In this document: one piece after another, positions 1-64,000 of the stretch
Layout of the letters: every line of letters begins with the position of its first letter
Position numbering within the stretch: the stretch's first letter is position 1
From: Allocoleopsis franciscana PCC 7113
GTDB taxonomy: Bacteria > Cyanobacteriota > Cyanobacteriia > Cyanobacteriales > Coleofasciculaceae
Reading direction: 5' to 3'
NCBI RefSeq assembly: GCF_000317515.1
Contig: NC_019738.1
Location: 3,498,001 to 3,562,000 of the forward strand
Length of the DNA: 64,000 nt
Translations under genes and position numbers: made by a program
Notes under the pieces: generated by a model
What the model was told of the DNA's origin: nothing
What the model saw: only the letters and a program-made list of their open reading frames with translations
The model's database searches: none

Positions 1-759
1 ACGTTTTTGGGTACAGAATTACGCGACTTGACCCAACTCGATTCGATTATTACTGTTGTTGATGCCGAAACCTTTACGCCCGATCACTTCGATAGTGAAG
101 CCGCCTTCAAGCAGATTGCCTACGGAGATATCACGATTTTGAACAAAACCGATCTAGCAGATCCAGATCAGATTCAGAACCTGGAGGCTTACATTCGCAC
201 CGTCAAAGAATGTGCCAGAATTCTTCATAGCCAGCATGGAAAGGTTCCACTACCGTTGATTCTGGATGTAGGTTACAACAATCCGGAAGCCTATGCTGAT
301 TTAGTTCAGGAAGAGATTGAGCAATCTCAGCACGATCGCGACCATCATTCGCACGATCATCATGAAGATCACACCCATCATCCCCATGAACACCATCATC
401 ACCATTCGCACGATCATCATGAAGATCACACCCATCATCCCCATGAACACCATCATCACCATTCCGATCATCTAGATAATGATGGATTTGTGTCGATCGC
501 CTTTGAGAGCGATCGCCCTTTTGATGTCCACAAGTTTGAATCGTTCCTGCAAGAACAATTGCCCCAGGAAGTCTTCCGGGCAAAAGGAATCCTCTGGTTT
601 GCTGACAGCGAGTTGCGCCATATCTTTCAACTGAGTGGTCCGCGCTTTGACATTCAGGCAGAAGAGTGGCGGACTTCACCCAGTAATCAACTTGTGTTTA
701 TTGGGCGCAATCTGGATGCAGAGAACCTGCGGCAAAACCTGAAGCATTGTCTTGCCTAA
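1..759 (+). CDS. COG0523 (CobW/ZNG1-like) GTPase, 5' end outside window
   Basis: C-terminal 252 codons of a COG0523 GTPase, a family of GTP-driven metallochaperones for zinc or other metals. The frame is open from base 1, so the P-loop and CxCC motif lie upstream of the window. Seen here are the NKTD guanine-specificity motif, a His-rich linker (about residues 110-152) and the CobW C-terminal domain with the AKGILWF signature. The linker holds an exact 57-bp tandem duplication. The next genes, folE, a second COG0523 gene and hisI, encode zinc enzymes or their helpers, which points to a zinc-starvation role. The exact client protein cannot be told from sequence. Confidence 0.9.
   Translation, partial: TFLGTELRDLTQLDSIITVVDAETFTPDHFDSEAAFKQIAYGDITILNKTDLADPDQIQNLEAYIRTVKECARILHSQHGKVPLPLILDVGYNNPEAYADLVQEEIEQSQHDRDHHSHDHHEDHTHHPHEHHHHHSHDHHEDHTHHPHEHHHHHSDHLDNDGFVSIAFESDRPFDVHKFESFLQEQLPQEVFRAKGILWFADSELRHIFQLSGPRFDIQAEEWRTSPSNQLVFIGRNLDAENLRQNLKHCLA
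346..459 (+). repeat. 57-bp exact tandem duplication coding a His-rich linker
   Basis: Two perfect copies (346-402 and 403-459), each coding 19 residues rich in His with Asp/Glu. The lack of any difference between the copies suggests a recent duplication or selection for more metal-binding histidines. Confidence 0.95.
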
Positions 760-860
760 TCGGAGTCTTTCAGTAGCTTTGCCGTCTGCTGGAGGTAGAG
801 CCATGCATACTCTGTGTCTCTACACCATACGGCTGGTTGTCATCTTACTTTAATTCACTC

Positions 861-1499
861 ATGACATTATCTATTTCACCGGACGATATCCGCAAGCAAA
901 CCATTAGCACTCAAGCCAAGTCTCCCGTTTCTGAAGAAGAAATGCGGCAAGCGGTTCGCACATTGCTATTGGGCATGGGTGAAGACCCCGATCGCGAAGG
1001 GCTTCGTGATACCCCCAAACGAGTAGTCAAAGCGCTCAAATTCTTAACCTCTGGCTACCACCAATCCCTAGATGAGTTGCTCAATGGGGCTGTTTTCCAT
1101 GAAGATGCCAACGAAATGGTATTAGTGCGCGACATTGATTTGTTTAGTTCCTGTGAGCATCACATTCTACCGATTTTGGGACGTGCTCATGTAGCTTATA
1201 TTCCCAATGGGAAAGTGATTGGCTTATCCAAAATTGCCCGAATTTGTGAAATGTATGCCCGTCGCTTGCAAGTACAGGAACGACTCACTGCACAAATTGC
1301 CGATGCTATTCAAGGATTGCTTAAACCGCAAGGGGTTGCCGTAGTCGTTGAAGCTACTCATATGTGTATGGTGATGCGGGGCGTGCAAAAACCCGGTTCT
1401 TGGACAGTGACAAGTTCGATGCAAGGCGTATTTGCCGACGATGCCAAAACCCGTCAGGAATTTATGGATTTGATTCGTCACAGACCATCCTTCCACTAA
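861..1499 (+). CDS. folE: GTP cyclohydrolase I (zinc-dependent, type IA)
   Basis: Converts GTP to dihydroneopterin triphosphate, the first step of folate/pterin synthesis. The 212-residue protein covers the whole FolE domain. Zinc ligands are visible: Cys98 and His101 in SSCEHH, and Cys169 in THMCM. The ATG at 861 is preferred; an in-frame TTG at 837 would add eight unconserved residues. It lies between two COG0523 GTPase genes and is followed by a terminator, so it probably ends the first transcription unit. Cyanobacteria are known to place an extra folE in Zur-controlled clusters; this copy keeps its zinc ligands rather than being the metal-flexible FolE2 type. Confidence 0.93.
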
Positions 1500-1516
1500 T
1501 CTCTTTCCTCACAAGC

Positions 1517-1555
1517 GAGGCAGTGGTTTTCTAGTCCACCATTGCCTCTTTTTTT
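1517..1555 (+). terminator. Rho-independent terminator after folE
   Basis: An 11-bp stem (1517-1527 with 1538-1548, one G-T pair) is followed by seven T. It lies 17 bases after the folE stop and before the next start codon, so the second COG0523 gene probably has its own promoter. Confidence 0.85.
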
Positions 1556-1586
1556 CAGTTCAATTGCTGAGTTCCGAGCTGAATTT

Positions 1587-2561
1587 ATGTTAGATACTCT
1601 TGCCACTTCATCTGATAAACTACCCGTAACTATCATTACAGGCTTTCTCGGCAGTGGTAAAACAACATTGTTGAATTACATCCTGCAAAATTTTGACAAC
1701 TATAAAGTTGCTGTTTTAGTCAATGAGTTTGGCGATATCAACATAGACAGTCAGTTCTTGATTGGTGTTGAAGAAGACATGATCGAACTGACGAATGGCT
1801 GTATCTGCTGTACAATTAACGACAATCTGACAGAGGCAGTTTATCGAGTATTAGAACGACGCGATCGGATTGACTATCTGATTGTTGAAACCACAGGTGT
1901 GGCTGACCCGTTACCGATTGCGCTGACCTTTTTAGGAAAAGACTTGCGAGACCTAACTCAGTTGGATGCAATTTTAACGCTTGTGGATGCAGAAACATTT
2001 ATATCTGAAGCATTAAACAGTGAAGCGGCAAATCGGCAACTCATGTATGGAGACATGATTTTGCTCAATAAAATTGATTTGGTTGCCGAGGCTGATCTCA
2101 ACACCATAGAAACTCATGCTCGTGCTATTAAACAGGGAGCAAAAATTCTGCGATGTGAGTATGGTAGAGTTCCACTATCGCTAATTTTAGATGTTAATTT
2201 TTCTGAGTCAGGTTCCTCTGAGCAAGTGCTGAGTGCTCCCCAGTCAGGAGCATCAAATCATTTGGCAAACGATGGGTTTATGTCGGTGTCGTTTCAGAGC
2301 GATCGCCCGCTTGCCATGAAAAAATTTCAACAGTTCCTCGACTACCGACTGCCCGATAATGTGTTTCGAGCAAAGGGTGTTCTTTGGTTTGCCGAAAGCC
2401 CAAAACGTCACTTATTTCAACTGAGTGGCAAGCGATTCACCATTGATGACAGTGAGTGGACAAAAACTCCCAAAAATCAACTCGTGTTGATTGGACGTAA
2501 GCTTGACCCGCTTTTTTTGCAACAAACGCTGAATAACTGTCTAACTCGCCAACAGGTATGA
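1587..2561 (+). CDS. COG0523 GTPase (putative zinc metallochaperone)
   Basis: Complete 324-residue COG0523 protein. The Walker A motif GFLGSGKTT is at residues 19-27, the metal-binding GCICC motif at 71-75, the NKID motif follows, and the CobW C-terminal domain has AKGVLWF. Unlike the copy at the window start, its linker is not His-rich. The ATG at 1587 is chosen because the longer frame starts inside the terminator of folE. Its stop overlaps the hisI start by 4 bp (ATGA), implying translational coupling. COG0523 members coupled to zinc-enzyme paralogues are thought to deliver zinc to clients when zinc is scarce; HisI is an obvious candidate client. Confidence 0.9.
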
Positions 2562-2959
2562 ACCAGACTATGCTGTGGATAGAGCAATTAAAATTTAACG
2601 AGAGGGGACTGATTCCGGCGATCGCCCAGGACTATCAAGACAATACCGTTTTGATGATGGCTTGGATGAACCGCGAATCGATTCAGCGAACCTTAGAAAC
2701 AGGAGAAGCTCATTACTGGAGCCGTTCGCGTGCAGAACTGTGGCATAAAGGTGCAACTTCTGGACACATTCAAAAAGTCAAAGCGTTTTATTACGATTGT
2801 GATGCCGATACACTTCTATTGAAAATTGAGCAGGTGGGTAATGTTGCCTGCCATACAGGGGCAAGAAGCTGTTTCTTTAATTCAGTTTCACTTCCAACGA
2901 TTGAGTTCAGCGGATTTTGCGAGCAGAAGAAGACTTGGAAACTTAACCGAAACTTGTGA
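2558..2959 (+). CDS. hisI: Phosphoribosyl-AMP cyclohydrolase
   Basis: Third step of histidine biosynthesis: opens the purine ring of phosphoribosyl-AMP. The 133-residue protein lacks the HisE part, as expected for a stand-alone HisI. Mg ligands Asp80, Asp82 and Asp84 and zinc ligands Cys81, Cys98 and Cys105 ([11 protein letters not shown]) are all present. It overlaps the COG0523 gene by 4 bp. The context suggests a zinc-stress paralogue; a housekeeping his gene is expected elsewhere in the genome but cannot be checked here. Confidence 0.92.
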
Positions 2960-3029
2960 ATCCGCCCACTAAGTTCCATTGCAACGATTTGTCATACTTC
3001 CGTGTTAACTCATTCAGCTAACTTCTTTC

Positions 3030-6000
3030 TTACTCTACCTCTTCACTCCCGCTCTCCGCTGTATCCTCGATCTCGTCGGTTTCATCCTCTTCAGAGCTTG
3101 ATGCACTACCTAAAATTCGCTGGCGATCGCTTGGCTCGGTAATCCCATACAAATCCAACACCTTCTCGTCAATTTCTGCATCGATCTGAGCAACTTCATC
3201 GAGCAGAGTTTGAATCTCGGTGCGACGTTGCTGTTCAGCGGTAAAAAAGGTGTTGAGATCAGGGGCTTCATAGGGCAGAGTCACCTGATTTTTAATCTCA
3301 TCCCAGGTTTTGCCTTGCCATTGGGGACGTTTTAAGTAGCCGAGGAGATAACGACGAATGTTGTCATCTTCAATGACAAGCCAAAGTTTGTTATGGCGTA
3401 ATACAACACTGGTAGGATAGCGATCGGGTGTATAGACATTGCTGCTTATCGAAACTTGCAAATCACAGCGATCGGGAATGGTAAATAACCCTGCGGCTTT
3501 CGCATCAAACAAAGTTAATGTTGAAAAGTTGGGATTTCCTTGTTGAACTTCGGCTAAAAGGCGATTGTAGGGAATCTCAATTAGTGTATTGCCATCCCGT
3601 TGTTTACGAATGACATAACCCTGTTCTCGAAATTCATTGAGTTGAGCGTTTTTGGAGAGAATGCGATCGACTTTCTCAACTAAATCTGCTTGAGTTTCAG
3701 CATCAGCAGGATAGATAGGTAGTTGTCGAAAATAAGCAGGATTGATCGTTACTTGATCATTTCTTCTTCGATACCAAAAATTTAAGAGAGATGAGTTTAA
3801 GAGAGCTAAAATATATTTCAAATTGTAACTTGGATCGGAAGCAATAATTACGTTATAGTTCTCCCTTACATAAAAGTCTTGATTATCATAGGCAGCAACT
3901 AAACGACGTTTTAATGCTCGATTGCGGAATCTTATAACAATTATTTTTGGTTGCTCAAAGTACCTTGATTCACGAGCACGCCATAGCCAATTTCCATAAT
4001 GGATATAGTTCTTTAAACTACCCCAACGTAAAGAGTAACGTCCAATAGAACTATTGCTATCAAGTAAAGGTTTCCAATCTGGATCACTTGGTGGAATATT
4101 ACGCCGATTTCTAATATGGTTGCTTGTTCTTCTTTGTTCTTTTCCCTTGTAAGGAATAATTCCTTGATTACTTTCTGTTACATCTTCTAATTTCAACACT
4201 CTTGTACTAGCCCCATTCCTATTAACAGAGATACGGCAAGCATCTTCGATTAACTGCATTAGTGAGTCATAACGAATATCGATTTCCCATCTTTGATTGC
4301 TTATCCATCGAGATTGTTCTTGGACAATAATTTCATCCCAATCCCTAGCTATCAGCTTATCGAGAGTATCGCGCAGTTCGAGGATATAAATCTGAGGTTG
4401 TTGTTCTATACGTCTCTGTTCATCACTATCCTTTGTTATAAATATCAATACACAGTCAACATTAGCGTCCGACCATATTCCTTGTGGTAAGTCTACTATT
4501 TGCTCAATACGTCCTGCATCTAATAACTCCTTGCGTAAAGTGGCAGTATTCGTACCCATTAAATAAGTATTCGGTGTAATGAAACCAAGCTTGCCTCCAA
4601 TTCCTAAAAGCTCAATCCCAAGCTTGAGAAAGAAAACATAAGTGTCAGGTTGACCAAAGAATACGTCTGAGTAATCCGATCTCAGCACAACCTTATATTC
4701 ATCACTTAAACTTGCACCATAAGGTGGATTAGCTACGACAAAAGCAAAACCATTGGAATAGGGAGTGTTGGGCGATCGACTTTTAATTTGATCCACCTGA
4801 TCGCTTTCTTCTGCAATCAACGTATTAAACATTAGAGAACGGTAGGTTCCCGTCGGTCGCGCCAGAGCATCGACATTGTAAATATGGAAGCGTTGAATTT
4901 TGGGGCGTTGCCCCTTGTCATGTGCCAGCTTGACCAGATCTAAGACCTGAATCAGCAAATTGACTTCGGATAAGTAACAGGCAAACGGATTGAGATCGAA
5001 CCCATAAAGGTTGTTTTGCACACGATCCAGCACCGATGCCGGATCGTCAATTTGGTTAGCATTGCCTTTATAGGTTTCGACTAATCGTTTTGCCGCTGCC
5101 ACCAAAAACGAACCGCTTCCACAAGCCGGATCAATCAGGCGTTTGTTAGCTCCAATAATGCCTGCACCAGTCCGATAGCCCACCTCATCCAAAATATAAT
5201 TGACGATTTCTGGAGGGGTGTAATATTGTCCCTTCTCCTTCTTCTCCTTGCGGTTGACATAGGTGCTGTAAACGGTTCCAACAATATCCGAATCAACCCC
5301 AGCAAAGTTGAAGCGACTGAGTTGGTGCAGTGTCATCACCAACTGTTGTTGATCCAACAAAAACCAGTTAAATAACTCTCGTCCTGTAAAAAAGTGGGCG
5401 TAGATGTTTTGGGCATTGTTGTATGCCATATCTAACAACGGGCTGTAGGGATTGCCTGTCGCAAACACCCAGTAACGTTCGATATTTTCTTGCCAATTCT
5501 TAACTCCACCATCTGACACAAACCGATGGGGAAAAACGCCTTTATCCTCACAGACTCGAATCAACAACAGCCGAATGAAAACAACATACGCTGCTTGCAA
5601 AGCAAATTCATCCTGTCGTTGAGCTTCCTCTAATCCTCCCAACATGGTTTCCTGCACCAAAGCAGTCCAAACCGTGTAGTCATCATGCACTCGAATGTCT
5701 ATCTGATAGGTCTGCCGGAGAGTGGACTGTCGCTGATGCCACGTAAACACCTTCTCAACGTAGGGCTTGAGAGCATCATTGAGTGGCGTGTATCCTCCCT
5801 CTAACGTTGATGGTGCCCTGGGTGGTCTTGCCTGGTTCGCATGTTTCTGCTGAAATGCCTGAGTCAAAATTGCCAGAATTTCAGTAAATAGCTCTTTGGG
5901 GCTGATGTAAGCTCTGGCATCCTGTTCCAATCGTAAGAAGATTGCTTCGATCGTGGCTCGATCATCAGAACTCAAATCAACCAAGCTTTGAATCTGATTC

Positions 6001-6872
6001 AGGCTTGTTAAAACCCGCTCTCGCAATCGCTGAATTTCTTGAGTTGCCGTCTCTACGGCATCATCAGTAATGCGGTTTGCCTTATCCTGATACTCCGCAT
6101 AACGAGTTAAATGGTTCGCCAGCAATCGTCTCGCATTGCGCTGAAGTTCCAAAACAAGCGACTGCAACGCTTCCACCAATATAGGTTCGTTGCCGCTCTC
6201 ATCTCCTAAAGGCAATGCCTGCCGTTGCCATGCTTCCTCATCCAGTGCCAGATCTGCTTCTAATCGTTGCAGACTGGTGAAAGCTTCTTTACGAAATAGA
6301 TCAAATAAATCATGGAGTGCCTGGTTTATTCCATCTGATAAGGTCGGTGCTCCTCCCTGATTCCATTCCTGAATTGCTGTTGAAATATCAAGATCAACAA
6401 GGCGTTGAGGGTTATCAGGATCATCAAATTTCCATGCCGTTAACTGCTTACCATTCAGCAACCAGCCCAACCGCACACCCCTCATATAGCCTCTAAGTTG
6501 AGAGAGATGGCTATTGGGATCACTTAAATCAAGAGTTAGTGCCAGGGATGTACTCTTGTCCTCCACGATGAAGCACGTCCCATATACGGGATCAGTGGGA
6601 GCAAAGTCAGGACGGTCGCCCAAATGTTGCTGGTTATAAACCCGCTCCCCAGCCTCAAAGCCCAGTAGACCTAAAAGGGGACTGGCGATCGCTGTATCAA
6701 CAATCGATGCCTCGTCTCCACTTCGTTGAGCATCCGAGCGATTCAGATAACTCAGAAAATCAGCACCACGAAAACTTCTTTGGGTGAAAATGCCAAAGAA
6801 TGCAGTCAAAAATTCGTCAAAGGTTGTTGGATGAGTCATAGCCTGTCGATTATAACCAGGCATCGCAAACAC
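3030..6872 (-). CDS. Type IIG restriction-modification enzyme (Eco57I-like)
   Basis: A 1280-residue single-chain restriction endonuclease plus adenine methyltransferase. Near the N-terminus is a PD-(D/E)xK-like motif (Asp89 in RPDF, Glu104 and Lys106 in VEDKS). The methyltransferase core shows DPACGSGSF (SAM binding, about residue 580) and NPPYG (catalytic, about 716). A target-recognition region follows, and the C-terminus is acidic. The start could also be the Met 12 residues in (MTHPTT). No partner gene is next to it, as expected for type IIG. It interrupts the zinc island on the opposite strand, so it is probably a separate acquisition; its recognition site cannot be predicted. Confidence 0.88.
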   Translation of the reverse strand: MFAMPGYNRQAMTHPTTFDEFLTAFFGIFTQRSFRGADFLSYLNRSDAQRSGDEASIVDTAIASPLLGLLGFEAGERVYNQQHLGDRPDFAPTDPVYGTCFIVEDKSTSLALTLDLSDPNSHLSQLRGYMRGVRLGWLLNGKQLTAWKFDDPDNPQRLVDLDISTAIQEWNQGGAPTLSDGINQALHDLFDLFRKEAFTSLQRLEADLALDEEAWQRQALPLGDESGNEPILVEALQSLVLELQRNARRLLANHLTRYAEYQDKANRITDDAVETATQEIQRLRERVLTSLNQIQSLVDLSSDDRATIEAIFLRLEQDARAYISPKELFTEILAILTQAFQQKHANQARPPRAPSTLEGGYTPLNDALKPYVEKVFTWHQRQSTLRQTYQIDIRVHDDYTVWTALVQETMLGGLEEAQRQDEFALQAAYVVFIRLLLIRVCEDKGVFPHRFVSDGGVKNWQENIERYWVFATGNPYSPLLDMAYNNAQNIYAHFFTGRELFNWFLLDQQQLVMTLHQLSRFNFAGVDSDIVGTVYSTYVNRKEKKEKGQYYTPPEIVNYILDEVGYRTGAGIIGANKRLIDPACGSGSFLVAAAKRLVETYKGNANQIDDPASVLDRVQNNLYGFDLNPFACYLSEVNLLIQVLDLVKLAHDKGQRPKIQRFHIYNVDALARPTGTYRSLMFNTLIAEESDQVDQIKSRSPNTPYSNGFAFVVANPPYGASLSDEYKVVLRSDYSDVFFGQPDTYVFFLKLGIELLGIGGKLGFITPNTYLMGTNTATLRKELLDAGRIEQIVDLPQGIWSDANVDCVLIFITKDSDEQRRIEQQPQIYILELRDTLDKLIARDWDEIIVQEQSRWISNQRWEIDIRYDSLMQLIEDACRISVNRNGASTRVLKLEDVTESNQGIIPYKGKEQRRTSNHIRNRRNIPPSDPDWKPLLDSNSSIGRYSLRWGSLKNYIHYGNWLWRARESRYFEQPKIIVIRFRNRALKRRLVAAYDNQDFYVRENYNVIIASDPSYNLKYILALLNSSLLNFWYRRRNDQVTINPAYFRQLPIYPADAETQADLVEKVDRILSKNAQLNEFREQGYVIRKQRDGNTLIEIPYNRLLAEVQQGNPNFSTLTLFDAKAAGLFTIPDRCDLQVSISSNVYTPDRYPTSVVLRHNKLWLVIEDDNIRRYLLGYLKRPQWQGKTWDEIKNQVTLPYEAPDLNTFFTAEQQRRTEIQTLLDEVAQIDAEIDEKVLDLYGITEPSDRQRILGSASSSEEDETDEIEDTAESGSEEVE

Positions 6873-7114
6873 GCATCACAAGGAAAATAATTTTTTAGGG
6901 GTTTCCAGTCCCGCGCTGGCAATCAGTCCCTTTCTGTTAAATCTTCATCAAATTTTAAGATCAGTATATGATCGGGCATCCTACCTATAACTTAACGACT
7001 ATGCCCCCACCGAAGACCTGAGGCAGCATAACAAGGTGATGGAAGGATAAGATAATTAATTCTTTCCTTCTTTACGCCTTCACTTCTACTTTTCTCCTCC
7101 ACCGCTTTACTGCT

Positions 7115-8062
7115 TCACTTCTCCAAAGGCTGTTGAATCACTAAACCACTACCTCGCTGTCGAGTCCCAGGATTGATGCTAAACAGACGCACATATTGAT
7201 GTGGATAACGTTGTAGAAGTTGTGCTACTGCGGCGATCGCCTCCTCTTCCTGCGTCACTTTAATCACGCCACAATCTGACCAGGAATTTGCTCGAAATCG
7301 TCGTGTATCCGCCTGTTCCACCCCAATATAAAACTTCTGGCTCAACACATCTCGAATCCAGGCGATCGCTTGAGCATCGAAGCGCGAGGATGGGCGATGT
7401 CCATTGCTAGAACCAGGCTGAACGGTTGGGGGTCCGTTTGGTTCATTGCGAAGGGTGGCGATGCAAACCTCATCTTCGGCACAGAGATAGCCCTGACGCA
7501 GTTTTTGATTAATGCTCACTACATGACGGGCAAACTCTGAATCTACTTCTTGCACATTGGGTAAATGATCGGCTTGTTGGGGGTTGGTAATGATTGAGCC
7601 AGATGCGATATATTTGCCCGCCGGAATTTCTACATTCTCGATTAGTGCATGGGACATAACGATACAACCATCCCCAATACGAGCGTTAAATACAGTTGAA
7701 CGGAAGCCAATAAAGCAACCGTTTCCCACGTAAGCAGGGCCGTGAATTAAAGCCATGTGCGTAATCGAAGCGTTATCGCTAATCCACACGGAGTAAAGCT
7801 GTCCATCATCCCCGATGACTCGTCCCTGTTCCAATCCGTGAATCACCGCTCCATCTTGAATGTTCACATTCGTACCAATATAAAACGGCATTCCTTCGTC
7901 GGCTCGAATCGAGACACCGGGAGCAATGTGAACCTGCTCTCCAATCCGCACATCCCCAATCACGTTGGTCAGAGGGTGGATATAGACGGTGGCATCTATG
8001 GTTGGCTCAGCGAGTTGTTGTGACCAGGGGGTTGGTGGGGCAGGGATGTTGTACATAGTCAT
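7115..8062 (-). CDS. Short CcmM-like protein: gamma-carbonic-anhydrase domain plus one RbcS-like module
   Basis: 315 residues. The N-terminal left-handed beta-helix (about 20-200) matches the gamma-carbonic-anhydrase domain of carboxysome CcmM, with candidate zinc histidines in VIHG and [10 protein letters not shown]. The Cys pair CAEDEVC resembles the disulfide that controls CcmM activity. A single RbcS-like (SSUL) module follows (about 230-310); ordinary CcmM has three to five. It is divergent from cysS with a Fur/Zur-type box 6 bp from its start, so it is probably a zinc-responsive CcmM paralogue. Whether it enters carboxysomes or acts as an enzyme is unknown. Confidence 0.85.
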
Positions 8063-8067
8063 GTTAA

Positions 8068-8086
8068 AATGAGAGTGATTATCATT
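8068..8086. promoter_or_regulatory. Zur-type operator between ccmM-like and cysS
   Basis: A 19-bp imperfect palindrome, AATGAGAGTGATTATCATT, matches its reverse complement at 14 of 19 positions and resembles the cyanobacterial Zur box (TGATAATnATTATCA). It lies 6 bp before ccmM-like and about 50 bp before cysS, so one operator could control both directions. Confidence 0.75.
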
Positions 8087-8137
8087 CTAAGCATTACTGG
8101 AATACTTGATCCAAACCTCGACAATCCAAAATTTGCG

Positions 8138-9625
8138 ATGAGCCTCACTCTATACAACACATTGACTCGCCAAAAAGAGCCGTTCAAAACGATTGAACCC
8201 GGTAAAGTCACGATGTATTGCTGTGGGGTAACAGTATACGACTATTGCCATTTGGGTCATGCCCGGTCTTATATCGGCTGGGATGTAGTGCGGCGTTATT
8301 TGCAATGGCGGGGTTATCAAGTACGGTATGTGCAGAACTTTACCGATATTGATGACAAAATTTTGAATCGGGCTAGAGTTGAAGGCAGCTCGATGCCAGA
8401 AATTGCCGATCGCTACATCAATGCCTACTTTGAGGATATTCGGCGGTTGAACGTCATGGATGCGGATGAGTATCCCCGTGTCACCCAACATATCCCAGCG
8501 ATTGTTCATCTCATCCAAGCACTGGAAACAAAAGGCTATGCTTACGCTGTGAATGGCGATGTTTACTACAACGTGCAGCAGTTTTCGGAGTATGGCAAAC
8601 TCTCTGGACGAAAAAGAGAGCAGATGCAAGCTGGGGCAGGTGGACGCATTGACCCAGGCGAAGCAGAGGACAAAAAACAAGACCCTTTTGATTTTGCACT
8701 GTGGAAAGCTGCCAAACCAGGGGAGCCTGCGTGGGATTCTCTTTGGGGCAAAGGACGACCTGGGTGGCATATTGAATGCTCGGCAATGATTCGTGCCCGA
8801 TTGGGTGAGACAATTGATATTCATGGCGGTGGGGGAGATTTGGTGTTTCCCCACCATGAAAATGAAATCGCTCAATCAGAAGTGCTAACAGGTAAGCCCT
8901 TGGCTCGATACTGGCTACACAATGGCATGGTGAGAGTGAATGGGGAGAAGATGTCTAAATCGTTAGGGAACTTTACGACCATTCGAGATTTGTTAGACGG
9001 TAAATGGTCAGAGTATCCGCAGCCGATTGATCCAATGGTCGTCAGGTTATTCGTTTTGCAAGCTCACTATCGTAAGCCCTTAGATTTTACTGAATCAGCC
9101 ATTACCGCCGCTGTTCATGGCTGGCAAACCCTCAAAGATGCGCTGAATTTAGACTTAGCTAAATGCAATCTATCGCCACAAGCTACGATTCTTGATGAAT
9201 TGGACTCACAGGCGATTGCGAAGCGCAGCAGCGAAGCGCTGATCGCCCGTTTTCAAGCGGCAATGGATGATGACTTTAATACGGCGGCTGGATTAGCGGT
9301 GTTGTTTGAGTTGGCAAAATCCCTAAAACGAGAGTTTAATCAGCGTTGCTATCAAGGGTCTCAGGAACTTGAGGATGTACACTTACGTGCTTTATCGCAG
9401 ACGTTGATACAGTTTGCTGGGGTGTTGGGTTTAGAGGTTCAAGCCGAAACCTTACCTGTACCAGAGATTAATGTGAATTGGATTGAATCGCTACTGCAAC
9501 AACGGCATCAAGCACGCCAAGAAAAACGCTATGCCGAGAGCGATCGCATCCGTAATGAACTGCAAGCAGTGGGCATTACCTTGATTGACGGGTCTGATGG
9601 ACAAACCCGTTGGCATCGCTCTTGA
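8138..9625 (+). CDS. cysS: Cysteinyl-tRNA synthetase
   Basis: Charges tRNA-Cys. 495 residues, full length, with the HLGH (38-41) and KMSKS motifs. Zinc-site residues are present: Cys in [10 protein letters not shown], Cys in GWHIECSA and His-Glu in FPHHENE. ATG 8138 is chosen; an upstream GTG would overlap the operator. Codons near 9211-9247 form an in-frame copy of a dispersed GCGAT-rich repeat ([10 protein letters not shown]) not usual in CysRS. Probably a zinc-starvation duplicate given the operator and neighbours. The WD40 gene follows after 13 bp. Confidence 0.93.
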
Positions 9626-9638
9626 AAAGGTAATCCGT

Positions 9639-10709
9639 ATGGCTTTCAAATCTATCGTAGAGTTGAGCGCAAAAGAAACTTTATCCGATTATGTAACAGC
9701 GATCGCCTGGTCGCCCGTAGGCAATCTCTTAGCTGTTGCTTCTGGTGCCGGAGAAATATGCTTACTGAAGGATTTTGTGGGTCTGTCCTTGTGTCCGCCA
9801 ACAGGTCAATCGGTCGATGCTTTAGCCTTTTCATGGGATGGCAAGTGGTTGGCAAGCGGTGGGCAAGATGGCAATATTACGCTGTGGCAGATGGAACCCG
9901 ATGTACCTAAAATCGCGGATACGCTTGAATGTGGTTCTACCTGGGTCGATCGCCTAGATTGGAATCCGACTTGTAATTATTTGGCGTTTAATCGAGGGAA
10001 AACTGTTCAGATTTGGGATGCAGATCGGACTGAAGAGGTTACTAGTCTGGTAGGGGTGGCGAGTCCCCAAGATATCCGCTGGTCGCCGGATGGCAAACGT
10101 TTGGCGATCGCTGTCAAAAGCAATATCCACATCTGGAATGCCCACAACTGGAATGAACGGCTGTATCAGTGGGAGTTGACCTCACCAGCCAGTGCGATCG
10201 CTTGGTCGTCTGATGCTGCCTATCTCGCTAGCGCGATTCATGACCTTAGTGTTGGAGTTCTGGACTGGTCGAAAGCGCAACACCTCCAGCGTGAACCACT
10301 CAATGAAGATGAACTCCCTGCAATCCTGTGTGGCTTTCCCGGAAAAGTGCGGAAGCTGGCATGGGCAGATCTCCCACCCTCAGCCGACTTGCCTCCAATT
10401 CTAGCCGTGGCAACCCGTGAACTAGTAACAATGTGGATGCAATCGCCGAAAGGCTGGGAAAGTTGGGTACTGGACCTACACGGTGGTAAGGTCTTGGATG
10501 TGGCGTTTCAACCCCAGAGTGGTTTACTTGCCTCTGTTTCAGAAGATGGCTGGATTATTTTATGGCAAGCTGCCCTGGAAGCAACTCAGATTCTCGAAGG
10601 TGCAGAGGAAGGATTTTCTTGTTTGGCATGGCATCCCACGGGACGGTATTTAGCCGCAGGAGGACAGAGGGGTGAATTATTGGTCTGGTCTACTTGCACG
10701 GATGTTTAA
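9639..10709 (+). CDS. WD40-repeat protein
   Basis: 356 residues forming about seven WD40 blades, with repeated SPDGK/LAxGGxxGxxxxW patterns (for example LASGGQDGNITLW and LAAGGQRGELLVW). No signal peptide or enzyme domain, so a cytoplasmic protein-binding scaffold is likely. It starts 13 bp after cysS and is followed within 12 bp by a small Cys-rich protein, so the three probably form one zinc-responsive operon. WD40 genes of this type recur beside COG0523 genes in cyanobacteria, but I know of no established function. Confidence 0.85.
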   Translation: MAFKSIVELSAKETLSDYVTAIAWSPVGNLLAVASGAGEICLLKDFVGLSLCPPTGQSVDALAFSWDGKWLASGGQDGNITLWQMEPDVPKIADTLECGSTWVDRLDWNPTCNYLAFNRGKTVQIWDADRTEEVTSLVGVASPQDIRWSPDGKRLAIAVKSNIHIWNAHNWNERLYQWELTSPASAIAWSSDAAYLASAIHDLSVGVLDWSKAQHLQREPLNEDELPAILCGFPGKVRKLAWADLPPSADLPPILAVATRELVTMWMQSPKGWESWVLDLHGGKVLDVAFQPQSGLLASVSEDGWIILWQAALEATQILEGAEEGFSCLAWHPTGRYLAAGGQRGELLVWSTCTDV

Positions 10710-10721
10710 GGAACAATTTTT

Positions 10722-11252
10722 GTGATTACACCTGGTATGACTTCTATCCCCTCGGACTATCCCATATTCGGCACAGAGATTCGATGTCCTCAGTGCCATC
10801 AACCAATTCCAGCCTTGCTACTCACAGACTCTTACATTTGCCCTAAGCATGGAGCTTTTGAAGCCAATCCCAATACAGGGGAGTTAATTCATGTTCAGTC
10901 GGGGCGATGCTGGCATCAATGGGAAGGTCAATGGTATCGTCAGCATATTCATCCCGATACCCTGCGCTTTGAAATCGCTGAGGCACTTGAGCACCTTTAT
11001 CAAAATGGATATCGAGCAACCCAGGTGATCGTTGCTCAACGGTATAAAGAGATGCTTGGCAACAGCTTAGAACATCATGCAGACTGGTTTGAGCAGTTTT
11101 GTTTTGTGAAGCAACGACTGTATGGAGTGCCAGTGGAATTTAGCCCAGACCAACATACAGAACCTCGTTGGAAAATTATGAACTTTGAGTTTCAAACTGA
11201 ACCGGGGAACCCAACGAACTATACTTATCCATTTCTCAAAGCATGGCGTTAA
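10722..11252 (+). CDS. Cyanobacterial conserved protein with CxxC zinc-ribbon-like N-terminus (TIGR02652-like)
   Basis: 176 residues from GTG 10722, or 171 from ATG 10737. A CPQCHQP motif and a later CPKH form a ribbon-like metal site in the first 50 residues; the rest is rich in aromatic residues. I believe it is the cyanobacteria-only family TIGR02652, whose function is unknown. It is the last gene of the cysS-WD40 unit. With the WD40 protein it may form a two-part helper for zinc sensing or protein repair, but this is only inference from position. Confidence 0.65.
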   Translation: MITPGMTSIPSDYPIFGTEIRCPQCHQPIPALLLTDSYICPKHGAFEANPNTGELIHVQSGRCWHQWEGQWYRQHIHPDTLRFEIAEALEHLYQNGYRATQVIVAQRYKEMLGNSLEHHADWFEQFCFVKQRLYGVPVEFSPDQHTEPRWKIMNFEFQTEPGNPTNYTYPFLKAWR

Positions 11253-11315
11253 GAGGGATAAGGTCATAAAGGTTTACCCTTGAATGACGGAGTATGCCAC
11301 TCCCTGGCATATAAA

Positions 11316-11838
11316 TTACCTCGCGATGCATTCTGCTAATTGTTGTCTAATCGCGTCTGCATTCAACGTTCGTCCAATGAAAACGAGTTGGTTACAACTT
11401 GGTAGGTGAGAACGTTCGCTTTTCAAGTCACATCGCTTACCAGTAAGTTGAAACACATGGCGTAACTGACTCCCCTGAAACCAGAGAATGCCCTTTGCTC
11501 GATAAATATTAGGTGATAAATTATCAATAAAAATTTGAAACTTGGACAGATTTAAGGGACGATCGATTTCAAATGAAACTGCCATAAACCCATCATTCTC
11601 CAGATGGTGAGAATGATGCTCGTGATGCTCTTGCTCCAGATGGTGAGCGGCTGATGTAATACTTTGATAGAGGCTAGACTCGTTAAAGTTGACATTCAAA
11701 ATTAGTGGCAATGGCACCTGTGCATATTGTGTTTGGATAACTCTAGCGCCTTGCTTAAAGGAACGAATATAGGCTTCTAGTTCATCAACTTGCTTAGGTG
11801 TCACTAAATCAGTTTTATTTAAGAGAATAATATTTTTG
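11316..11838 (-). pseudogene. COG0523 GTPase, 3' fragment
   Basis: A third COG0523 copy lacking its front. The frame keeps ILLNKTDLV (G4 motif), a short His-rich linker and the C-terminal domain with AKGILWF, but the P-loop and CxCC region are gone. Matching sequence starts near 11838, next to AT-rich DNA with a stop codon in frame. It is closest in layout to the copy at the window start. It is probably a deletion remnant and cannot bind GTP normally. Confidence 0.85.
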
Positions 11839-11993
11839 ATACAAATTTTTCAGGTTATTTAGCAAGTGAAAACCGCCTCGCTGACCTCTATAGTTTCGCT
11901 CATTTGGTAAAAATGAGCAGGATTTACAGACAAATAGAGTGTGTTTAGCCATAGGAGAAGTCTGGACTAAAAGAGCGTAATAAGATAAATAGG

Positions 11994-12593
11994 TTAGTTA
12001 GATAGAAACTTGGTGCTGCCTACACACCTAACCCAAACTAGATGCCCTAGAGCTAAGGAAATCGTCCATATCATCTCCTTAAGAAAGAGATGAGCCAAAA
12101 TCGATAAGGTGATACTATGTTCGTTTCCAAGTAATGTACCAAAAAGCAAAATCAGGCTTTCAAACAAGACGAATCCAGCAATTAAAGCCGTTCCTAGCCA
12201 GAGGAAATGACCGCCCATTCTTTCCCGACTGAACCGAGGCTTGATGGTGGCTAGTAAGGTTACTAGAAGCGTTCCCAACCCCATAATTAAACCCCAAACA
12301 AAAGAATCAGTTGTCTGAGGATAATTGCGGAGGGTGTACCCCCAAATTTGATTGACCAACCAGATGATTGAAATTGCTTTCACTGCCTGTGTCGGCTTCA
12401 GAGTCGTGCCTGCTACAGTCGCAAAGCTGACCAAAGGGGGGTGCGGATAAACTACACTACTGGCACTACCCAGGACAGTGAGCAGAAGAACCCAAAGACG
12501 GTTTTGTGCAACAGTAGACCAAGCCAATTTCCATCCTTTAGGTTTGACTGCGCGTACTGGAGCAAGGGGAGTTTTTGTGTGATTCATGGTCAT
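11994..12593 (-). CDS. Unknown integral membrane protein
   Basis: 199 residues with about five predicted membrane segments (around 30-50, 72-90, 95-115, 128-152 and 162-185) and a basic N-terminus. I do not recognise the family. It starts 22 bp after the FeoB-like stop, so it is the last gene of the thrS-flavoprotein-feoB-like run. Its place suggests an accessory subunit of the FeoB-like transporter; no metal-binding motif is evident. Confidence 0.6.
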   Translation of the reverse strand: MTMNHTKTPLAPVRAVKPKGWKLAWSTVAQNRLWVLLLTVLGSASSVVYPHPPLVSFATVAGTTLKPTQAVKAISIIWLVNQIWGYTLRNYPQTTDSFVWGLIMGLGTLLVTLLATIKPRFSRERMGGHFLWLGTALIAGFVLFESLILLFGTLLGNEHSITLSILAHLFLKEMIWTISLALGHLVWVRCVGSTKFLSN

Positions 12594-12615
12594 CTGCTAT
12601 TGTTTTGCCTCGATA

Positions 12616-14283
12616 CTAGAAGTGGTTGATTGAGTACTCAAATAGGGCGCTGCCCCAAACGAGAAGCAGCGAAAAGCTAACGGCTGCAACAACTTGCTGG
12701 CTCAAAAGCTTTAGAGCAAAGCGCCAAGATACCTCGCGCACAATCGTTAAAAGAGTGACAAGGCAAGGCAGAATTACACCTGCCAGGTAGACTCCAGTGA
12801 GAATCTGCAAGGGGGTCAAAGCCGCCAAAGTATTCGGTTGGGTAAAGAGCAAAATGCCATCTTTGCGAATGGAGGCAAGCACTACGGGTAAAGCGGCTTC
12901 AGCCGGAAGGCGAAACAATCCCATTACAGGACTAAGGACACCAGAGAGGGCAGAAAGAACGCCCAGCCAGTCGAGTAGCGAAGCAATAATTGTAATTCCC
13001 AAGAAGATAGGGATTGCCTGGAGAAAGAATTGAGATAGGGTGCTGCGGGCTTCGCGCCAGATGGCAATCGGGCGGGGCAATTCCAGGAAGCTACGCCCTT
13101 CAACGAGCAACTTATTTAACGGCGATCGCGCTTTTTTGGGTGCTGTCAGTCGAGTGTAAATTAAGGTTGTCACCGTGAGATAGAGCAAATAGGGGACAAC
13201 CAGATAAGGCAGCTTTGCCGCAGCAAACACGCCGAGGGTTGCCCCGAACTGGTAGGAGCAAGCTGAACCAAATGCGATCGCAGAAATACAAGTTCCCCGC
13301 GAACAACTAGAGCAAGCCCTGGTGCTAATTACTGCCGGGACGTTGCAACCGAAACCCATAATCACCCGTACCAAGTCACGGCCACTTAGCCCAAAGGGAA
13401 GCATTAGCGGGTGCATCGCCACTGTGATGCGATCGATCAAGCCACTCGCTTTGTAAGCACCAAGAAACAGAGCGTACAGCACAATCGTGGGGATTGCCCA
13501 GACGAACAGCAACGGCCCCATCGTCACGAGTCCATATCTACCAACAAGAATTTCCCGTAATAAGGACGGCAGCAGGCTAAGTTGCTCCACTAATGGCTTC
13601 ACCAAAGCCTGTACTGGCGGATCGACTAGCGCCGCCAACGTGTTAGCACCCCAGACAGCGATGATGGCAGGCAATAAAAGCAGCAAAATTGCTCCAATCG
13701 GTCCCCAGTAACGATGTTCCAATAACGTTGGTGGTGGCTCAATCCGCCAGTCAATGCGTTCTGGTGTAAACTCTTGGGTAAAGGTTCTGGGAGATGAAAG
13801 AGCCTCTAGAATCTGGACGCGATCGCTCGCACTCAGATGACGGGCATCCACAGGGATGAAACCAATCCCGGAACTCTGGCGGAGACGTTCGAGTACTTGC
13901 ATGGCTTCTGCTTTAGCTCGTACCTTATCCCAAAAGGTAACAGCCACGACTCCCCGCTTGCCTTGAACCAATGGGAGTAACTCCGCTAAATCCTCGTCGA
14001 TATGAGTAGCTTGCACTACAAGCAGCACGGTATCTGTTTCTGGCAAACGGTTCAGCACTACTGCCGTCGTCACGCTATCAGACTGGCGCAAAATCCCAGG
14101 CGTATCGACAAAGGTGCGATCGCCGTCCCGATAGGTTTCACAAGCCACGGTAGTACCCCGAAAATTCGAGCTATAGGCTGGCTTTTGGGTAAGAGAGGCA
14201 ATTAACTGGGATTTGCCAACGCTTTCTTTACCGATCGCAACGATGGCAGTGTGGGTAGAGAGTTGTCCAGTAACTTGGTTCAT
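12616..14283 (-). CDS. FeoB-like metal transporter with reduced G domain
   Basis: 555 residues. A short N-terminal G domain has a P-loop (GKESVGKS, 18-25) and DTPG (60-63), but the NKxD motif is replaced by TFWDK. Then come about eight membrane helices with the Gate/FeoB signature GFGCNVPAVISTRA near residue 310, followed by an unusual cluster (CSSCSRGTC). True FeoB is about 700-800 residues and takes up Fe2+. This shorter form lies in a transcription unit headed by a Zur-type box before thrS, so zinc or another divalent metal is a plausible substrate. No feoA gene is adjacent. Confidence 0.8.
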   Translation of the reverse strand: MNQVTGQLSTHTAIVAIGKESVGKSQLIASLTQKPAYSSNFRGTTVACETYRDGDRTFVDTPGILRQSDSVTTAVVLNRLPETDTVLLVVQATHIDEDLAELLPLVQGKRGVVAVTFWDKVRAKAEAMQVLERLRQSSGIGFIPVDARHLSASDRVQILEALSSPRTFTQEFTPERIDWRIEPPPTLLEHRYWGPIGAILLLLLPAIIAVWGANTLAALVDPPVQALVKPLVEQLSLLPSLLREILVGRYGLVTMGPLLFVWAIPTIVLYALFLGAYKASGLIDRITVAMHPLMLPFGLSGRDLVRVIMGFGCNVPAVISTRACSSCSRGTCISAIAFGSACSYQFGATLGVFAAAKLPYLVVPYLLYLTVTTLIYTRLTAPKKARSPLNKLLVEGRSFLELPRPIAIWREARSTLSQFFLQAIPIFLGITIIASLLDWLGVLSALSGVLSPVMGLFRLPAEAALPVVLASIRKDGILLFTQPNTLAALTPLQILTGVYLAGVILPCLVTLLTIVREVSWRFALKLLSQQVVAAVSFSLLLVWGSALFEYSINHF

Positions 14284-14308
14284 CGCTGTCTATAAAAGAA
14301 CTCAGCCA

Positions 14309-15448
14309 TTAACAAACACAGTCATTGCTACAGCAAGAAAGGTCATCAAGAAATAAACCCTGTTCGCGGTAAACCTGCAAAGGTGAGGGATCTAAACCCA
14401 AACGTTGTGCGATCGCATCAGCCACCACTGCAAACCGCTGCCGGAATTTATAGATAAAACAGAAAATGATATCCTCGTGACGCACAGAAGGTCCAGCAAC
14501 GAATAACCCTGGAGTCCGGGTCGATTCATCGCATTCATTCAGTACAGCATGTCCGTCAGACCAATGAAACAAATGAGCAATGGTACTGAGACTGCCCTTA
14601 AAACCCGTACACAGAATAGGAGGCGTGGGACTCATCCACTGGCGATACTGAATACCCTCATTACCTTGCGCCCCGACGACAACATAACCGTTGTTGTCGC
14701 GCTTGACTCCCACAATGTCAGTATTCCCAATTAGTTCAAGGCGACCTGTAGCATAGACAAACTCCAAGCGCTGTAGTGTGTAAGGAGACAAAGAGATGCT
14801 CGGATCGGGGTTATTGGATGCCCAACTTTTAGCGCGATCGATTACTCCCACTCGTTTTCCCAAAGCAACTAAATTGGTGGCGGCATCCATTCCGCTTTCA
14901 TAACCGCCAATCACAATAAACTCATCCCCCTGCATCTCGTCCCAGGAGCGTACCTGAGTATTATGAATGCACAAATCGGCACCGGGAAAGGGATCGAGGC
15001 GCGGATACTGAAATTCTCCTGCCGCCCAAATGACAAAGCGGCTTTGAACATCGCCTTGGGAAGTTTTGAGGATAAACCCTTTTTCTCCTGGTAGTGTTTC
15101 AATATCGTGAACCTCAATGCCCGTTTTTACCGGAAGCTGAAAATGCTCGACAACCGTTTGTAAATAGAGGGCATACTCCTTACCCGTTAGGTGTTCTCGT
15201 CGAAAAGCTAGAGCTGGGGAGGTATTTAGAGCGATCGCATTCAGGTCGAGTAACCCAAAGCCGTGACTGGGAAACGACGGGGTAATAAATCGCATTTGTG
15301 CGGGCCAGCGATTAAAAGATGCTCCCACTTCATGGCGCTCTAACAGGATAAAATTTTGGAGTCCTAAATCTTTGAGAACGACCCCACAACCGACCCCCGC
15401 CGCACCCGCACCGACAATAACTACATCCAAGATTTGAGAAGAATTCAT
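14309..15448 (-). CDS. FAD/NAD(P)-binding oxidoreductase with Cys-rich tail
   Basis: 379 residues. GAGAAG at 13-18 binds FAD; a second dinucleotide site (VIGGYESGMDAA, about 184) suggests NAD(P)H binding; layout resembles flavin monooxygenases and thioredoxin-reductase-like proteins. The last eight residues, CCSNDCVC, hold five Cys and could bind metal or pass electrons. It sits 40 bp after thrS and 25 bp before feoB-like, in one run on the minus strand, so it probably shares the thrS promoter. A role in reducing a metal or thiol for the transporter is inference. Confidence 0.78.
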   Translation of the reverse strand: MNSSQILDVVIVGAGAAGVGCGVVLKDLGLQNFILLERHEVGASFNRWPAQMRFITPSFPSHGFGLLDLNAIALNTSPALAFRREHLTGKEYALYLQTVVEHFQLPVKTGIEVHDIETLPGEKGFILKTSQGDVQSRFVIWAAGEFQYPRLDPFPGADLCIHNTQVRSWDEMQGDEFIVIGGYESGMDAATNLVALGKRVGVIDRAKSWASNNPDPSISLSPYTLQRLEFVYATGRLELIGNTDIVGVKRDNNGYVVVGAQGNEGIQYRQWMSPTPPILCTGFKGSLSTIAHLFHWSDGHAVLNECDESTRTPGLFVAGPSVRHEDIIFCFIYKFRQRFAVVADAIAQRLGLDPSPLQVYREQGLFLDDLSCCSNDCVC

Positions 15449-15488
15449 TACAGCTATTAACTAGAAGTCTATTCTCCAACTTGACAGG

Positions 15489-17360
15489 TTAAAGCGTCGA
15501 TTTCTCTTCAATCGCTCCTTGCAGACAAGCTTGCAATTCAGCTAAAGTTAGCGTTCCTAACTCTCCCCCCTTCCTTGTCCGCACACTCAGAGTTTGATTT
15601 TCTACTTCCCGTTTACCGACTACAGCAACAACGGGAATTTTCTCTAACTCTGCATTGCGAATTTGCTTGCCCAAACGCTCTCCACTGCGGTCAATCTCAA
15701 CCCGATACCCAGTTTTTTTAAGCGTGGTGGCAACTGATTCTATATACTCTCGTTGGTCATCGCTCACGGGTAACAGACGCACCTGAATGGGGGCTAACCA
15801 CAAGGGGAAATCACCTGCATAATTCTCAATTAAAATCCCAAAAAAGCGTTCCAAAGAGCCAAAAATTGCTCGGTGAATCATAATCGGTTGTTGCCGAGTT
15901 CCATCAGCCGCCACATATTCTAGTTTGAATCGTTCAGGTAAATTGAAATCAACTTGAATGGTCGAACATTGCCACAAACGACCAATGGCATCTCGAATCT
16001 TAAGGTCAATCTTGGGTCCATAGAACGCGCCACCCCCCACATCTTCAATATAATTCCAACCTTTGGCAGTTAAAGCTTGTTTTAAAGCTGTTGTTGCTAA
16101 CTCCCAAACTTCATCGGCGCCAACAGATTTAGCCGGACGAGTGGACAAATTTACTTCATAATCTGTAAAGCCAAAATCTGATAAAATTTGCTCGGTTAGA
16201 TTCAGCACTCCTAAGATTTCATCGGCAATTTGGTTCGGTAAACAGAAGATATGAGCATCATCTTGGGTGAATCCTCTGACGCGCATCAAACCATGCATAA
16301 CTCCCGATCGCTCGTAGCGGTAAACAGTGCCTAATTCAGCAAAGCGCAAGGGAAACTCGCGGTAAGAATGCAGGTCGTGCTTATAGGTTAGAACATGGAA
16401 GGGGCAGTTCATCGGCTTAATTTGATAAGCCACATCTTCAATCTTCATCGAGTCAAACATATTCTCTCGATAAAAATCAAAGTGTCCCGATGTTTTCCAC
16501 AGTTCCAGATTCGCGATATGGGGTGTGTAAAGGAGTTGATAACCCGCTTCTAGGTGAGATTTTTTCCAGTAATCTTCAATAATGTTGCGTATCGCTGCGC
16601 CACGCGGATGCCAAAAAACTAAACCACCGCCAGCATCGTCTTGGATACTAAAGAGTTTGAGGTCTTGACCAATTTTTCTATGGTCGCGCCGCTTGGCTTC
16701 TTCTTTTTGTTGAAGGTAAGCAGAAAGTTGTTCGGGTGTTTCCCAAGCTGTACCATAGATGCGTTGCAACTGAGGTTTGGTTTCATCTCCTCGCCAGTAA
16801 GCACCCGCAACAGTTTCTAAGGCAAAAGCATCGGGATTGATTTCTCCAGTGAAGTTGACGTGAGGACCGGAACACAAATCCCACCAGTAAGCTTCAGGAG
16901 GTATTGTTACTTGTTCAAACAGCGTCGGTTCTGATTGATTAGCATCAATGACACCCTTACCGTGGTCAGGGTTGCCGATAAAGTAGCGGGTAATGGTTTC
17001 TCCGTCAGGGATACTGTCGAGGATTTCCAGCTTGTAGGGTTCCCCTAACTGCTCAATTTCCGCACGAACCTCCTCCCGATCTACAACTTCGCGGATAATC
17101 GGCAAGTTAGCGTTGATAATCTGACGCATTTTGGCTTCAATGCGGCTCAAGTCATCCGGGGTAAAGGGTTGTTGGCGATCGAAGTCGTAGTAAAATCCGG
17201 TGTCTGTGGTGGGGCCAATCGTTACTTTTGTCTGTGGGAGGAGAGTTTGCACTGCCATTGCCAAGATGTGAGCGCAGGTGTGACGAATTCGCTCTAGTTT
17301 TTGCGGGTCATCTTGGCGGAGGCTGTTCTCAGACGGAGATTGAGTTAATTGACTGACCAT
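15489..17360 (-). CDS. thrS: Threonyl-tRNA synthetase (with editing domain, no TGS domain)
   Basis: 623 residues. The N-terminal TGS domain is absent, but the editing domain is present: HTCAH (27-31) and CSGPH. The catalytic core has zinc ligands in MNCPFH, DDAHIF and MIHRA, and an anticodon-binding domain closes the protein. Anabaena has two ThrRS, one of them induced by zinc shortage; this gene's Zur-type box 14 bp before the start fits that role. It heads the minus-strand run leading to the flavoprotein and the FeoB-like gene. Confidence 0.93.
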   Translation of the reverse strand: MVSQLTQSPSENSLRQDDPQKLERIRHTCAHILAMAVQTLLPQTKVTIGPTTDTGFYYDFDRQQPFTPDDLSRIEAKMRQIINANLPIIREVVDREEVRAEIEQLGEPYKLEILDSIPDGETITRYFIGNPDHGKGVIDANQSEPTLFEQVTIPPEAYWWDLCSGPHVNFTGEINPDAFALETVAGAYWRGDETKPQLQRIYGTAWETPEQLSAYLQQKEEAKRRDHRKIGQDLKLFSIQDDAGGGLVFWHPRGAAIRNIIEDYWKKSHLEAGYQLLYTPHIANLELWKTSGHFDFYRENMFDSMKIEDVAYQIKPMNCPFHVLTYKHDLHSYREFPLRFAELGTVYRYERSGVMHGLMRVRGFTQDDAHIFCLPNQIADEILGVLNLTEQILSDFGFTDYEVNLSTRPAKSVGADEVWELATTALKQALTAKGWNYIEDVGGGAFYGPKIDLKIRDAIGRLWQCSTIQVDFNLPERFKLEYVAADGTRQQPIMIHRAIFGSLERFFGILIENYAGDFPLWLAPIQVRLLPVSDDQREYIESVATTLKKTGYRVEIDRSGERLGKQIRNAELEKIPVVAVVGKREVENQTLSVRTRKGGELGTLTLAELQACLQGAIEEKSTL

Positions 17361-17373
17361 AAATCAATATAAA

Positions 17374-17392
17374 AATAATAATCATTCTCATT
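17374..17392. promoter_or_regulatory. Zur-type operator before thrS
   Basis: On the minus strand AATGAGAATGATTATTATT, a near match to the 8068 box (AATGAnAnTnAnTnTCATT with one end mismatch). It lies 14 bp before the thrS start, a position where binding would block transcription. Confidence 0.72.
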
Positions 17393-17468
17393 CTAGGAGA
17401 AAAGGCTAGGTTCAGGCTACATAGAGGGATTCGATCTCCATTAATTCATCCAGGATGTCAATTGACCA

Positions 17469-17868
17469 CTACAAAGAATGGAGTTGTTGCGAACACTCAG
17501 GACACAAACCAAAAAATTCGAGTGTGTGATAGTAGACCTTGAAGGATAGCGACTTACACCAAGTCGCCGCCATGTGGCAGACAGGGCAATCTTCAACAGG
17601 AATCGACTGACCGCAACGAACACAGGTTAAGTAGTGTCGTTGTTCTGCCCTGACTAGGCTGTAGAGAGACTTACCTGAGTTGAGGGTTCTCGCCTGAATC
17701 ACTCCCTCTTTTTGGAGTGCTTTCAATATGCGATAAATCGTTGCTAATCCCAAACTTTGATTTTGATGGCGCAGCTCAATATAGAGTTCTTGAGCGCTGA
17801 TGAAAGCGATCGAGCTGTTTGAGGAGCGTGAGGATTCGCTCCTGACTACTGGCTTGTCGAGCTGGCAT
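17469..17868 (-). pseudogene. zur: Fur-family regulator, probably Zur, with N-terminal frameshift
   Basis: Residues after the break match cyanobacterial Zur: a winged helix (SAQELYIELRHQNQ, then LGLATIYR), a structural zinc site (CVRCGQ and CPEC) and YYHTLEFFGLC. The expected N-terminus (MPARQASSQERILTLLKQLD) starts at ATG 17868 in another frame and meets the main frame at about 17805, at a TTT run, so one extra base appears inserted. The remaining frame could start only at a TTG (17876) with an unrelated first 25 residues. The region CPVCHMAATWCK is also unlike relatives. If real, zinc repression may be lost; a sequencing error is the alternative. Confidence 0.7.
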
Positions 17869-17946
17869 AGAGACAACGCTTGTAAGGGAGTATTCGGTAC
17901 AACTTAAAGTTTCATGACTTGAGCGAACGTTTCCCTCAAGTATTAG

Positions 17947-17963
17947 ATAATGATTATCATTAT
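17947..17963. promoter_or_regulatory. Fur/Zur box, 8-1-8 palindrome
   Basis: ATAATGATTATCATTAT is perfectly palindromic apart from its centre base. It lies 79 bp before the zur start and 54 bp before the hemB remnant on the other strand, so it may once have controlled both. Confidence 0.85.
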
Positions 17964-18016
17964 TGTAACCAAGAAAGTCTCACTACTGCCCATGTCGTCA
18001 TCTAACACCGTTGCTG

Positions 18017-18091
18017 ACGAGCATTAAACGAGCGGGTGCTGACTTGATTCTCACCTACTTTGCCAAGGAGATGGCGTTGATATTGCATTAG
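18017..18091 (+). pseudogene. hemB: hemB (5-aminolevulinate dehydratase) 3' remnant
   Basis: The last 24 codons read TSIKRAGADLILTYFAKE and end at a TAG, matching the well-conserved HemB C-terminus. The roughly 900 bp before it are missing; only the operator region remains upstream. HemB is a zinc enzyme and its gene is part of Zur-linked clusters in other cyanobacteria, so this looks like a deleted zinc-stress hemB copy. Confidence 0.8.
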
Positions 18092-18268
18092 GCAAATTCA
18101 ACACGCTTGAGGGAGATTTCTACAGATTTTTTTGAGGATTAGACTGCGATGCGATCGCTTTCTGATTGCAATAAGGAACTTTCTCAAGAGCAGAGACAAC
18201 GAGTGCTTGGTTTCATCGAAGCTTACTGTAACCTGAATTTGGATAAGTCAATGTAGTTGGCGGGAAAC

Positions 18269-18787
18269 ATGAGACAGCTTACATTACTAATGTGCTTGTT
18301 TCTAACGGTCTTTGCTGTTGGGGTGCGTGCTGAAACTGAAACACCAGAAGAATGGGTAAGGCTGGGACGCCGCGTTCATGGGGGTTTCGGCACCTATGTC
18401 GTGGTGGGGATTCGGATTGGTCTTGATGCGATGAAACGTCTGGAAGCTTCACCACGCGATTTAGATGTAACTTACCAAGAGGGACTGCTCTCCCCTTGTC
18501 CCTGTGTTGTAGATGGCATCATGATTGCCACCGTCTCCACACCCGGACAAAACTCGCTGCGCGTTCTGCCGACAAGACGCGACCGGAACACCTTTGGCGT
18601 TGCGATTATTAAAAATAAGAAAACGGGACAAGCGTTACGTTATACCTTACCCAACTCGGTTCGCTCTCAACTTGATAGTTGGAACCAAAGTTTGACCGAA
18701 CGCCAGCGCTATGACGCAGTAATGAATGCACCTGCTGACTCTCTGTACATCGTGGAACCTTACGATGAACCAGGGAGCAAGTCATAG
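18269..18787 (+). CDS. Exported FmdE-like protein
   Basis: 172 residues from ATG 18269. A signal peptide (about 1-20, ending near VRA) is followed by a domain resembling the FmdE family: VHGGFGTYVVVGIRIGLDAM, then CPCVVDGIMIATVST. FmdE-like domains are small and often metal-binding; the reaction, if any, is unknown. It converges on the pentapeptide gene with one base between the stop codons. Its place beside the zinc cluster suggests a periplasmic metal-related role, which is inference. Confidence 0.6.
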   Translation: MRQLTLLMCLFLTVFAVGVRAETETPEEWVRLGRRVHGGFGTYVVVGIRIGLDAMKRLEASPRDLDVTYQEGLLSPCPCVVDGIMIATVSTPGQNSLRVLPTRRDRNTFGVAIIKNKKTGQALRYTLPNSVRSQLDSWNQSLTERQRYDAVMNAPADSLYIVEPYDEPGSKS

Positions 18788-18788
18788 T

Positions 18789-19385
18789 TTAGGGTCTGTG
18801 CCATCTATCAAATGAACCTTCGCTACCTGGGTTACTCTTCCAGTTAAAATGGGTAAGCTGTAACCGCTCTTTTTCAGTAGCGATAGCGTTGCGCTGCTGC
18901 AAGCAGATCGCATTTCGATTCAAGCGTTCAAAGACTCCTTGCAGCCTAAACCACCAACTGCGCTTGCCAAAAACTGTTCCATCTGGCATTGTTGCGCCAT
19001 TGAGTATTGCTTTTTGGAGGTTGGCTGTTGAGATGTCAGAAGCTCCCATCAGATTGGCGAGACACAAATTGGCTCGTTGAAAGTTGGTAGTATGCAAGAC
19101 AGTCTCGCTCAGGTCAGCCTTGATTAGAATGGCTTGTTGGAAGTTGGCTTGACTCAAACAAGCCTGATTTAAATTAGCCATCAAAAGATTTGAAGAGCTG
19201 AGGTTTGCACCATGCAGATTAGCTTGACTCAGGTCAACATCCATCAAAGATGCCCGACTTAAATCAACCCATCGCAAATCTGCCCCACTCAAGGAAACCC
19301 CTCTTAGGTATATCCCCTGAAGGGAAACTCCACGAAAATACCGTTCTCCCGCTGCGTATTGCCGTAAGAGTTCATCTGCTTTCAT
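18789..19385 (-). CDS. Pentapeptide-repeat protein
   Basis: 198 residues. About 17 A(D/N)Lxx pentapeptides (residues 20-135) predict a right-handed beta-helix. No signal peptide. The C-terminal part is not repetitive and includes an in-frame copy of the GCGATAGC-type dispersed repeat (CLQQRNAIATEKE). Pentapeptide proteins are abundant in cyanobacteria and mostly of unknown function; nothing here narrows it further. Confidence 0.85.
   Translation of the reverse strand: MKADELLRQYAAGERYFRGVSLQGIYLRGVSLSGADLRWVDLSRASLMDVDLSQANLHGANLSSSNLLMANLNQACLSQANFQQAILIKADLSETVLHTTNFQRANLCLANLMGASDISTANLQKAILNGATMPDGTVFGKRSWWFRLQGVFERLNRNAICLQQRNAIATEKERLQLTHFNWKSNPGSEGSFDRWHRP
18877..18912. repeat. Dispersed GCGATAGC-type short repeat
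   Basis: Similar to sequences inside cysS (9211-9247) and hoxE (38385-38447): GCGATAGC or GCGATTGC followed by a palindromic GCGCTGCTGC-like part. Here it is translated as the tail of the pentapeptide protein. Confidence 0.55.
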
Positions 19386-19461
19386 GCTTGCTGCTTTTAG
19401 GTCTTTAGCTGACCTAGACTAACACCAACGCGATCGCTCAACAATGCCAGGAAGGGGCATA

Positions 19462-19491
19462 GAAAAAGAAGTCCTGGGTTTTTCCAGGACT
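19462..19491 (-). terminator. Rho-independent terminator of the hli operon
   Basis: Read on the minus strand: an 8-bp stem (AGTCCTGG/CCAGGACT) with a 6-base loop, then TCTTTTT. It lies about 70 bp after the 80-residue gene. Confidence 0.75.
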
Positions 19492-19559
19492 AGAGGGAGA
19501 AATCTTTTGCTGTTGAGTGTGAACAACCTGGCGCACAAAAGCACGGATTGCGTACTCAC

Positions 19560-19802
19560 TTACGCAAAGTTACTGAAGATGAGCGCCCAAACCGTTCCCG
19601 TCACCCCAGCCGCAATTAACAGGTTAGTGAAAAACCGACCTAATTCCGGTTCAAATCCTAGTACCTTATCTTCCTTGCCCGCCGTGAAAAACAATGACCA
19701 AGCTTGAGTAGCGGTAATGGGTTCACCGTTGTTGAAGTCAGAGCGAAAAACAACAGGTGCTAACAAATCTTTATTGGTGGGATAGTCAAAATTAGGTGTC
19801 AT
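19560..19802 (-). CDS. Small one-helix membrane protein downstream of hli
   Basis: 80 residues from ATG 19802, which has a GGAGAAAGG ribosome site. The N-terminus is polar (TPNFDYPTNKDLLAP); one membrane helix lies near the C-terminus (about 57-77). I do not recognise the family. It is followed by a terminator and preceded by the hli gene, so the two form a two-gene operon under the HLR1 promoter. A thylakoid or chlorophyll-protein role is a guess from context. The insertion in hli may be polar on it. Confidence 0.7.
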   Translation of the reverse strand: MTPNFDYPTNKDLLAPVVFRSDFNNGEPITATQAWSLFFTAGKEDKVLGFEPELGRFFTNLLIAAGVTGTVWALIFSNFA

Positions 19803-20040
19803 AGCCTTTCTCCGAATTTTTGTAATAGTCGATTTTCTTGAACTCAATCCAAGCAAAAAGCACGTTGCTTACAAGCTTGTCAGCCATCCAATCAAGCCGT
19901 GTCCGGTGAGGGCTTCGAGAGCTAAGAGTGAAACAAAGCCAATCATAGCCAGACGCCCATTGAGTTTCTCGGCATAGTCGGTAAAGCCAGTACGCTGCGT
20001 TTCATCCACATAGACTTTGGGTTCGATGGCAAAGTTATTT

Positions 20041-21713
20041 AGGGCTTGCTGAATAAGTCGGCGAAAAACAACCGATGGATTAATCAGTTATTTAATCCTG
20101 GAATAATAATGAGCTTTTGTTGTTGTTAATTCCCACAAGCATAAGCCGAATTAATAGTTATCGAGAAAAAAGGCGTGATGTTGTGTATTGCACAAAAAAA
20201 GACAAAAAAACTGCCGTAGCAGGGTGGAAAGATTCATGACTAAAAAAGTGATAGCAATAGCCGTTTGAGAAGTATGAGGCAGTTTAGCCATGACGCGATT
20301 CAAGCTAAATCTTCGCTTTGAGATGCCAAATTTTCCTTCAATAGCATTGCGAACCTTCTCGTCGTCTAAGGCTTGTTTCTTTTTGTCTGAGCTGACATTA
20401 GCTGGAGGTCTGCCTAAGGGGGGGCCACTTATTCTAATCCCTCTTTCTTTACAGAATGCTCGATTCTCGCGATTTCGATAAATTCTATCTACATGTACTG
20501 ATTCGGGATAGACTCCTGTGTGCTGTTTAAATGCTTCTATTTGGGCTTTTAAGTCTCCGGCTTCATTAAAGTTATCCCAGCTTATACGGTCTAAAAAGAC
20601 ATATCCATCTCTGACGCTTGCTGCTAGTTTAGCTCCAAATTCTACAGGTTTTCCGGCTTTTCCTCTCACAATTGGACGGATATGGGGCTGACTTAAACTG
20701 ACTATTCTGTCGTCAATTCTCTGGGCTTTATTCTCATACATCCATTGCTGTTGACGGTAAACTTCCGCCACCACCAGCAAGCTCTTATATTGAGAGATGC
20801 TCAAACCCTCAAGTGCTTCTCCTGTCTGAAGGAGCTGGTCAATGTGTGATAAATTTCTTTTTATATATTTCAGTTGTTTTTTTATAGCTTTTCTTCTCTC
20901 TTTTCTTGACGATCTCCGTTTTTTGGCGACTTTCAAGTAATCTTTCCGAGCGAGGTTTCTATAAGTTTTTGGCTTTTTCTTTAGTCTCCCTTTTAGGGGC
21001 TTATAGAGAGTATCTATTATCTTTTCCGTTTTGACTCTGGCTTGATTTAATAGACCCAAGTCATTGGGATAGCTGATATCTCCTGGCGCACAGGTAGCAT
21101 CCAGAATTAATTTCCCTTGATTCGGGCTTTCTCTTGTTTCTTGCCTTTCTGAGAGTGAGCTTTTTTTTTAGATTCCTCCTCTGTTTCTTCCTGAATCTTC
21201 TTTACCATTCTTTGATTTATTTGATTTACTAAATCAACATTTATCCTTTCTCTAAATCTTACCAAAAGTGAGGCATCATAAGGGGCTTCGTTGCTGTAAT
21301 GCTTTCTCCCTATAAAGTATTGTAAGTAAGGGTTTTCTTTTATTTGTTCTACTGTTTCCCGATCGCTTATTCCTAATCTTTCTTTGATTATTAATGAACC
21401 CAATGCCATCCGAAATGGCAGCGCAGGTGCCCCCATATCAATAGAAAAAATTTTGGCGTATTCCTCTTCAAATTCATCCCAGGGTATCAGATTTGCCATG
21501 ATTACCCAACGGTTATCTTGTGATAACTTTCCCTCAAAGGGCAGCTCAAAGTTTTCCGGTGGGGTCGGGCTTGAGGAAGCTTTTCTGTACATTTTCCCTG
21601 CTCTTGGTACAAGGATTTTGTGGGATTCTACCAGATTTCCTGGGAGCTGAACAACTTTCAAGACCGCTCAAACTATTTATAGCTAAGGGTTTCCGGTTTT
21701 TACAGCAAACCCT
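20041..21713 (-). mobile_element. IS5/IS1182-type insertion sequence inside hli
   Basis: 1673 bp. The end at 20041 reads AGGGCTTGCTGAATAA; the other end, on the minus strand from 21713, reads AGGGTTTGCTGTAAAA. The flanks on both sides are ATTT, a 4-bp target duplication. It carries one transposase gene in two frames. Confidence 0.92.
20151..21661 (-). CDS. IS5/IS1182-type transposase, two frames joined at an A9 run
   Basis: The first frame (21661-21107, 184 residues) has the DUF772 N-terminal domain (LGISDRETVEQIKENPYLQYFIG). The second (ending at 20151) carries the DDE nuclease part (ILDATCAPGDI, then VHVDRIYRNRENR). The sequence is continuous if the reading frame changes at nine A (minus strand, 21169-21161) just after TEEESK. 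Such a run is typical of transcript slippage or programmed frameshifting in insertion sequences, so the element may be active; a simple mutation is the alternative. Confidence 0.8.
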
Positions 21714-21780
21714 ATTTAGTCGGCTTTGCTCGTCAATGGTGTAACCGCGTGAGGTCATGTCTTTCTCCTTGTTTCCGTCT

Positions 21781-21808
21781 CATGTAAATAAATGTAACTC
21801 AATGTAAA
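21781..21808 (-). promoter_or_regulatory. HLR1 (RpaB-binding) triple half-site before hli
   Basis: On the minus strand: TTTACATT, GTTACATT and TTTACATG, each separated by 2 bp, so a 10-bp period. This matches the HLR1 consensus (G/T)TTACA(T/A)(T/A)nn(G/T)TTACA(T/A)(T/A) with an additional third unit. It lies 23 bp before the hli start. RpaB binds such sites to control high-light genes. Confidence 0.88.
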
Positions 21809-21922
21809 TATTTATTGCAATAGCTTGACGGGGGTGAGTGAGTCGTAAAAACCGTACCTATTCCCAGTTAATTACTACAGGATGAACAGGTGGGGAGAAA
21901 AGTTGCTCAATCAGTGATATAG

Positions 21923-22591
21923 TTGGCAACAGAATTCGGTTCTAACGGGGAGCAGCCGACGGTAATCGCGGCACTTTTGGGTGCATTCGGCGTGATGTGC
22001 TGCGTGGTGGTGGCGGCGAATTATGTCAGAAATTCCGTGACATTGCTAGTTGTCGGATTGTTGTTTGGCTATGTCACCAGTGCGGTTGTGAATCTCCTGC
22101 TGTATTTCAGCGTACCTGAGCAAATTCAAACCTATATTATCTGGACGTTTGGTAGCTTTGCTACAGTGACACAGCAGCAGATTCCGTTATTCGGGGCGAT
22201 GGTACTAGTGGGAATTGCGATCGCTTTGAGCAGTAGTAAAGCGCTGAATCTCTTGCTGTTGGGGGAAACTCAAGCTCTCACATTGGGACTGAAACTCTCG
22301 CAGATGCGCGTCGTTATCATTGTCAATGTCTCCATCTTGGCTGGCACAGTAACGGCATTTTGTGGACCGATTGCCTTTCTCGGAATTGCCGTTCCCCATT
22401 TGGGACGTGCTTTGTTAAAAACGACCGATCATCGATTACTGATACCTACTGTTATGGTACTGGGGGCTAACCTGGCAATAGCCGGGGATTTAGTCGCTCA
22501 ACTGCCGGGACAGCAAACAACCTTACCCTTAAATACCGTCACCGCACTCTTAGGGGTACCGATTGTCCTGGGCGTTATTTTGCGAAAATAG
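21923..22591 (+). pseudogene. FecCD-type siderophore/metal ABC permease, N-terminus missing
   Basis: 222 residues matching the last two thirds of a FecCD permease (normally 320-350): LLVVGLLFGYVTSAVVNLLLYF, then FCGPIAFLGIAVPHLGR, a conserved coupling region, and a TLPLNTVTALLGVP end. About 110 residues with three to four helices are missing and no proper start codon is seen. It probably belonged to an iron-siderophore or cobalamin importer; no ATPase or binding-protein gene is near. A TonB-receptor tail at 31.3 kb may be from the same system. Confidence 0.8.
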
Positions 22592-22848
22592 TGGAGTGGT
22601 TTTGGTCGTCCAAAGAATGCGCGAGCATGTGGGGAAAAATGATGGCTGAGCCGAGCGAAAGCATTATGCGATTAAAATTGGCATGGGTGAAAGGGCAAGA
22701 CTATGTACAAGGGTTCAATAGGCTTGTGATGATTTAACGACCAAGTTGAGCCGCCGCAGATAAGCTTCAATACTCACCAATAACCTCTTGACGGTCGGCT
22801 CCAACAACTTGTTAGCTGACTGTCACGTATACCACGTACCTGATTCTG
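22592..22848. other. Degenerate intergenic DNA
   Basis: Contains the first copy of a diverged direct repeat (22603-22745) and no credible gene. Confidence 0.6.
22603..22745. repeat. Diverged direct repeat, copy A
   Basis: About 145 bp, roughly three quarters identical to 23629-23769; both copies end in GATTTAACGACCAAG. In copy B this end is the 3' end of the antitoxin-like gene at 23758, so copy A may mark a lost relative of that gene. Confidence 0.65.
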
Positions 22849-23238
22849 CTACCAGTGTTCTACTATCAATTCATCCACATAATCAAAATCAGTATCATCC
22901 GTCACCAATACCCAACCCTGTTCTAAACACTGAGCAGCAATCCATACATCGTTCATTGGAATTGGTCGCCCCTTGCGCTTCAATGCCAACCGGGTTTGAG
23001 CATACATTGTTGCTGTTTCTCTCCCTCATGGCACAACTCTACAAGCTGCTATGAACTCCAGATAGCGGGGCAAGTTTTGTAACGGACGAGTTGAGTTTTC
23101 TGCACCAAATAACAACTCTCCGACAACAATCATTGGCAGAATTACTTCTGGTAAAGCCAATACCCTTTCAGTAATTGTCACATCTCCGTTCACAAAACGA
23201 ACCGCAGCAGAGGTATCAAGCGCAATCTCACCACTCAT
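22849..23238 (-). pseudogene. vapC: VapC-like PIN-domain toxin with internal stop
   Basis: A 130-codon PIN frame (first acidic residue in LDTSAAV; Glu in VVGELLFGA; C-terminal DDTDFDYV) that is in frame throughout except for one TGA at 23026-23028 after ACRVVP. VapC toxins are Mg-dependent RNases, usually about 130 residues, so the length is right and a single nonsense change explains the break. It overlaps the antitoxin gene by 11 bp. Confidence 0.85.
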
Positions 23239-23437
23239 TCAAATCTACCTGCCGACATTCTGCCGTGATTGTTCGCTGTAGCTCTTCTGCCTCTGAATCA
23301 CTTAAGATTCCTGCAAATTTTGCAAGGGGATGTTTTTTGCGTATAGCTTTAACCCGATGTAAAAAATCTAGCACTGTCTGTACTAAATCATCGGGAGCCT
23401 GTTCGAGTTCCTGAATCAATTGCTCACGGTTTGTCAT
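23228..23437 (-). CDS. VapB-like antitoxin
   Basis: 69 residues, DUF2281-like (MTNREQLIQELEQAPDDLVQTVLDFL at the start by pattern: polar helix then a basic stretch), ending with an acidic tail that would wrap the toxin. It overlaps the VapC-like frame by 11 bp, typical of toxin-antitoxin operons. With its toxin broken it may be free to decay. Confidence 0.75.
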   Translation of the reverse strand: MTNREQLIQELEQAPDDLVQTVLDFLHRVKAIRKKHPLAKFAGILSDSEAEELQRTITAECRQVDLNEW

Positions 23438-23757
23438 GTGTTCGAGGTTCTCGGCAAAGTGAGGTATCTAGCCCTAGTATACCTAAACACTAATTCACAT
23501 CCTGAGCGTTAGATACCCACAGATAACCTTGCAGTGCTGCGGGCGCTAGCGCCGAGTTCTGTAAATATGAATTAAGATCTGCTTTCGCCACTTTTGACCA
23601 ATCTTTGTAATCGGGGCTTTGGTTCTTGGTCGTCCAAGGAATGCGATCGCTTGTTGGGGAAAAATTCTGGCCCAACCGAGCGAAAGCATTATGCCAGCAG
23701 AATTGGCATGGCTGAAAGGGCAAGAATATGTACCCGATTAAATAGGCTTATGATGAT
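23438..23757. other. Intergenic region with repeat copy B
   Basis: Holds the diverged repeat 23629-23769. The open frame on the minus strand (23490-23723) has no recognisable product. Confidence 0.55.
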
Positions 23758-23769
23758 TTAACGACCAAG
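23629..23769. repeat. Diverged direct repeat, copy B
   Basis: Partner of 22603-22745, about 1 kb away. It contains a HIP1-type site that copy A lacks and reaches the last codons of the antitoxin-like gene at 23758. Confidence 0.65.
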
Positions 23770-23961
23770 AAGCGACTCATCCCCTTGGCGAATCGCTCGT
23801 CCGTAAGCAAGTACCTCCTCAAAGGCGGGTTCATCTTTGAAAGAGCCTGTAATTTGTTGCAGCCAATTTGTCGGCTGAGGAGCCGCAACTTGCTTCTGCA
23901 ACTGGGCGATCGCGGCTTCTACTGCTGCAAGTCGTTCCTCCAAAGAAATATTGGTTGTCAT
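23758..23961 (-). CDS. Small antitoxin-like protein
   Basis: 67 residues: an N-terminal coiled coil (ERLAAVEAAIAQLQKQV), a Trp-containing linker and FEEVLAYGRAIRQ near the end. This pattern is common in cyanobacterial antitoxins encoded before PIN toxins. No toxin gene follows on the minus strand; repeat copy B lies there instead, so it is probably an orphan. Confidence 0.6.
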   Translation of the reverse strand: MTTNISLEERLAAVEAAIAQLQKQVAAPQPTNWLQQITGSFKDEPAFEEVLAYGRAIRQGDESLLGR

Positions 23962-24011
23962 TTCCTTCTCCCCTAGCGAGTGCTACTTTGAATTAGCCGA
24001 TGTTAGCCCAA

Positions 24012-24173
24012 CTAACAATTTATTGTACAGACCTTAACTGTAGAGCTGCCCGTTACTGAATCTTGAAGCTGCACGTTTGCAACAAACTCATCCTTCGAGC
24101 ATTGGGCGGTGTAGGACAGGATCAACTCTGCGGATTGCAGCATATCAAGCAGGAATTGAAGATCCCGTTGCAT
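24012..24173 (-). pseudogene. HepT-like (DUF86, HEPN) toxin, truncated
   Basis: 53 codons, starting MQRDLQFLLDMLQSAELILS, matching the start of HEPN/DUF86 toxins up to VQLQDSV. The expected continuation (RRLEIIGEA and the RxxxxxH RNase motif) is absent and replaced by a short unrelated tail. It overlaps the 3' end of the nucleotidyltransferase gene by 29 bp, the usual mntA-hepT layout. The toxin should be inactive. Confidence 0.8.
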
Positions 24174-24477
24174 AAATCACCTGGGCTGAAGAAAGGATTT
24201 CGTGACGGCGTAAGTAGTTGCGACTGGTTTCAATCCCTTGACGGGTAATCAAGTCAATGTCTCGATCAAAAACGGTTTTAAGTTCTGCTTCCATGTGGTC
24301 TAGGGTACGGAAAGTGGGGTGAGCGTCTGGGTGAAATTGCACCATCACATCAATATCGCTGTCGGGGCGAAAGTCATCGCGCAGGACAGAGCCAAATAGA
24401 GCAAATTCTGTCACTTGCCATTTGTGACAAAACTCAGCAATTTTCTCCATTGGTAATTCGATCGCCCTAATTGTCAT
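24145..24477 (-). CDS. MNT-type minimal nucleotidyltransferase antitoxin
   Basis: 110 residues. GSVLRDDFRPDSDIDV (29-44) carries the GSxxR and DxD nucleotidyltransferase signature. In HEPN/MNT pairs this enzyme AMPylates the HEPN toxin and blocks it. Its partner hepT follows but is truncated. The start overlaps the upstream hsdS tail by 4 bp. Confidence 0.85.
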   Translation of the reverse strand: MTIRAIELPMEKIAEFCHKWQVTEFALFGSVLRDDFRPDSDIDVMVQFHPDAHPTFRTLDHMEAELKTVFDRDIDLITRQGIETSRNYLRRHEILSSAQVIYATGSSIPA

Positions 24478-24734
24478 GTCAGTTCTACCCCCAAGGCTTC
24501 TAGCTGTTCGTTAATCCAAGTTGTTGCCGTTGCTTCATCAGTTTCGTTGGCGTAGCCTCTCTGCAAGAGAATCGCCCATTCTACTCCTGTTTTAGCAATT
24601 TCTAGCAGTTGTTTTGACGGCTCCCGCGCTTTTCGAGATTCCCTCACTTTTTCTGCAATTTTCTGACGAGTAGTTTCATTGGGCAATGTGATTGGAATAT
24701 TCAGCAAGTCCTCGAACGCTGCCAGAGGATGTTA
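24474..24734 (-). pseudogene. Type I restriction specificity subunit (HsdS) 3' remnant
   Basis: Reads PLAAFEDLLNIPITLP, then TTRQKIAEKVRESRKARE and a short acidic tail, typical of the last helix and C-terminus of HsdS-like proteins. Everything upstream was lost where the ISL3 element joins at 24744. No hsdM or hsdR is in the window. Confidence 0.65.
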
Positions 24735-24743
24735 AAAGATCGA

Positions 24744-25823
24744 GGTTCTTCATGAGTCAGTATGCTAAATCAATAGCTAAATAAGTCAATAAGGATGAAT
24801 AAATGCGAAAGAAAGTCAACCAAGTGGTTGTCGGTATTGACAAAGAAGGTCATATCCTATTAACTATAAACCGTCAAAACAGGGATTGAACGCATAGATA
24901 GTGAGATGGCCACAAAAAAGAGAATAAAGCTGCTGACAGAACTCTTGAATATAAAAGGAATAAAAGTAATTTCACATCGTCAACATGAAGGGATTGGAAT
25001 AATTTTACAGGTGGAATTAATTGGCAAAGAAAGTAATTGCCCTCGTTGTGGAGCAAAAAGTCGTAGATTACACCAAAATCATCGACACATCGAAATTAAT
25101 TGGTATTTTACCAGGAAGGACACAAGAAGAAGTGAGAGAGGTGCTGATGTCATGGGGAAGCGAGGCGTTAGAGCAAATAGAAGAAGTCAGTATAGATTTG
25201 TGGAAGGGGTACAGAAATGTTGTGATAGAACTTATGCCAAAGGCTCAGGTTGTGGCCGACCTATTTCATGTAATGGCACAAATAAATAAGGAGTTAGATG
25301 CACAAAGGAAGCGAGAAAAAAGACAAGTAGAAGATTTAATAAAAACCGCAAAATGCCGGGAAGAAAAAGCAGAACATTCGCCAGTATTAGAGGGATTAAA
25401 GAAAAGTAAATATGTCTTGCTCAAGAACGAATCCGACCTAAGTGAACAGCAAAAAGTTAAACTGATTCAAGTCAAGAATGTATCTCTTACTCTCAAGAGA
25501 ATGCATGAATTAAAAGAGCAAATTCGCCAAATTTTCACTCAGACCCAGCATTGGTTAGCCGGATTATTTCACTTGGGAGGATGGCTGAAGCAAGCGAAAA
25601 GCTATTTTCCTGATAGCCAGAAGACTATCATCCGTTGGTTGGATGAGATCATTGCTTACTTTGATAACAGAACGACTAGCGGTGTTGTGGAGGGGATTAA
25701 CAACAAACTTAAGTTGATTAAGCGCTCGGCTTATGGGTTTCGGAACTTTGACAATTATCGAATTAGATGTTTGCTTAACTGGCATTTCATTTGTTAGTTT
25801 AGCATACTACATCCTGAAGAACC
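24744..25823 (+). mobile_element. ISL3-family element, internally deleted
   Basis: Terminal inverted repeats of 26 bp (24744-24769 and 25798-25823) match at about 22 of 26 positions, starting GGTTCTTCA and ending AGTATGCTAAA. Flanking 8-mers do not match, so no target duplication remains. Intact ISL3 elements are about 1.4-1.5 kb; this one is 1080 bp because the middle of the transposase is gone. Confidence 0.88.
24906..25797 (+). pseudogene. ISL3 transposase with internal deletion
   Basis: The front (24906 to about 25085) holds the ISL3 zinc finger CPRCGAKSRRLHQNHRH. The rest, in another frame (about 25085-25797), has the DDE domain with SIDLWKGYRN and VVEGINNKLKLIKRSAYGFRNF. About 140 residues between them are missing, with a frame change at the joint. 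The transposase cannot work, though the ends could be moved by another copy. Confidence 0.85.
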
Positions 25824-26140
25824 AAAAAAACAGGTGGTCTTAGTTGTTGATCAAGCAGGTTGGCAAAAAGCGCGAACAAGTAGAAATTCCCGAAGGTATA
25901 CATTTGGAGTTTTTGCCGTCTCACTCTCCAGAATTACAACCCGCCGAACGTTTGTGGACACTCACGAATGAACCGATTGCTAATCGGAGTTTTGAAACTT
26001 TGGATGAAGTAGAAGAGGTGCTAATTCAACGTTGTCGCCAAATCGTTGACCAGCCTGAATTTGTACGTGGTTTAACCAATTTTTGCTGGTGGTCTGAACT
26101 AGCCGCTTAATTATGGGTGATTTGCCGGACATCATATCAA
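25824..26140 (+). pseudogene. IS630-family transposase 3' remnant
   Basis: VVLVVDQAGW followed, after a one-base frame change near 25865, by EIPEGIHLEFLPSHSPELQP (25844-26110 frame): the last part of an IS630 DDE domain including the final catalytic Glu region (ERLW). Its 5' end is cut by the ISL3 element and its 3' end abuts ctaD. Confidence 0.8.
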
Positions 26141-27706
26141 TACCTGGTCACGTCCTTCTTCTTTTTCTTAGTGGGCGGCATCTTTGCCATGATTATTCGG
26201 GGGGAGCTGATTACCCCAGAAGCTGATCTGCTCGATCGCGCCGTGTACAACGCCATGTTCACAATGCACGGCACGGTGATGCTGTTTCTGTGGACGTTCC
26301 CTTCCCTGGTAGGGCTATCCAACTATCTGGTGCCCCTGATGATTGGGGCAAAAGATATGGCATTTCCGCGCCTGAATGCGGCGGCATTCTGGATGGTGCC
26401 TGTGTTTGGGGTGATTTTGATGGCAAGTTTCTTCGTTCCTGGGGGACCCTCCCAATCGGGCTGGTGGGCGTATCCTCCAGTCAGTCTCCAGAATCCAACG
26501 GGGAATCTGATCAACGGACAGGTGCTGTGGATTCTGGCGGTGGCGATCTCTGGCATATCCTCCATCATGGGAGCCGTGAATTTTGTCACGACGATCGTGC
26601 GGATGCGGGCACCGGGCATGACCTGGTTTCGGATGCCCGTGTTTGTCTGGACGGTTTTTGCCGCCCAGATCATTCAACTCTTCGGCTTGCCGGCTCTGAC
26701 TGCCGGAGCCGTCATGTTGCTGTTCGATCTGACCATCGGCACCAGCTTTTTTGATCCTGCTAAAGGTGGCGATCCGGTGTTGTTTCAACACTTCTTCTGG
26801 TTCTACTCCCATCCCGCTGTGTATGTGATCATCCTGCCGATTTTTGGCATTTTCTCGGAAATCTTCCCGGTCTACGCCCGCAAACCGCTGTTTGGCTACA
26901 AGGTCGTCGCCATCTCGTCCCTGATCATCACGGGCTTGAGCGGCATTGTCTGGGTGCATCACATGTTTGCCAGTGGTACTCCAGGCTGGATGCGGATGGT
27001 GTTTATGGCAACAACGATGTTGATTTCCGTGCCCACGGGCATCAAGGTCTTTGCCTGGGTTGCCACCATTTGGGGCGGTAAGCTGCGTCTGAATACGCCC
27101 ATGTTATTTGCCCTGGGTGGATTGGTGATGTTTGTCTTTGCAGGGGTGACAGGCATCATGCTGGCATCGGTTCCCTTTGACATTCACGTTAACAATACCT
27201 ATTTTGTTGTCGGTCATTTTCACTACGTGATTTACGGTGCGGTGGTGATGGGGATGTATGCAGCGCTGTATCACTGGTTTCCCAAAATGACGGGACGGAT
27301 GTATTCGGAAGGATTGGGCAAGTTGCATTTTGTGTTGACCTTTATTGGCACGAATCTCAACTTCTTCCCCATGCATCCCCTGGGCTTGCAGGGAATGCCC
27401 CGCCGAGTTGCCTCCTACGATCCGGAATTCGCCTTCTGGAATGTAGTTGCCAGTTTAGGGGCGTTCCTGTTGGGGATGTCCACCTTGCCCTTTATTCTGA
27501 ACATGATTGGATCCTGGGTGCAGGGTGAAGCGGCTCCTAAAAATCCCTGGCGGGCGATCGGGCTGGAATGGCTGGTCTCCTCGCCACCCACCGTTGAAAA
27601 CTTTGAGGAACTGCCAGTTGTGGTGGCAGAACCCTACGGCTACGGCAAGACTGAACCACTGGTTGCCAATCCGGATCGGTTGGAGGTCGCCCATGAATCC
27701 CATTGA
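26117..27706 (+). CDS. ctaD: Cytochrome c oxidase subunit I, N-terminus replaced by IS630 DNA
   Basis: Native sequence begins at QYLVTSFFFF near 26141; about 30 residues before it (usually ending DHKVIGI) are lost, and only a GTG inside IS630 DNA could start translation. The rest is complete: haem a ligand in MHGTVML, CuB site with the His-Tyr pair in YSHPAVYVIILP, HH in WVHHMF, and haem ligands in GHFHYVI. About 12 helices. It belongs to the aa3-type thylakoid/plasma-membrane oxidase. ctaC is absent upstream. Probably non-functional. Confidence 0.88.
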   Translation: MICRTSYQYLVTSFFFFLVGGIFAMIIRGELITPEADLLDRAVYNAMFTMHGTVMLFLWTFPSLVGLSNYLVPLMIGAKDMAFPRLNAAAFWMVPVFGVILMASFFVPGGPSQSGWWAYPPVSLQNPTGNLINGQVLWILAVAISGISSIMGAVNFVTTIVRMRAPGMTWFRMPVFVWTVFAAQIIQLFGLPALTAGAVMLLFDLTIGTSFFDPAKGGDPVLFQHFFWFYSHPAVYVIILPIFGIFSEIFPVYARKPLFGYKVVAISSLIITGLSGIVWVHHMFASGTPGWMRMVFMATTMLISVPTGIKVFAWVATIWGGKLRLNTPMLFALGGLVMFVFAGVTGIMLASVPFDIHVNNTYFVVGHFHYVIYGAVVMGMYAALYHWFPKMTGRMYSEGLGKLHFVLTFIGTNLNFFPMHPLGLQGMPRRVASYDPEFAFWNVVASLGAFLLGMSTLPFILNMIGSWVQGEAAPKNPWRAIGLEWLVSSPPTVENFEELPVVVAEPYGYGKTEPLVANPDRLEVAHESH

Positions 27707-28328
27707 AGTCGATCCTTCTTTAAACGCAAAGGCTCCCACGGCTCCCACGACCGATCTACACGTCAGCGCACAACACCACCATGACGAAGCAGGCAACAGT
27801 ATGTTTGGCTTCATCGTGTTTCTGCTGTCGGAAAGTGTGATTTTCCTCAGCTTTTTCACCGGATATGTCGTCTACAAAACCAATGCTCTGGACTGGTTGC
27901 CGCCCGGTGTGACAGGGCTGGAAACCCATGAACCTGCTATCAACACCGTTGTCCTGGTATCCAGTAGTTTTGTGATCTACATTGCCGAACGGTTCTTGCA
28001 TGTCAAAAATCTCTGGGGATTCCGGTTGTTCTGGCTGTTGACGATGGCAATGGGCAGCTATTTTCTCTATGGACAGGCGGTGGAATGGCGCAGTCTGTCC
28101 TTTGGCTTTACCGATGGCGTATTTGGTGGCACCTTTTACCTGCTCACTGGATTTCACGGACTGCATGTGCTGACTGGGATTTTATTGCAGGCGATTATGC
28201 TTGTGCGATCGCTCATCCCTGGTAATTACGATCGCGGTGAGTTTGGCGTAGCCGCCACCTCCCTGTTCTGGCACTTCGTCGATGTCATCTGGATTATTTT
28301 GTTCGTGCTCATCTACGTGTGGCAGTGA
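27693..28328 (+). CDS. ctaE: Cytochrome c oxidase subunit III
   Basis: 211 residues from ATG 27693, overlapping ctaD by 14 bp. Five membrane helices, with SESVIFLSFF and TGFHGLHVLTG motifs of subunit III; the N-terminus is hydrophilic with HHH. It would assemble with CtaC and CtaD. Base composition is more GC-rich than the neighbouring island, together with ctaD and the GMC gene. Confidence 0.92.
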   Translation: MNPIEVDPSLNAKAPTAPTTDLHVSAQHHHDEAGNSMFGFIVFLLSESVIFLSFFTGYVVYKTNALDWLPPGVTGLETHEPAINTVVLVSSSFVIYIAERFLHVKNLWGFRLFWLLTMAMGSYFLYGQAVEWRSLSFGFTDGVFGGTFYLLTGFHGLHVLTGILLQAIMLVRSLIPGNYDRGEFGVAATSLFWHFVDVIWIILFVLIYVWQ

Positions 28329-28337
28329 GGTGATCTC

Positions 28338-29552
28338 ATGATTATCGATGACCAAATTTATGATCTGATCATTGTCGGCACAGGTGCGGGTGGAGGAACT
28401 CTCGCCTATAAACTGGCTGCTTCTGGCAAGAAAATTTTGATTCTGGAGCGGGGTAATTTCATGCCCTTAGAAGAACAGAATCGCAGTAATGTGGATATCT
28501 TCAAGCGCGAACGCTACCACGCTCCTGAACAATGGTATGACAGTGCTGGAGAACCGTTTTCACCCCAGATGAATTATGCGATCGGCGGTAATACCAAAAT
28601 CTATGGAGCCGTGCTGACGCGATTCCGTGAACAGGATTTTGAGACGGTAAACCATCAGTCAGGCGTTTCTCCGGAGTGGGGAGTCAAGTACGCAGACTTT
28701 GAACCCTATTACACAGCAGCCGAGCAGCTTTACCAGGTGCATGGTCAGGTGGGTGCTGACCCCACCGAGCCACCCCACAGCCAGCACTATCCCTTCCCTG
28801 CCGTCTCCCATGAGCCGCAGATTGAGTCCATTGTAGAAGGGCTAACCCAGCAAGGTTTACACCCTGCTCCACTGCCTCTGGGATTAACGCGGCAAACCGA
28901 TGATCCCACCAATGATTCTGAAGTGAGTGGCATTGTCCCTGCGTTGAAACATCCGAATGTGAATCTGAAAACAGGTGCTAAGGTTGTTTGCCTGCATACC
29001 AATCCATCGGGGCGGGTCGTGAAGGGCGTAGAAGCCGAGATCGCTGGACAATGCTACTTGTTTCTGGCGGATCTGGTGGTGCTATCCTGTGGAGCGGTTA
29101 ACTCGGCGGCGCTGCTGTTGCGATCAAGCAGCGATCGCCACCCCAATGGGTTAGCCAATAGTTCCGGTCTGGTCGGTCGCAATCTGATGAAAAGCTTGAT
29201 GACGGTTGTAGTGCAACTGAGTACCAAACCTAATTCTGGTGCGTTTCCCAAAACCGTTTGCGTCAATGATTTTTATGGGGGCGATCGCGATTTTCCGTAT
29301 CCAATGGGACACATTCAAAACGCGGGGGGGCTACTCACCGATATCATCTTTGCGGAAGCGCCACCGATGTTCTCGGTTCTGGCAAAATTCATGCCCGGTT
29401 TTGGACTGAAGCAATTAGCCACCCACTCGATCGGCTGGTGGGCACAAACGGAAGATTTACCCAATCCTGATCACCGAGTTCGGGTCGAAGGGGACAAACT
29501 GTATATCGACTACACCCCCAATAACGTGGAAGCGCATGATCGCCTGATTTAT
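28338..29552 (+). pseudogene. GMC-type FAD oxidoreductase, 3' end lost to IS1634
   Basis: The N-terminal FAD site is IIVGTGAGGGTLAYKL (12-27), followed by the GMC signature (GGNTKIYGAVLTRF) and VVLSCGAVNSAALLL. The native frame stops matching near IYPTF at the edge of the insertion; a full protein would be about 500-560 residues, so the C-terminal catalytic His region is missing. It starts 9 bp after ctaE, so it was the last gene of an oxidase operon. Substrate unknown. Confidence 0.85.
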
Positions 29553-31335
29553 CCCACATTCCGCCCTTTGACTGTCACAAGTAGATAATTTAGTGGAGGC
29601 AATCGAGGCAAACGCAACGTAAGTGGAGTTAAAGATAGCCTAGCCAGCTTTTTGGCCGAAACAGGATAATTGAACGGGAGTGGAAGGGCTAAGTCTTGGG
29701 GAGGGGGTGTGAAAGCAGCAGAAATGCAGGTAATGAACCTCGACCACTTGGGTCTGGTGGCAGGTATTATTGACGAAATCGGGCTGGTGGAACAAATAGA
29801 CCTGCGGTTGGGGCAAGACAGCCGAGAAAAAGTCAGTGCAGGTCTTGTGGTCAAAGCAATGATTCTCAACGGACTGGGCTTTGTGTCAGCCCCACTGTAC
29901 TTATTTAGTCGATTTTTTGAAGGGAAAGCTACAGAACACCTGATTGGAACCGGAGTCAAGCCAGAACATCTCAATGATGACCGCCTGGGACGAGTGCTTG
30001 ATGAACTGTTCCTGGCAGGACTAACCCGTTGCTTCGTCAGCATTGCCATGAAAGCTATCGCCAAGTTTGGAGTGAGTATTGAGACAGCGCACTTAGACTC
30101 GACCTCATTTCATCTGCATGGCGAGTATGAAACAGCCAATGACGAAGTGGTAGTCACTCAAAAGACAGAAGATGGCACAAGAGTAGAAATTGAGGTAGCG
30201 CCGAAAGCGATTCACCTAACGTATGGATATTCTCGTGACCATAGAAGTGACCTCAAACAATTCGTGATGAATCTGATATGTGGTGGAGAGGGTGGTATAC
30301 CGTTATTTTTAGAGATGGCAGATGGCAATCAAGACGACAAGACAAAGTTTGCCCATCTGTTTGAGGAGTTTCAGAAACAGTGGACTTTTGAGGGAATACA
30401 CATAGCAGATAGTGCTTTGTACACTGCCGACAACCTCAAGCGGATGAAGCAGTTGAAATATCACACCCTAGAAGCAGTAGAAATCATTGAGCAAGACCAT
30501 TACTCCCAACCGGGAAGACCAGCAAAGCAAACTCGACCCACTCACAAAACCTATCACATTCAAGCCACATTGGTAGTCAATGAAACTGTCCTAGAACAAC
30601 AAAGACAGCAAGCGGGACGATTCATTCTCGCCACCAATGTCCTAGACAAGGAACAATTGAATAATGATGCAGTCCTGAGTGAGTACAAAGAGCAGCAGAG
30701 TACGGAACGGGGCTTTAGCTTTCTCAAAGACCCTCTGTTTTTTGCTGATAGTGTTTTCCTGAAAGACCCAGGTCGCATTGCTGCTGTAGGGATGGTTATG
30801 GGATTGTGTCTGTTGGTCTACAACTTGGGACAGGCAGCTTTACGTCAAGCCTTAGTTCAAGCTGATGAAAGCCTCCCTAATCAATTAAAAAAGCCGACTC
30901 AGCGTCCCACCCTCCGCTGGATATTTCAGTGTTTCCAAGCGGTGCATTTGTTAGTGATTGATGGGGTTGAGCAAATTGCCAATCTTACCGATGAACGCTT
31001 AAAGATTTTGCGCTTTTTCTCTCAAGCTTGCCGGGACTACTATCTATTGTGCTGAGTTCTTCAAGTCATTGAAATACTTCAACAATTATTTCAGCAAAGT
31101 GATGCGTAGACGAGCTTTTTAGTTAACGCATCAGGCTTTTCCTGATAGGAAACAGTTCACTTTATGTTGCCAGTTACTTGACTTTTTATTGCTACTTGCT
31201 GCTTTTTGAGAACAAGCACCCGAAAAAAGTTAGCATCTCTCATCTCTAGAACGTTTCACTCGATTGAACTGGCCTGTGTTAGCCTTCAGTTCCACACAAT
31301 TATCCGCTTGTGACAGTCAAAGGGCGGAATGTGGG
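29553..31335 (+). mobile_element. IS1634-family insertion sequence
   Basis: Ends are near-perfect inverted repeats beginning CCCACATTCCGCCCTTTGAC and extending to about 45 bp with a few mismatches. Length 1783 bp. Flanks do not show a matching duplication: the GMC gene is on the left and a TonB-receptor tail on the right, so this is probably a joint left by recombination between two copies. Confidence 0.9.
29670..31055 (+). CDS. IS1634-family transposase
   Basis: Up to 461 residues from a TTG; GTG 29710 or ATG 29724 are likelier starts. The N-terminal DUF4277 domain (LDHLGLVAGIIDEIGLVEQ) is followed by the DDE domain (HLDSTSFHLHGEY, then IADSALYTADNL, then a C-terminal ERGFSFLKDP). The frame is intact from end to end, so this may be an active transposase. 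Confidence 0.9.
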   Translation: MNGSGRAKSWGGGVKAAEMQVMNLDHLGLVAGIIDEIGLVEQIDLRLGQDSREKVSAGLVVKAMILNGLGFVSAPLYLFSRFFEGKATEHLIGTGVKPEHLNDDRLGRVLDELFLAGLTRCFVSIAMKAIAKFGVSIETAHLDSTSFHLHGEYETANDEVVVTQKTEDGTRVEIEVAPKAIHLTYGYSRDHRSDLKQFVMNLICGGEGGIPLFLEMADGNQDDKTKFAHLFEEFQKQWTFEGIHIADSALYTADNLKRMKQLKYHTLEAVEIIEQDHYSQPGRPAKQTRPTHKTYHIQATLVVNETVLEQQRQQAGRFILATNVLDKEQLNNDAVLSEYKEQQSTERGFSFLKDPLFFADSVFLKDPGRIAAVGMVMGLCLLVYNLGQAALRQALVQADESLPNQLKKPTQRPTLRWIFQCFQAVHLLVIDGVEQIANLTDERLKILRFFSQACRDYYLLC

Positions 31336-31703
31336 TTCACCCCCGTGAAATTTATGATTTACGAAGGGAATCAAGCCGCAGCGATCGCAACCCCGATATT
31401 GAAGACAACCAACTGAGTTTCCGAGATGCCGATACACTCAATTTTGGACTGGCATACGAAACGCCCGGAGGACTCTATACGGGTATAATTCTGCGCCACC
31501 TCAGTAGTTACTTCGTCAACAACACCAACACTGAATCCTTACCGGGATACACCACCGTCGATTTCAAACTTCGCATCCCCCTGGGCAGGACTGTGGTATT
31601 CAACAGCAACTTGGATAATTTATTTGACGAACAATATGAGCAATATCCGGGTTATCCTGCCGTGGGACGCAGTTTTCGCCTTGGTATTAGTGCGACATTT
31701 TAA
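31336..31703 (+). pseudogene. TonB-dependent outer-membrane receptor, C-terminal strands
   Basis: About 120 codons of beta-barrel: LPGYTTVDFKLRIPLG, then NLDNLFDEQYEQYPGYPAVGR and a terminal aromatic residue (SATF), typical of siderophore receptors. The plug and most of the barrel are missing, cut by IS1634. It may come from the same iron system as the FecCD remnant at 21.9 kb. Confidence 0.85.
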
Positions 31704-31710
31704 GAATTTC

Positions 31711-31867
31711 GGTTCTTCATGAGTCAGTATGCTAAATCAATAGCTAAATAAGTCAATAAAGATGAATAAATGCGAAAGAAAGTCAACCAAGTGGTTGTCA
31801 GTATTGACAAAGAAGGTCATATCCTATTAACTATAAACCGTCAAAACAGGGATTGAACGCATAGATA
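31711..31867 (+). mobile_element. ISL3 left-end remnant
   Basis: About 157 bp nearly identical (two or three differences) to 24744-24900, including the whole terminal repeat, but without any transposase. It is cut by the IS630-type element at 31868. The two copies form direct repeats about 7 kb apart around the oxidase genes. Confidence 0.92.
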
Positions 31868-32986
31868 TAGCAATCCTAAATCATTTGTGAAAACTCAGAC
31901 TCATCGATATGCTTAAATAAGCCATAGCAGGAGGAGGCGTTGTTGAGCAATGGAAGAGTTGATGGATTTCATTCAAGGAAACCCAGACTCCAGGGAACTA
32001 AAACGAGCGCTGGCTGTGCAGATGGTAATGCAAAACTACACTCATGCTCAGATTGGAGAGATTTTGCGCGTGTCTGTAGGATTTGTCAATAAGTGGAAAT
32101 ATGCGTTTTTGTCACAGGGCATTGTCGGATTGAGACTTAAGCATCAAGGGTCGAGAGGTTATCTTAATGATGTGCAAAAACAAACAGTTATTAGCTGGCT
32201 CAAACAAAAGAATTACTGGCATTTAGACGAACTAAAGGAACACGTCGAAGATAGTTTTGGCGTGGTGTATGAATCAAACCAGAGCTACTACAAACTGTTT
32301 AAACAGGCAGATATCAGTTGGAAAAAGACGCAGAAGAAGAATCCTAAAAAAGACCCTGACTTAGTAGCGAAAAAAAACTTGAAATAACGGAATGGCTAGA
32401 TACTAATCAACGTGAGATTGTGTCTGGGGAACTCGTTGTGTTTTTTGAGGATGAATGCCATCTGTTATGGGGGGACATCTGTGGTTATGTCTGGGGTAAT
32501 ACAAAAGAACGAATTGAAGTTCCCGTAATCAACGAGCGGCAAAGACAGACGTATTTTGGTGCGCTTAACTATTACACACAGGAATTTTGGGTTAAGCCTT
32601 ATAAACAGGGGAATTCACAGAGCGCGATTGCCTTCGTGCAATACTTACTCAGGCAGTATCCTCAAAGCCGTATTGCCTTGAGAGAGGGATGGAGCCAGCT
32701 ATCATCGTTCGGTTGAATTTAGAGCGTACTTAGATTCCGTAAATCAAGGACTTGATGAGAACGAATGGAAAGTTACTTGTATTCAGTTTGCTCCCAATGA
32801 CCCAGAACAAAATCCTGTGGAAGACATTTGGCTGTATGCCAAAAGATTTGTGAGAGAGTTTTACCACTTATGTAAATCCTTCGCGGCAGTCAAGAGATTA
32901 TTTGAACTCATTACTCATCATCAAGTCTTCGATTTTCCGAAAATCTTTATGTATAACTCATGTTCACGAATCATTTAGGATTGCTA
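31868..32986 (+). mobile_element. IS630/Tc1-type element flanked by TA
   Basis: Inverted ends TAGCAATCCTAAATCATTTG and, at the other end read backwards, TAGCAATCCTAAATGATTCG. Both sides are bordered by TA (31866-31867 and 32987-32988), the usual IS630 target. 1119 bp. Confidence 0.93.
31950..32979 (+). pseudogene. IS630-type transposase in three frames
   Basis: The first frame (31950-32387) is an HTH domain (TCAGATTGG region coding HAQIGEILRVSVGFVNKWK). At a run of eight A near 32373 the frame must change to reach the DDE part (VVFFEDECHLLWGD, 32420-32716). Near 32688 a second change leads to SYHRSVEFRAYL and NDPEQNPVEDIW. The first change may be programmed, as in other IS630 elements; the second looks like a mutation. 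Confidence 0.82.
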
Positions 32987-32988
32987 TA

Positions 32989-33573
32989 AATGCCCAGTTT
33001 GCAGTTGATGATGCAATGGCATTGTCGTTTCCAGATGCCAGTTTTGATGTGGTGTGGTCAATCGAAGCAGGCCCACACATGCCGGATAAAGCTATTTTTG
33101 CAAGAGAATTAATGCGGGTGCTAAAGCCTGGTGGAGTATTGGTTGTAGCTGACTGGAATCAAAGGGATGACCGCCAGAAGCCGCTAAATTTTTGGGAGAA
33201 ACCAGTAATGCGACAACTGCTAGATCAGTGGTCTCATCCAGCTTTTTCTAGCATAGAGGGATTCTCCGAACTTTTGGCAGCTACAGGATTAGTGGAAGGG
33301 GAGGTAATTACGACTGATTGGACGCAAGAAACCCTTCCTTCTTGGTTAGATTCGATTTGGCAAGGAGTGGTTCGCCCAAGCGGATTTCTACGTTTTGGAC
33401 TGTCTGGTTTTATCAAATCTGTGCGCGAAGTGCCAACGTTTTTGCTGATGCGTTTGGCGTTTAGTGCAGGACTGTGCCGATTTGGAATGTTTCGCGCTGT
33501 GCGGGCGAACAAGAGTACAGACTTGCTGGACAGAAACTTTGTTCAGGAAAATCCCTCCAGCTTGGTTAGGTAG
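32989..33573 (+). pseudogene. SAM-dependent methyltransferase (tocopherol/quinone methyltransferase-like), N-terminus lost
   Basis: The frame enters directly from the IS630 end. ALSFPDASFDVVWSIEAGPHMPDK and LMRVLKPGGVLVVADW match motifs II-III of gamma-tocopherol-type methyltransferases (written here in parts). The SAM-binding GxGxG motif and about 90 residues before it are missing. About 190 codons remain to the stop. Confidence 0.78.
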
Positions 33574-33689
33574 CGATCGCAGCTAGTTTATAAATATCTG
33601 GATTTTAACGCTGGCAACACTGCATGATATTTGCGGTTAAAACTTCTTTCTTGTGATTGCAAAATTAATCAACAAACAACGTACTTTAT

Positions 33690-34730
33690 ATGCATAAAAT
33701 TCCCGTCACAGTCATTACAGGATTTCTTGGCGCAGGCAAAACCACGTTAATTCGCCATTTACTGCAAAACAATGAAGGACGACGTATTGCTGTTTTTGTC
33801 AATGAATTTGGAGAAATTGGAATTGATGGGGAACTTTTGCGTGACTGCCGTGTCTGTGAAGATGAAGAAGACCCCAACAGCAACATTGTTGAACTTACCA
33901 ACGGCTGCTTATGCTGCACTGTGCAAGAGGAATTCTTACCAGCAATGCAAGAATTGCTTCAGCGGCGCGATCGCCTTGACTGTATGTTGATTGAAACCTC
34001 TGGACTCGCACTCCCAAAACCATTGGTGCAAGCATTTCGCTGGCCTGAAATTCGCACAGGCGCTACAGTGGACGGCGTCATCACTGTGGTGGATTGTGAA
34101 GCCTTGGCAAGCAATCAATTTGTGGGTGATTTAGAAGCACTCTTAGCACAGCGACAAGCCGACTCTAGCCTAGAACACGAAACACCGATTGAGGAACTGT
34201 TTGAAGATCAGCTCGCTTGTGCTGACTTAGTGTTGCTGACTAAATGCGATCGCGTTGACGAACAAACGCAAGTGAGGGTGCAGGATTGGCTCAGGCAGAA
34301 CTTATCCCCTGGCGTAAAAGTCATTTCTTGTCAGGACGGTAAAATTAGTGGCGATTTGTTACTCGGTTTCAACGCTGCGGTAGAAGACAATTTAGATAGT
34401 CGTCCCAGTCACCACGATACTGAAGCCGAACACGAACATGATGACGACATTAATGCAGTGCAACTACTACTAGACCAGGCATTTGAGCCGTCTGTCTTGG
34501 TTAAACGTTTGCAAACATTAGTGCAACAGCAAGAAATTTATCGAATTAAGGGATTTGTAGCAGTTCCGAACAAAGCCATGCGTTTGGTATTACAGGGTGT
34601 GGGTAATCGATTTGACTACTTTTATGACCGGACTTGGCAACCCAACGAAACCCGTCAAACAAAATTAGTGTTAATTGGTCGGGAACTTGATCGAGTTGGC
34701 ATTGAGTCATTATTGCTAAAGCTAGATTAA
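33690..34730 (+). CDS. cobW: CobW-type GTPase
   Basis: 346 residues. Walker A GFLGAGKTT (10-18), metal motif GCLCC, TKCD in place of NKxD, a short His-Glu-Asp linker (HHDTEAEHEHDDD) and a CobW C-terminal domain. It is longer in the switch region than the zinc-type copies and is closest to cyanobacterial CobW, which is thought to supply cobalt for cobalamin synthesis. It is not linked to the zinc island or to cob genes here. Confidence 0.85.
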   Translation: MHKIPVTVITGFLGAGKTTLIRHLLQNNEGRRIAVFVNEFGEIGIDGELLRDCRVCEDEEDPNSNIVELTNGCLCCTVQEEFLPAMQELLQRRDRLDCMLIETSGLALPKPLVQAFRWPEIRTGATVDGVITVVDCEALASNQFVGDLEALLAQRQADSSLEHETPIEELFEDQLACADLVLLTKCDRVDEQTQVRVQDWLRQNLSPGVKVISCQDGKISGDLLLGFNAAVEDNLDSRPSHHDTEAEHEHDDDINAVQLLLDQAFEPSVLVKRLQTLVQQQEIYRIKGFVAVPNKAMRLVLQGVGNRFDYFYDRTWQPNETRQTKLVLIGRELDRVGIESLLLKLD

Positions 34731-35010
34731 CAGCCTATTTGAGTGAGTGGATTTTGCAAACCAAAGAAATCACACAAATTCTTCAAGCAGTTGATAGCTA
34801 TAATCCGCAAAAAGACATTATTTTGTTTACAAATATTAACTCCGGTGTTGAAGTTAATATTTTGCAAAATCTTGTCATTTCTCCACTTGAATGCTATAAG
34901 TGTGTTTGTCGAAGATGGGAAGAATTTCTCCTCTATTTGTGATGAATTATACAGTTGGTGCATGACGATAAAACCTATCTAGACAGTCAATTTATTCCTA
35001 GGAGGAATGA
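34731..35010. other. Intergenic region, no credible gene
   Basis: Two overlapping AT-rich frames of 67 and 79 codons start just after cobW, but neither has a ribosome site or a recognisable product. Confidence 0.5.
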
Positions 35011-35400
35011 GTGAAAAAATTACTCGTAGCTTTGACTTCTAAACCCACAGCTTTAATTTCTGTAGCTTCCTTGTTAATGACTGGTAAAATTAGCACCGCT
35101 AATCAACCAGTAAATCCGCAACCTGTAAACCGTACAGACGCGACTATTACTCCAGTATCAGCAGAAAGCCAAAAAGCTTGTGTAAAACATCCAAAACTAG
35201 GTAAATTTTTCTGCGCTAATGCTCAACAATTGTCTCAGTTGAAGAAGGGCGCACCAGAAATTGATGCTACTGACGTGAATAACGAGGATGCTTTGCTTGG
35301 GGTTACAGATGAGGAAAGCGATGCTGCTGTAAGTATGTTTGGTTGTGATTGCGTTGCATCGATAAATTGCTTGCGCCGTTTGCGGAATAGCCTTCCGTAA
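35011..35400 (+). CDS. Small exported protein with Cys-rich tail
   Basis: 129 residues from GTG 35011, supported by a strong ribosome site (AGGAGG 9 bp upstream). A signal-like N-terminus (KKLLVALTSKPTALISVASLLM) is followed by a polar stretch, one Cys pair (KACVKHP and FFCAN) and a tail with CDCVASINC. I do not recognise the family. The Cys pattern suggests disulfides, metal binding or a modified peptide precursor, but no modification enzymes are next to it. The Rieske gene follows after 171 bp. Confidence 0.65.
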   Translation: MKKLLVALTSKPTALISVASLLMTGKISTANQPVNPQPVNRTDATITPVSAESQKACVKHPKLGKFFCANAQQLSQLKKGAPEIDATDVNNEDALLGVTDEESDAAVSMFGCDCVASINCLRRLRNSLP

Positions 35401-35571
35401 AATTGATTTTCCTTAGTTTTTTACAGTGATAAAAATTGGGAAGCAGGGAAGTAATTTTTCTCTCTTTCCTCTCCCAATTTATGAGTAAATATACTTACTT
35501 AAATCAGGCTTTACTGAATGAAATAACTAAAATTTGTCTCCTAAATTACTTTTGAAAATACCTCAAATTTT

Positions 35572-36015
35572 ATGAATCGCCGTAATTTTATTGTTTTATT
35601 TGGTGTGAGTTGGTTTGTAAGTTACTTCTCTGTAGTATTCACAAATACCACCTATGCGATACAACCTAAAACCAAACCCAAACTTAAACAATCGTCTACA
35701 TCTGAAAATTGGTTTGATGTAGGGACGGTAGAGGAGTTAGATAAAACGGGTCAAATGTTAAAAGAAAAATCGCCTTTTGGTTCTATTCTGGTGATTGGTA
35801 CTTCTAAAAGTGAAAACCTGATAGCTGTTAATCCCACCTGCACTCATCTGGGTTGTACGGTGGAATGGCTGAGTGATGAAAAAATATTTTTATGTCCTTG
35901 TCACGCTTCAGAATTTGGAGGCGATGGTAAAGTGCAAAATGGCCCAGCCACAAAACCACTCTCAACTTACGTGACCAAAATAGAGGGGGATTCGGTTATG
36001 GTGAAACGCGCTTAG
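35572..36015 (+). CDS. Rieske [2Fe-2S] protein
   Basis: 147 residues. An N-terminal RR and hydrophobic segment (residues 3-27) suggest Tat export or a membrane anchor. The Rieske site is complete: CTHLGC and CPCHASEFGG. It is shorter than PetC (about 180) and not next to petA. It is likely a stand-alone electron-transfer protein facing the lumen or periplasm; partner unknown. Confidence 0.88.
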   Translation: MNRRNFIVLFGVSWFVSYFSVVFTNTTYAIQPKTKPKLKQSSTSENWFDVGTVEELDKTGQMLKEKSPFGSILVIGTSKSENLIAVNPTCTHLGCTVEWLSDEKIFLCPCHASEFGGDGKVQNGPATKPLSTYVTKIEGDSVMVKRA

Positions 36016-36295
36016 TTTGTAACTTTCAAAAGATAATATAAAAGTAAACAAGAAAGAAAAATTTGGCGAACTTATAAGGAGCACGCTTGCGCGATACTCC
36101 GTAGGAGTGGCGTAGCGATCGCTGTCCCTCGATTATACGCACTCTTGAGTTGGGTGTTTTAGCGCTAGCCAGAAAAGCCAATGATTGAGGGGTTAGCAGC
36201 ACCAGATACCGTTTCAGCACCTCGCACAAGATTGGGACTTCAGGGGGCGACAAGCGCCCCCAAAGCCAAATGCCTTCATAGTTTTACCTGTTTTG

Positions 36296-36443
36296 CCGCC
36301 TTCAGGGGGTGACAATCGGCTCAAAAGATTGGTAGAGATTAGTTTTCATCCACTTGAGTTCTCAAAAAATCTTAGCTTATTGACAAGTTTATTGAGAATA
36401 GACTGGGGAGCCGACCTGTTCTCGATAATGATAATCATTGGGG
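36296..36443 (+). repeat. Inverted duplicate carrying a Fur/Zur box, copy 1
   Basis: About 145 bp, well conserved with the reverse complement of 56133-56275 (shared GACAATCGGCTCAAAAGATT and TTATTGAGAAT among others). It ends in the palindromic box. Confidence 0.85.
36424..36441. promoter_or_regulatory. Fur/Zur-type box in repeat copy 1
   Basis: ATAATGATAATCATT, with palindromic core AATGATAATCATT at 36427-36439. No gene start is near, so it may be a relic or part of a mobile repeat. Confidence 0.7.
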
Positions 36444-36448
36444 GAGGG

Positions 36449-36482
36449 AGAGGGTGGGCGAGGTGTACCTCGCCCACCCTCT
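36449..36482 (+). repeat. Perfect 34-nt hairpin
   Basis: A 16-bp stem with a 2-base GT centre (AGAGGGTGGGCGAGGT pairs fully with its partner). It is followed a few bases later by GGTTTTTC, so it could act as a terminator; it starts 8 bases after the Fur/Zur box. Confidence 0.85.
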
Positions 36483-36597
36483 TGACGGTTTTTCATCATC
36501 TTTCGGCTCAATTACAAGAGATTTGATAGCAGCTCTGTGAGCTGATAAAGACAGAAACAGGACTTACGCAACTGTCATATGCGATCGCCTACCAAAC

Positions 36598-37234
36598 TTA
36601 AGCTAAGGTCATGGTAAGTACCGGACGTTTGAGTTGCTCAATTAGGTAATTGGAGAGTAAGCCGTGCTTGAGCTGATAAACAGTTTGACCTGTAGAGTAA
36701 GCCAGTTGCTTTAGTCGTGTCCAGACGAGCATGGCACAGTTAATATGATTTCTCTGGATACGAGCGTTGCGGCACTGGCAAGATTCAATGACAGTCAATT
36801 GTTTGATTTCTCTGTGAAACTCCTCAATTTTCCAACGAATATCACACACCTCTTGTACAATATCCGTAGAATCTTGAGTTAAGTCATTAGTGGCGACAAA
36901 TTCCGTGCAAGTCGGTAGAGACAGTTACCCGGAATAGCTTCACTTTTTTGTCTTTCGGAAAAGTTTTTATTTTAATAATTTTACCCTGTTCAAGCTCGCT
37001 TAGACTCCAGTTGAGAGACTCAATGCGTTTATACTCTTCCCTGCCTCCTGTATCGTCAACTAGGCGGTTTTTCTTTAAAGGACAGTAGTAATACTTGCCC
37101 AAGTTATCAATATATTGCATTAAGCTCTTGGTCGCATACCAACTATCCATCAAGACTGTGTGGAAAGGCAGCCCTTTAGAGTAGATCAGGCTTTGCAGCA
37201 TGTCTAACACATGCTCTAGCTTACTTTTTCCATC
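36598..37234 (-). pseudogene. IS701-like transposase remnant
   Basis: Two frames: MDSWYATKSLMQYIDNLGK (37210-36887) and IRWKIEEFHREIKQL (36849-36598), joined by a one-base frame change near 36890 (the sequence reads through as FVATNDLTQDSTDIVQEV in the other frame). These are the second half of a DDE transposase of the IS701-like group. The start is missing. Confidence 0.75.
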
Positions 37235-37259
37235 TCCGTCTGGCTCGTAAATTCGCTCA

Positions 37260-37634
37260 CTACCACAGGTCTTCGGTTTCGAGCTGCTTTTCTAGTCCTT
37301 GAGCCGTTTTGCCCAATAGTCTCAACAGGAATTTCTCTGGCAGTCTTTTTCTGGCTTTTGAGTATCCCCCTGTGTCAGCAGCAGGAATGGCTTCTCCAGC
37401 CGCCGCTAGCCAAGCAATCACCCGACTAACTGCATTTTGTAGGCTTTTGTCTGTATCCAACACTTGAGATAGGAACGCCCATAAGGTGACGATGGGGTTG
37501 AACAGGCGGCTACGATACTTTACCTTTTCGGCTTCTAAAGCTTCCCTGATACTATCTTCTGGCAATATCTCCCCAAATGGTAGTCCTACACTGTTAGCAA
37601 ACTTCTGCTTGAGAATTTCAACGCGATTGGGCAT
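37260..37634 (-). pseudogene. IS4-family transposase N-terminal fragment
   Basis: 124 residues: TLWAFLSQVLDTDKSLQNAV and DTGGYSKARKRLPEKFL match the N-terminal region of ISH8/IS4-type transposases. It breaks off at EDLW, where IS701-like sequence begins, so the two remnants are fused. Confidence 0.78.
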
Positions 37635-38293
37635 AGTAGAGGCACTGATAAGTCAATCTCCTAGGTGGTGAGTTACTCAAACCCAGCCTGGGAGACTTTT
37701 TTACCACGTTTAGGTGATTGTGCGATCGCTGCTTAAGTCAGTGCCATTCCTCTTAAGAGAGTACTTGAGAAGTTCAAGATGCGAGCGTTTCCCCAAATAT
37801 AAGGAGGCAACCTCATAAGCTGCGGCGCATCTAAATTGAATATGAAAATTTTTGAAAGGGGTGTGGGGTGTAGGGTGTGGGGTGTGAAGGTATACAAATT
37901 AAATGCGTAACAGCTTATAGAGACGGAAAAACCCATTGAGAACTGCTACGACATCATTTTCGCTATCCGGTAAAGAATCTTTACGACTGGAGAAAGGGGG
38001 GCTATTAGAGCAAATTTGGTATGAAGTGTTACCCAATGCTAAGTCATAACAGGCTGTGAAGAAATTTAGTGGCTTTGTCAATTTACAATTGTAAACTCCT
38101 AAGATAGGTGTAGAAGGCTGAAAGCTTGTATTGAAGAGACTTAAGCAATACAACTGTTGCAAAAATAGCCAGCCTCTAAGGAGCTTAAAATTTAATGATC
38201 GATTCTTACAAATGACGCAATTTAGTGTTGATTAATCTTATTCAGTAATCAGCAAAAAAGAGTTTAAATTGCTGTAGTTGAGTGTTAATTAAT
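37635..38293. other. Intergenic region before hoxE
   Basis: Contains a GTGTGGG-type heptamer repeat (37855-37893) and AT-rich DNA likely to include the hox promoter. An 87-codon frame on the minus strand (37899-38162) has no recognisable product. I see no clear LexA or AbrB site. Confidence 0.55.
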
Positions 38294-38899
38294 ATGTCTT
38301 CCCCACCTCTTCAAAACAAACAACGTTCGGCAGATGATAGCGTTGCATCCCCGTCCAGATCACCTTCTGCCAAGGGTCATGCCAGTGGCGATAGCGAAGC
38401 GCTGCTGCGTTCGCCCTTGGCGTTGCCGAAGGCTAGCGCAGATCGCCGCTTTAAAGCATTGGATATGACCATGAAGCGGAATCAGTACAAACCAGATGCC
38501 TTAATTGAAGTGCTGCATAAGGCACAGGAAGCCTTTGGCTATCTGGAAGAAGATGTCCTGGTCTACATCGCTAAGGGACTCAAACTGCCGTTGAGTCGAG
38601 TATACGGAGTTGCAACGTTCTACCACCTGTTTTCTCTCAAACCCAGTGGTGCTCATACCTGCGTCGTTTGCTTGGGAACAGCGTGCTACGTCAAAGGTGG
38701 CAACAAAGTGATGGAAACATTGGAAAAAGAACTGGGGATCGAGAGGGGCAAGACAACTCCAGATGGCAACGTTTCACTAGTAGGCGCTCGCTGTTTGGGA
38801 GCCTGTGGGATTGCTCCGGCAGTTGTCTTCGATGGCACTGTGGCAGGGAAACTGGAGCCGGAAACTGCACTGGAGCGTATTCGTACCTGGGAAACCTGA
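38294..38899 (+). CDS. hoxE: Bidirectional [NiFe] hydrogenase diaphorase subunit HoxE
   Basis: 201 residues from ATG 38294. The NuoE-like [2Fe-2S] thioredoxin-fold domain has CLGTAC and CLGACG cysteine pairs. The first 50 or so residues are low-complexity because of an in-frame copy of the GCGATAGC-type dispersed repeat (38385-38447); relatives start near the MKRNQYKPDALIEVLHKAQE region. HoxE passes electrons between HoxFU and the hydrogenase or membrane. First gene of the hox run. Confidence 0.93.
   Translation: MSSPPLQNKQRSADDSVASPSRSPSAKGHASGDSEALLRSPLALPKASADRRFKALDMTMKRNQYKPDALIEVLHKAQEAFGYLEEDVLVYIAKGLKLPLSRVYGVATFYHLFSLKPSGAHTCVVCLGTACYVKGGNKVMETLEKELGIERGKTTPDGNVSLVGARCLGACGIAPAVVFDGTVAGKLEPETALERIRTWET
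38385..38447 (+). repeat. Dispersed GCGATAGC-type repeat inside hoxE
   Basis: Reads GCGATAGCGAAGCGCTGCTG, then a related inverted part; similar to the copies in cysS and the pentapeptide gene. Translated as SGDSEALLRSPLALPKASAD. Confidence 0.7.
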
Positions 38900-38984
38900 C
38901 CTAAAGCCCCAATATCCTAGCCTCTTGGAATTGGAAGAATAACCTAACGCAGGTAAGCCGTAACGGAGAGGAGATAGGTTCAGT

Positions 38985-40613
38985 ATGAATTTAACCGAAT
39001 TATTAGAAGTTGCTGAGCAGGAACGATCGCACCAAAAGAGCATTCGTATCCACTGCTGTACATCGACGGGATGCCGTGCGGCTAATTCTCTGGATGTGCA
39101 AGCCAATATGCAAAGCGCAGTGAAAGAACACGGATTAAGCGATCGCGTTGAAGTTATTGGCGTAGGTTGCATGGGGTTCTGCGGACGAGGCCCCCTAGTA
39201 GAAGTTGATCCCAATAACTTGCTCTACGAAGAAGTTAAGCCAGAAGAAGCTGCCAGTATCATTGATGCTCTTAATGGCGGGACTGCCAAACCCATCCAAG
39301 GCGATACCCAGCATCCTTTTTTTGCTCGACAAATGCGGATTGTGCGGGAACACAGCGGCAAAATTGATCCAGAACGGATTGAGGAATATATTGCTGTTGG
39401 CGGTTATCAGTCCTTGTATAAAGCACTCTATGACATGACCCCTGCCCAAGTTGTAGAGGAAATCACGAAGAGTGGTTTGCGGGGACGGGGTGGTGGTGGC
39501 TATCCCACAGGGCTGAAGTGGGCAACGGTGGCCAAAGTATCGGCAGATCAGAAATATGTTATCTGCAATGGTGACGAAGGCGACCCCGGTGCATTTATGG
39601 ATCGCAGCGTTTTGGAGAGCGATCCCCATTTAGTCTTAGAAGGCATGGCGATCGCTGGTTATGCCGTTGGCGCAAATCATGGATATATCTACGTTCGAGC
39701 GGAATATCCTCTCGCCATTCAACGCCTGCAAAAGGCAATTCAACAAGCCAAGAAGTACAATCTCCTCGGCACACAAATTTTTGACTCTCCCTTCGATTTC
39801 AAAGTTGATATTCGCATTGGTGCGGGAGCATTTGTCTGCGGTGAGGAAACAGCCCTGATCCAATCGATTGAAGGCGGACGAGGTAATCCACGTCCTCGCC
39901 CCCCCTACCCAGCTCAAAAAGGCTTGTGGGGCTGTCCAACATTAATTAACAACGTAGAAAGCTTTGCCAATATTGCTCCTATCATTCGTGAGGGAGCAGA
40001 TTGGTATGCCAGTATCGGCACTGAAAAAAGTAAAGGAACCAAGATTTTTGCCCTGACTGGGAAGATTCGTAACAACGGATTGATTGAAGTCCCGATGGGA
40101 ATCACTCTGCGAGAAATTGTGGAAGAAATGGGCGGCTGCGTTCCCGATGGAGTCGTCAAGACGGTACAAACAGGCGGCCCCTCCGGTGGTTGTATTCCTG
40201 CCGCGTTGCTGGATACTCCAGTTGACTATGATTCGCTCATGGCGGTTGGTTCCATGATGGGATCGGGCGGGATGGTGGTGATGGATCAAGACACCAGCAT
40301 GGTGGAAGTTGCTCAGTTCTACATGGAATTCTGCCGGGATGAATCGTGTGGCAAATGCATTCCATGCCGTGCGGGAACGGTTCAGCTTTATGAGCTGTTG
40401 AATAAGATCGCGAACCGTCAGGCGACGCAGAAAGACTTGGAGCAGCTAGAAGCCCTCTGCTACATGGTTAAGGAAATGAGCCTCTGTGGGTTAGGTCAAA
40501 CGGCTCCAAATCCGGTACTCAGCACGTTGAAATACTTCAAGCAGGAGTATTTAGAGTTGCTGCAATCTCCAGTCGAACACAACGGCAAAGTCACCGTTTC
40601 GCAATCTTCGTGA
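38985..40613 (+). CDS. hoxF: Hydrogenase diaphorase subunit HoxF
   Basis: 542 residues. The N-terminal [2Fe-2S] thioredoxin-like part has CCTSTGC and CMGFCG; the middle binds FMN and NAD ([16 protein letters not shown], then [12 protein letters not shown]); the C-terminus has the NuoF-type 4Fe-4S cluster ([12 protein letters not shown], later Cys in MSLCGLG). It oxidises or forms NAD(P)H for the soluble bidirectional hydrogenase. It lies 85 bp after hoxE and 7 bp before hoxU. Confidence 0.96.
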
Positions 40614-40620
40614 GGTTTGT

Positions 40621-41337
40621 ATGTCTGTCAAAACGCTCAAAATTGATGGAATTGATGTAGCGATCGAAGAGGGCGCAAGCATCCTGCAAGCGGCAAGAGA
40701 GGCTGGAGTCACGATTCCTACGCTATGTCACCTTGATGGTGTCACAGATATCGGCGCTTGCCGTCTGTGCATGGTAGAAATTGCTGGAACACCTAGGCTG
40801 TTTCCTGCATGTGTCACTCAGGTGGCTGAGGGGATGGACATTTCTACCAACACGCCCAAGCTGCAAGAATACCGCCGCATGGTTGTTGAGTTGCTGTTTG
40901 CTGAAGGAAACCATGTCTGCGCCTTTTGCGTGGCGAATGGTAATTGCGAGTTGCAAGATGTCGCTATTGAAGTTGGAATGGATCATTCTCGCTTCCCGTA
41001 TCGTTACCCCGATCGCAAAGTCGATAATTCGCATCAGCGATTTAGTATTGACCACAACCGTTGCATTCTCTGTACTCGTTGCGTGCGCGTCTGCGATGAG
41101 ATTGAGGGAGCGCATGTTTGGGATGTGGCACAACGGGGCGAGAATTGCTACATCGTGTCTGGATTGAATCAGCCTTGGGGTGCAGTGGATGCTTGTACCT
41201 CCTGCGGTAAGTGTGTCGATGCCTGTCCTACGGGAGCAATTTTCCGTAAAGGCGAAACGACTGGAGAGAAAGAACGCGATCGCAACAAGCTGGAATTTTT
41301 GGTAAGGGCGCGGGAGAAGAGAGAATGGACAAGATAA
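40621..41337 (+). CDS. hoxU: Hydrogenase diaphorase subunit HoxU
   Basis: 238 residues, like the N-terminal third of NuoG: a [2Fe-2S] ferredoxin domain (CHLDGVTDIGACRLC), the His-Cys3 cluster (HVCAFCVANGNC) and two 4Fe-4S motifs (CILCTRCVRVC and CTSCGKCVDACP). It carries electrons from HoxF towards HoxY. It overlaps hoxY by 13 bp, so translation is coupled. Confidence 0.96.
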   Translation: MSVKTLKIDGIDVAIEEGASILQAAREAGVTIPTLCHLDGVTDIGACRLCMVEIAGTPRLFPACVTQVAEGMDISTNTPKLQEYRRMVVELLFAEGNHVCAFCVANGNCELQDVAIEVGMDHSRFPYRYPDRKVDNSHQRFSIDHNRCILCTRCVRVCDEIEGAHVWDVAQRGENCYIVSGLNQPWGAVDACTSCGKCVDACPTGAIFRKGETTGEKERDRNKLEFLVRAREKREWTR

Positions 41338-41873
41338 GATTTGCCACCGTTTGGTTAGCAGGCTGTTCCGGTTGCCATATGTCGTTTTTGGATTTAGACG
41401 AGTGGTTGATTGAACTCGCTAGGCAGGTGGATGTGGTATACAGTCCCGTTGGCTCAGATCTGAAGGACTATCCCGAAAACGTCGATATTTGTCTGGTTGA
41501 GGGAGGCGTTGCCAACGAAGACAATCTGGAACTGATCCACCAAGTCCGACAACGCACCAAAATCCTAATTTCATTTGGGGATTGTGCCGTGACAGCCAAC
41601 ATTCCTGCTATGCGAAATATGTTGGGGACTGCTGAACCCGTCCTCAAACGCGCTTACATGGAATTGGCAGATACCGGACGGCAACTGCCTCATGAGCCAG
41701 GAATTGTACCGGAATTGCTCGATCGCGTATTGCCCGTGCATCAGGTTGTTCCAGTTGATATCTATATGCCGGGATGTCCGCCATCGGCTGAGCGAATTCA
41801 AGCAACGCTTGAACCTCTCCTCAAAGGGGAAAAACCCCACATGGAAGGGCGAGACATGATTAAGTTTGGATAA
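41325..41873 (+). CDS. hoxY: [NiFe] hydrogenase small subunit HoxY
   Basis: 182 residues. Ligands of the proximal 4Fe-4S cluster are visible in AGCSGCHMSF, FGDCAV and MPGCPPS. No Tat signal, as expected for the cytoplasmic bidirectional enzyme. It contacts HoxH and HoxU. Confidence 0.96.
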   Translation: MDKIRFATVWLAGCSGCHMSFLDLDEWLIELARQVDVVYSPVGSDLKDYPENVDICLVEGGVANEDNLELIHQVRQRTKILISFGDCAVTANIPAMRNMLGTAEPVLKRAYMELADTGRQLPHEPGIVPELLDRVLPVHQVVPVDIYMPGCPPSAERIQATLEPLLKGEKPHMEGRDMIKFG

Positions 41874-41875
41874 TT

Positions 41876-41910
41876 GGTCATTAGTCATTAGTCATTGGTT
41901 ATTAGTTGCG
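41876..41910 (+). repeat. Heptamer short tandem repeat between hoxY and hoxH
   Basis: CATTAGT-like units in tandem (TCATTAGTCATTAGTCATTG), a typical cyanobacterial short tandemly repeated sequence. Confidence 0.8.
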
Positions 41911-41978
41911 GGTTACTGGCTAATTGAAAACAGACAGGTCATGTGACAAATGACAGCTAATGAGAAGAGAGAGGCGCT

Positions 41979-43415
41979 ATGAAGACTGTTGTCATCGATC
42001 CTGTTACACGCATTGAGGGACACGCTAAAATCTCAATCTTTCTAGACGACGCGGGTGAAGTCTCAGATGCTCGGTTTCATGTCGTAGAATATCGGGGATT
42101 TGAAAAGTTTTGTGAAGGCAGACCTTTCACAGATATGGCAGGCATTACTGCCCGGATTTGCGGCATTTGTCCGGTGAGTCACTTGCTAGCATCCTCGAAG
42201 ACTGGGGACAAAATTCTGGCAGTAAAAATTCCGCCTGCGGCAGAGAAATTGCGGCGATTGATGAATCTGGCACAGATTACTCAATCTCATGCACTTTCAT
42301 TCTTTCACCTCAGTAGTCCGGATTTCTTGCTGGGTTGGGATAGCGATCCGGCAAAACGGAATGTGTTTGGGTTAATTGAAGCGAATCCCGATCTGGCACG
42401 AGCTGGAATTCGGCTACGGCAATTTGGACAAAATATAATCGAACTGTTGGGCGCACGCAAGATTCACTCGGCTTGGACGGTGCCGGGAGGGGTGCGATCG
42501 CCGCTTTCGGAAGAAGGCAGACAGTGGATTTGCGATCGCTTGCCCGAATCATTGGCAACCGTCAATCTGGCTTTGGGGCTATTCAAAGGTATGATTGATG
42601 GTCAACTCAAAGATGAAGTTAATATCTTTGGTGAATTCCCTTCGCTGTTTATGGGACTCGTTGGCAAGGATGGCGAATGGGAACATTATGGTGGACATCT
42701 CCGCTTTAGTGATAGTCAAGGCAATATTATTGCTGACAACTTGAGCGAAGATAACTATCAGGATTTCTTAGGGGAAGCCGTTGAGCACTGGTCATATCTA
42801 AAATTCCCGTACTACAAACCATTAGGTTATCCTGATGGTATTTATCGAGTGGGGCCACTGGCTCGACTGAATGTGTGTAATCACATTGGTTCAGAAGCTG
42901 CCGATCGGGAGTTAAGAGAATTTCGCGATCGCGCTGGTGGAGTTCCCACATCTTCATTCCTTTACCACTATGCTCGATTGATTGAAATCCTGGCATGTTT
43001 GGAGAAAATCCAAACTCTCATGGACGATCCAGATATTTTATCCAATCGAATTCGCGCTCAGGGTGGAGTGAATCAACTGGAAGCGATCGGAGTCAGCGAA
43101 GCACCACGCGGTACCCTGTTCCATCATTACAAAGTGGATGAAAATGGCTTAATTGAGAAGGTCAATCTCATCATTGCCACTGGACAAAATAACCTGGCAA
43201 TGAACAAAACCGTTGCTCAAATCGCTAAGCAATATATTCATGGGGATGGCAACGGCCATGCAATTCCCGAAGGCTTTCTAAACCGTGTTGAAGCAGGAAT
43301 TCGCTGCTACGATCCGTGTTTATCATGCTCTACCCATGCAGCAGGACAAATGCCTTTACACGTTCAACTAGTTGCACCCGATGGAACGATAGTGAACGAG
43401 ATTTATCGGGACTGA
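41979..43415 (+). CDS. hoxH: [NiFe] hydrogenase large subunit HoxH
   Basis: 478 residues. Ni-Fe ligands are in [10 protein letters not shown] (N-terminal) and DPCLSCSTH (C-terminal). The residues after the last His ([10 protein letters not shown] onward) are the tail expected to be cut off by the HoxW protease after nickel insertion. It forms the active site for H2 production and uptake. hoxW follows after a hairpin. Confidence 0.97.
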
Positions 43416-43420
43416 AGATG

Positions 43421-43454
43421 AGATTCCCGGCTTCTTTAGAGAAGTCGGGAATCT
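43421..43454 (+). repeat. Hairpin between hoxH and hoxW
   Basis: A 14-bp stem (43421-43434 with 43441-43454, one G-T pair) with loop TTTAGA, not followed by T. It may mark an mRNA processing or stability site rather than a strong terminator. Confidence 0.75.
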
Positions 43455-43484
43455 AAACCGCTGAGTAAGCAAAGGAGGTAATCC

Positions 43485-43976
43485 TTGAAGATTACTGATA
43501 ACAAAAAAATTAGCTATCTGATCATTGGCTATGGCAACACAATTCGGGGTGATGATGGAGCGGGTTATCAGATTGCCGAATCCATTGCTCAGTGGAATTT
43601 GGATCATGTGCGATCGCTGGCGGTGCATCAACTGACGCCAGACTTAGCTGAAGCGATCGCACAGGCTAAAACCGTCATTTTTGTAGATGCGGTGGCTACA
43701 TTATCAGAGGTCAAAATCGAACAACTCAGACCGAATTATGCCGCCAGCTTTACGGGACATTATGCCGATCCGCGATCGCTGCTTGCTTTAACCCGTGCCC
43801 TGTATAAAGCTATTCCTACTGCTTACCGGATTTTGATTCCAGCCGTTAATTTTTCCTTTGGTGAAACCCTTTCTCCCGTCACCCGAAAGAGTGTTGACTT
43901 GGCTTTAGTCAAGATAAAAAAACTGGTTTCTCAACAGAACAGCACAATGAGGACTGCTTATGAGAAAACCCTGTGA
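43485..43976 (+). CDS. hoxW: Hydrogenase maturation protease HoxW
   Basis: 163 residues. YLIIGYGNTIRGDDGAGY and FVDAVA carry the metal-binding acidic residues of the HyaD/HycI peptidase family, and HY in FTGHYADP the third ligand. It cleaves the HoxH C-terminus. The TTG start at 43485 is chosen because AAAGGAGG lies 7 bp upstream. The stop lies 35 bp before cp12. Confidence 0.9.
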   Translation: MKITDNKKISYLIIGYGNTIRGDDGAGYQIAESIAQWNLDHVRSLAVHQLTPDLAEAIAQAKTVIFVDAVATLSEVKIEQLRPNYAASFTGHYADPRSLLALTRALYKAIPTAYRILIPAVNFSFGETLSPVTRKSVDLALVKIKKLVSQQNSTMRTAYEKTL

Positions 43977-44011
43977 AAACTGAATCTCAACTAACTCAAA
44001 AGGAGAGTTAT

Positions 44012-44263
44012 ATGAAAACTTCCGATCGCTTATCCCATTCCATCTCTTTAGAGCAACGCATTCATGACGCAATCGCAGAAGCTCACGCAATCTCCGCTCG
44101 ATATGCTTCAGAATCTCCTGAATGTGGTGCTGCCTGGGACATTGTGGAAGAGTTGCAAGCAGAAGCGGCTCATCAAAAGATAGCATGCTTAGGCAAAACA
44201 GGATTCACAGATTACTGCGAGGAATTTCCAGATGCGCTGGAAGCCAGAGTGTACGACACGTAG
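44012..44263 (+). CDS. cp12: CP12-domain protein with incomplete cysteine pairs
   Basis: 83 residues from ATG 44012 (ribosome site AGGAG). AAWDIVEELQAEAAHQK (about 40-56) is the CP12 core that binds phosphoribulokinase; the C-terminal YCEEFPDALEARVYDT binds GAPDH. Standard CP12 has two Cys pairs forming redox disulfides; here each pair keeps only one Cys (Cys38 and Cys69; the partners near 29 and at 78 are Ala), plus an extra Cys59. The redox switch is probably altered. Its place in a hydrogenase cluster matches the hoxW-cp12-hypA order recalled from Lyngbya. Confidence 0.88.
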   Translation: MKTSDRLSHSISLEQRIHDAIAEAHAISARYASESPECGAAWDIVEELQAEAAHQKIACLGKTGFTDYCEEFPDALEARVYDT

Positions 44264-44323
44264 ATTAATTATCCACAAAGGAAAATCAACATGAATGTTA
44301 CGTTTTTACAACAGTTTCATTTC

Positions 44324-44404
44324 AGATCTCCCCCAGCCCCCCTTAACAAGGGGCGAGAAAACTCTTAAAGTCCCCCTTTTTAAGGGGGATTTAGGGGGAT
44401 CTTC
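44324..44404. repeat. MITE-like C-run/G-run inverted repeat, copy 1
   Basis: Begins AGATCTCCCCCAGCCCCCCTT and ends AAGGGGGATTTAGGGGGATC in inverse orientation (81 bp). The same family occurs at 52590-52707 and inside hypF at 46928-47007. Confidence 0.8.
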
Positions 44405-44462
44405 CATGTCTTGCATTCTTTTTTGAAATCAGTAGTACTTTCCCCTTCACTTCCTAATTGCT

Positions 44463-44804
44463 ATGCACGAAGTTGGCATCATGCAAAATACGCTAGATAT
44501 TGCTCTGGAGTACGCGAACCGTCAGGGTGCAGCTCAAATTCACCGCATGACATTACGCATCGGTCAATTGTCGGGAGTGGAGCCAGAAGCGTTAGCGTTT
44601 GCGTTTGATGTTGTGACGCGGGGAACCATTGCCGAACGCGCCCAACTCAACATTGATTCCATTCCAGCCATTTGCTATTGCCCAAATTGCCAACGTGAAT
44701 TTCAGCCTTCTGATTGGATTTACGAGTGTCCTGAGTGCCATGAATTCTGCACTGAAATCCGTCAGGGTAGGGAACTTGAACTTGCTTCACTGGAGGTTTC
44801 TTAG
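44463..44804 (+). CDS. hypA: Hydrogenase nickel-insertion protein HypA
   Basis: 113 residues. The N-terminal MHEVGIM provides the nickel-binding His2; the zinc site has CPNCQ and CPECHEFC (Cys-x2-Cys pairs; the first in CYCPNC). It works with HypB to load nickel into HoxH. One base separates its stop from the hypB start. Confidence 0.95.
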
Positions 44805-44805
44805 T

Positions 44806-45681
44806 ATGTGTGAAGATTGTGGTTGCAGCCAGGTTGGAGCAGTAGCGATTGATGGGGTTACTCATCACGAACATTCCCATCTGCATGAACATTCTCATTC
44901 TCACGATCATCCAGATGAGCATCAACAAAGAAAGGCAGAGGGGAGAGGGCAGAGGGCAGAAGGAATTTATCCCGATGCTGTTAGCGATCTGCATGAGCGA
45001 TCGCATGTTTCACAAACCCTTACCATTCATGAATCTCTACTGTCGAAAAATGATCGCTTAGCAGAGCGCAATCGGGGATATTTCCAGGCAAAAAGGGTGC
45101 TAGCACTCAACATTCTGTCCTCGCCGGGTTCGGGGAAAACAGCACTGATTGAGCGAATGGTGCAGGATTTGAACAGTCGCATACTGGCATCCCTGCAACA
45201 CCCGTTACGGATTGGTGTCATTGTGGGTGATTTAGAAACAGATAATGATGCTCAGCGCTTACGCCGTGCTGGTGCGCCAGCCGTACAAATCACCACGGGG
45301 AATGCCTGTCATCTAGAAGCGGATATGGTGTCACGGGCAATGCAGAAGCTCGATCTGGATGCTCTGGAGGTGTTGATTATTGAAAATGTGGGTAACTTAG
45401 TCTGTCCGGCTAGCTATGACTTAGGCGAAGCGATGCGAGTTGTGTTGCTATCCGTGACGGAAGGAGAGGATAAACCTTTGAAGTATCCCACAATGTTCAA
45501 AACGGCAAATGTCGTTCTGATTAACAAAATCGACATTGCAGAAGCCGTGGGGTTCGACAGGGAACGGGCTATTGCTAACATTCAGCGCGTCGCACCCCAG
45601 GCAATTCTCTTTGAAGTTTCTGCTCGAACTGGACAGGGAATGGAAGCTTGGTATAGCTACCTGGGAACTGCCATTCAATAG
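44806..45681 (+). CDS. hypB: Hydrogenase nickel-insertion GTPase HypB
   Basis: 291 residues from ATG 44806. The N-terminal MCEDCGC nickel site is followed by a His-rich stretch ([16 protein letters not shown]) and the GTPase domain ([11 protein letters not shown]-loop, NKID). Between them lies an insert ([11 protein letters not shown]) coded by GCAGAGG-type heptamer repeats at 44934-44963. It hydrolyses GTP while delivering nickel with HypA. Confidence 0.95.
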
Positions 45682-45709
45682 CCTGTGCAAGTTATCAGGA
45701 GAAGGGGCT

Positions 45710-48274
45710 ATGGTGACGACAGCATCAGGATTTATACAAAACTCAACCAAACGTCGGCTGTGCTTGGCTGTAGAAGGCATCGTGCAGGGAGTCGGCTTTC
45801 GCCCATTCGTTTACGGCTTGGCAAAAGACGTGGGGGTTGTGGGTTGGGTGAAAAATACCGATCGCGGAGTCTCGATCGATATTGAGGGGACTATCGAACA
45901 GCTTCAGGTTTTCCAGAAACGACTGGAGCAAGACAAACCGCCTCATGCATTTTTACAGCACATAGAAACTGAGTGGATGAGTCTTGCGGGATACACCGAT
46001 TTTGACATTCGTCCATCAGATGCGGCTGATTCCTCAATCTCAACTCCTAAATCTGCACTGATTCTGCCCGATCTGGCAACCTGTCCAGCCTGTCTGCACG
46101 AAATTTACGATCCTGCCAACCGTCGCTATCGCTATCCTTTCACCAATTGTACGCACTGCGGCCCTCGCTTCAGCATCTTGCGATCGCTCCCTTACGATCG
46201 CCCCAACACCACGATGCAGCAATTTCAGATGTGTCCGGAGTGTCGTGCAGAGTACCAGAACCCGTTAGATCGACGCTTTCATGCTCAACCCAATGCTTGC
46301 CCAACTTGTGGCCCCCATTTAGAACTTTGGGATCGTCAAGGTAAGACATTAGCAAGCCATGATCAGGCATTACTGCAAACGGCCAATGCAATTCGTCAGG
46401 GTAAAATTCTGGCAATTAAGGGATTAGGCGGATTCCATCTGGTTGTGGATGCTGGCAATGAGACTGCCGTGAGAACGCTGCGCGATCGCAAACGGCGACC
46501 TGATAAGCCACTCGCGTTAATGTATCCTTCATTAGAGCTAATCCGCGAACACTGTCAGGTTTCGGAAGAGGAAGAAAAATTACTGTGTTCTTCAGAAGCA
46601 CCGATTGTTCTTCTTCAATCTAAAATCCAAAATCTAAAATCCAAAATTGCTCCCTCTGTTGCTCCCGGCAATCCCGATTTAGGGGTGATGCTACCGTACA
46701 CGCCGTTGCATCATCTCTTGCTGTCGGAACTCGGTTTTCCGATTGTCGCGACGAGTGGAAATCTTTCTAGCGAACCGATTTGTACGGATGAATTGGATGC
46801 ACTGAACCGATTACAGAATATTGCCGATTTGTTCTTAGTTCACGATCGCCCGATTGCTCGTCCTGTTGATGATTCCATCGTGCGGGTGGTTGGCGAGCAA
46901 CCCATTGTTCTGCATGAACACTTTAAACCCCACCCCAGCCCTCCCCTTACTAAGGGGAGGGAGCAAGAAGTTTCCCCCCTTACTAAGGGGGGATTAAGGG
47001 GGGTTAGCTCGATTCGCGCAGGAGGCTTAATCGTTCTGCGTCGTGCCAGAGGCTATGCTCCCTTTCCAATTACACCGCCATCGAAATTAACCTCTCATGA
47101 TTCATCCATCATCCTCGCTGTTGGCGCTCATTTAAAAAATACCGTTGCCCTGTATCTCAATCATCAAATTTTGATGAGCCAGCATCTCGGCGATCTTGAT
47201 AATTTATCAACAATCGATCGCTTTCAAGAAGCAATTCACCATCTACTTAATATCTATGAGGTTCAGCCCGTTGCGATCGCAACTGATGCTCATCCAGACT
47301 ACTACTCGACTCAATTTGCCAATGCTTTGATTGAACTGAATGCACAGAGCAAGCAGGCAACTGAACAGAAACGCTTTCCTTCTGCCCTCTGCCCTCTGCC
47401 ATCTGCCTTTCGTACTTCTACACCTGTAATTCCAGTGCAGCATCACTATGCTCATGTCCTTTCTTGCATGGTGGACAATCAACTGGAACCCCCCGTGTTG
47501 GGAATTGCTTGGGATGGAACGGGTTATGGCTTAGACGGCACGATTTGGGGAGGTGAGTTTCTCAACATTCCAGCTAACGGATTTGAACGAACGGCTCATC
47601 TGCGATCGTTCCCATTACCTGGAGGGGAACAGGCAGTCAAAGAACCTCGACGATGCGCTTTGGGATTGCTCTACGAATGCTTTGGAAATCGGGCGTTTGA
47701 AATGGTGGAGTTAGCCCCTCTCCAAGCCTTTTCGCCGCAAGAACTTAAAGTCTTGCAGACCATGTTACAACGAGGGCTGAATACTCCAAAAACATCCAGT
47801 GCCGGACGCTTGTTTGATGCGATCGCTGCCTTGTTGGGGCTATGTCAGCAAGCGAGTTTTGAAGGACAAGCCGCAATGCAACTGGAGTTTGCGCCTAATG
47901 GCTTCAAGACGAATGAAACCTATCCGTATGAGCTGCTGTGTCCTGTGGACTCTCCTATGATTCTCGATTATTCACCGATGCTCAATGCCATTCTCGATGA
48001 CATTCACGAGCAGATTTCTCAAGAGATCGTGGCGGCCAAGTTTCACAATACTTTAATTGAGGGAATGGTGGCGATCGCTAAGCGAGTCGGTGTTGAACAA
48101 ATTGTGTTAACGGGCGGTTGTTTTCAAAATTGTTATCTACTAGAATGTGCGATCGCTCGACTCAATAGAGAAGGTTTCTCAATTTATTGGCATCACCGAA
48201 TTCCCACCAATGACGGAGGCATTGCGGCTGGACAAATTATGGCGGCGTTACGAGTATTGCAAAATCAATCATGA
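45710..48274 (+). CDS. hypF: Carbamoyltransferase HypF
   Basis: 854 residues from ATG 45710. Order: acylphosphatase domain (VEGIVQGVGFRPFVYGLA), two zinc fingers (CPACLHEIYD, CTHCGPR, CPECRAEY, CPTCGP), YrdC-like domain and Kae1-like domain (HHYAHVLSCM, LTGGCFQN). It makes the cyanide ligand from carbamoyl phosphate with HypE. Three inserts come from repeats: SKIQNLKSKIAP (46617-46648), HPSPPLTKGREQEVSPLTKG (46928-47007) and [13 protein letters not shown] (47379-47410). They appear to fall in loops, so the protein may still work. Confidence 0.94.
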   Translation: MVTTASGFIQNSTKRRLCLAVEGIVQGVGFRPFVYGLAKDVGVVGWVKNTDRGVSIDIEGTIEQLQVFQKRLEQDKPPHAFLQHIETEWMSLAGYTDFDIRPSDAADSSISTPKSALILPDLATCPACLHEIYDPANRRYRYPFTNCTHCGPRFSILRSLPYDRPNTTMQQFQMCPECRAEYQNPLDRRFHAQPNACPTCGPHLELWDRQGKTLASHDQALLQTANAIRQGKILAIKGLGGFHLVVDAGNETAVRTLRDRKRRPDKPLALMYPSLELIREHCQVSEEEEKLLCSSEAPIVLLQSKIQNLKSKIAPSVAPGNPDLGVMLPYTPLHHLLLSELGFPIVATSGNLSSEPICTDELDALNRLQNIADLFLVHDRPIARPVDDSIVRVVGEQPIVLHEHFKPHPSPPLTKGREQEVSPLTKGGLRGVSSIRAGGLIVLRRARGYAPFPITPPSKLTSHDSSIILAVGAHLKNTVALYLNHQILMSQHLGDLDNLSTIDRFQEAIHHLLNIYEVQPVAIATDAHPDYYSTQFANALIELNAQSKQATEQKRFPSALCPLPSAFRTSTPVIPVQHHYAHVLSCMVDNQLEPPVLGIAWDGTGYGLDGTIWGGEFLNIPANGFERTAHLRSFPLPGGEQAVKEPRRCALGLLYECFGNRAFEMVELAPLQAFSPQELKVLQTMLQRGLNTPKTSSAGRLFDAIAALLGLCQQASFEGQAAMQLEFAPNGFKTNETYPYELLCPVDSPMILDYSPMLNAILDDIHEQISQEIVAAKFHNTLIEGMVAIAKRVGVEQIVLTGGCFQNCYLLECAIARLNREGFSIYWHHRIPTNDGGIAAGQIMAALRVLQNQS
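46617..47410 (+). repeat. Three repeat-derived inserts within hypF
   Basis: 46617-46648: AAAATCC/AAAATCT heptamers. 46928-47007: MITE-like C-run/G-run sequence related to 44324 and 52590. 47379-47410: CTGCCCT heptamers. All keep the reading frame. Confidence 0.8.
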
Positions 48275-48285
48275 GGTGAATGAAA

Positions 48286-48576
48286 ATGTGTCTTGCTGTA
48301 CCCGGTAAAGTGATCGGTATTGAGGAAAATTCCGAGCGCAATGGAAACTCCTCGCTCTGGCGCACAGGTAAAGTTAGTTTTGGCGGCATTATCAAAGAAG
48401 TTAGCCTCGCCTATGTACCAGACGTAAAAATTGGGGATTACGTCATCGTGCATGTGGGTTTTGCGCTCAGTATTGTTGACCCCGAAGAAGCAGAAGAAAC
48501 CTTAAATTATTTGGAGCAGCTTGAAGTTAAACCATCGCCAATTAATGCAGTACTTGGAGAAGTCTCCTCTAGTTGA
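48286..48576 (+). CDS. hypC: Hydrogenase assembly chaperone HypC
   Basis: 96 residues from ATG 48286, chosen so that the catalytic Cys is residue 2 (MCLAVPGKVI), as in the whole family. The loop VSFGGIIKEVSLAYVPD and GDYVIVHVGFALS are typical. It carries Fe(CN)2CO with HypD and binds the large-subunit precursor. Confidence 0.94.
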   Translation: MCLAVPGKVIGIEENSERNGNSSLWRTGKVSFGGIIKEVSLAYVPDVKIGDYVIVHVGFALSIVDPEEAEETLNYLEQLEVKPSPINAVLGEVSSS

Positions 48577-48590
48577 TTGACAAATTTATT

Positions 48591-48689
48591 GTAGGTTGGG
48601 TTGTAGCTTGCACGCCAAGTAGTGGTACGCAGTGAAACCTAACAGTAAATTGGATTTCGTTGGGTTTTGCGTTGCTCAACCCAACCTAC
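48591..48689. repeat. MITE-like element with 13-bp inverted ends
   Basis: GTAGGTTGGGTTG at 48591-48603 and its exact complement at 48677-48689, 99 bp overall; internal TTGGGTTTTGCG is typical of a repeat family common in cyanobacterial intergenic DNA. Confidence 0.85.
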
Positions 48690-48853
48690 GCAAAATCTAG
48701 GATTTTCTATTTCAATTTCAATCCATTCATCTTTGTGAATATTTATTTTAATCCTCACAATAGCCTCAATATTTATCTCTAGCATGGAGATGAAACGGGC
48801 TTGCCAAGCATGAACAAACTGAACTTTTGTAATCACGAAAAGAGGATGAGGCA

Positions 48854-51800
48854 ATGCCATTAAAAAATTTTGCCACCATAGACGGTAACGAAGCTGTTGC
48901 TCGCGTTGCCTACCGACTCAGTGAAGTTATCGCGATTTATCCCATTACACCAGCTTCACCGATGGGTGAATGGGCCGATGCATGGGCATCTGCCGCACAG
49001 CCCAACCTGTGGGGAACTGTTCCCTCTGTTGTGGAAATGCAAAGTGAGGCAGGCGCAGCCGGAACGGTTCATGGAGCATTGCAGGCTGGAACGTTAACTA
49101 CAACGTTTACGGCTTCCCAAGGCTTGCTATTAATGATTCCCAATTTATACAAGATTGCGGGTGAACTAACGCCTGCGGTAATTCACATTGCCGCGCGATC
49201 GCTAGCAGCACAGGGACTTTCAATTTTTGGCGATCACAGTGATGTAATGGCAGTCCGAGGAACGGGTTGCGGGTTGCTTTGTTCAGCCTCGGTGCAAGAG
49301 GCGCAAGATTTGGCAGCGATCGCCACTCGTGCCACACTGGAATCTCGCATTCCCTTCCTCCACTTCTTCGATGGTTTCCGCACGTCCCACGAAATTCAAA
49401 AAGTGGAACTGCTATCGGATGACGATTTACGCGCTTTCATTCCGAATGAACTGATTTTGGCGCATCGCGATCGCGCCTTGACACCCGATCGCCCAGTGAT
49501 TCGCGGTACAGCTCAAAATCCGGATGTTTATTTCCAAGCGCGAGAAACGGTTAACCGATTCTATAACGCCTGTCCTGGTATCGTACAGCAGGCGATGGAT
49601 GAATTCGCACAACTCACAGGACGACAGTATCAACTCTACGAATACCACGGCGATCCAGCAGCGGAACAAGTCATTATATTGATGGGTTCGGGTTGTGAAA
49701 CCGTGCATGAAACGGTAGATTACCTGAATGCTCGCGGTGCAAAAGTAGGAGTACTGAAAGTTCGGTTATACAGACCATTTGATGGTACTCGATTGGTTGC
49801 TGCACTGCCTGAAAGTGTGAAAGCGATCGCTGTACTTGATCGCGCCAAAGAACCAGGCAGTACGGGTGAACCCTTGTATCTCGATGTCCTGAGTGCGCTA
49901 GTTGAAAGCAACCGTCAGACGATTCAGGTAGTTGGAGGTCGCTACGGTTTATCGTCTAAAGAATTTACCCCAGCAATGGTGAAGGCTGTCTTTGATAATT
50001 TGACAGTTGACCAGCCACTCAATCATTTCACGGTTGGCATTTACGACGATGTTACTCATACGTCATTAAACTACGATCCCAGCTTCTCCATTGAACCTGA
50101 TAACGTAGTACGAGCCATTTTCTATGGTTTGGGTTCCGATGGGACAGTTGGTGCAAATAAGAACTCAATCAAAATCATTGGCGAAGAAACAGACAACTAT
50201 GCTCAAGGTTACTTCGTCTATGATTCCAAGAAATCCGGTTCTGTTACAGTTTCCCATTTGCGTTTTGGTCCACAACTGATTCGTTCGATCTACCTAGTGG
50301 ATAGTGCGAATTTTGTGGCTTGTCACCAATGGGAATTCGTCGAGAAATTCGATCTGCTGGGAACTGCAAAACCCGAAGCTGTCTTTTTGCTCAACAGTCC
50401 CTACAATTCAGAAGAAACCTGGAGGCGGTTACCAGAGCGTCTGAGGGCGCAAATTCTTGAGAAGCAGTTGAAATTCTACGTTATTAATGCGTCTCAGGTG
50501 GCACGCGAGGTAGGGATGGGCCGGCACATCAACACCGTGATGCAGGTGTGTTTCTTTGCCATTGCAGGCGTGTTGCCTCGTGAAGAAGCGATCGCACGTA
50601 TCAAGCAATCCATCCGCAAGACTTACGGCAAGAAGGGTGAGACGATTGTGGAAATGAACTTGAAAGCGGTCGATCGCACCCTGGATAATCTATACGAAGT
50701 GGAGTATCAGAATTATCAACAAGCTGCCATTCCCAGTCAGGTAGGAGAAGCGCCCTCCCCCGTTCCCGATACGGCCCCAGCCTTTGTTCGAGACGTACTC
50801 GGCAAGATGATGGCACGGCAGGGAGATGATCTTCCCGTGAGTGCGTTGCCGATTGATGGCACTTATCCCAGTGGTACCTCGAAATGGGAGAAGCGCAACA
50901 TTGCCCAGGAAATTCCAGTGTGGGATGCTGATGTGTGCGTGCAGTGCGGCAAATGCGTGATGATGTGTCCTCATGCCGTGATACGCTCCAAAGTGTATGA
51001 ACCAGAAGCACTCGAAAATGCACCGGAAACGTTTAAGAGTGCCAATGCCAAAGACCATGACTGGACGAATCTGAAATTTACGATTCAAGTGGCGGCTGAA
51101 GACTGTACGGGTTGCGGGCTTTGTGTGGATATTTGTCCGGCAAAAAATAGAGCCGAACCCAGGAAGAAAGCGATTAACATGGCTCCCCAGTTACCCTTGC
51201 GAGAACAGGAACGGGAAAACTGGGACTTCTTCCTCAACTTACCGAATCCTGATCGCAGCAAACTGAAATTGCACAAGATTGCTCAGCAACAGATGCAGGA
51301 ACCGTTGTTTGAGTTCTCCGGTGCCTGTGCGGGTTGTGGTGAAACGCCCTACGTCAAACTGGTATCGCAACTGTTTGGCGATCGTATGTTAGTGGCAAAT
51401 GCGACCGGATGTTCATCTATCTATGGTGGTAACTTGCCGACAACGCCCTGGACGCACAATGCAGAAGGGCGCGGGCCGGCATGGTCAAACTCCCTATTTG
51501 AAGATAATGCCGAATTTGGCTTAGGCTTCCGGGTAGCGATCGACAAGCAAATGGAGTATGCCAGAGAACTCCTGCAAGAGCTATCAAGCAGTATGAATGG
51601 CAGTTCCCCAATTCCGGTTGACTTAGCATCGGCCATTCTCAATGCAGAACAAAAGGACGAAGCCGATATCGTCGAGCAACGCGAACGGGTAGCTATCCTC
51701 AAGCAACACCTAGAAGAGTGGTGCAATCAGTTAGAGGGAGACCAAAATCTAAAATCTAAAATCCAAACTCTAAAATCCCTCGCCGATTACCTAGTCAAGA

Positions 51801-52528
51801 AGAGCGTCTGGTTGATTGGTGGTGACGGTTGGGCTTATGACATCGGCTATGGTGGACTCGATCACGTCATTGCCAGTGGTCGCAATGTCAACATTCTGGT
51901 GCTGGATACAGAAGTGTATTCCAATACCGGTGGGCAGATGTCCAAAGCCACACCCAGAGGTGCGGTTGCGAAGTTCGCCGCCGGAGGTAAGCCTGCACCC
52001 AAGAAAGATTTGGGACTCATGGCAATGACGTATGGCAATGTCTATGTTGCCAGTGTCGCAATGGGAGCGCGGGATGAACACACGCTCAAAGCATTCCTGG
52101 AAGCGGAATCTTACAATGGCCCTTCGTTAATCATTGCCTACTCGCACTGTGTAGCTCACGGCATTGATATGACAACGGGAATGCAGCAGCAGAAGGCGGT
52201 AGTTGAATCGGGGCGGTGGTTGCTCTACCGTTACGATCCGCGTCGGACTGAACGGGGTGAAAATCCACTGATTTTGGATTCGCGATCGCCCAAGATATCG
52301 GTTGAGCAGGCGATGTACAGCGAAAACCGCTTCAAGATGCTAACCCGCACTAAACCAGAAGATGCGAAGCGATTAGTAGAACTCGCCCAAGCTGATGTCA
52401 ATACTCGTTGGCAAATGTATCAGTACTTGGCTGCACAGCACCTGGGCAAACCCAACGGGCATCATGACGGGCACACCGATGCTGGTGCCACTTCGAGCAA
52501 GCAATCCGAACCTTCCACTGCACAATAG
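48854..52528 (+). CDS. nifJ: Pyruvate:ferredoxin (flavodoxin) oxidoreductase
   Basis: 1224 residues, a complete one-chain PFOR. Domain order: pyruvate-binding YPITPASPMGEWAD, CoA and linker domains, two 4Fe-4S motifs (CVQCGKCVMMCP and CTGCGLCVDICP), the proximal cluster (CAGCGETPY) and the thiamine-diphosphate site (GDGWAYDIGYGG to SNTGGQ). An in-frame AAAATCT heptamer insert codes NLKSKIQTLKS at about 51743-51778. It turns pyruvate into acetyl-CoA, CO2 and reduced ferredoxin in darkness without oxygen, which can feed the Hox hydrogenase. Confidence 0.96.
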   Translation: MPLKNFATIDGNEAVARVAYRLSEVIAIYPITPASPMGEWADAWASAAQPNLWGTVPSVVEMQSEAGAAGTVHGALQAGTLTTTFTASQGLLLMIPNLYKIAGELTPAVIHIAARSLAAQGLSIFGDHSDVMAVRGTGCGLLCSASVQEAQDLAAIATRATLESRIPFLHFFDGFRTSHEIQKVELLSDDDLRAFIPNELILAHRDRALTPDRPVIRGTAQNPDVYFQARETVNRFYNACPGIVQQAMDEFAQLTGRQYQLYEYHGDPAAEQVIILMGSGCETVHETVDYLNARGAKVGVLKVRLYRPFDGTRLVAALPESVKAIAVLDRAKEPGSTGEPLYLDVLSALVESNRQTIQVVGGRYGLSSKEFTPAMVKAVFDNLTVDQPLNHFTVGIYDDVTHTSLNYDPSFSIEPDNVVRAIFYGLGSDGTVGANKNSIKIIGEETDNYAQGYFVYDSKKSGSVTVSHLRFGPQLIRSIYLVDSANFVACHQWEFVEKFDLLGTAKPEAVFLLNSPYNSEETWRRLPERLRAQILEKQLKFYVINASQVAREVGMGRHINTVMQVCFFAIAGVLPREEAIARIKQSIRKTYGKKGETIVEMNLKAVDRTLDNLYEVEYQNYQQAAIPSQVGEAPSPVPDTAPAFVRDVLGKMMARQGDDLPVSALPIDGTYPSGTSKWEKRNIAQEIPVWDADVCVQCGKCVMMCPHAVIRSKVYEPEALENAPETFKSANAKDHDWTNLKFTIQVAAEDCTGCGLCVDICPAKNRAEPRKKAINMAPQLPLREQERENWDFFLNLPNPDRSKLKLHKIAQQQMQEPLFEFSGACAGCGETPYVKLVSQLFGDRMLVANATGCSSIYGGNLPTTPWTHNAEGRGPAWSNSLFEDNAEFGLGFRVAIDKQMEYARELLQELSSSMNGSSPIPVDLASAILNAEQKDEADIVEQRERVAILKQHLEEWCNQLEGDQNLKSKIQTLKSLADYLVKKSVWLIGGDGWAYDIGYGGLDHVIASGRNVNILVLDTEVYSNTGGQMSKATPRGAVAKFAAGGKPAPKKDLGLMAMTYGNVYVASVAMGARDEHTLKAFLEAESYNGPSLIIAYSHCVAHGIDMTTGMQQQKAVVESGRWLLYRYDPRRTERGENPLILDSRSPKISVEQAMYSENRFKMLTRTKPEDAKRLVELAQADVNTRWQMYQYLAAQHLGKPNGHHDGHTDAGATSSKQSEPSTAQ

Positions 52529-52589
52529 ATACTTTTCTTGCTCGGGCTACTGTGTACACACATCTCTACACAGGATGCGAAAGGCTGTT

Positions 52590-52707
52590 CGATCCCCCTA
52601 AATCCCCCTTAAAAAGGGGGACTTTAACTCCGGTTCCCCTCGTGATGTTAACAGCGCAGTTTCCTGTAGTTCTCCCCCCTTTTTAAGGGGGGCTGGGGGG
52701 GATCTAA
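52590..52707. repeat. MITE-like C-run/G-run inverted repeat, copy 2
   Basis: Begins GATCCCCCTAAATCCCCCTT and ends GGGGGGCTGGGGGGGATC, the mirror order of the copy at 44324. It fills most of the gap between nifJ and the next gene. Confidence 0.82.
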
Positions 52708-52753
52708 GGGATTGAAAACACACCCTAGTTCACAACTCTATCTGAAGGAGACA

Positions 52754-53806
52754 ATGGGCATGAATTTAACCACAACTTATATGGGATTGGAATTGCGATC
52801 GCCCCTCGTGGTTGGTGCAGCCGCTCCTCTCACCGAAGATATCGATAATATCAAGCGAATGGAAGATGCTGGAGCTGCTGCCGTCGTCCTGCACTCACTC
52901 TTCGAGGAGCAAATTGAGCAGGAAATGTTGACAATCCACCACCATCTAGAACAGGGTACCGAAAGCTATGCTGAATCACTGACCTTCTTTCCTGAACCCG
53001 AAATTTTTCATGTAGGGCCTTCGCTTTATCTAGAGCATATTCGCAAAGCCAAAGAGAGAGTGAATATTCCTATTATTGCCAGTCTCAACGGCTCGACTTT
53101 AGGAGGTTGGACAAACTACGCCCGTCAAATTGAGCAAGCTGGAGCGGATGCACTGGAAATCAACATCTACTATATTCCTACCGAAATTCATCTAACCGGT
53201 GCAGCGATCGAGCAGCAATATTTGGATATTCTCAAGGCAGTGAAAGCAAGTGTGACAATTCCGGTTGCTGTGAAACTCAGCCCTTATTTCACCAATTTAG
53301 CGAATATGGCGCATCAGTTGACGAGGGAAGGAGCAGATGCGCTGGTGTTATTTAATCGCTTCTACCAGCCGGACATTGATGTGGAAGAATTGGAAGTGCG
53401 ACCCAACGTTCTTCTGAGTACCCCTCAAGCGATGCGTTTGCCGATGCGGTGGATTGCCATCCTGTATAGGCGCATTGGTGCTGATTTAGCGGCAACTGGC
53501 GGCATTCAGAAAGGGGTTGATGTGGTGCGAATGCTCATGGCAGGAGCAAAAGTAACAATGATTGTGAGTTCTCTGCTGCGGCATGGAATTAACCATCTCC
53601 AGGAGATTGAACAGGAACTACGGCACTGGATGCAAGAACACGATTACAGCTGTGTCAGTGAACTACAAGGCATCATGAGCCAGCGTTCCTGCCCGAATCC
53701 TAGTGAGTTTGAACGGGTGCAATACATGAAAGCGATTCAAACCTACACACCTAAACCTCCTGTACTGGCTGAGACGGCTTATGTTGTTTATCAGCAGGAG
53801 GATTAG
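52754..53806 (+). CDS. Dihydroorotate-dehydrogenase-like flavoprotein
   Basis: 350 residues from ATG 52754 (AAGGAG 6 bp upstream). A TIM barrel with FMN-binding features: [24 protein letters not shown], and [15 protein letters not shown]. It resembles the PyrD-like genes that accompany nifJ, rather than true pyrimidine enzymes; the catalytic Ser/Cys region is not clear. Lying 6 bp before hypD and after nifJ, it is likely a redox partner in fermentative metabolism. Confidence 0.85.
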
Positions 53807-53811
53807 AACGG

Positions 53812-54948
53812 ATGAAATTTGTTGACGAATATCGGGACGCCCAACTAGCTCAGCAGTATGCTGAAGCGATCGCCTCCATCGCCACCCGTCCCTGGAGCAT
53901 CATGGAAATCTGTGGGGGACAAACTCACTCAATTGTTAAATTTGGCATTGATACTCTTTTACCCAAAACAATTACCTTAATTCATGGGCCGGGGTGTCCC
54001 GTATGCGTCACATCGGCTGAGATTATTGATGAAGCGATCGCACTAGCTGCCCTACCGAACGTTATCTTCTGCTCGTTTGGGGACATGCTGCGCGTACCTG
54101 GCTCGGCGATTAGTGATGCCGCCTCTACTCCCTCCGATTTACTCACCGTTAAAGCATCGGGTGGGGATGTCCGCATGGTTTATTCTCCATTGGATGCGCT
54201 GAAAATCGCCCAAAACAATCCTGACAAGCAAGTTGTGTTTTTTGCAGTTGGGTTTGAAACAACTGCCCCAGCAACCGCAATGGCAGTCTATCAGGCGTAC
54301 CAACAGGGTGTAACCAACTTTTCACTGCTGGTGTCTCATGTGCTGGTTCCTCCAGCAATGGAAGCGATTTTATCCTCTCCAACGTGCCAGGTACAGGGCT
54401 TTCTGGCGGCAGGACACGTCTGCACGGTAATGGGGTATCGAGAGTATGAAGCGATCGCGCCCAAGTATCGGGTTCCAATTGTAGTCACAGGATTTGAACC
54501 TATTGACATTTTGCAAGGAATATACTTTTGTCTTAAACAACTGGAAGAGGGCAGAGCAGAAGTCGAAAATCAGTATGCGCGATCGGTTCGCAGACAGGGC
54601 AATGAAGCAGCACAGCATCTCATCCAGGACGTGTTTGAAGTAGTCCCCCGCTGCTGGCGCGGCTTGGGTGAGATTTCTCAAAGCGGGTTAGGACTGCGCG
54701 AACAGTATGCCCCCTTCGATGTTCACAACAAAGGACTCCTCCCCATCTCGCCATCTCCCCATCCCCCCATGTCCTCGGAATGCATCAGCGGACTCATCCT
54801 GCAAGGCATCCGCAAACCGCATGATTGTCCAGCATTTGGCAGTCGCTGTACTCCAGAACATCCCTTAGGGGCACCGATGGTTTCTTCAGAAGGAGCCTGC
54901 GCTGCCTACTACCGCTACCGACAGCGATCGCCAATAACCGTTAGCTAG
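53812..54948 (+). CDS. hypD: Hydrogenase maturation protein HypD
   Basis: 378 residues. GGQTHSI and HGPGCPVC hold the catalytic Cys; C-terminal Cys of the 4Fe-4S cluster are in [21 protein letters not shown] and EGACAAYY. Near residue 310 a short Pro/Ser insert ([11 protein letters not shown]) comes from CCATCTC heptamers at 54738-54772. It is the scaffold where the Fe(CN)2CO unit is built with HypC and HypE. Confidence 0.95.
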
Positions 54949-54966
54949 CTTCGGCATACGTTCACC

Positions 54967-56031
54967 ATGACTGGTCTTAAAAACTTTACCCTATCCTGTC
55001 CGATTCCTATTCAGCAGTACCCAACCGTACTCCTCGCTCACGGGGGCGGTGGACGATTGATGCATCAGTTAATTGAGCAGATGTTTCTGCCGATTTTCGG
55101 CTCACCGAATGATGTTCAACATGATGCGGCTGTTTTGTCAATCTCTAGTCATCGAATCGCCTTCACCACTGATTCCTATGTGGTGCGTCCTCTATTCTTT
55201 CCTGGTGGTGATATTGGTTCGCTAGCCGTTCATGGCACAGTCAACGATCTGGCAATGGCAGGCGCACGCCCACTCTATCTCAGCGTGGGTTTCATTCTAG
55301 AAGAAGGACTGCCAATGGAAACGCTATGGCGCGTTGTCCAATCCATCAAACAAGCTGCCGATCGCGCCAACGTCAAGATTGTGACAGGTGACACTAAAGT
55401 GGTCGATCGCGGAAAAGGAGACGGTATTTTTATCAACACCGCAGGTGTTGGCATTCTTGAACACAACCAGAGAATTAATCCCACCTCAGTTCAACCTGGG
55501 GATATCATTCTCTTGAGTGGAGATATTGGCAGACATGGAATTGCCATTATGGCAGTGCGTGAAGGATTGGAGTTTGAAACAACTATTGAAAGTGATTCAG
55601 CTCCTCTAGCTGATTTGGTAGGTGAACTTCTAAGTGCGAACATCGAAGTTCACTGCTTGCGGGATTTAACACGAGGTGGGCTAGCCAGCGCGCTGAATGA
55701 AATTGCCTCAGCCGCGAATGTAGCAATTAACATTGACGAACAAAAAATTCCCGTGCGTGAGGATGTTCGGGGAGCCTGTGAACTCTTGGGACTCGACCCG
55801 CTATATATTGCAAATGAAGGACGATTCATCGCATTTGTCCCATCTTCCGATGCAGAACGGGCATTGGGAGTTATAAAAGCTTATCAGGAAAAGATGGGAG
55901 ACGTAAAAACGGCTTGTGCGATCGGTCAGGTAAGAGAGCAACCTGCTAAATCTGTCATTGTGAACAGCAAAATTGGAGTCGATCACCTCCTGGAAATGTT
56001 GAGCGGTGAACAGCTTCCTAGAATTTGCTGA
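54967..56031 (+). CDS. hypE: Hydrogenase maturation protein HypE
   Basis: 354 residues. AIRS/PurM fold: [32 protein letters not shown], and the C-terminal PRIC, whose last Cys takes the carbamoyl group from HypF and dehydrates it to a thiocyanate. It follows hypD after 18 bp. Confidence 0.96.
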
Positions 56032-56132
56032 TTCCAGTGAAGTTGAGAGGGGACGTTCACTGGTATTAGTACCAAAAATGTGAGCAATCTAACGCTCTTC
56101 TGTCACTCTAGGCAGCAGAAAACAGAAAGTCC

Positions 56133-56275
56133 TCAAATGATTATCATTATCGAGAAGTGGGTAGCTCAAAAGTTCATTCTCAATAAACCTGTCAATAAGC
56201 TGTTATTTTTTGAAGACCCAACTGGATGAAAAGCAATCTCTGCCAATCTTTTGAGCCGATTGTCGCCCCATGAAG
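56133..56275 (-). repeat. Inverted duplicate carrying a Fur/Zur box, copy 2
   Basis: Matches 36296-36443 in reverse orientation over about 140 bp. The palindrome AATGATTATCATT is at 56136-56148. Neither copy has an open gene close by. Confidence 0.85.
56136..56148. promoter_or_regulatory. Fur/Zur-type box in repeat copy 2
   Basis: AATGATTATCATT, the same core as the box before zur. It lies about 105 bp after hypE and 285 bp before pfkA, so control of pfkA is possible but unproven. Confidence 0.65.
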
Positions 56276-56431
56276 ATTGTGACTCACAAGGCATGCCTGT
56301 CAACCTACCACCTAACACCTAAAACCTGCCACCTGAACAGGGATACTGCTAAGTACTAGAACAATCTGCCATCTTCAATCCTCAATCCTTATTTCTTCAG
56401 TTCTCAACTCCTAATTCCCAACCTCCAGCTT

Positions 56432-57514
56432 ATGAAAACGCAAAAACGGATTGGTATTCTCACCAGTGGTGGAGACTGTCCGGGACTCAATGCCGTGATT
56501 CGGGCAGTCGTCAGCCATGCAACTCTCACCTATGATTGGGAAGTGATTGGTATTCCTTATGCTACGCAGGGTCTGCTGGAACAAAAAGCGATCGCTCTTA
56601 GTCGGCACGGTCTAGATCTGCGTGGCATCGATCCCTTACTTAGCATGGGTGGAACGATCTTAGGCAGCATCAACAAAGGAAACACGCTAGAGCATGCCGA
56701 TGAAATTATTGCCAGTTATCAGGCATTAGCACTCGATGCCCTAATCGCCGTTGGTGGAGATGGTAGCTTATCCATTCTCAATGACCTTGCTTGTCGGGGA
56801 AATTGGCAACTCGTCGCTGTCCCGAAGACGATTGATAATGATGTGGCACTAACGGAACGCTCCATTGGCTTCGATACGGCGGTCAATACCATCACCGATG
56901 CCCTCAATCGTTTGACCTTTACGGCTGCCAGTCACGACCGGGTAATGATTGTAGAAGTTATGGGTCGCTCAACAGGACACTTAGCACTACATGCAGGCAT
57001 TGCAGGTGGAGCGGATGTGATTTTGCTTCCCGAAATTCCCTATTCAATTCAGGGGGTTTGCCGGACTCTTGCCGAACTGCGCGATCGCTGGGCGCATAAG
57101 TTTGCCATTGTTGTAGTAGCAGAAGGCGCTAAAACAACGAACGAAGTATTGAGTTGTGACCCAGCTCTACCCAGTCTTACCCCTCAGTGCGGCATCGGTC
57201 AATACATAGCGGAGCAAATTTCTCGCTACAGTACGATGCCAATTGATACGCGGGTTTCTGTTCTGGGGCACATCCAGCGAGGCGGCATTCCTTCAGCACT
57301 AGACCGTCTGGTGGCGACAACTTTTGGCAAGGCAGCCGTAGATTTAGTTGCTCAAGGACAACTCAGACAAATGGTAGCTTGGCAAAACGGACGAGTTGTA
57401 GCTGTTCCTCTGGCGGAGGTTCTTGCTCATAGTCCCTTACCTGTAGATCCTAATGGTTATTTAGTCAAAACTGCACAAGCCTTGGGTATTTATGTTGGGG
57501 ATGTTTTAGCTTGA
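56432..57514 (+). CDS. pfkA: ATP-dependent 6-phosphofructokinase
   Basis: 360 residues. LTSGGDCPGLNAVIR, VGGDGSLSIL and PKTIDNDV are the PFK signatures; the Gly in GGDGS indicates ATP rather than pyrophosphate as donor. MGRSTGHLAL and HIQRGG complete the substrate site. It commits sugars to glycolysis. After the hydrogenase and PFOR genes it fits a dark-fermentation theme, but it has a separate start region 400 bp away. Confidence 0.94.
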   Translation: MKTQKRIGILTSGGDCPGLNAVIRAVVSHATLTYDWEVIGIPYATQGLLEQKAIALSRHGLDLRGIDPLLSMGGTILGSINKGNTLEHADEIIASYQALALDALIAVGGDGSLSILNDLACRGNWQLVAVPKTIDNDVALTERSIGFDTAVNTITDALNRLTFTAASHDRVMIVEVMGRSTGHLALHAGIAGGADVILLPEIPYSIQGVCRTLAELRDRWAHKFAIVVVAEGAKTTNEVLSCDPALPSLTPQCGIGQYIAEQISRYSTMPIDTRVSVLGHIQRGGIPSALDRLVATTFGKAAVDLVAQGQLRQMVAWQNGRVVAVPLAEVLAHSPLPVDPNGYLVKTAQALGIYVGDVLA

Positions 57515-57801
57515 TTCAGAACTTGCAAGCTGAAAAAAAGGTTCATCTGCTGTGAAATGCGATCGCCCAAATTACTTGTAATAGAGCTTTAAAGGCTTTG
57601 ATTCAGAAAAAATAATCTAGAGCAACTCATCAAAGACTGCTCCTTGCTGCTTTAGAACTCGCTTCGTCTCCTCGGAGAGTCCTGAATTTTTACCAAACAG
57701 AGCCTCTCCCTGTAGTATAGTACAAATGTTCTGTTTGGCAGTGGCATTTTCTGTAGCTATGTGCCAGTTGCGTAAGTCCTGGCAGATTTAACCGCTTCAA
57801 T
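57515..57801. other. Intergenic region, no intact gene
   Basis: On the minus strand an open stretch without a start codon (ends at 57617) reads ALFGKNSGLSEETKRVLKQQ and may be a gene remnant. CAGGACTTACGCAACTG (57765-57781, minus strand) also occurs at 36558-36574, next to transposase remnants, so it may be an insertion-sequence end. Confidence 0.5.
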
Positions 57802-57924
57802 TCAATCCACTGCTGCTCGTAATGTGCCGCCAAATAGTGTTTTGCTGGCAGCTACATCAGTAACCCGAAGATGAACATGGTCAATCGAGTGACCCCGTTG
57901 AAATTCCATAGCGTTATCCTGCAT
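57802..57924 (-). pseudogene. VOC-family protein, N-terminal remnant
   Basis: 40 codons from ATG 57924; IDHVHLRVTDVAASK is the first strand and helix of a glyoxalase/VOC domain, after which the frame leaves the family and stops. A full domain would be about 120-140 residues. Confidence 0.7.
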
Positions 57925-57946
57925 CTAAAAATGACTCATTTTTTGG

Positions 57947-58387
57947 TCAATCATTGTTCTGGTTGAGTTCTTGCTCAAGCTGCTCATCCCAGAAGGCAGC
58001 TTCTATTTTGTGTCCATCCAGATCGCGTACAAAGCAGCCGTAGTATGGCTCACTATAGTCGGGTCTGCCACCGGGAGCACCTTCGTCTTTGCCTCCTGCC
58101 GCTAATGCTGCCTCATAGAAGGCGTGGACAGCTTCTTTGGTAAGAGCAATAAAACCAATGTGAGTACCATTACCAACTGTTGCAGGTTGCCCGTCGAATG
58201 GAGTTCCCACCCAAAATTCGGGATACTGTTTGCCGTAGGCGATTGCTCCCGGATGCTCCATCAGTCGCTTACAGCCCAACGTTGGCAACACAGCATCATA
58301 GAAGGCGATCGCTCGTTCAAAATCATTGGTGCCAATCGAAACGTGCGAGAGAATGCTGGGATTGTTATCCATGTCTGAATTCTCCAT
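57947..58387 (-). CDS. VOC-family (glyoxalase-like) protein
   Basis: 146 residues, one full VOC domain: LSHVSIGTNDFERAIAFYDAVL, then GTHIGFIA and a closing RDLDGHKIEAAFWD. Metal-ligand positions (His15-type and the Glu near the end) are present. Substrate unknown. It is 23 bp after the sigma-factor gene on the same strand, so it may be co-transcribed with it. Such proteins often accompany ECF42 sigma factors. Confidence 0.82.
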   Translation of the reverse strand: MENSDMDNNPSILSHVSIGTNDFERAIAFYDAVLPTLGCKRLMEHPGAIAYGKQYPEFWVGTPFDGQPATVGNGTHIGFIALTKEAVHAFYEAALAAGGKDEGAPGGRPDYSEPYYGCFVRDLDGHKIEAAFWDEQLEQELNQNND

Positions 58388-58410
58388 GAGTTAAGTTGAA
58401 CGTGAAGATG

Positions 58411-59673
58411 TTAGGGCTGAACTTCGCGCAATCGGCGCTCCAGGAAACGGCGCTCACTGTCATTTGTCACCAATTCTAGTGCTCGCCTGTAGCTCTGAGT
58501 TGCCTCCTCTAATACTCCAACACGCCGTAATAAATCCGCACGGATGGCGTGAAATAGATGATAGCTGTCCAGTTCTGGGGCAAGTTGATCAATCAGTCTA
58601 AATGCGGCTTGAGGACCTTCTGCCATTGCGGTCGCTACTGCTCGATTCAAGGTCACAACGGGCGAGGGCTGTAAGCGTTCCAACACCTTATAGAGCCGCA
58701 CAATTTGTGCCCAGTCTGTTTCTTCGGCGCGGGCTGCCTGACAATGGAGGGCGGCGATTGCTGCTTGCAGAGCATAAACCCCTGTTCCACTCCGCAACGC
58801 CTCTTCCACCAGAGGCAACGCTTCAGCAATTTGTGGATGATTCCAACGGCTCCGATCCTGGTCTTCTAGCAAAATCAGATCGCCTGCTTCATCTAAACGA
58901 GCATCTCGCCTCGAATCATGAAGTAACATCAATGCCACCAGTGCAGTAACTTCAGAGGGGGGTTGGGGTGCCAGCAATTGCCGCACCAGTTGCCCCAGTC
59001 GAATCGCTTCAGTGCAGAGGTCTGCCCGCACAATCGAATCTCCTTTCGTTGCGGCATAGCCTTCATTGAAGATGAGATAGATTACTGTCAGCACTGCCTC
59101 TATTCTTGAAGGCAAATCACCTAGGTCTGGCACCTTGTAAGGAATGCCTGCATCGCGAATCTTGCGCTTGGCACGTACCAGCCGTTGTGCCATCGTTGCG
59201 GTTGGGACGAGAAAGGCGCGGGCAATTTCGTCGGTTTCCAGTCCACCTAACATTCGCAGCGTCAATGCCACCTGAGTCTCGATCGCCAGTGCTGGATGAC
59301 AACAAGTAAAGATTAATCGCAGGTGATCGTCTCCAATTTCATCACTGTCGTAGGTTGGTTCTTCGGTGGATGGAATTAACCCCGATGCGGCGTACCATTC
59401 CAGCTTTTCGGTTAGTCGTGTCCGTCGTCGCAGGCGATCGATCGCTTTGTATCGGGCAGTTCGGATGATCCAGGCACGGGGAAGATCGGGAATACCGCTG
59501 CTTTCCCACTGATTGACTGCCGCTGCAAACGCCTCCTGTGCTGCTTCTTCAGCCAGATCAAAATCTCTTACCAGGCGAATCAGGATGGCGACGATGCGCC
59601 CCCATTCGGTTCGATAGACAGCGGCGATCGTCTGTGCAACATCTGATTTTGCGGTTGAAGCCATACCTGTCAT
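58411..59673 (-). CDS. ECF42-type RNA polymerase sigma factor
   Basis: 420 residues from ATG 59673 (or 417 from 59664). Sigma-2 (AEEAAQEAFAAAVNQW, then AWIIRTARYKAIDRLRRR) and sigma-4 (LTLRMLGGLETDEIARAFLVP) are followed by a 200-residue TPR-like C-terminal extension typical of ECF42, which replaces an anti-sigma factor. ECF42 genes stand next to YciI (DGPF) genes, as here, and recognise TGTCGA at -35 with a CGA(C/T)-type -10; three such sites lie in front of the neighbouring yciI gene. Confidence 0.88.
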   Translation of the reverse strand: MTGMASTAKSDVAQTIAAVYRTEWGRIVAILIRLVRDFDLAEEAAQEAFAAAVNQWESSGIPDLPRAWIIRTARYKAIDRLRRRTRLTEKLEWYAASGLIPSTEEPTYDSDEIGDDHLRLIFTCCHPALAIETQVALTLRMLGGLETDEIARAFLVPTATMAQRLVRAKRKIRDAGIPYKVPDLGDLPSRIEAVLTVIYLIFNEGYAATKGDSIVRADLCTEAIRLGQLVRQLLAPQPPSEVTALVALMLLHDSRRDARLDEAGDLILLEDQDRSRWNHPQIAEALPLVEEALRSGTGVYALQAAIAALHCQAARAEETDWAQIVRLYKVLERLQPSPVVTLNRAVATAMAEGPQAAFRLIDQLAPELDSYHLFHAIRADLLRRVGVLEEATQSYRRALELVTNDSERRFLERRLREVQP

Positions 59674-59701
59674 AAAAAGACACAAAGAATTTTGGGTAAA
59701 G

Positions 59702-59730
59702 TGTCGATTTGGGCAGTTGCCGTTCGACTC
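59702..59730 (+). promoter_or_regulatory. ECF42-type promoter, copy 1
   Basis: TGTCGA, 17-bp spacer, CGACTC. It is 28 bp from the sigma-factor start but points away from it. Confidence 0.75.
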
Positions 59731-59793
59731 ACTTGCAAAAGAAATACAACGACAATTTAGAACAATTGTACTATAAGCTGAATTTTGGAGAGG

Positions 59794-59822
59794 TGTCGAT
59801 TTGGACAGTTGCCGTTCGACTC
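59794..59822 (+). promoter_or_regulatory. ECF42-type promoter, copy 2
   Basis: TGTCGA, 17-bp spacer, CGACTC; the flanking ACTTGCAAA and spacer are almost identical to copy 1, 92 bp away. Confidence 0.75.
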
Positions 59823-59875
59823 ACTTGCAAAGAAGGCAAAGCTCGCTCATACTCAACAAAAATTTTTCAACGAGA

Positions 59876-59904
59876 TGTCGATTTGAGCAATTTCCATTCG
59901 ACTC
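59876..59904 (+). promoter_or_regulatory. ECF42-type promoter, copy 3
   Basis: TGTCGA, 17-bp spacer, CGACTC; 82 bp after copy 2 and 22 bp before the yciI start, so a transcript would have a very short leader that includes AAAGGAGG. Confidence 0.8.
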
Positions 59905-59925
59905 AATCACAAAGGAGGTAATCCA

Positions 59926-60282
59926 ATGAAATACATGCTGCTGATTTACATGGACGAAAACGCCCTGAGCGAAACTGAGCGGGAGCATTGCTATGTGGAA
60001 TCTGCCCAAGTCGCTCAGGATCTCCATACCCAGGGACAATTTGTGGCATCTGCTCCTCTCCATCCTGTGGCAACGGCAACCAGTGTCCGGGTACGTGAGG
60101 GCAAATCCCTGGTAACAGATGGCCCCTTTGCCGAAACCCGCGAACAGTTGGGCGGATTTTTCCTAATCAATGCTCAGGATTTGGATGAAGCCATTGCGAT
60201 CGCCGCCCGAATTCCGGGAGCGCGAGCCGGTACTGTCGAAATTCGCCCTGTCCTTGAAATTGCAAGACTACCGGCATATTGA
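59926..60282 (+). CDS. YciI-family (DGPF) protein
   Basis: 118 residues. The DGPF motif (SLVTDGPFAETREQLGGFFL) and a ferredoxin-like fold define the YCII family. The ribosome site AAAGGAGG is strong. Members are usual partners of ECF42 sigma factors; their biochemical role is not settled. First gene of the rightward run and the one directly behind the triple promoter. Confidence 0.92.
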   Translation: MKYMLLIYMDENALSETEREHCYVESAQVAQDLHTQGQFVASAPLHPVATATSVRVREGKSLVTDGPFAETREQLGGFFLINAQDLDEAIAIAARIPGARAGTVEIRPVLEIARLPAY

Positions 60283-60376
60283 ACTTGATGAACTCAAGCG
60301 TGTCGCTGCGAGTTAGCGATCAGCACACCCAATCCCTAACAATTCAACTCAAAACCACTCAATAGGAGATTTCACA

Positions 60377-60808
60377 ATGAAAGTCATGGTCTTTGTTAAA
60401 GCAACCCAAAACTCCGAAACTGGGGTCATACCAAGTGAACAGCTTTTGACTGAAATGGGGCAGTTCAACGAAGAATTAGCCAAGGCAGGTATCTTGCTCG
60501 CTGGTGAGGGGCTTCATCCTAGCTCAAAAGGGGTGCGGGTGAAGTTTTCGGGCACGGAACGCACCGTCACCAAAGGACCCTTCACTCCAGCGCAGGAGCT
60601 AGTGGCAGGGTACTGGCTGTGGCAGGTGGACTCCATGAAAGAGGCGATCGCCTGGGTGAAACGCTGCCCCAACCCAATGCCAGGAGACTCCGAGATTGAG
60701 ATCCGTCCTGTATTCGAGGCAGAGGATTTTGGTGAACTCCTGACACCCGAATTAAGGGAGCAGGAAGACCGCATTCGCGCCCAAGTAGAAACGCGACAGC
60801 AAGAGTAA
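60377..60808 (+). CDS. YciI-family protein (second copy)
   Basis: 143 residues with KGPFTPAQELVAGYWLW, a variant of the DGPF motif, and a charged C-terminal tail. Ribosome site AGGAG upstream (60364). It probably shares the promoter of the first yciI gene; the two are only moderately alike, so this is an old duplication. Confidence 0.9.
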   Translation: MKVMVFVKATQNSETGVIPSEQLLTEMGQFNEELAKAGILLAGEGLHPSSKGVRVKFSGTERTVTKGPFTPAQELVAGYWLWQVDSMKEAIAWVKRCPNPMPGDSEIEIRPVFEAEDFGELLTPELREQEDRIRAQVETRQQE

Positions 60809-60867
60809 CTTCATCTGCAACCGATCGGCTCATCACAACGCAGAATCGATAACTCAAGGAAAAATCA

Positions 60868-61278
60868 ATGAAACTCAATCCTTACCTGATGTTCAACGGT
60901 AACTGTGAAGCAGCATTCAAGTTTTACGAACAATGCCTCGGTGGCAAAATCACCATGATGATGACTCATAAAGAGGCACCTTCGGCAGAAAATGTTTCAC
61001 CTGAATTGCATGACAAAATCATGCACGCTTGCCTTGAATTAGAGGATCGCCTGCTCATGGGATCTGACTGTCCACCAGAATATTTTGAACCCCCTCAAGG
61101 CTTTTACGTGCAGATCAGCGCACCCGAACCAGACGAGGCAGAACGAATTTTTCATGCTCTGGCAGAAAATGGCAAAGTGAAAATGCCGATCGCTCAAACG
61201 TTCTGGTCAGTCCGCTTTGGCATGTTGATTGATCAGTTTGGTACACCGTGGATGGTCAACTGTGAGCAGGTCGTTTGA
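60868..61278 (+). CDS. VOC-family protein (PhnB-like)
   Basis: 136 residues: LNPYLMFNGNCEAAFKFYEQ and the FGMLIDQFGTPWMVNCE end are typical of PhnB/DUF1428-like VOC proteins. Ribosome site AAGGA (60856). Such genes recur in ECF42 gene groups. Activity unknown. Confidence 0.9.
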   Translation: MKLNPYLMFNGNCEAAFKFYEQCLGGKITMMMTHKEAPSAENVSPELHDKIMHACLELEDRLLMGSDCPPEYFEPPQGFYVQISAPEPDEAERIFHALAENGKVKMPIAQTFWSVRFGMLIDQFGTPWMVNCEQVV

Positions 61279-61334
61279 GCTTGTTGGATTAAACGAACAT
61301 CCTTTGGACTTGTACCTCTTAAGCAGAGAATGCG

Positions 61335-61467
61335 ATGACTACATTCAAAACATCCCGTGAAATCCCGGCGACCATGGAACAAGTCTTTGCCGCCATCAGC
61401 GATTCAGAACGTTTGGCGCGGTGGTGGGAACCAGCAGGTTTCACCAACACTTTCAAGGAGATAAACA
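61335..61467 (+). pseudogene. SRPBCC (AHSA1-like) protein, N-terminal remnant
   Basis: Residues 1-41 (SREIPATMEQVFAAISDSER, WWEPAGFTNTF) match the start of an AHSA1/START-like protein (usually about 145 residues). The frame then runs into the ribosome site and start of the next gene, so the last two thirds are deleted. Confidence 0.78.
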
Positions 61468-61809
61468 ATGGAAACGAACCAAACCGGACAAACCTCACAC
61501 ATGCCTGTTCAACCTCAAAAAGAACATCAGTGGCTCCAGAAACTTGTCGGTGAGTGGACGTATGAAACCGAAGGGCTGATGGAGCCCGAGCAACCTCCCG
61601 TCAAATCAACGGGAACAGAAACAGTTCGCTCACTAGGTGGACTCTGGATATTGGCAGAAGGACAGGGTGAGATGCCAGGTTGTGGTCCTGCAACAACGCT
61701 AATGGCTCTTGGCTATGACCCGCAGAAACAGCGTTTCCGGAGAGAGGACTATCTGATGAGACTCAATCTGTTGTTGGACGACACAACATACAGTTATTTA
61801 AGTATTTAG
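61468..61809 (+). pseudogene. DUF1579 protein, C-terminus lost
   Basis: From ATG 61468 (ribosome site AAGGAG): WLQKLVGEWTYE, SLGGLWILAEG and LGYDPQKQRF match DUF1579 (about 150 residues). After QRF the frame continues into unrelated DNA for 20 residues. The joint at about 61738 has the sequence CGGAGAGAGGACTATCTGAT, which nearly recurs at 62142-62162. Confidence 0.78.
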
Positions 61810-61826
61810 GAGTGAGGGTTCACTGA

Positions 61827-62180
61827 ATGACCGATCTGATTCTCACCACTTTCGATTGGGTTCCCGAAGCTCCGCGAGGCTATGTGCGCGACTTACGGGT
61901 GCGTTGGGCATTGGAAGAGGCTGGGTTACCCTATCGCGTAAACAGTGTGCCATTTCGCGATCGAGGGAGCGATCATTTCTCGCACCAACCCTTCGGACAG
62001 GTGCCGTGGTTGACCGATGGAGACATCTCTATCTTTGAGAGTGGTGCCATCCTGCTCCATCTCGGCGAACGGAGTAGCAAGCTGATGCCTACCGAGCCGT
62101 GCGGTCGGAGTGATATGACCCAATCCGGGTCGCCAACTATTTCGGAGAGACGACTATCTCATGAAAAAGCTATTGCTTAG
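61827..62180 (+). pseudogene. Glutathione S-transferase, C-terminal domain lost
   Basis: The N-terminal thioredoxin-like domain is intact (GYVRDLRVRWALEEAGLPY, then FGQVPWLTDGDISIFESGAI with the cis-Pro and Glu-Ser pair). After GRSDMTQ (about residue 97) the frame leaves the family. GSTs are about 200 residues, so the helical domain is missing. Confidence 0.8.
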
Positions 62181-62250
62181 TACCACTGCTGTTTACATGG
62201 GGCTTCTGGGACTCGGATTCATGTTGCTGCACTATCAGTTGAAACATTGA
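62161..62250 (+). CDS. Possible 29-residue membrane peptide
   Basis: MKKLLLSTTAVYMGLLGLGF and a short tail: one membrane helix with a basic start. It overlaps the GST remnant and starts inside the sequence GAGAGACGACTATCTCATG. It may be the front of a lost gene rather than a real small protein. Confidence 0.4.
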   Translation: MKKLLLSTTAVYMGLLGLGFMLLHYQLKH

Positions 62251-62274
62251 GAAGAAATGGAGAAATAGTTATCT

Positions 62275-62670
62275 ATGGAAATTACCGCTTCAGCGATTTC
62301 ACTCAACGTTGATGATGTCACCACGTCGGCTGAGTTCGTCAAGCAACATTTTGGCTTCAAGGAAGAGATGTCAGCCGAGGGTTTTGTATCACTCTCTCGA
62401 CCCGATGCAGGATTTAATTTAATCTTTCTACAAACTGGGCTGAAAAGCTTTAAGCCAGCCCATCTACGCGGTCATCGAGCGGATGGCTTGCTCGTTGTTT
62501 TTGTTGTGGATGACATCGATCGCGAGTATATCCGCTTGCAATCTGAAGGAGTCACAATTACAACTCCGATTGAGACAGAACCCTGGAATGAGCGATTCTT
62601 CCAAGTGACCGATCCAAACGGGGTTGTGTTGCAACTGGTGCAATGGATTAGTGAGCAGGTGTCATCATAA
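62275..62670 (+). CDS. VOC-family (glyoxalase/bleomycin-resistance-like) protein
   Basis: 131 residues, one complete domain: ISLNVDDVTTSAEFVKQHFGF at the front and FFQVTDPNGVVLQLVQW at the end. Bleomycin-resistance-like proteins are similar, but function here cannot be assigned. It appears intact between two damaged genes. Confidence 0.87.
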   Translation: MEITASAISLNVDDVTTSAEFVKQHFGFKEEMSAEGFVSLSRPDAGFNLIFLQTGLKSFKPAHLRGHRADGLLVVFVVDDIDREYIRLQSEGVTITTPIETEPWNERFFQVTDPNGVVLQLVQWISEQVSS

Positions 62671-62682
62671 ATGGCGATCGGG

Positions 62683-64000
<1,318 letters not shown>

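Follow-up and report, generated by a model that had tools for sequence, protein, structure and literature searches.

Positions 1–19385 of the window (the whole 64,000-nucleotide stretch of DNA analysed here) form the right-hand part, about half, of an island of ~43 kb at C1:3472855-3515959. The island is likely to be Zur-controlled and to combine zinc import, putative zinc delivery by COG0523 proteins, a mixed set of back-up enzymes and a lanthipeptide that may scavenge zinc. The island occupies 0.54% of the genome, but contains 7 of the 10 genome sites with at most one mismatch to TGATAATNATTATCA (binomial P ~2e-14). Its left half (C1:3472855-3498000) carries an intact zur, hemB, znuA, znuC and znuB, two SLH/OprB porins and a lanthipeptide cluster, with boxes at C1:3480495, 3488322 and 3496893. 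The initial annotation had described a zinc-starvation island with enzyme paralogues, COG0523 genes and Zur-type boxes, which is supported by the box clustering, the housekeeping copies and the zinc ligands; the region that it marked, 1–19385, covers the right half of the island, which is larger and extends to the left. The host, whose genome measures 8 Mb, is a cyanobacterium with Symploca and Coleofasciculus among its relatives.

We propose that a drop in zinc would release Zur from its boxes and thereby allow transcription of the island. Zinc would be brought in via znuABC and the two porins, and scarce zinc would be moved by the COG0523 GTPases. The back-up enzymes would comprise a zinc-free HemB beside zinc-keeping FolE, HisI, CysS, ThrS and CcmM-like copies, the latter relying on zinc delivery, on being stable when zinc is low or, in the case of ThrS, on association with its housekeeping counterpart. 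The island would also produce and export a class II lanthipeptide whose core contains Cys and His; in the simplest reading this peptide would act as a zinc scavenger, perhaps re-imported through the neighbouring OprB porin.

Zinc-free and zinc-keeping back-up enzymes

The five enzyme genes that the initial annotation placed in the window are all present. On the plus strand, folE (837..1499) encodes a second GTP cyclohydrolase I with C/H/C zinc ligands, hisI (2558..2959) a second phosphoribosyl-AMP cyclohydrolase (C/C/C) and cysS (8069..9625, likely start near 8138) a second cysteinyl-tRNA synthetase (C/C/H/E). On the minus strand, a gamma carbonic anhydrase with one Rubisco-small-subunit-like domain (7115..8062) keeps its three His ligands and is termed CcmM-like because it scores 488.9 bits against NCBIfam NF053794, below the curated cut-off of 550. 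ThrS (15489..17360, minus strand) combines intact zinc ligands with an insertion before DLCSGPH and is thereby of the Anabaena T2 kind, which is reported to be marked by zinc ligands and an insertion near DxCxGPH (PMC4787780).

A single further full-length copy of each of these five enzymes lies elsewhere in the genome, and HemB likewise has a second copy; identity between island and housekeeping copies of the five is 53–66% over global alignment. In the genome search, the other copy of ThrS and CcmM appears in pieces, together with weaker matches. These second copies rule out the possibility, which the initial annotation had itself raised, that the island genes are simply the only ones. The zinc ligands are intact in 5/5 island and 5/5 housekeeping copies, so that ligand loss is seen in none of the island FolE, HisI, CysS, ThrS and CcmM-like proteins. 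Replacement by zinc-free forms throughout is ruled out by these five.

HemB is different. The intact island copy has Ala/Asp/Asp at the ligand positions, whereas the housekeeping copy has Cys/Cys/Cys, and on these residues the former is the zinc-free type and the latter the zinc type; the search for housekeeping copies covered this one genome. Because of this difference, the low-zinc strategy encoded here is mixed, with a zinc-free HemB and zinc-keeping forms of the others. The earlier statement that every duplicate keeps its zinc ligands is thus correct for the five duplicates of the window, but not for the intact island hemB in the left flank; within the window, hemB is indeed a remnant, consisting of merely 27 C-terminal residues (18008..18088, plus strand). 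Zinc-keeping duplicates are also not as unusual as first assumed, since Anabaena T2 ThrRS is reported to retain its zinc ligands and to work with zinc only (PMC4787780).

Among 42 COG0523 neighbourhoods of relatives (the best 40 of 77 non-own matches, plus L052 and L090), the zinc ligands are kept in FolE (9/9), ThrS (8/8), CcmM (2/2) and HisI (2/3), whereas HemB is zinc-free in 10/10; one CysS is intact with its ligands kept and one is split between two frames. The island copies are closer to the island copies of the relative G134 (75–90%) than to their own housekeeping counterparts, which points to old lineages of back-up enzymes.

The remaining genes of the region include an Eco57I/N6-methylase type restriction-modification gene (3030..6872, minus strand), which is probably an insertion, as the corresponding block of G134 has no such gene separating hisI from ccmM. 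Downstream of cysS are genes for a WD40 protein (9585..10709) and a DUF2396 protein (10722..11252), both on the plus strand. The minus-strand block with thrS also encodes a membrane protein (11994..12593) with 36–59% matches near thrS in G134 and in a second relative, G148, a FeoB-like GTPase permease (12616..14283) and an FAD/NAD oxidoreductase (14309..15448) that has a relative near thrS in G148. Scanning the window for tRNAs and Rfam families gave no result.

COG0523 proteins and a possible delivery of zinc

Two of the three COG0523 genes of the initial annotation, at 1..759 and 1542..2561 (both plus strand), encode proteins in which the CxCC motif goes together with cobW GTPase and CobW_C domains, as in zinc metallochaperones. 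The first, which includes a His-rich loop, enters the window as a 3' part and is complete in the left flank, where it starts (L032 19656); the second carries the motifs GFLGSGKT and CICC. The third (11316..11804, minus strand) is only a C-terminal fragment without the GTPase domain and falls short of this combination of domains and motif.

The COG0523 genes are interleaved with folE and hisI, a block order that includes them is kept in another family (L150), and the housekeeping cysS lies divergent from a COG0523 gene, in an 18-kb stretch that contains no box with two or fewer mismatches. The interleaving, the L150 order and the neighbour of the housekeeping cysS lend indirect support to a targeted delivery of zinc by COG0523 proteins to client enzymes. 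We offer such delivery as a hypothesis, since the help of the adjacent COG0523 protein has been proposed for Anabaena T2 ThrRS, but every attempt to detect an interaction is reported to have failed (PMC4787780). Alternatively, the zinc-keeping copies may act at low zinc through dosage, stability or subunit mixing, independently of COG0523 delivery, to which we assign a considerable chance, albeit somewhat below even. Such a mode of action would fit the reports that T2 ThrRS has a zinc affinity similar to that of T1 and pairs with apo-T1, with no chaperone contact found (PMC4787780), and the island ThrS has the T2-like insertion. Against it stand the interleaving with folE and hisI, the retention of the COG0523/enzyme gene order in G134 and G148 and the report that ZagA sustains FolE in B. 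subtilis (PMC10882993).

A lanthipeptide cluster with Zur-type boxes

The left half of the island contains a class II lanthipeptide cluster with boxes at the precursor and the synthetase. LanM scores 1001.6 bits against TIGR03897 (curated cut-off 304) and the precursor, which has a GG leader, 73.8 bits against TIGR03898 (cut-off 23.5), and both are adjoined by a C39-peptidase ABC exporter. Within the precursor core, CTPCGNPLHTRIACFADTIATDIA, the Cys and His residues are spaced as Cx2Cx4Hx4C. Across 26 LanM loci, 9 have a box with at most one mismatch just upstream of the precursor or synthetase, where ~0.0002 per 600 bases would be expected by chance. Cores with at least three Cys and at least one His account for 10/10 precursors at box loci compared with 10/28 elsewhere, a count that leaves out one 28-residue precursor and includes a truncated, empty-core precursor among the 28; G129 and G150, with partial LanM, were left out of the tree. 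On this pattern, the cluster, a new component of the zinc-starvation island, appears to be under zinc control in several cyanobacteria and may encode a zincophore regulated by Zur.

The peptide could alternatively be read as an antibiotic or signal that is released in zinc stress and does not scavenge zinc, a possibility that we regard as appreciable, if rather doubtful. Its leader falls into TIGR03898, the mersacidin/lichenicidin family, and ring formation would consume Cys thiols and weaken zinc binding. No precursor, whether at a box locus or not, contains the lipid II motif of mersacidin ([ST]x[ST]x[ED]C), which therefore does not separate the two groups. A cyanobacterial class II lanthipeptide, nostolysamide, is reported to be antimicrobial (PMC13060382). 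Against an antibiotic or signal stand the Cys/His cores at the box loci and the position of the cluster beside porins, znu genes or COG0523 genes in several genomes. We tentatively suggest, while judging it somewhat less than probable, that a class II lanthipeptide serves some cyanobacteria as a zincophore under Zur control, a LanM-modified Cys/His peptide that would be exported by the C39 ABC transporter and HlyD and perhaps return through the OprB porin. Within titles and the beginnings of abstracts, in a literature coverage that excludes most subscription journals, neither a Zur-linked lanthipeptide nor a Zur-linked CcmM was found.

Assignment of the boxes to Zur

The three boxes that had been noted in the window are present, at 8070..8084 between the divergent ccmM-like and cysS genes (2 mismatches), at 17376..17390 upstream of thrS (2 mismatches) and at 17945..17959, flanked by the broken zur copy and the hemB remnant (1 mismatch). 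Resampling the window with a first-order Markov model puts the chance level per 64 kb at 0.4 for two mismatches and 0.1 for one. Genome-wide, sites with two mismatches number 68 versus 39 for a reversed-pattern control, i.e. less than twofold, and the boxes at 8070 and 17376 belong to this class. In the relatives L158, L184 and L186, a box with at most one mismatch is also located upstream of thrS; 17 of the 40 COG0523 neighbourhoods fetched from relatives contain no box with at most one mismatch. The stretches surrounding six housekeeping genes, including hemB, contain no box with at most one mismatch and a single site with two. A scan of genome contigs returned 5 loci, one being a distant Muribaculaceae match.

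We assign the boxes to Zur by context, because the 7-1-7 palindrome is also the Bacillus Fur box and the genome has five Fur-family genes, none of which was singled out as Zur by PDB sequence searches. Both facts, together with the FeoB-like permease within the thrS block, would suit iron Fur boxes and an island that responds to iron or to several metals. This seems improbable given that the boxes sit at zur itself, COG0523, hemB and thrS, and that hemB2, folE2, thrS2 and COG0523 are listed as cyanobacterial Zur targets (PMC6103462). The Zur-like gene of the window (17469..17876, minus strand) lacks its N-terminal helices in frame, with matching residues just upstream in another frame, and is probably inactive; on account of this split we rejected a functional regulator within the window, and the intact zur lies to the left. 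The patchiness of the region (restriction-modification gene, transposases, broken zur, COG0523 fragment) might hint that the additional copies are mere acquired spares unrelated to zinc, but this is very hard to reconcile with the box clustering, the conservation of the block in other families and the conserved ligands.

Relation to known systems

In its importers, likely delivery proteins and back-up zinc enzymes, the island appears much as in known relatives. With the Zur regulon of Anabaena PCC 7120 (thrS2 operon, all4722 COG0523, hemB2 and folE2), as reported, it shares COG0523 and second ThrS, HemB and FolE genes at Zur-type boxes as well as the ligands and DxCxGPH insertion of ThrS2, but it adds HisI, CysS, a CcmM-like protein and the lanthipeptide cluster, and itself contains a further gene of the Zur type. 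Paralogues of HisI, gamma carbonic anhydrase, HemB, CysRS and ThrRS accompany COG0523 in the Zur/COG0523 clusters reported by Haas 2009, and cobW1 is found with FolE_IB2, CysS2 and a carbonic anhydrase in the Cupriavidus operon Op0317f_1; the island differs in that its FolE is of the C/H/C zinc type, unlike the zinc-independent FolE_IB, and its carbonic anhydrase is CcmM-like. Compared with class II lanthipeptide clusters in general, with which it shares LanM, precursor and exporter, the cluster is distinguished by its boxes, Cys/His cores and the porin next door. Zur-controlled zincophore clusters are reported to be expected to yield a secreted small molecule under zinc starvation (PMC10957091), whereas the product here would be a ribosomal lanthipeptide, and no TonB receptor is seen in the cluster.

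The island separates two low-zinc strategies, with HemB exchanged for a zinc-free form and five other enzymes retained as zinc-keeping copies. Both this genome and, for the most part, the relatives covered show this split, which makes the allocation of scarce zinc directly testable. Should the lanthipeptide bind zinc, a ribosomal peptide would be added to the zincophores, and some cyanobacterial lanthipeptides would gain a function.

Zinc-enzyme duplicates and their housekeeping copies

Every enzyme gene named in the initial annotation is present in the window, which spans C1:3498001–3562000, and the 7.97-Mb genome (9 contigs) contains one further full copy each of FolE (C1:5313394), HisI (C1:5611775), CysS (C1:5021950), ThrS (C1:3200647; listed in two pieces, with one weaker match) and CcmM (C1:4915359; listed in four pieces, with two weaker matches). 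The island copies share 75–90% identity with those of the island in a relative, G134, versus 53–66% with the housekeeping copies of their own genome. The zinc ligands are intact in all five island and all five housekeeping copies, such that the proposal that the duplicates retain them holds for these enzymes, but not for HemB. The hemB piece within the window encodes 27 residues, and the left flank (L032) carries an intact hemB together with intact zur and znuABC. The island HemB bears the motif DVALDPYSSEGHDG and the housekeeping HemB (C1:250391) the motif DTCLCEYTSHGHCG, which we take, by the known motif, to be of the zinc-free and zinc type, respectively.

Two further assignments required revision. 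One of the three COG0523 genes (11316–11804) is a C-terminal fragment, and the Zur-like gene (17469–17876) is split between frames, lacking its N-terminal helices, with matching residues located in another frame. The nearest named relatives of the COG0523 protein at 1542–2561 derive from Symploca metagenome bins (85–91% identity), and Coleofasciculus sp. LEGE 07092 has a match of 58 residues; the genome is therefore probably that of a Symploca/Coleofasciculus-like cyanobacterium. The His-rich loop of a COG0523 protein is encoded at 346–464 by a perfectly duplicated 57-base unit. The thrS block also contains a FeoB-like GTPase permease (12616–14283), possibly a metal importer.

Zur-type boxes and extent of the island

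The three boxes reported for the window were recovered (8070, 17376 and 17945). Genome-wide, 68 sites lie within two mismatches of the box, including 10 within one mismatch, and seven of these 10 fall within C1:3472855–3515959. The reversed pattern yields 39 sites with up to two mismatches, and two-mismatch boxes are therefore weak evidence alone. The 4–18 kb surrounding each of six housekeeping genes (hemB included) contain no box with up to one mismatch and a single two-mismatch site, 1.8 kb from ccmM; the 18-kb housekeeping cysS stretch (L059) has no box with up to two mismatches. In L059, cysS and a COG0523 gene form a divergent pair (8488–11417), a pairing also seen in L182.

The left part of the island encodes an OprB/SLH porin, a FAD oxidoreductase, a small CobW_C protein and a methyltransferase, followed by lanthipeptide genes, a second porin and a phosphoesterase-like gene. 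To the right of the island are transposase-like genes or pieces (20151–21661, 24906–25797 and 29670–31055), with Pfam support for 20151–21059 only. An identical two-mismatch box sequence occurs in opposite orientations at 36423–36437 and 56138–56152, flanking a hydrogenase gene region. By sequence, the boxes may, less probably, be iron Fur boxes; control of the island by Zur is predicted from the box together with the gene content and the literature.

COG0523 neighbourhoods in relatives

Searching 195 genomes of the order with the COG0523 protein gave 78 matches in 71 genomes, one being the gene itself. Neighbourhoods were fetched for the best 40 of the 77 other matches and supplemented with L052 and L090 (42 in total; L149 and L051, on contigs of equal length, are probably one locus, and L149 alone was counted). 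A box with up to one mismatch is present in 23 of the 40 fetched neighbourhoods. Among the 42, FolE occurs in nine (C/H/C in all), ThrS in eight (C/H/H in all), HemB in 10 (A/D/D in all) and CcmM-like proteins in two (H/H/H in both). HisI is found in three, with C/C/C in two and D/C/C in L052, a Symploca bin where HisI (6760–7065) adjoins COG0523 genes and the first zinc Cys is replaced by Asp. One CysS is intact (C/C/H/E), and the L182 copy is split between two frames.

The G134 block (L150) comprises cysS, ccmM-like, hisI, COG0523, folE, COG0523, a box and thrS; it lacks the Eco57I/N6-methylase type restriction-modification gene that here (3030–6872) separates hisI from ccmM-like. In 10 of the 40 neighbourhoods (L153–L155, L160–L162, L173, L180, L183 and L187), a COG0523 gene has a WD40 gene within 200 bases; the window has its own WD40 gene at 9585–10709.

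Relation to known Zur and COG0523 systems

According to Haas 2009 (PMC2770081), Zur/COG0523 clusters contain paralogues of HisI, gamma carbonic anhydrase, HemB, CysRS and ThrRS, with zinc ligands lacking in four protein families. For Anabaena, a review (PMC6103462) lists hemB2, thrS2, folE2 and COG0523 genes; for Synechococcus PCC 7002 it lists hemB2 and folE2. An insertion in the island ThrS falls at the same place as that of T2 ThrRS, near DxCRGPH; in Rubio 2015 (PMC4787780), T2 ThrRS keeps its zinc ligands, is active with zinc only among the metals tried and has an affinity that is not much higher, and the adjacent COG0523 protein is proposed as its helper, with no interaction found. In Cupriavidus, FolE_IB2 is bound by CobW1, and B. 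subtilis FolE is said to be sustained by ZagA (PMC10882993). Given this published work, the initial picture is right in outline and not new in principle. The gene neighbourhood suggests that COG0523 proteins may deliver zinc.

A lanthipeptide cluster within the island

The new part of the island picture is the class II lanthipeptide cluster of L032, which comprises a precursor (2173–2391, minus strand), LanM (6911–10312, minus strand), a C39-peptidase ABC exporter, HlyD and a 2OG-oxygenase. Upstream of the precursor, boxes start at distances of 118 and 80 bases from its start, and another starts 24 bases before the listed LanM start; about 0.0002 boxes per 600 bases would be expected at intergenic composition.

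Among 243 genomes of the order, 21 have a LanM relative (E ≤ 1e-150), as do 11 among 388 genomes of the class, the own genome and shared genomes being included in both figures. By script, eight of the 26 loci read have a box with up to one mismatch within 300 bases upstream of the precursor or LanM (the own genome G000, G056, G004, G089, G028, G088, G218 and G071), and these eight form one clade (100/99) in the LanM tree (26 rows; partial G129 and G150 left out, a second LanM added for both G045 and G090). G234 is a ninth box locus, with a perfect box 39 bases before the LanM match. G027 has a two-mismatch box only; in G154, znu genes with a box adjoin the LanM locus, with no box at the precursor or LanM genes themselves. 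G154, G027, G113 and G234 are unplaced in the tree, and the LanM loci of G113 and G129 have no box.

All 10 box-bearing precursors (G027 and G234 counted in) combine His with at least three Cys in the core, compared with 10 of 28 other precursors, 14 of which have a core His; the p-values (p = 0.006 for His, p = 0.0005 for both features) overstate the case because the sequences are related, the groups were picked after the loci had been seen and several share a family. We read the island as one low-zinc programme, in which import and delivery would be joined by back-up enzymes and by the secretion of a peptide. The boldest step is to regard this lanthipeptide as a putative zincophore; its Cys may go into rings, and that it is an antibiotic is a real rival reading.

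What the first reader, a model, noticed from the sequence alone, without database searches (positions are those of the whole stretch)
12616..17392. Candidate metal-uptake unit: thrS - flavoprotein - FeoB-like - membrane protein behind a Zur-type box
Seen: four genes on one strand with gaps of 40, 25 and 22 bp, headed by a Zur-type palindrome 14 bp before thrS. The FeoB-like protein has a short G domain lacking NKxD and a CSSCSRGTC cluster after the gate motif; the flavoprotein ends in CCSNDCVC; the last gene is an unknown membrane protein. Known: FeoB imports Fe2+ with GTP hydrolysis. Inference: this could be a zinc-responsive importer with its own reductase, not described to my knowledge.
Basis: partly seen in the sequence, partly recalled or inferred. 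Interest (0 to 1): 0.82.

Follow-up and report, generated by a model that had tools for sequence, protein, structure and literature searches.

The report
Zinc-starvation FeoB-like transporter with flavoprotein
This stretch holds a two-gene unit, a flavin enzyme plus a distant cousin of the bacterial iron pump FeoB, that appears to be switched on by zinc shortage in many unrelated microbes and probably brings zinc into the cell; no paper found here describes it.

Summary
In detail: four co-directional genes with gaps of 40, 25 and 22 bp behind a Zur-type box (17376-17390). The conserved core is only two of them: the flavoprotein (14309-15448) and the FeoB-like protein (12616-14283). They are on the same strand in 57 of 61 loci, usually adjacent, in cyanobacteria, Pseudoalteromonas, SAR324, Verrucomicrobiota and Dadabacteria, and occur in Paenibacillus, Pantoea and haloarchaea. 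Around them lie zinc-starvation genes: COG0523, hisI, gamma-carbonic-anhydrase-like, cysS, thrS, znuABC, zur, ribosomal-protein paralogues. Lineage-specific Zur-type boxes precede the unit; in cyanobacteria 19 of 22 upstream regions carry one (0.06 expected). The thrS copy is the known Zur-regulated thrS2 type; the fourth gene is not a conserved partner. The window's first 18 kb and 14 kb upstream form one zinc island with an intact zur. The FeoB-like protein is a separate clade (100/100) with a FeoB G domain, altered G4 motif, no GDI domain, a CNT-like membrane fold and extra gate cysteines. Best reading: a Zur-regulated, GTPase-coupled importer, most likely of zinc, with a partner flavoprotein of unknown chemistry. 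Regulation is inferred from sequence but strong; substrate and redox step are untested. New variant of a known kind.

The parts
17376..17390 (.). Zur-type box TAATAATCATTCTCA before thrS
   Evidence: 12/14 match; 5 sites in the window against 0.31 expected; the same consensus lies about 33 bp before the flavoprotein gene in cyanobacterial relatives
15489..17360 (-). thrS2-type threonyl-tRNA synthetase (second copy in the genome)
   Evidence: TIGR00418 701 bits; genome has two thrS; 73-75% identical to thrS copies in related zinc loci, three of them with a Zur box, 53% to the other thrS of its own genome
14309..15448 (-). flavoprotein (Pyr_redox_3; YpdA/FMO-like fold)
   Evidence: PF13738 326 bits; AlphaFold pLDDT 90.7; closest solved structure 3d1c
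14312..14335 (-). cysteine tail CCSNDCVC of the flavoprotein (residues 372-379)
   Evidence: four Cys invariant in 35 aligned members; same tail in 3d1c; first Cys lost in Halocatena and Enterococcus
12616..14283 (-). FeoB-like transporter (FEOB-z)
   Evidence: two Gate stretches + FeoB_N in Pfam; TIGR00437 110 bits, cut-off 316; separate clade 100/100
13789..14253 (-). G domain of FEOB-z (residues 11-165): GKESVGKS, DTPG, TFWD in place of NKxD, no GDI helical domain after it
   Evidence: model; VIA Z 18.6 to NFeoB 3iby; alignment with canonical FeoB
13288..13314 (-). added cysteine cluster CSSCSRGTC in gate 1 of FEOB-z (residues 324-332)
   Evidence: third Cys is Thr in haloarchaea
11994..12593 (-). 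unknown membrane protein, not a conserved partner of the pair
   Evidence: no family match; near the pair in one other locus, L029; elsewhere next to DUF7676 and a TonB-dependent receptor
17469..17876 (-). second zur-like gene, frame-shifted near its 5' end
   Evidence: PF01475; best solved relative 7ne9, cited in the SynZur paper; start of the protein is in another frame
17945..17959 (.). Zur-type box AGATAATGATTATCA before the zur-like gene
   Evidence: 1 mismatch
11316..11804 (-). 5'-truncated COG0523 (CobW_C) remnant without a P-loop
   Evidence: PF07683 only; no GTPase domain in any upstream frame
7..759 (+). COG0523 metallochaperone with His-rich stretch (zinc island)
837..1499 (+). folE (GTP cyclohydrolase I) of the zinc island
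   Evidence: PF01227
1542..2561 (+). COG0523 metallochaperone of the zinc island
2558..2959 (+). hisI (phosphoribosyl-AMP cyclohydrolase) of the zinc island
   Evidence: PF01502
7115..8062 (-). gamma-carbonic-anhydrase-like (CcmM-like) gene of the zinc island
   Evidence: same protein cluster as an L041 gene with Hexapep and RbcS-like domains
8069..9625 (+). cysS of the zinc island, box at 8070-8084

Best explanation
The flavoprotein and the FeoB-like protein form a conserved zinc-starvation module repressed by Zur when zinc is sufficient. The FeoB-like protein is a membrane transporter with a CNT/FeoB-type gate domain and a small GTPase domain at its N-terminus. In zinc-starved cells it is made and imports a divalent metal, most likely Zn2+, through a path with more cysteines than FeoB has; GTP binding or hydrolysis drives or gates it. 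The flavoprotein is a cytosolic NAD(P)H/FAD enzyme whose flexible cysteine tail either keeps the transporter's gate cysteines reduced or accepts the metal from it. Evidence level: the gene pair, its zinc-gene company and the boxes are shown from sequence; actual Zur control is strongly inferred; transporter fold and GTPase are predicted; zinc as cargo and the redox or hand-off step are inference.
For: Pair on the same strand in 57 of 61 loci, mostly adjacent, and present in exactly the same 4 of 386 cyanobacterial genomes. Zinc markers within 7 kb in 28/34 cyanobacterial-type, 8/13 Pseudoalteromonas and 11/14 other loci. Zur-type boxes of lineage-specific form before the unit: cyanobacteria 19/22 tested against 0.06 expected; Pseudoalteromonas TGTTAT(A/G)TTATAACA, Pantoea TATGTTATGTTATAACATA, Paenibacillus TAATCGTAATTATTACGATTA. 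Zinc-free or zinc-regulated paralogues beside it in plasmid records: rpsN and rpmG in Paenibacillus, S14 and hisI in Haloferax, thrS/folE2/dksA/cysS/QueD-type/zigA in Pantoea. Own genome: intact zur whose best solved relative is 7ne9 (SynZur), hemB, znuABC, COG0523, folE directly upstream. Fold: G domain Z 18.6 to NFeoB, membrane part Z about 15 to CNT transporters. Conserved gate cysteines C313, C324, C327, C332, C342, C507.
Against: No expression, binding or transport data. FeoB relatives carry Fe2+, and this genome has no other Gate-family protein, so an iron role cannot be excluded. C332 is replaced in haloarchaea and C327 in SAR324, so the full cysteine cluster is not indispensable. The flavoprotein occurs without the transporter in Paracoccus and Enterococcus. 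The window's own box is only a 12/14 match. Five Pseudoalteromonas loci show no zinc marker.
Confidence: 0.6

Rival explanations
1. Zur-regulated importer of a substitute metal: the FeoB-like protein brings in Fe2+ (or Co2+, Mn2+) in zinc-starved cells, to metallate the alternative enzymes made then. The flavoprotein could act as a ferric or flavin reductase supplying Fe2+.
For: FeoB ancestry; gate motif GFGC and gate-2 Cys shared with FeoB; no other Gate protein in this genome; neighbours include folE and hisI paralogues of zinc enzymes.
Against: Three added cysteines and charged gate residues (D303, R306) set it apart from Fe2+-type FeoB; mostly beside zinc-handling genes (COG0523, znuABC, aztABCD-type loci); reduction of Fe3+ by a cytosolic enzyme would not obviously serve uptake.
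Confidence: 0.2
2. Not an importer but a membrane-bound GTPase metal relay: it works with COG0523 GTPases to pass cytosolic zinc to membrane or secreted clients, the flavoprotein reducing the metal-binding thiols.
For: Frequent COG0523 neighbours (32 loci); cysteine-rich sites on both partners.
Against: CNT-like transport fold over residues 200-549 and conserved gate motifs argue for a transport path.
Confidence: 0.1
3. The flavoprotein is an independent zinc-starvation enzyme (for example a monooxygenase or a zinc-free replacement enzyme) merely co-regulated with the transporter. This can be true together with the best explanation's transporter part.
For: Occurs without the transporter in Paracoccus beside azt, a Fur-family gene and COG0523, and in Enterococcus; FMO/YpdA-like fold without CxxC.
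Against: Adjacency in nearly all loci across two domains of life and identical phyletic pattern in 386 genomes.
Confidence: 0.35
4. Chance neighbourhood: a housekeeping FeoB next to thrS with an accidental palindrome.
For: The window box is imperfect (12/14).
Against: Box statistics, independent lineages and zinc neighbours.
Confidence: 0.02

Closest known systems
FeoB, Fe2+ transporter (TIGR00437; PF02421 + PF07670)
   Same: N-terminal G domain, two Gate stretches, GxGC...TR gate-1 and xPC gate-2 motifs; membrane fold of CNT type
   Different: Scores a third of the FeoB cut-off; about 555 aa; no GDI domain; G1 GKESxGKS, G4 TFWD; extra gate cysteines; Zur-type instead of iron context; separate clade
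Anabaena Zur-regulated thrS2 operon (PMC4787780, PMC6103462)
   Same: thrS2 with a Zur-repressed promoter just upstream, next to other zinc-starvation genes
   Different: The Anabaena operon genes named in the papers read here do not include a FeoB-like protein or this flavoprotein; the two original operon papers could not be read
S. aureus 3d1c 'flavin-containing putative monooxygenase' and YpdA/Bdr
   Same: 3d1c: profile E 3e-120, same CC..C.C tail, so the same flavoprotein family; Bdr: same overall fold
   Different: No function assigned to 3d1c in the sources searched; Bdr scores far lower and its match ends before the cysteine tail
COG0523/zinc clusters of Haas et al. 2009 (PMC2770081), incl. 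the pLVPK plasmid cluster
   Same: The same set of zinc paralogues (HisI, Cam, ThrRS, CysRS, COG0523) clustered under Zur
   Different: That paper's main text names neither FeoB nor a flavoprotein in these clusters

Membership tests
FeoB (TIGR00437 equivalog) | Whole-protein score above the curated cut-off (315.65 bits) | tested here: not met
   109.7 bits; all 33 members match TIGR00437, best E 7.8e-38
FeoB (TIGR00437 equivalog) | N-terminal G domain with NKxD-type G4 | tested here: not met
   G domain present (Z 18.6) but G4 is TFWD; Thr and Asp invariant
FeoB (TIGR00437 equivalog) | GDI helical domain between G domain and membrane part | tested here: not met
   Only a short loop between residues 165 and 190 in model and alignment
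FeoB (TIGR00437 equivalog) | Two Gate segments with GxGC...TR and xPC motifs | tested here: met
   PF07670, two stretches; alignment
FeoB (TIGR00437 equivalog) | Fe2+ transport | not testable with these tools
   -
Zur regulon | Zur box upstream of the transcription unit | tested here: met
Zur regulon | A Zur regulator encoded in the genome | tested here: met
   Intact Fur-family gene about 24 kb away (L133:7279-7698), best solved relative 7ne9, cited in the SynZur paper
Zur regulon | Derepression in a zur mutant or at low zinc | not testable with these tools
   -
ThrRS T2 (thrS2) | Second thrS copy, closer to Zur-boxed copies than to the housekeeping copy | tested here: met
YpdA/Bdr bacillithiol disulfide reductase | Score above the family cut-off (TIGR04018, 339.9 bits) | tested here: not met
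   78.6 bits
3d1c-type flavoprotein with CC..C.C tail | Homology over the full length including the cysteine tail | tested here: met
CzcO (COG2072) | Membership in COG2072 | not tested
   Recalled from memory only; no COG library at hand

The most novel reading that the evidence does not exclude
A new class of zinc importer: a GTPase-coupled, FeoB-derived Zn2+ transporter with a dedicated flavoenzyme that controls or relieves its cysteine gate by redox chemistry, spread between bacteria and archaea as a mobile part of zinc-starvation islands.
Probability: 0.25. Interest if true: 0.85.

Novelty: new variant of a known kind. Interest (0 to 1): 0.66.

Why it matters
FeoB homologues are annotated and counted as iron transporters; this clade is named 'nucleoside recognition domain-containing protein' or 'ferrous iron transporter B' in public plasmid records, yet the context evidence points to zinc. 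If correct, the FeoB fold serves zinc nutrition, zinc importers would gain a GTPase-linked kind beside ABC, ZIP and NRAMP types, and iron-uptake surveys that count every feoB would need correction. It is present in marine diazotrophs (Crocosphaera), haloarchaea and about 500 Klebsiella plasmid records.

Tried and rejected
A four-gene unit: rejected, as thrS and the membrane gene are not conserved partners. Synechococcus 7002 Zur target G0132 (FAD-dependent oxidoreductase, PMC4628125) as experimental proof for this flavoprotein: rejected, it is another family (E 0.011). Published description of a Zur-controlled FeoB-like protein: none among the papers found in ten searches; most subscription papers, including the two original Anabaena operon papers, are not held. 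Zur-type boxes before the unit in Verrucomicrobiota, SAR324 and haloarchaea: none recognised with the motifs tried. Foldseek rows shown matched only the G domain; the membrane part appeared with VIA.
Full report
What is there. On the minus strand run a thrS gene (17360-15489), a flavoprotein (15448-14309), a FeoB-like protein (14283-12616) and a small membrane protein (12593-11994), with gaps of 40, 25 and 22 bp. A Zur-type palindrome, TAATAATCATTCTCA, lies at 17376-17390; the window has five sites this close to TGATAATNATTATCA against 0.31 expected, and no shuffle of 100 reached five. Upstream on the same strand is a second zur-like gene (17469-17876) with its own better box (17945-17959). 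Its N-terminus is in a different reading frame from the rest, so it is either a pseudogene or carries a sequencing error.

The larger setting. The window is G000:C1:3498001-3562000. Its first 18 kb hold two COG0523 genes, folE, hisI, a gamma-carbonic-anhydrase/CcmM-like gene, cysS, a truncated COG0523 remnant and the four genes in question. The 14 kb before the window hold a hemB paralogue divergent from an intact Fur-family gene, znuA, znuC, znuB and another COG0523 gene, with Zur-type boxes. The intact regulator's best solved relative by far is 7ne9 (E 3.6e-31), an entry cited in the paper on the experimentally proven cyanobacterial zinc sensor SynZur (PMC9337993). So the finding is one end of a zinc-starvation island of roughly 30 kb.

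Which genes belong together. A scan of one genome per species found 61 loci, 60 of them with a close relative of the FeoB-like protein. Counting these 60 plus the window, the flavoprotein lies on the same strand in 57, usually within 250 bp and mostly within 1 kb. In 386 cyanobacterial genomes both proteins occur in exactly the same four (further hits are ordinary FeoB or shorter Gate proteins at far weaker scores). thrS is near in only five loci including the window. The membrane protein is near in one other locus only (L029); elsewhere it sits beside DUF7676 and a TonB-dependent receptor, and a second copy in this genome sits beside COG0523 genes. The conserved unit is therefore the pair, here placed behind thrS2. 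That thrS is the T2 kind: 73-75% identical to the thrS copies of related zinc loci (three of which carry a Zur box) and 53% to the genome's other thrS. A Zur-repressed promoter just before thrS2 is known in Anabaena (PMC4787780).

Zinc, not iron, context. Within 7 kb of the pair a zinc marker (COG0523, hisI, gamma-CA, cysS, thrS, znu, fur) occurs in 28 of 34 cyanobacterial-type loci, 8 of 13 Pseudoalteromonas and 11 of 14 others. Annotated plasmid records make the same point: Paenibacillus COG0523-rpsN-flavoprotein-FeoB-like, with rpmG 1.4 kb downstream; Haloferax COG0523, flavoprotein-S14-FeoB-like, hisI, metal ABC transporter; Pantoea with thrS, carbonate dehydratase, folE2, dksA, COG0523, Fur-family gene, cysS, then the pair, then a QueD-type gene and zigA; Acaryochloris with zigA and several Fur-family genes. 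About 500 Klebsiella plasmid records also carry it; their neighbourhoods were not opened.

Zur boxes. Of 22 cyanobacterial flavoprotein upstream regions that could be anchored automatically, 19 carry a box with at least 12 of 14 matches, where shuffles predict 0.06; four more loci that the script could not anchor (L006, L007, L010, L012) also have one. The usual distance is about 33 bp. Boxes of other types lie before the pair in other lineages: TGTTATATTATAACA or TGTTATGTTATAACA in Pseudoalteromonas, TATGTTATGTTATAACATA in Pantoea, TAATCGTAATTATTACGATTA before the Paenibacillus operon, and TGTTATATTATAACG in a Thermodesulfobacteriota locus. From general knowledge these are the gammaproteobacterial and Bacillus-type Zur boxes. 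The same pair under differently built operators in several lineages is hard to explain other than by selection for zinc control. No box was recognised in Verrucomicrobiota, SAR324 or haloarchaea.

The FeoB-like protein. It matches FeoB_N and two Gate stretches in Pfam but scores 110 bits against a FeoB cut-off of 316; the other 32 aligned members match the same model. In a maximum-likelihood tree, 38 members from cyanobacteria, Bacillota, Gammaproteobacteria, Verrucomicrobiota, SAR324, Dadabacteria and haloarchaea form one group with 100/100 support, on a long branch from canonical FeoB and from GTPase-less Gate proteins. The model (pLDDT 81.8) has a G domain that aligns with NFeoB (Z 18.6, 165 residues) and a membrane part, residues 200-549, that aligns with CNT nucleoside transporters (Z about 15, about 290 residues, rmsd 4.7). 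Canonical FeoB has a helical GDI domain after the G domain; here there is only a short linker. G1 is GKESxGKS, G3 DTPG; G4 is TFWD with invariant T116 and D119, so guanine recognition may survive; R148 in the G5 region is invariant. In gate 1 the FeoB pattern GLNGRAVIPLILGFGC...TTR...PCxAQ becomes GLSGRDLVRVIMGFGCNVPAVISTRxCSxCSRxxC...ACSYQ: C313, C342 and gate-2 C507 are shared with FeoB; C324, C327, C332, D303 and R306 are new. C324 is invariant in the alignment; C327 is lost in SAR324 and C332 in haloarchaea. Extra thiolates fit a softer metal such as Zn2+ better than Fe2+, but that is chemical inference. It is the only Gate-family protein in this genome, so an iron role cannot be dismissed.

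The flavoprotein. Its nearest solved relative is 3d1c from S. aureus (profile E 3e-120), which ends in the same cysteine tail; YpdA/Bdr is a more distant relative and the protein falls far short of that family's cut-off. The model is confident (pLDDT 90.7) except for the tail. There is no CxxC active site. It has the cysteine tail in nearly all members, even in Paracoccus, where it sits with a zinc ABC transporter, a Fur-family gene, COG0523 and cysS but without the transporter. In Enterococcus it occurs with no visible zinc context. So it is a partner of the transporter in most loci, not an obligate one.

Mechanism. Shown: gene pair, conservation, boxes, zinc-gene company, fold predictions. 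Inferred: Zur derepression on zinc loss, import direction (uptake or sparing genes are what Zur represses), GTP dependence. Speculative: zinc as the cargo (about 0.6), and the flavoprotein keeping the gate cysteines reduced or accepting the metal with its tail (about 0.35). A resemblance worth testing: a cysteine-rich peptide from the C-terminus of E. coli FeoB was studied for Fe(II), Mn(II) and Zn(II) binding (PMC10647171, abstract); here the partner flavoprotein, not the transporter, ends in such a tail.

What is new. thrS2, hisI, COG0523, CysRS and gamma-CA paralogues in Zur regulons are known (PMC2770081, PMC6103462, PMC4787780). In ten full-text searches no paper describing a FeoB-like protein or this flavoprotein as a Zur target was found; the zinc-cluster, ZepA and Synechococcus 7002 papers do not mention FeoB. 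The library lacks most subscription papers, so absence is not proof. I rate it a new variant of a known kind: a FeoB-derived subfamily recruited to zinc starvation.

Noticed in passing
window 17469-17959: A second zur-like gene, its N-terminal part in another frame than the rest, with a good Zur box upstream; it may be decaying next to an intact zur about 24 kb away, or hold a sequencing error.
   Followed up: partly
window 11316-11804: COG0523 remnant: C-terminal domain with a His-rich stretch but no P-loop GTPase domain; the close Symploca relatives L006 and L007 carry COG0523 genes nearby.
   Followed up: partly
window 7115-8062; L041:12238-13173: Gamma-carbonic-anhydrase-like protein, with an RbcS-like C-terminal domain in the L041 member (short CcmM layout), in zinc loci behind Zur-type boxes: possibly a zinc-starvation version of a carboxysome protein.
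   Followed up: no
window 3030-6872: Large protein with an NPPYG adenine-methyltransferase motif sitting between the zinc genes hisI and gamma-CA, like an insertion into the island.
   Followed up: no
L128:5727-7264, L130:6022-7534, L131:7084-8332: The unknown membrane protein recurs directly beside a DUF7676-type protein (confirmed in L131, similar sequence in L128 and L130), in two genomes next to a TonB-receptor-sized gene (confirmed in L128): a separate candidate metal-uptake cluster.
   Followed up: partly
L089:20590-21855; L030:474-1682: Another FAD/NAD-binding protein, apparently G0132 of Synechococcus 7002, reported Zur-regulated; an L030 homologue (54% identical) lies divergent from znuA with a Zur box between them.
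   Followed up: no
window 18257-18787: FmdE-domain protein divergent from the zur-like gene, sharing its intergenic region and box.
   Followed up: no
window 36423-36437 and 56138-56152: Two further Zur-like boxes (12/14) outside the island; a CobW_C-domain gene lies near 34.5 kb.
   Followed up: no
L133:4496-6448: OprB/SLH-type porin gene with a 13/14 Zur-type box upstream: candidate zinc-controlled outer-membrane porin.
   Followed up: no

Follow-up and report, generated by a model that had tools for sequence, protein, structure and literature searches.

Results

The window is a 64,000-nucleotide stretch of the Allocoleopsis franciscana PCC 7113 genome. Its minus strand holds, at 19869–21758, an hli gene that is interrupted after codon 15 by a 1,673-bp element, as removal of the element in silico makes plain. 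Deleting 20041–21713 together with one ATTT restores a 70-residue Hli protein with an intact helix and no other lesion in the frame, just as an earlier reading of the sequence alone had reported. The 5′ part of the gene (21714–21758) comprises the ATG and codons 1–15 (MTSRGYTIDEQSRLN) and holds one copy of the target core. The 3′ part (19869–20036) carries codons 16–70, the stop codon, and the whole chlorophyll-binding helix; its sole in-frame restart codon is a GTG at 20009 (codon 25), which opens a frame of 46 aa.

The restored product has the features of a high-light-inducible, light-protective protein of the HliA/B type, namely a single helix, a length of ∼70 aa, and the motif ExxNGRxAMIGF. 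It is 68–83% identical to the proteins of 80 cyanobacterial loci, mostly across all 70 aa, and its match to the Pfam family Chloroa_b-bind (21.1 bits) falls slightly below the cutoff of 22.3. On the question of a horizontal origin, a protein tree of 84 rows, which has too few columns, placed the interrupted hli in no supported group. An intact paralogue, 74% identical and lacking an exact HLR1 pair, lies elsewhere in the genome, which implies that not all HliA/B-type function is lost.

On the same strand, 66 nt after the hli stop codon, lies a lilA-like gene (19560–19802) encoding 80 aa. Its product is 59% identical to that of the ORF immediately following hli in Synechocystis salina. In 48 of the 88 loci examined, S. 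salina included, hli is followed on its own strand by a lilA-like gene, 47 times within 140 nt. We call the gene lilA from homology and position; its equation with Slr1544 follows gene order and is provisional. In Synechocystis 6803, hliB-lilA (ssr2595-slr1544) is an operon (PMC7372957), and homology and gene order indicate that the two genes are probably cotranscribed here as well. The insertion separates lilA from the HLR1 promoter. Because this is the only lilA copy in the genome and it sits downstream of the element, the insertion probably removes lilA from high-light control. The damage thus probably falls on an operon, since lilA is probably cotranscribed with hli, a consequence that the sequence-only reading had missed. 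Also on the minus strand (22849–23437), small adjoining frames look by eye like a two-part split PIN-domain (VapC-type) toxin with its antitoxin.

The promoter of the operon carries a triple HLR1 array, TTTACATT-GA-GTTACATT-TA-TTTACATG (21781–21808, minus strand), a predicted RpaB-binding operator that begins 50 nt upstream of the hli ATG. As had been noticed earlier, its three half-sites stand at exact 10-bp spacing; they match the consensus at 8/8, 8/8, and 7/8 positions. The first two form an exact KTTACAWW-N2-KTTACAWW, the HLR1 consensus (PMC13421787), with 2 nt between them and close to the beginning of a light-regulated gene. In RpaB targets that are repressed, HLR1 overlaps the transcription start (PMC13421787), an arrangement that the position of the array here would fit. 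No other such triple occurs in the 8-Mb genome when up to two mismatches are allowed, and exact HLR1 pairs are found seven times, vs. two for a reversed control pattern. Four of the other six exact pairs lie upstream of psbA, a petC-like gene, another hli, and a psb34-like gene (names assigned from the first residues), so on this evidence the motif is meaningful in this genome.

The interrupting element is an insertion sequence of the IS5 family with its transposase on the minus strand. It measures 1,673 bp if its ends are read as AGGG..CCCT (20041–21713) or 1,671 bp if they are read as GGG..CCC (20042–21712). Its inverted ends carry AGGGYTTGCTG and are flanked by a target duplication, as in other IS5 elements. 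The frame-joined transposase, with domains DUF772 and DDE_Tnp_1_2, scores 487.5 bits against the curated IS5 model NF033578 (transpos_IS5_1; cutoff 275, E = 3.6e-146), compared with 81 bits against the IS1182 model, far under the cutoff of 270. The genome (7.97 Mb, nine contigs) contains 26 matches, 16 of them full length at 99.88–100% identity, and each full-length copy has a separate site. With 15 full-length copies elsewhere, chance cannot account for either the ends or the duplication, and the earlier claim of an insertion sequence within hli holds. Since the 16 near-identical copies each occupy their own site, the insertion is, as judged from sequence, both real and recent, although it carries no date. 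Its recency had been proposed as probable; the case is now stronger, as nine of the 16 copies, that in the window among them, are identical base for base over 1,673 bp. Scans of the element for promoters and terminators found none above the shuffled expectation, and its 3′ end has only a slight folding advantage over shuffled sequences (z = −1.7).

Three other identical or near-identical copies of the element likewise interrupt long open frames, whose products were named by eye. One (L007; G000:C1 2505199–2506871) sits in the frame for a potassium-transporter-like protein, near its C terminus; another (L010; 6892267–6893938) interrupts an ATP-dependent-DNA-helicase-like frame, and a third (L014; 5684364–5686035) the frame of a pentapeptide-repeat protein. 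At G000:C1 7255264–7258792 (L012, L017, L023), two copies stand side by side, preceded by a degraded 83% relative, and the flanking duplications are mismatched, as expected once copies recombine.

The copies also bear on the length of the target duplication, which had been given as an exact ATTT. Exact duplication on both flanks is confirmed; its length is probably 6 bp. When the ends are read as GGG…CCC, a perfect T-A-N-N-T-(A/G) (TANNTR) duplication flanks 17 of the 19 full-length copies compared, 81–82% relatives included; when they are read as AGGG…CCCT, the duplication becomes a 4-bp core, ANNT, here ATTT. In two copies (L010 and L011), a G replaces the first A of the element, and the target has a G exactly there in these two, which favors the longer reading. 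The duplication is therefore probably TATTTA, with ATTT as its core, lying on the plus strand at 20036–20041 (core 20037–20040) and 21713–21718 (core 21714–21717). The restored hli is identical under either reading. The two copies that lack a matching duplication (L012 and L016) look recombined; L012 adjoins another partial copy.

The transposase is encoded in two frames. ORF1 (DUF772; 21107–21661, minus strand) may start at a TTG at 21661 or at an ATG at 21592 (MYRKASS). The open frame of ORF2 (DDE_Tnp_1_2; 20151–21167, minus strand) is shifted by −1 relative to ORF1 and includes LILDATCAPGDISYPNDLG upstream of a mechanically assigned TTG start at 21059. The two frames differ in every full-length copy and meet at a run of nine A residues (A9; 21161–21169, minus strand), a putative frameshift or slippage site; in the −1 frame, the protein runs through LILDATCAPGDISYPNDLG into the DDE domain. 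The A9 is kept in all full-length copies except L014 and is also found in the 81–82% relatives of the same genome and in 83% and 90% relatives in two other genomes (G011 and G006). Diverged copies thus keep a slippery run where the frames meet, as expected of programmed frameshifting. In more distant relatives of the element (L185 and L164, in G011 and G051), the run is A10 and the transposase is a single frame of 500–507 residues, so that the length of the A-run appears to determine whether the transposase has one frame or two. L014 has an A8, expected to disrupt the normal meeting of the frames, and this copy is possibly dead.

We rejected transposase decay as the cause of the two ORFs, because identical, multiplied copies and relatives at 81–90% have the same split. 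Programmed frameshifting or slippage of the transcript best explains the split transposase, since the element has multiplied in the split state. Measured frameshifting of up to 24% has been reported for a cluster of DUF772 transposases in Escherichia coli, and poly-A runs are characteristic of transposase frameshift sites (PMC3711429).

The third half-site of the HLR1 array recurs in other cyanobacteria. A strong HLR1 pair is present in 43 of 49 dereplicated hli promoters, and 30 of these 43 have, on one side, a third half-site in 10-bp phase that matches at least 6/8 positions, vs. 3.3 in shuffles; at 7/8 or better, the count is 20 of 43 vs. 0.5. The third half-site accompanies 24 of 26 promoters with lilA downstream, compared with 6 of 17 without it (Fisher P = 1e-4, a value that is only indicative because the sample consists of the loci nearest this Hli and related promoters are not independent). 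The earlier statement that two half-sites are usual therefore does not hold for this gene family. In many Nostocales promoters, the array starts 49–51 nt before the start codon and the middle half-site reads GTTATATT, which may be a −10 box instead of an RpaB site. The hli promoters of Microcystis (L128, L133, L135–L138, L154) contain five to six octamers that weakly resemble half-sites and keep a 10-bp phase. Full-text searches that covered a minority of the HLR1 papers found no description of triple HLR1 arrays at hli genes.

The one genome of the same genus that was compared (G001) has an orthologue of the intact hli paralogue. The interrupted hli and lilA are both missing from G001, and 44 kb around the locus is not syntenic there, so this relative offers no empty site.

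Discussion

Our analysis indicates that a recently active IS5-family element moved into codon 15–16 of an hliA/hliB-type gene, the first of an hli-lilA operon whose high-light promoter is of the RpaB/HLR1 type, and duplicated TATTTA as it did so. We put the probability of this reading at roughly 0.93. Under it, full-length Hli would no longer be made from the interrupted gene, and lilA, now 1.67 kb further off, would be largely deprived of transcription induced by light. Transcription from the HLR1 promoter would instead run into the transposase ORF on the same strand, and slippage of the transcript or −1 frameshifting at the A9 run would yield the transposase. lilA could still be expressed if transcription read through from that promoter or from the element. 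The split makes this strain a natural hli-lilA mutant, with no second lilA in the genome.

The orientation of the element raises the possibility that the promoter has been captured, with HLR1 driving the transposase, the copy becoming light-inducible, and the insertion being retained because it promotes transposition when the cell is under light stress. Indeed, the array and the transposase point the same way, with the transposase ATG 216 nt past the point where the array begins, and a search of that strand turned up no terminator-like site. However, the shared orientation may merely follow from how the element landed, the eight identical copies elsewhere multiplied without sign of needing such a promoter, and the locus bears no sign of selection for capture. 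We consider such capture unlikely.

A still less probable alternative is that the 3′ part of hli is expressed through read-through from the element, giving a truncated Hli of 46 residues from the GTG start that keeps some function. That frame is open, includes the full helix, and shows no decay, so it is translatable in principle. Yet its only start is that GTG, inspection by eye shows no obvious ribosome-binding site, and a promoter scan of the strand gave nothing. Moreover, the recency of the insertion already accounts for the absence of decay. That a repeat was misjoined into hli during assembly is highly improbable: although errors of this kind classically arise at multicopy repeats like this one of 1.67 kb, both flanks come from one gene that is restored exactly, and the duplication motif is the one seen at the other copies. 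The insertion into hli is an ordinary insertion-sequence event that has knocked out one of several hli genes.

The promoter survey adds a modest new point, which is that the triple HLR1 array is, as predicted from sequence, common at hli-lilA operons. A broader proposal is that these operons share a conserved array of three half-sites, at 10-bp spacing and ∼50 nt before the start codon, which constitutes a distinct predicted RpaB operator not yet presented as one in its own right; it might accommodate one and a half dimers, for instance, or be a site that the −10 box shares. The present locus would be a member, now driving a transposase. We offer this proposal tentatively, and judge it somewhat less probable than its negation. 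The commonness of triple arrays at hli-lilA operons raises the question of how RpaB binds them, whether at two sites, at three, or in overlap with the −10 box.

It is useful to set the locus beside known systems. The IS5-family insertion sequences recorded in cyanobacteria (IS5 family, ISMae6-like, ISAcma17-like) likewise combine DUF772 with DDE_Tnp_1_2, short inverted ends, a small target duplication, and multiple copies. Unlike them, the element described here has its transposase in two frames that meet at A9, and its duplication is best read as 6 bp of TANNTR. In having a DUF772 transposase encoded as two genes, it resembles the frameshifting cluster of PMC3711429; that cluster is annotated as IS1182, whereas our element scores as IS5 and its frameshifting is predicted from sequence. 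The operon resembles hliB-lilA of Synechocystis PCC 6803 in that a lilA-like gene comes after an HliA/B-type gene in the same orientation, and in its HLR1-type promoter. The Synechocystis promoter has two in-phase half-sites, whereas three are present here and the operon is interrupted by an insertion sequence. Three HLR1 motifs are also mentioned at psaAB, in a different arrangement (PMC6331805). Finally, in contrast to the HLR1 element bound by RpaB, the array at this locus contains a third half-site in phase, and RpaB binding to it is predicted.
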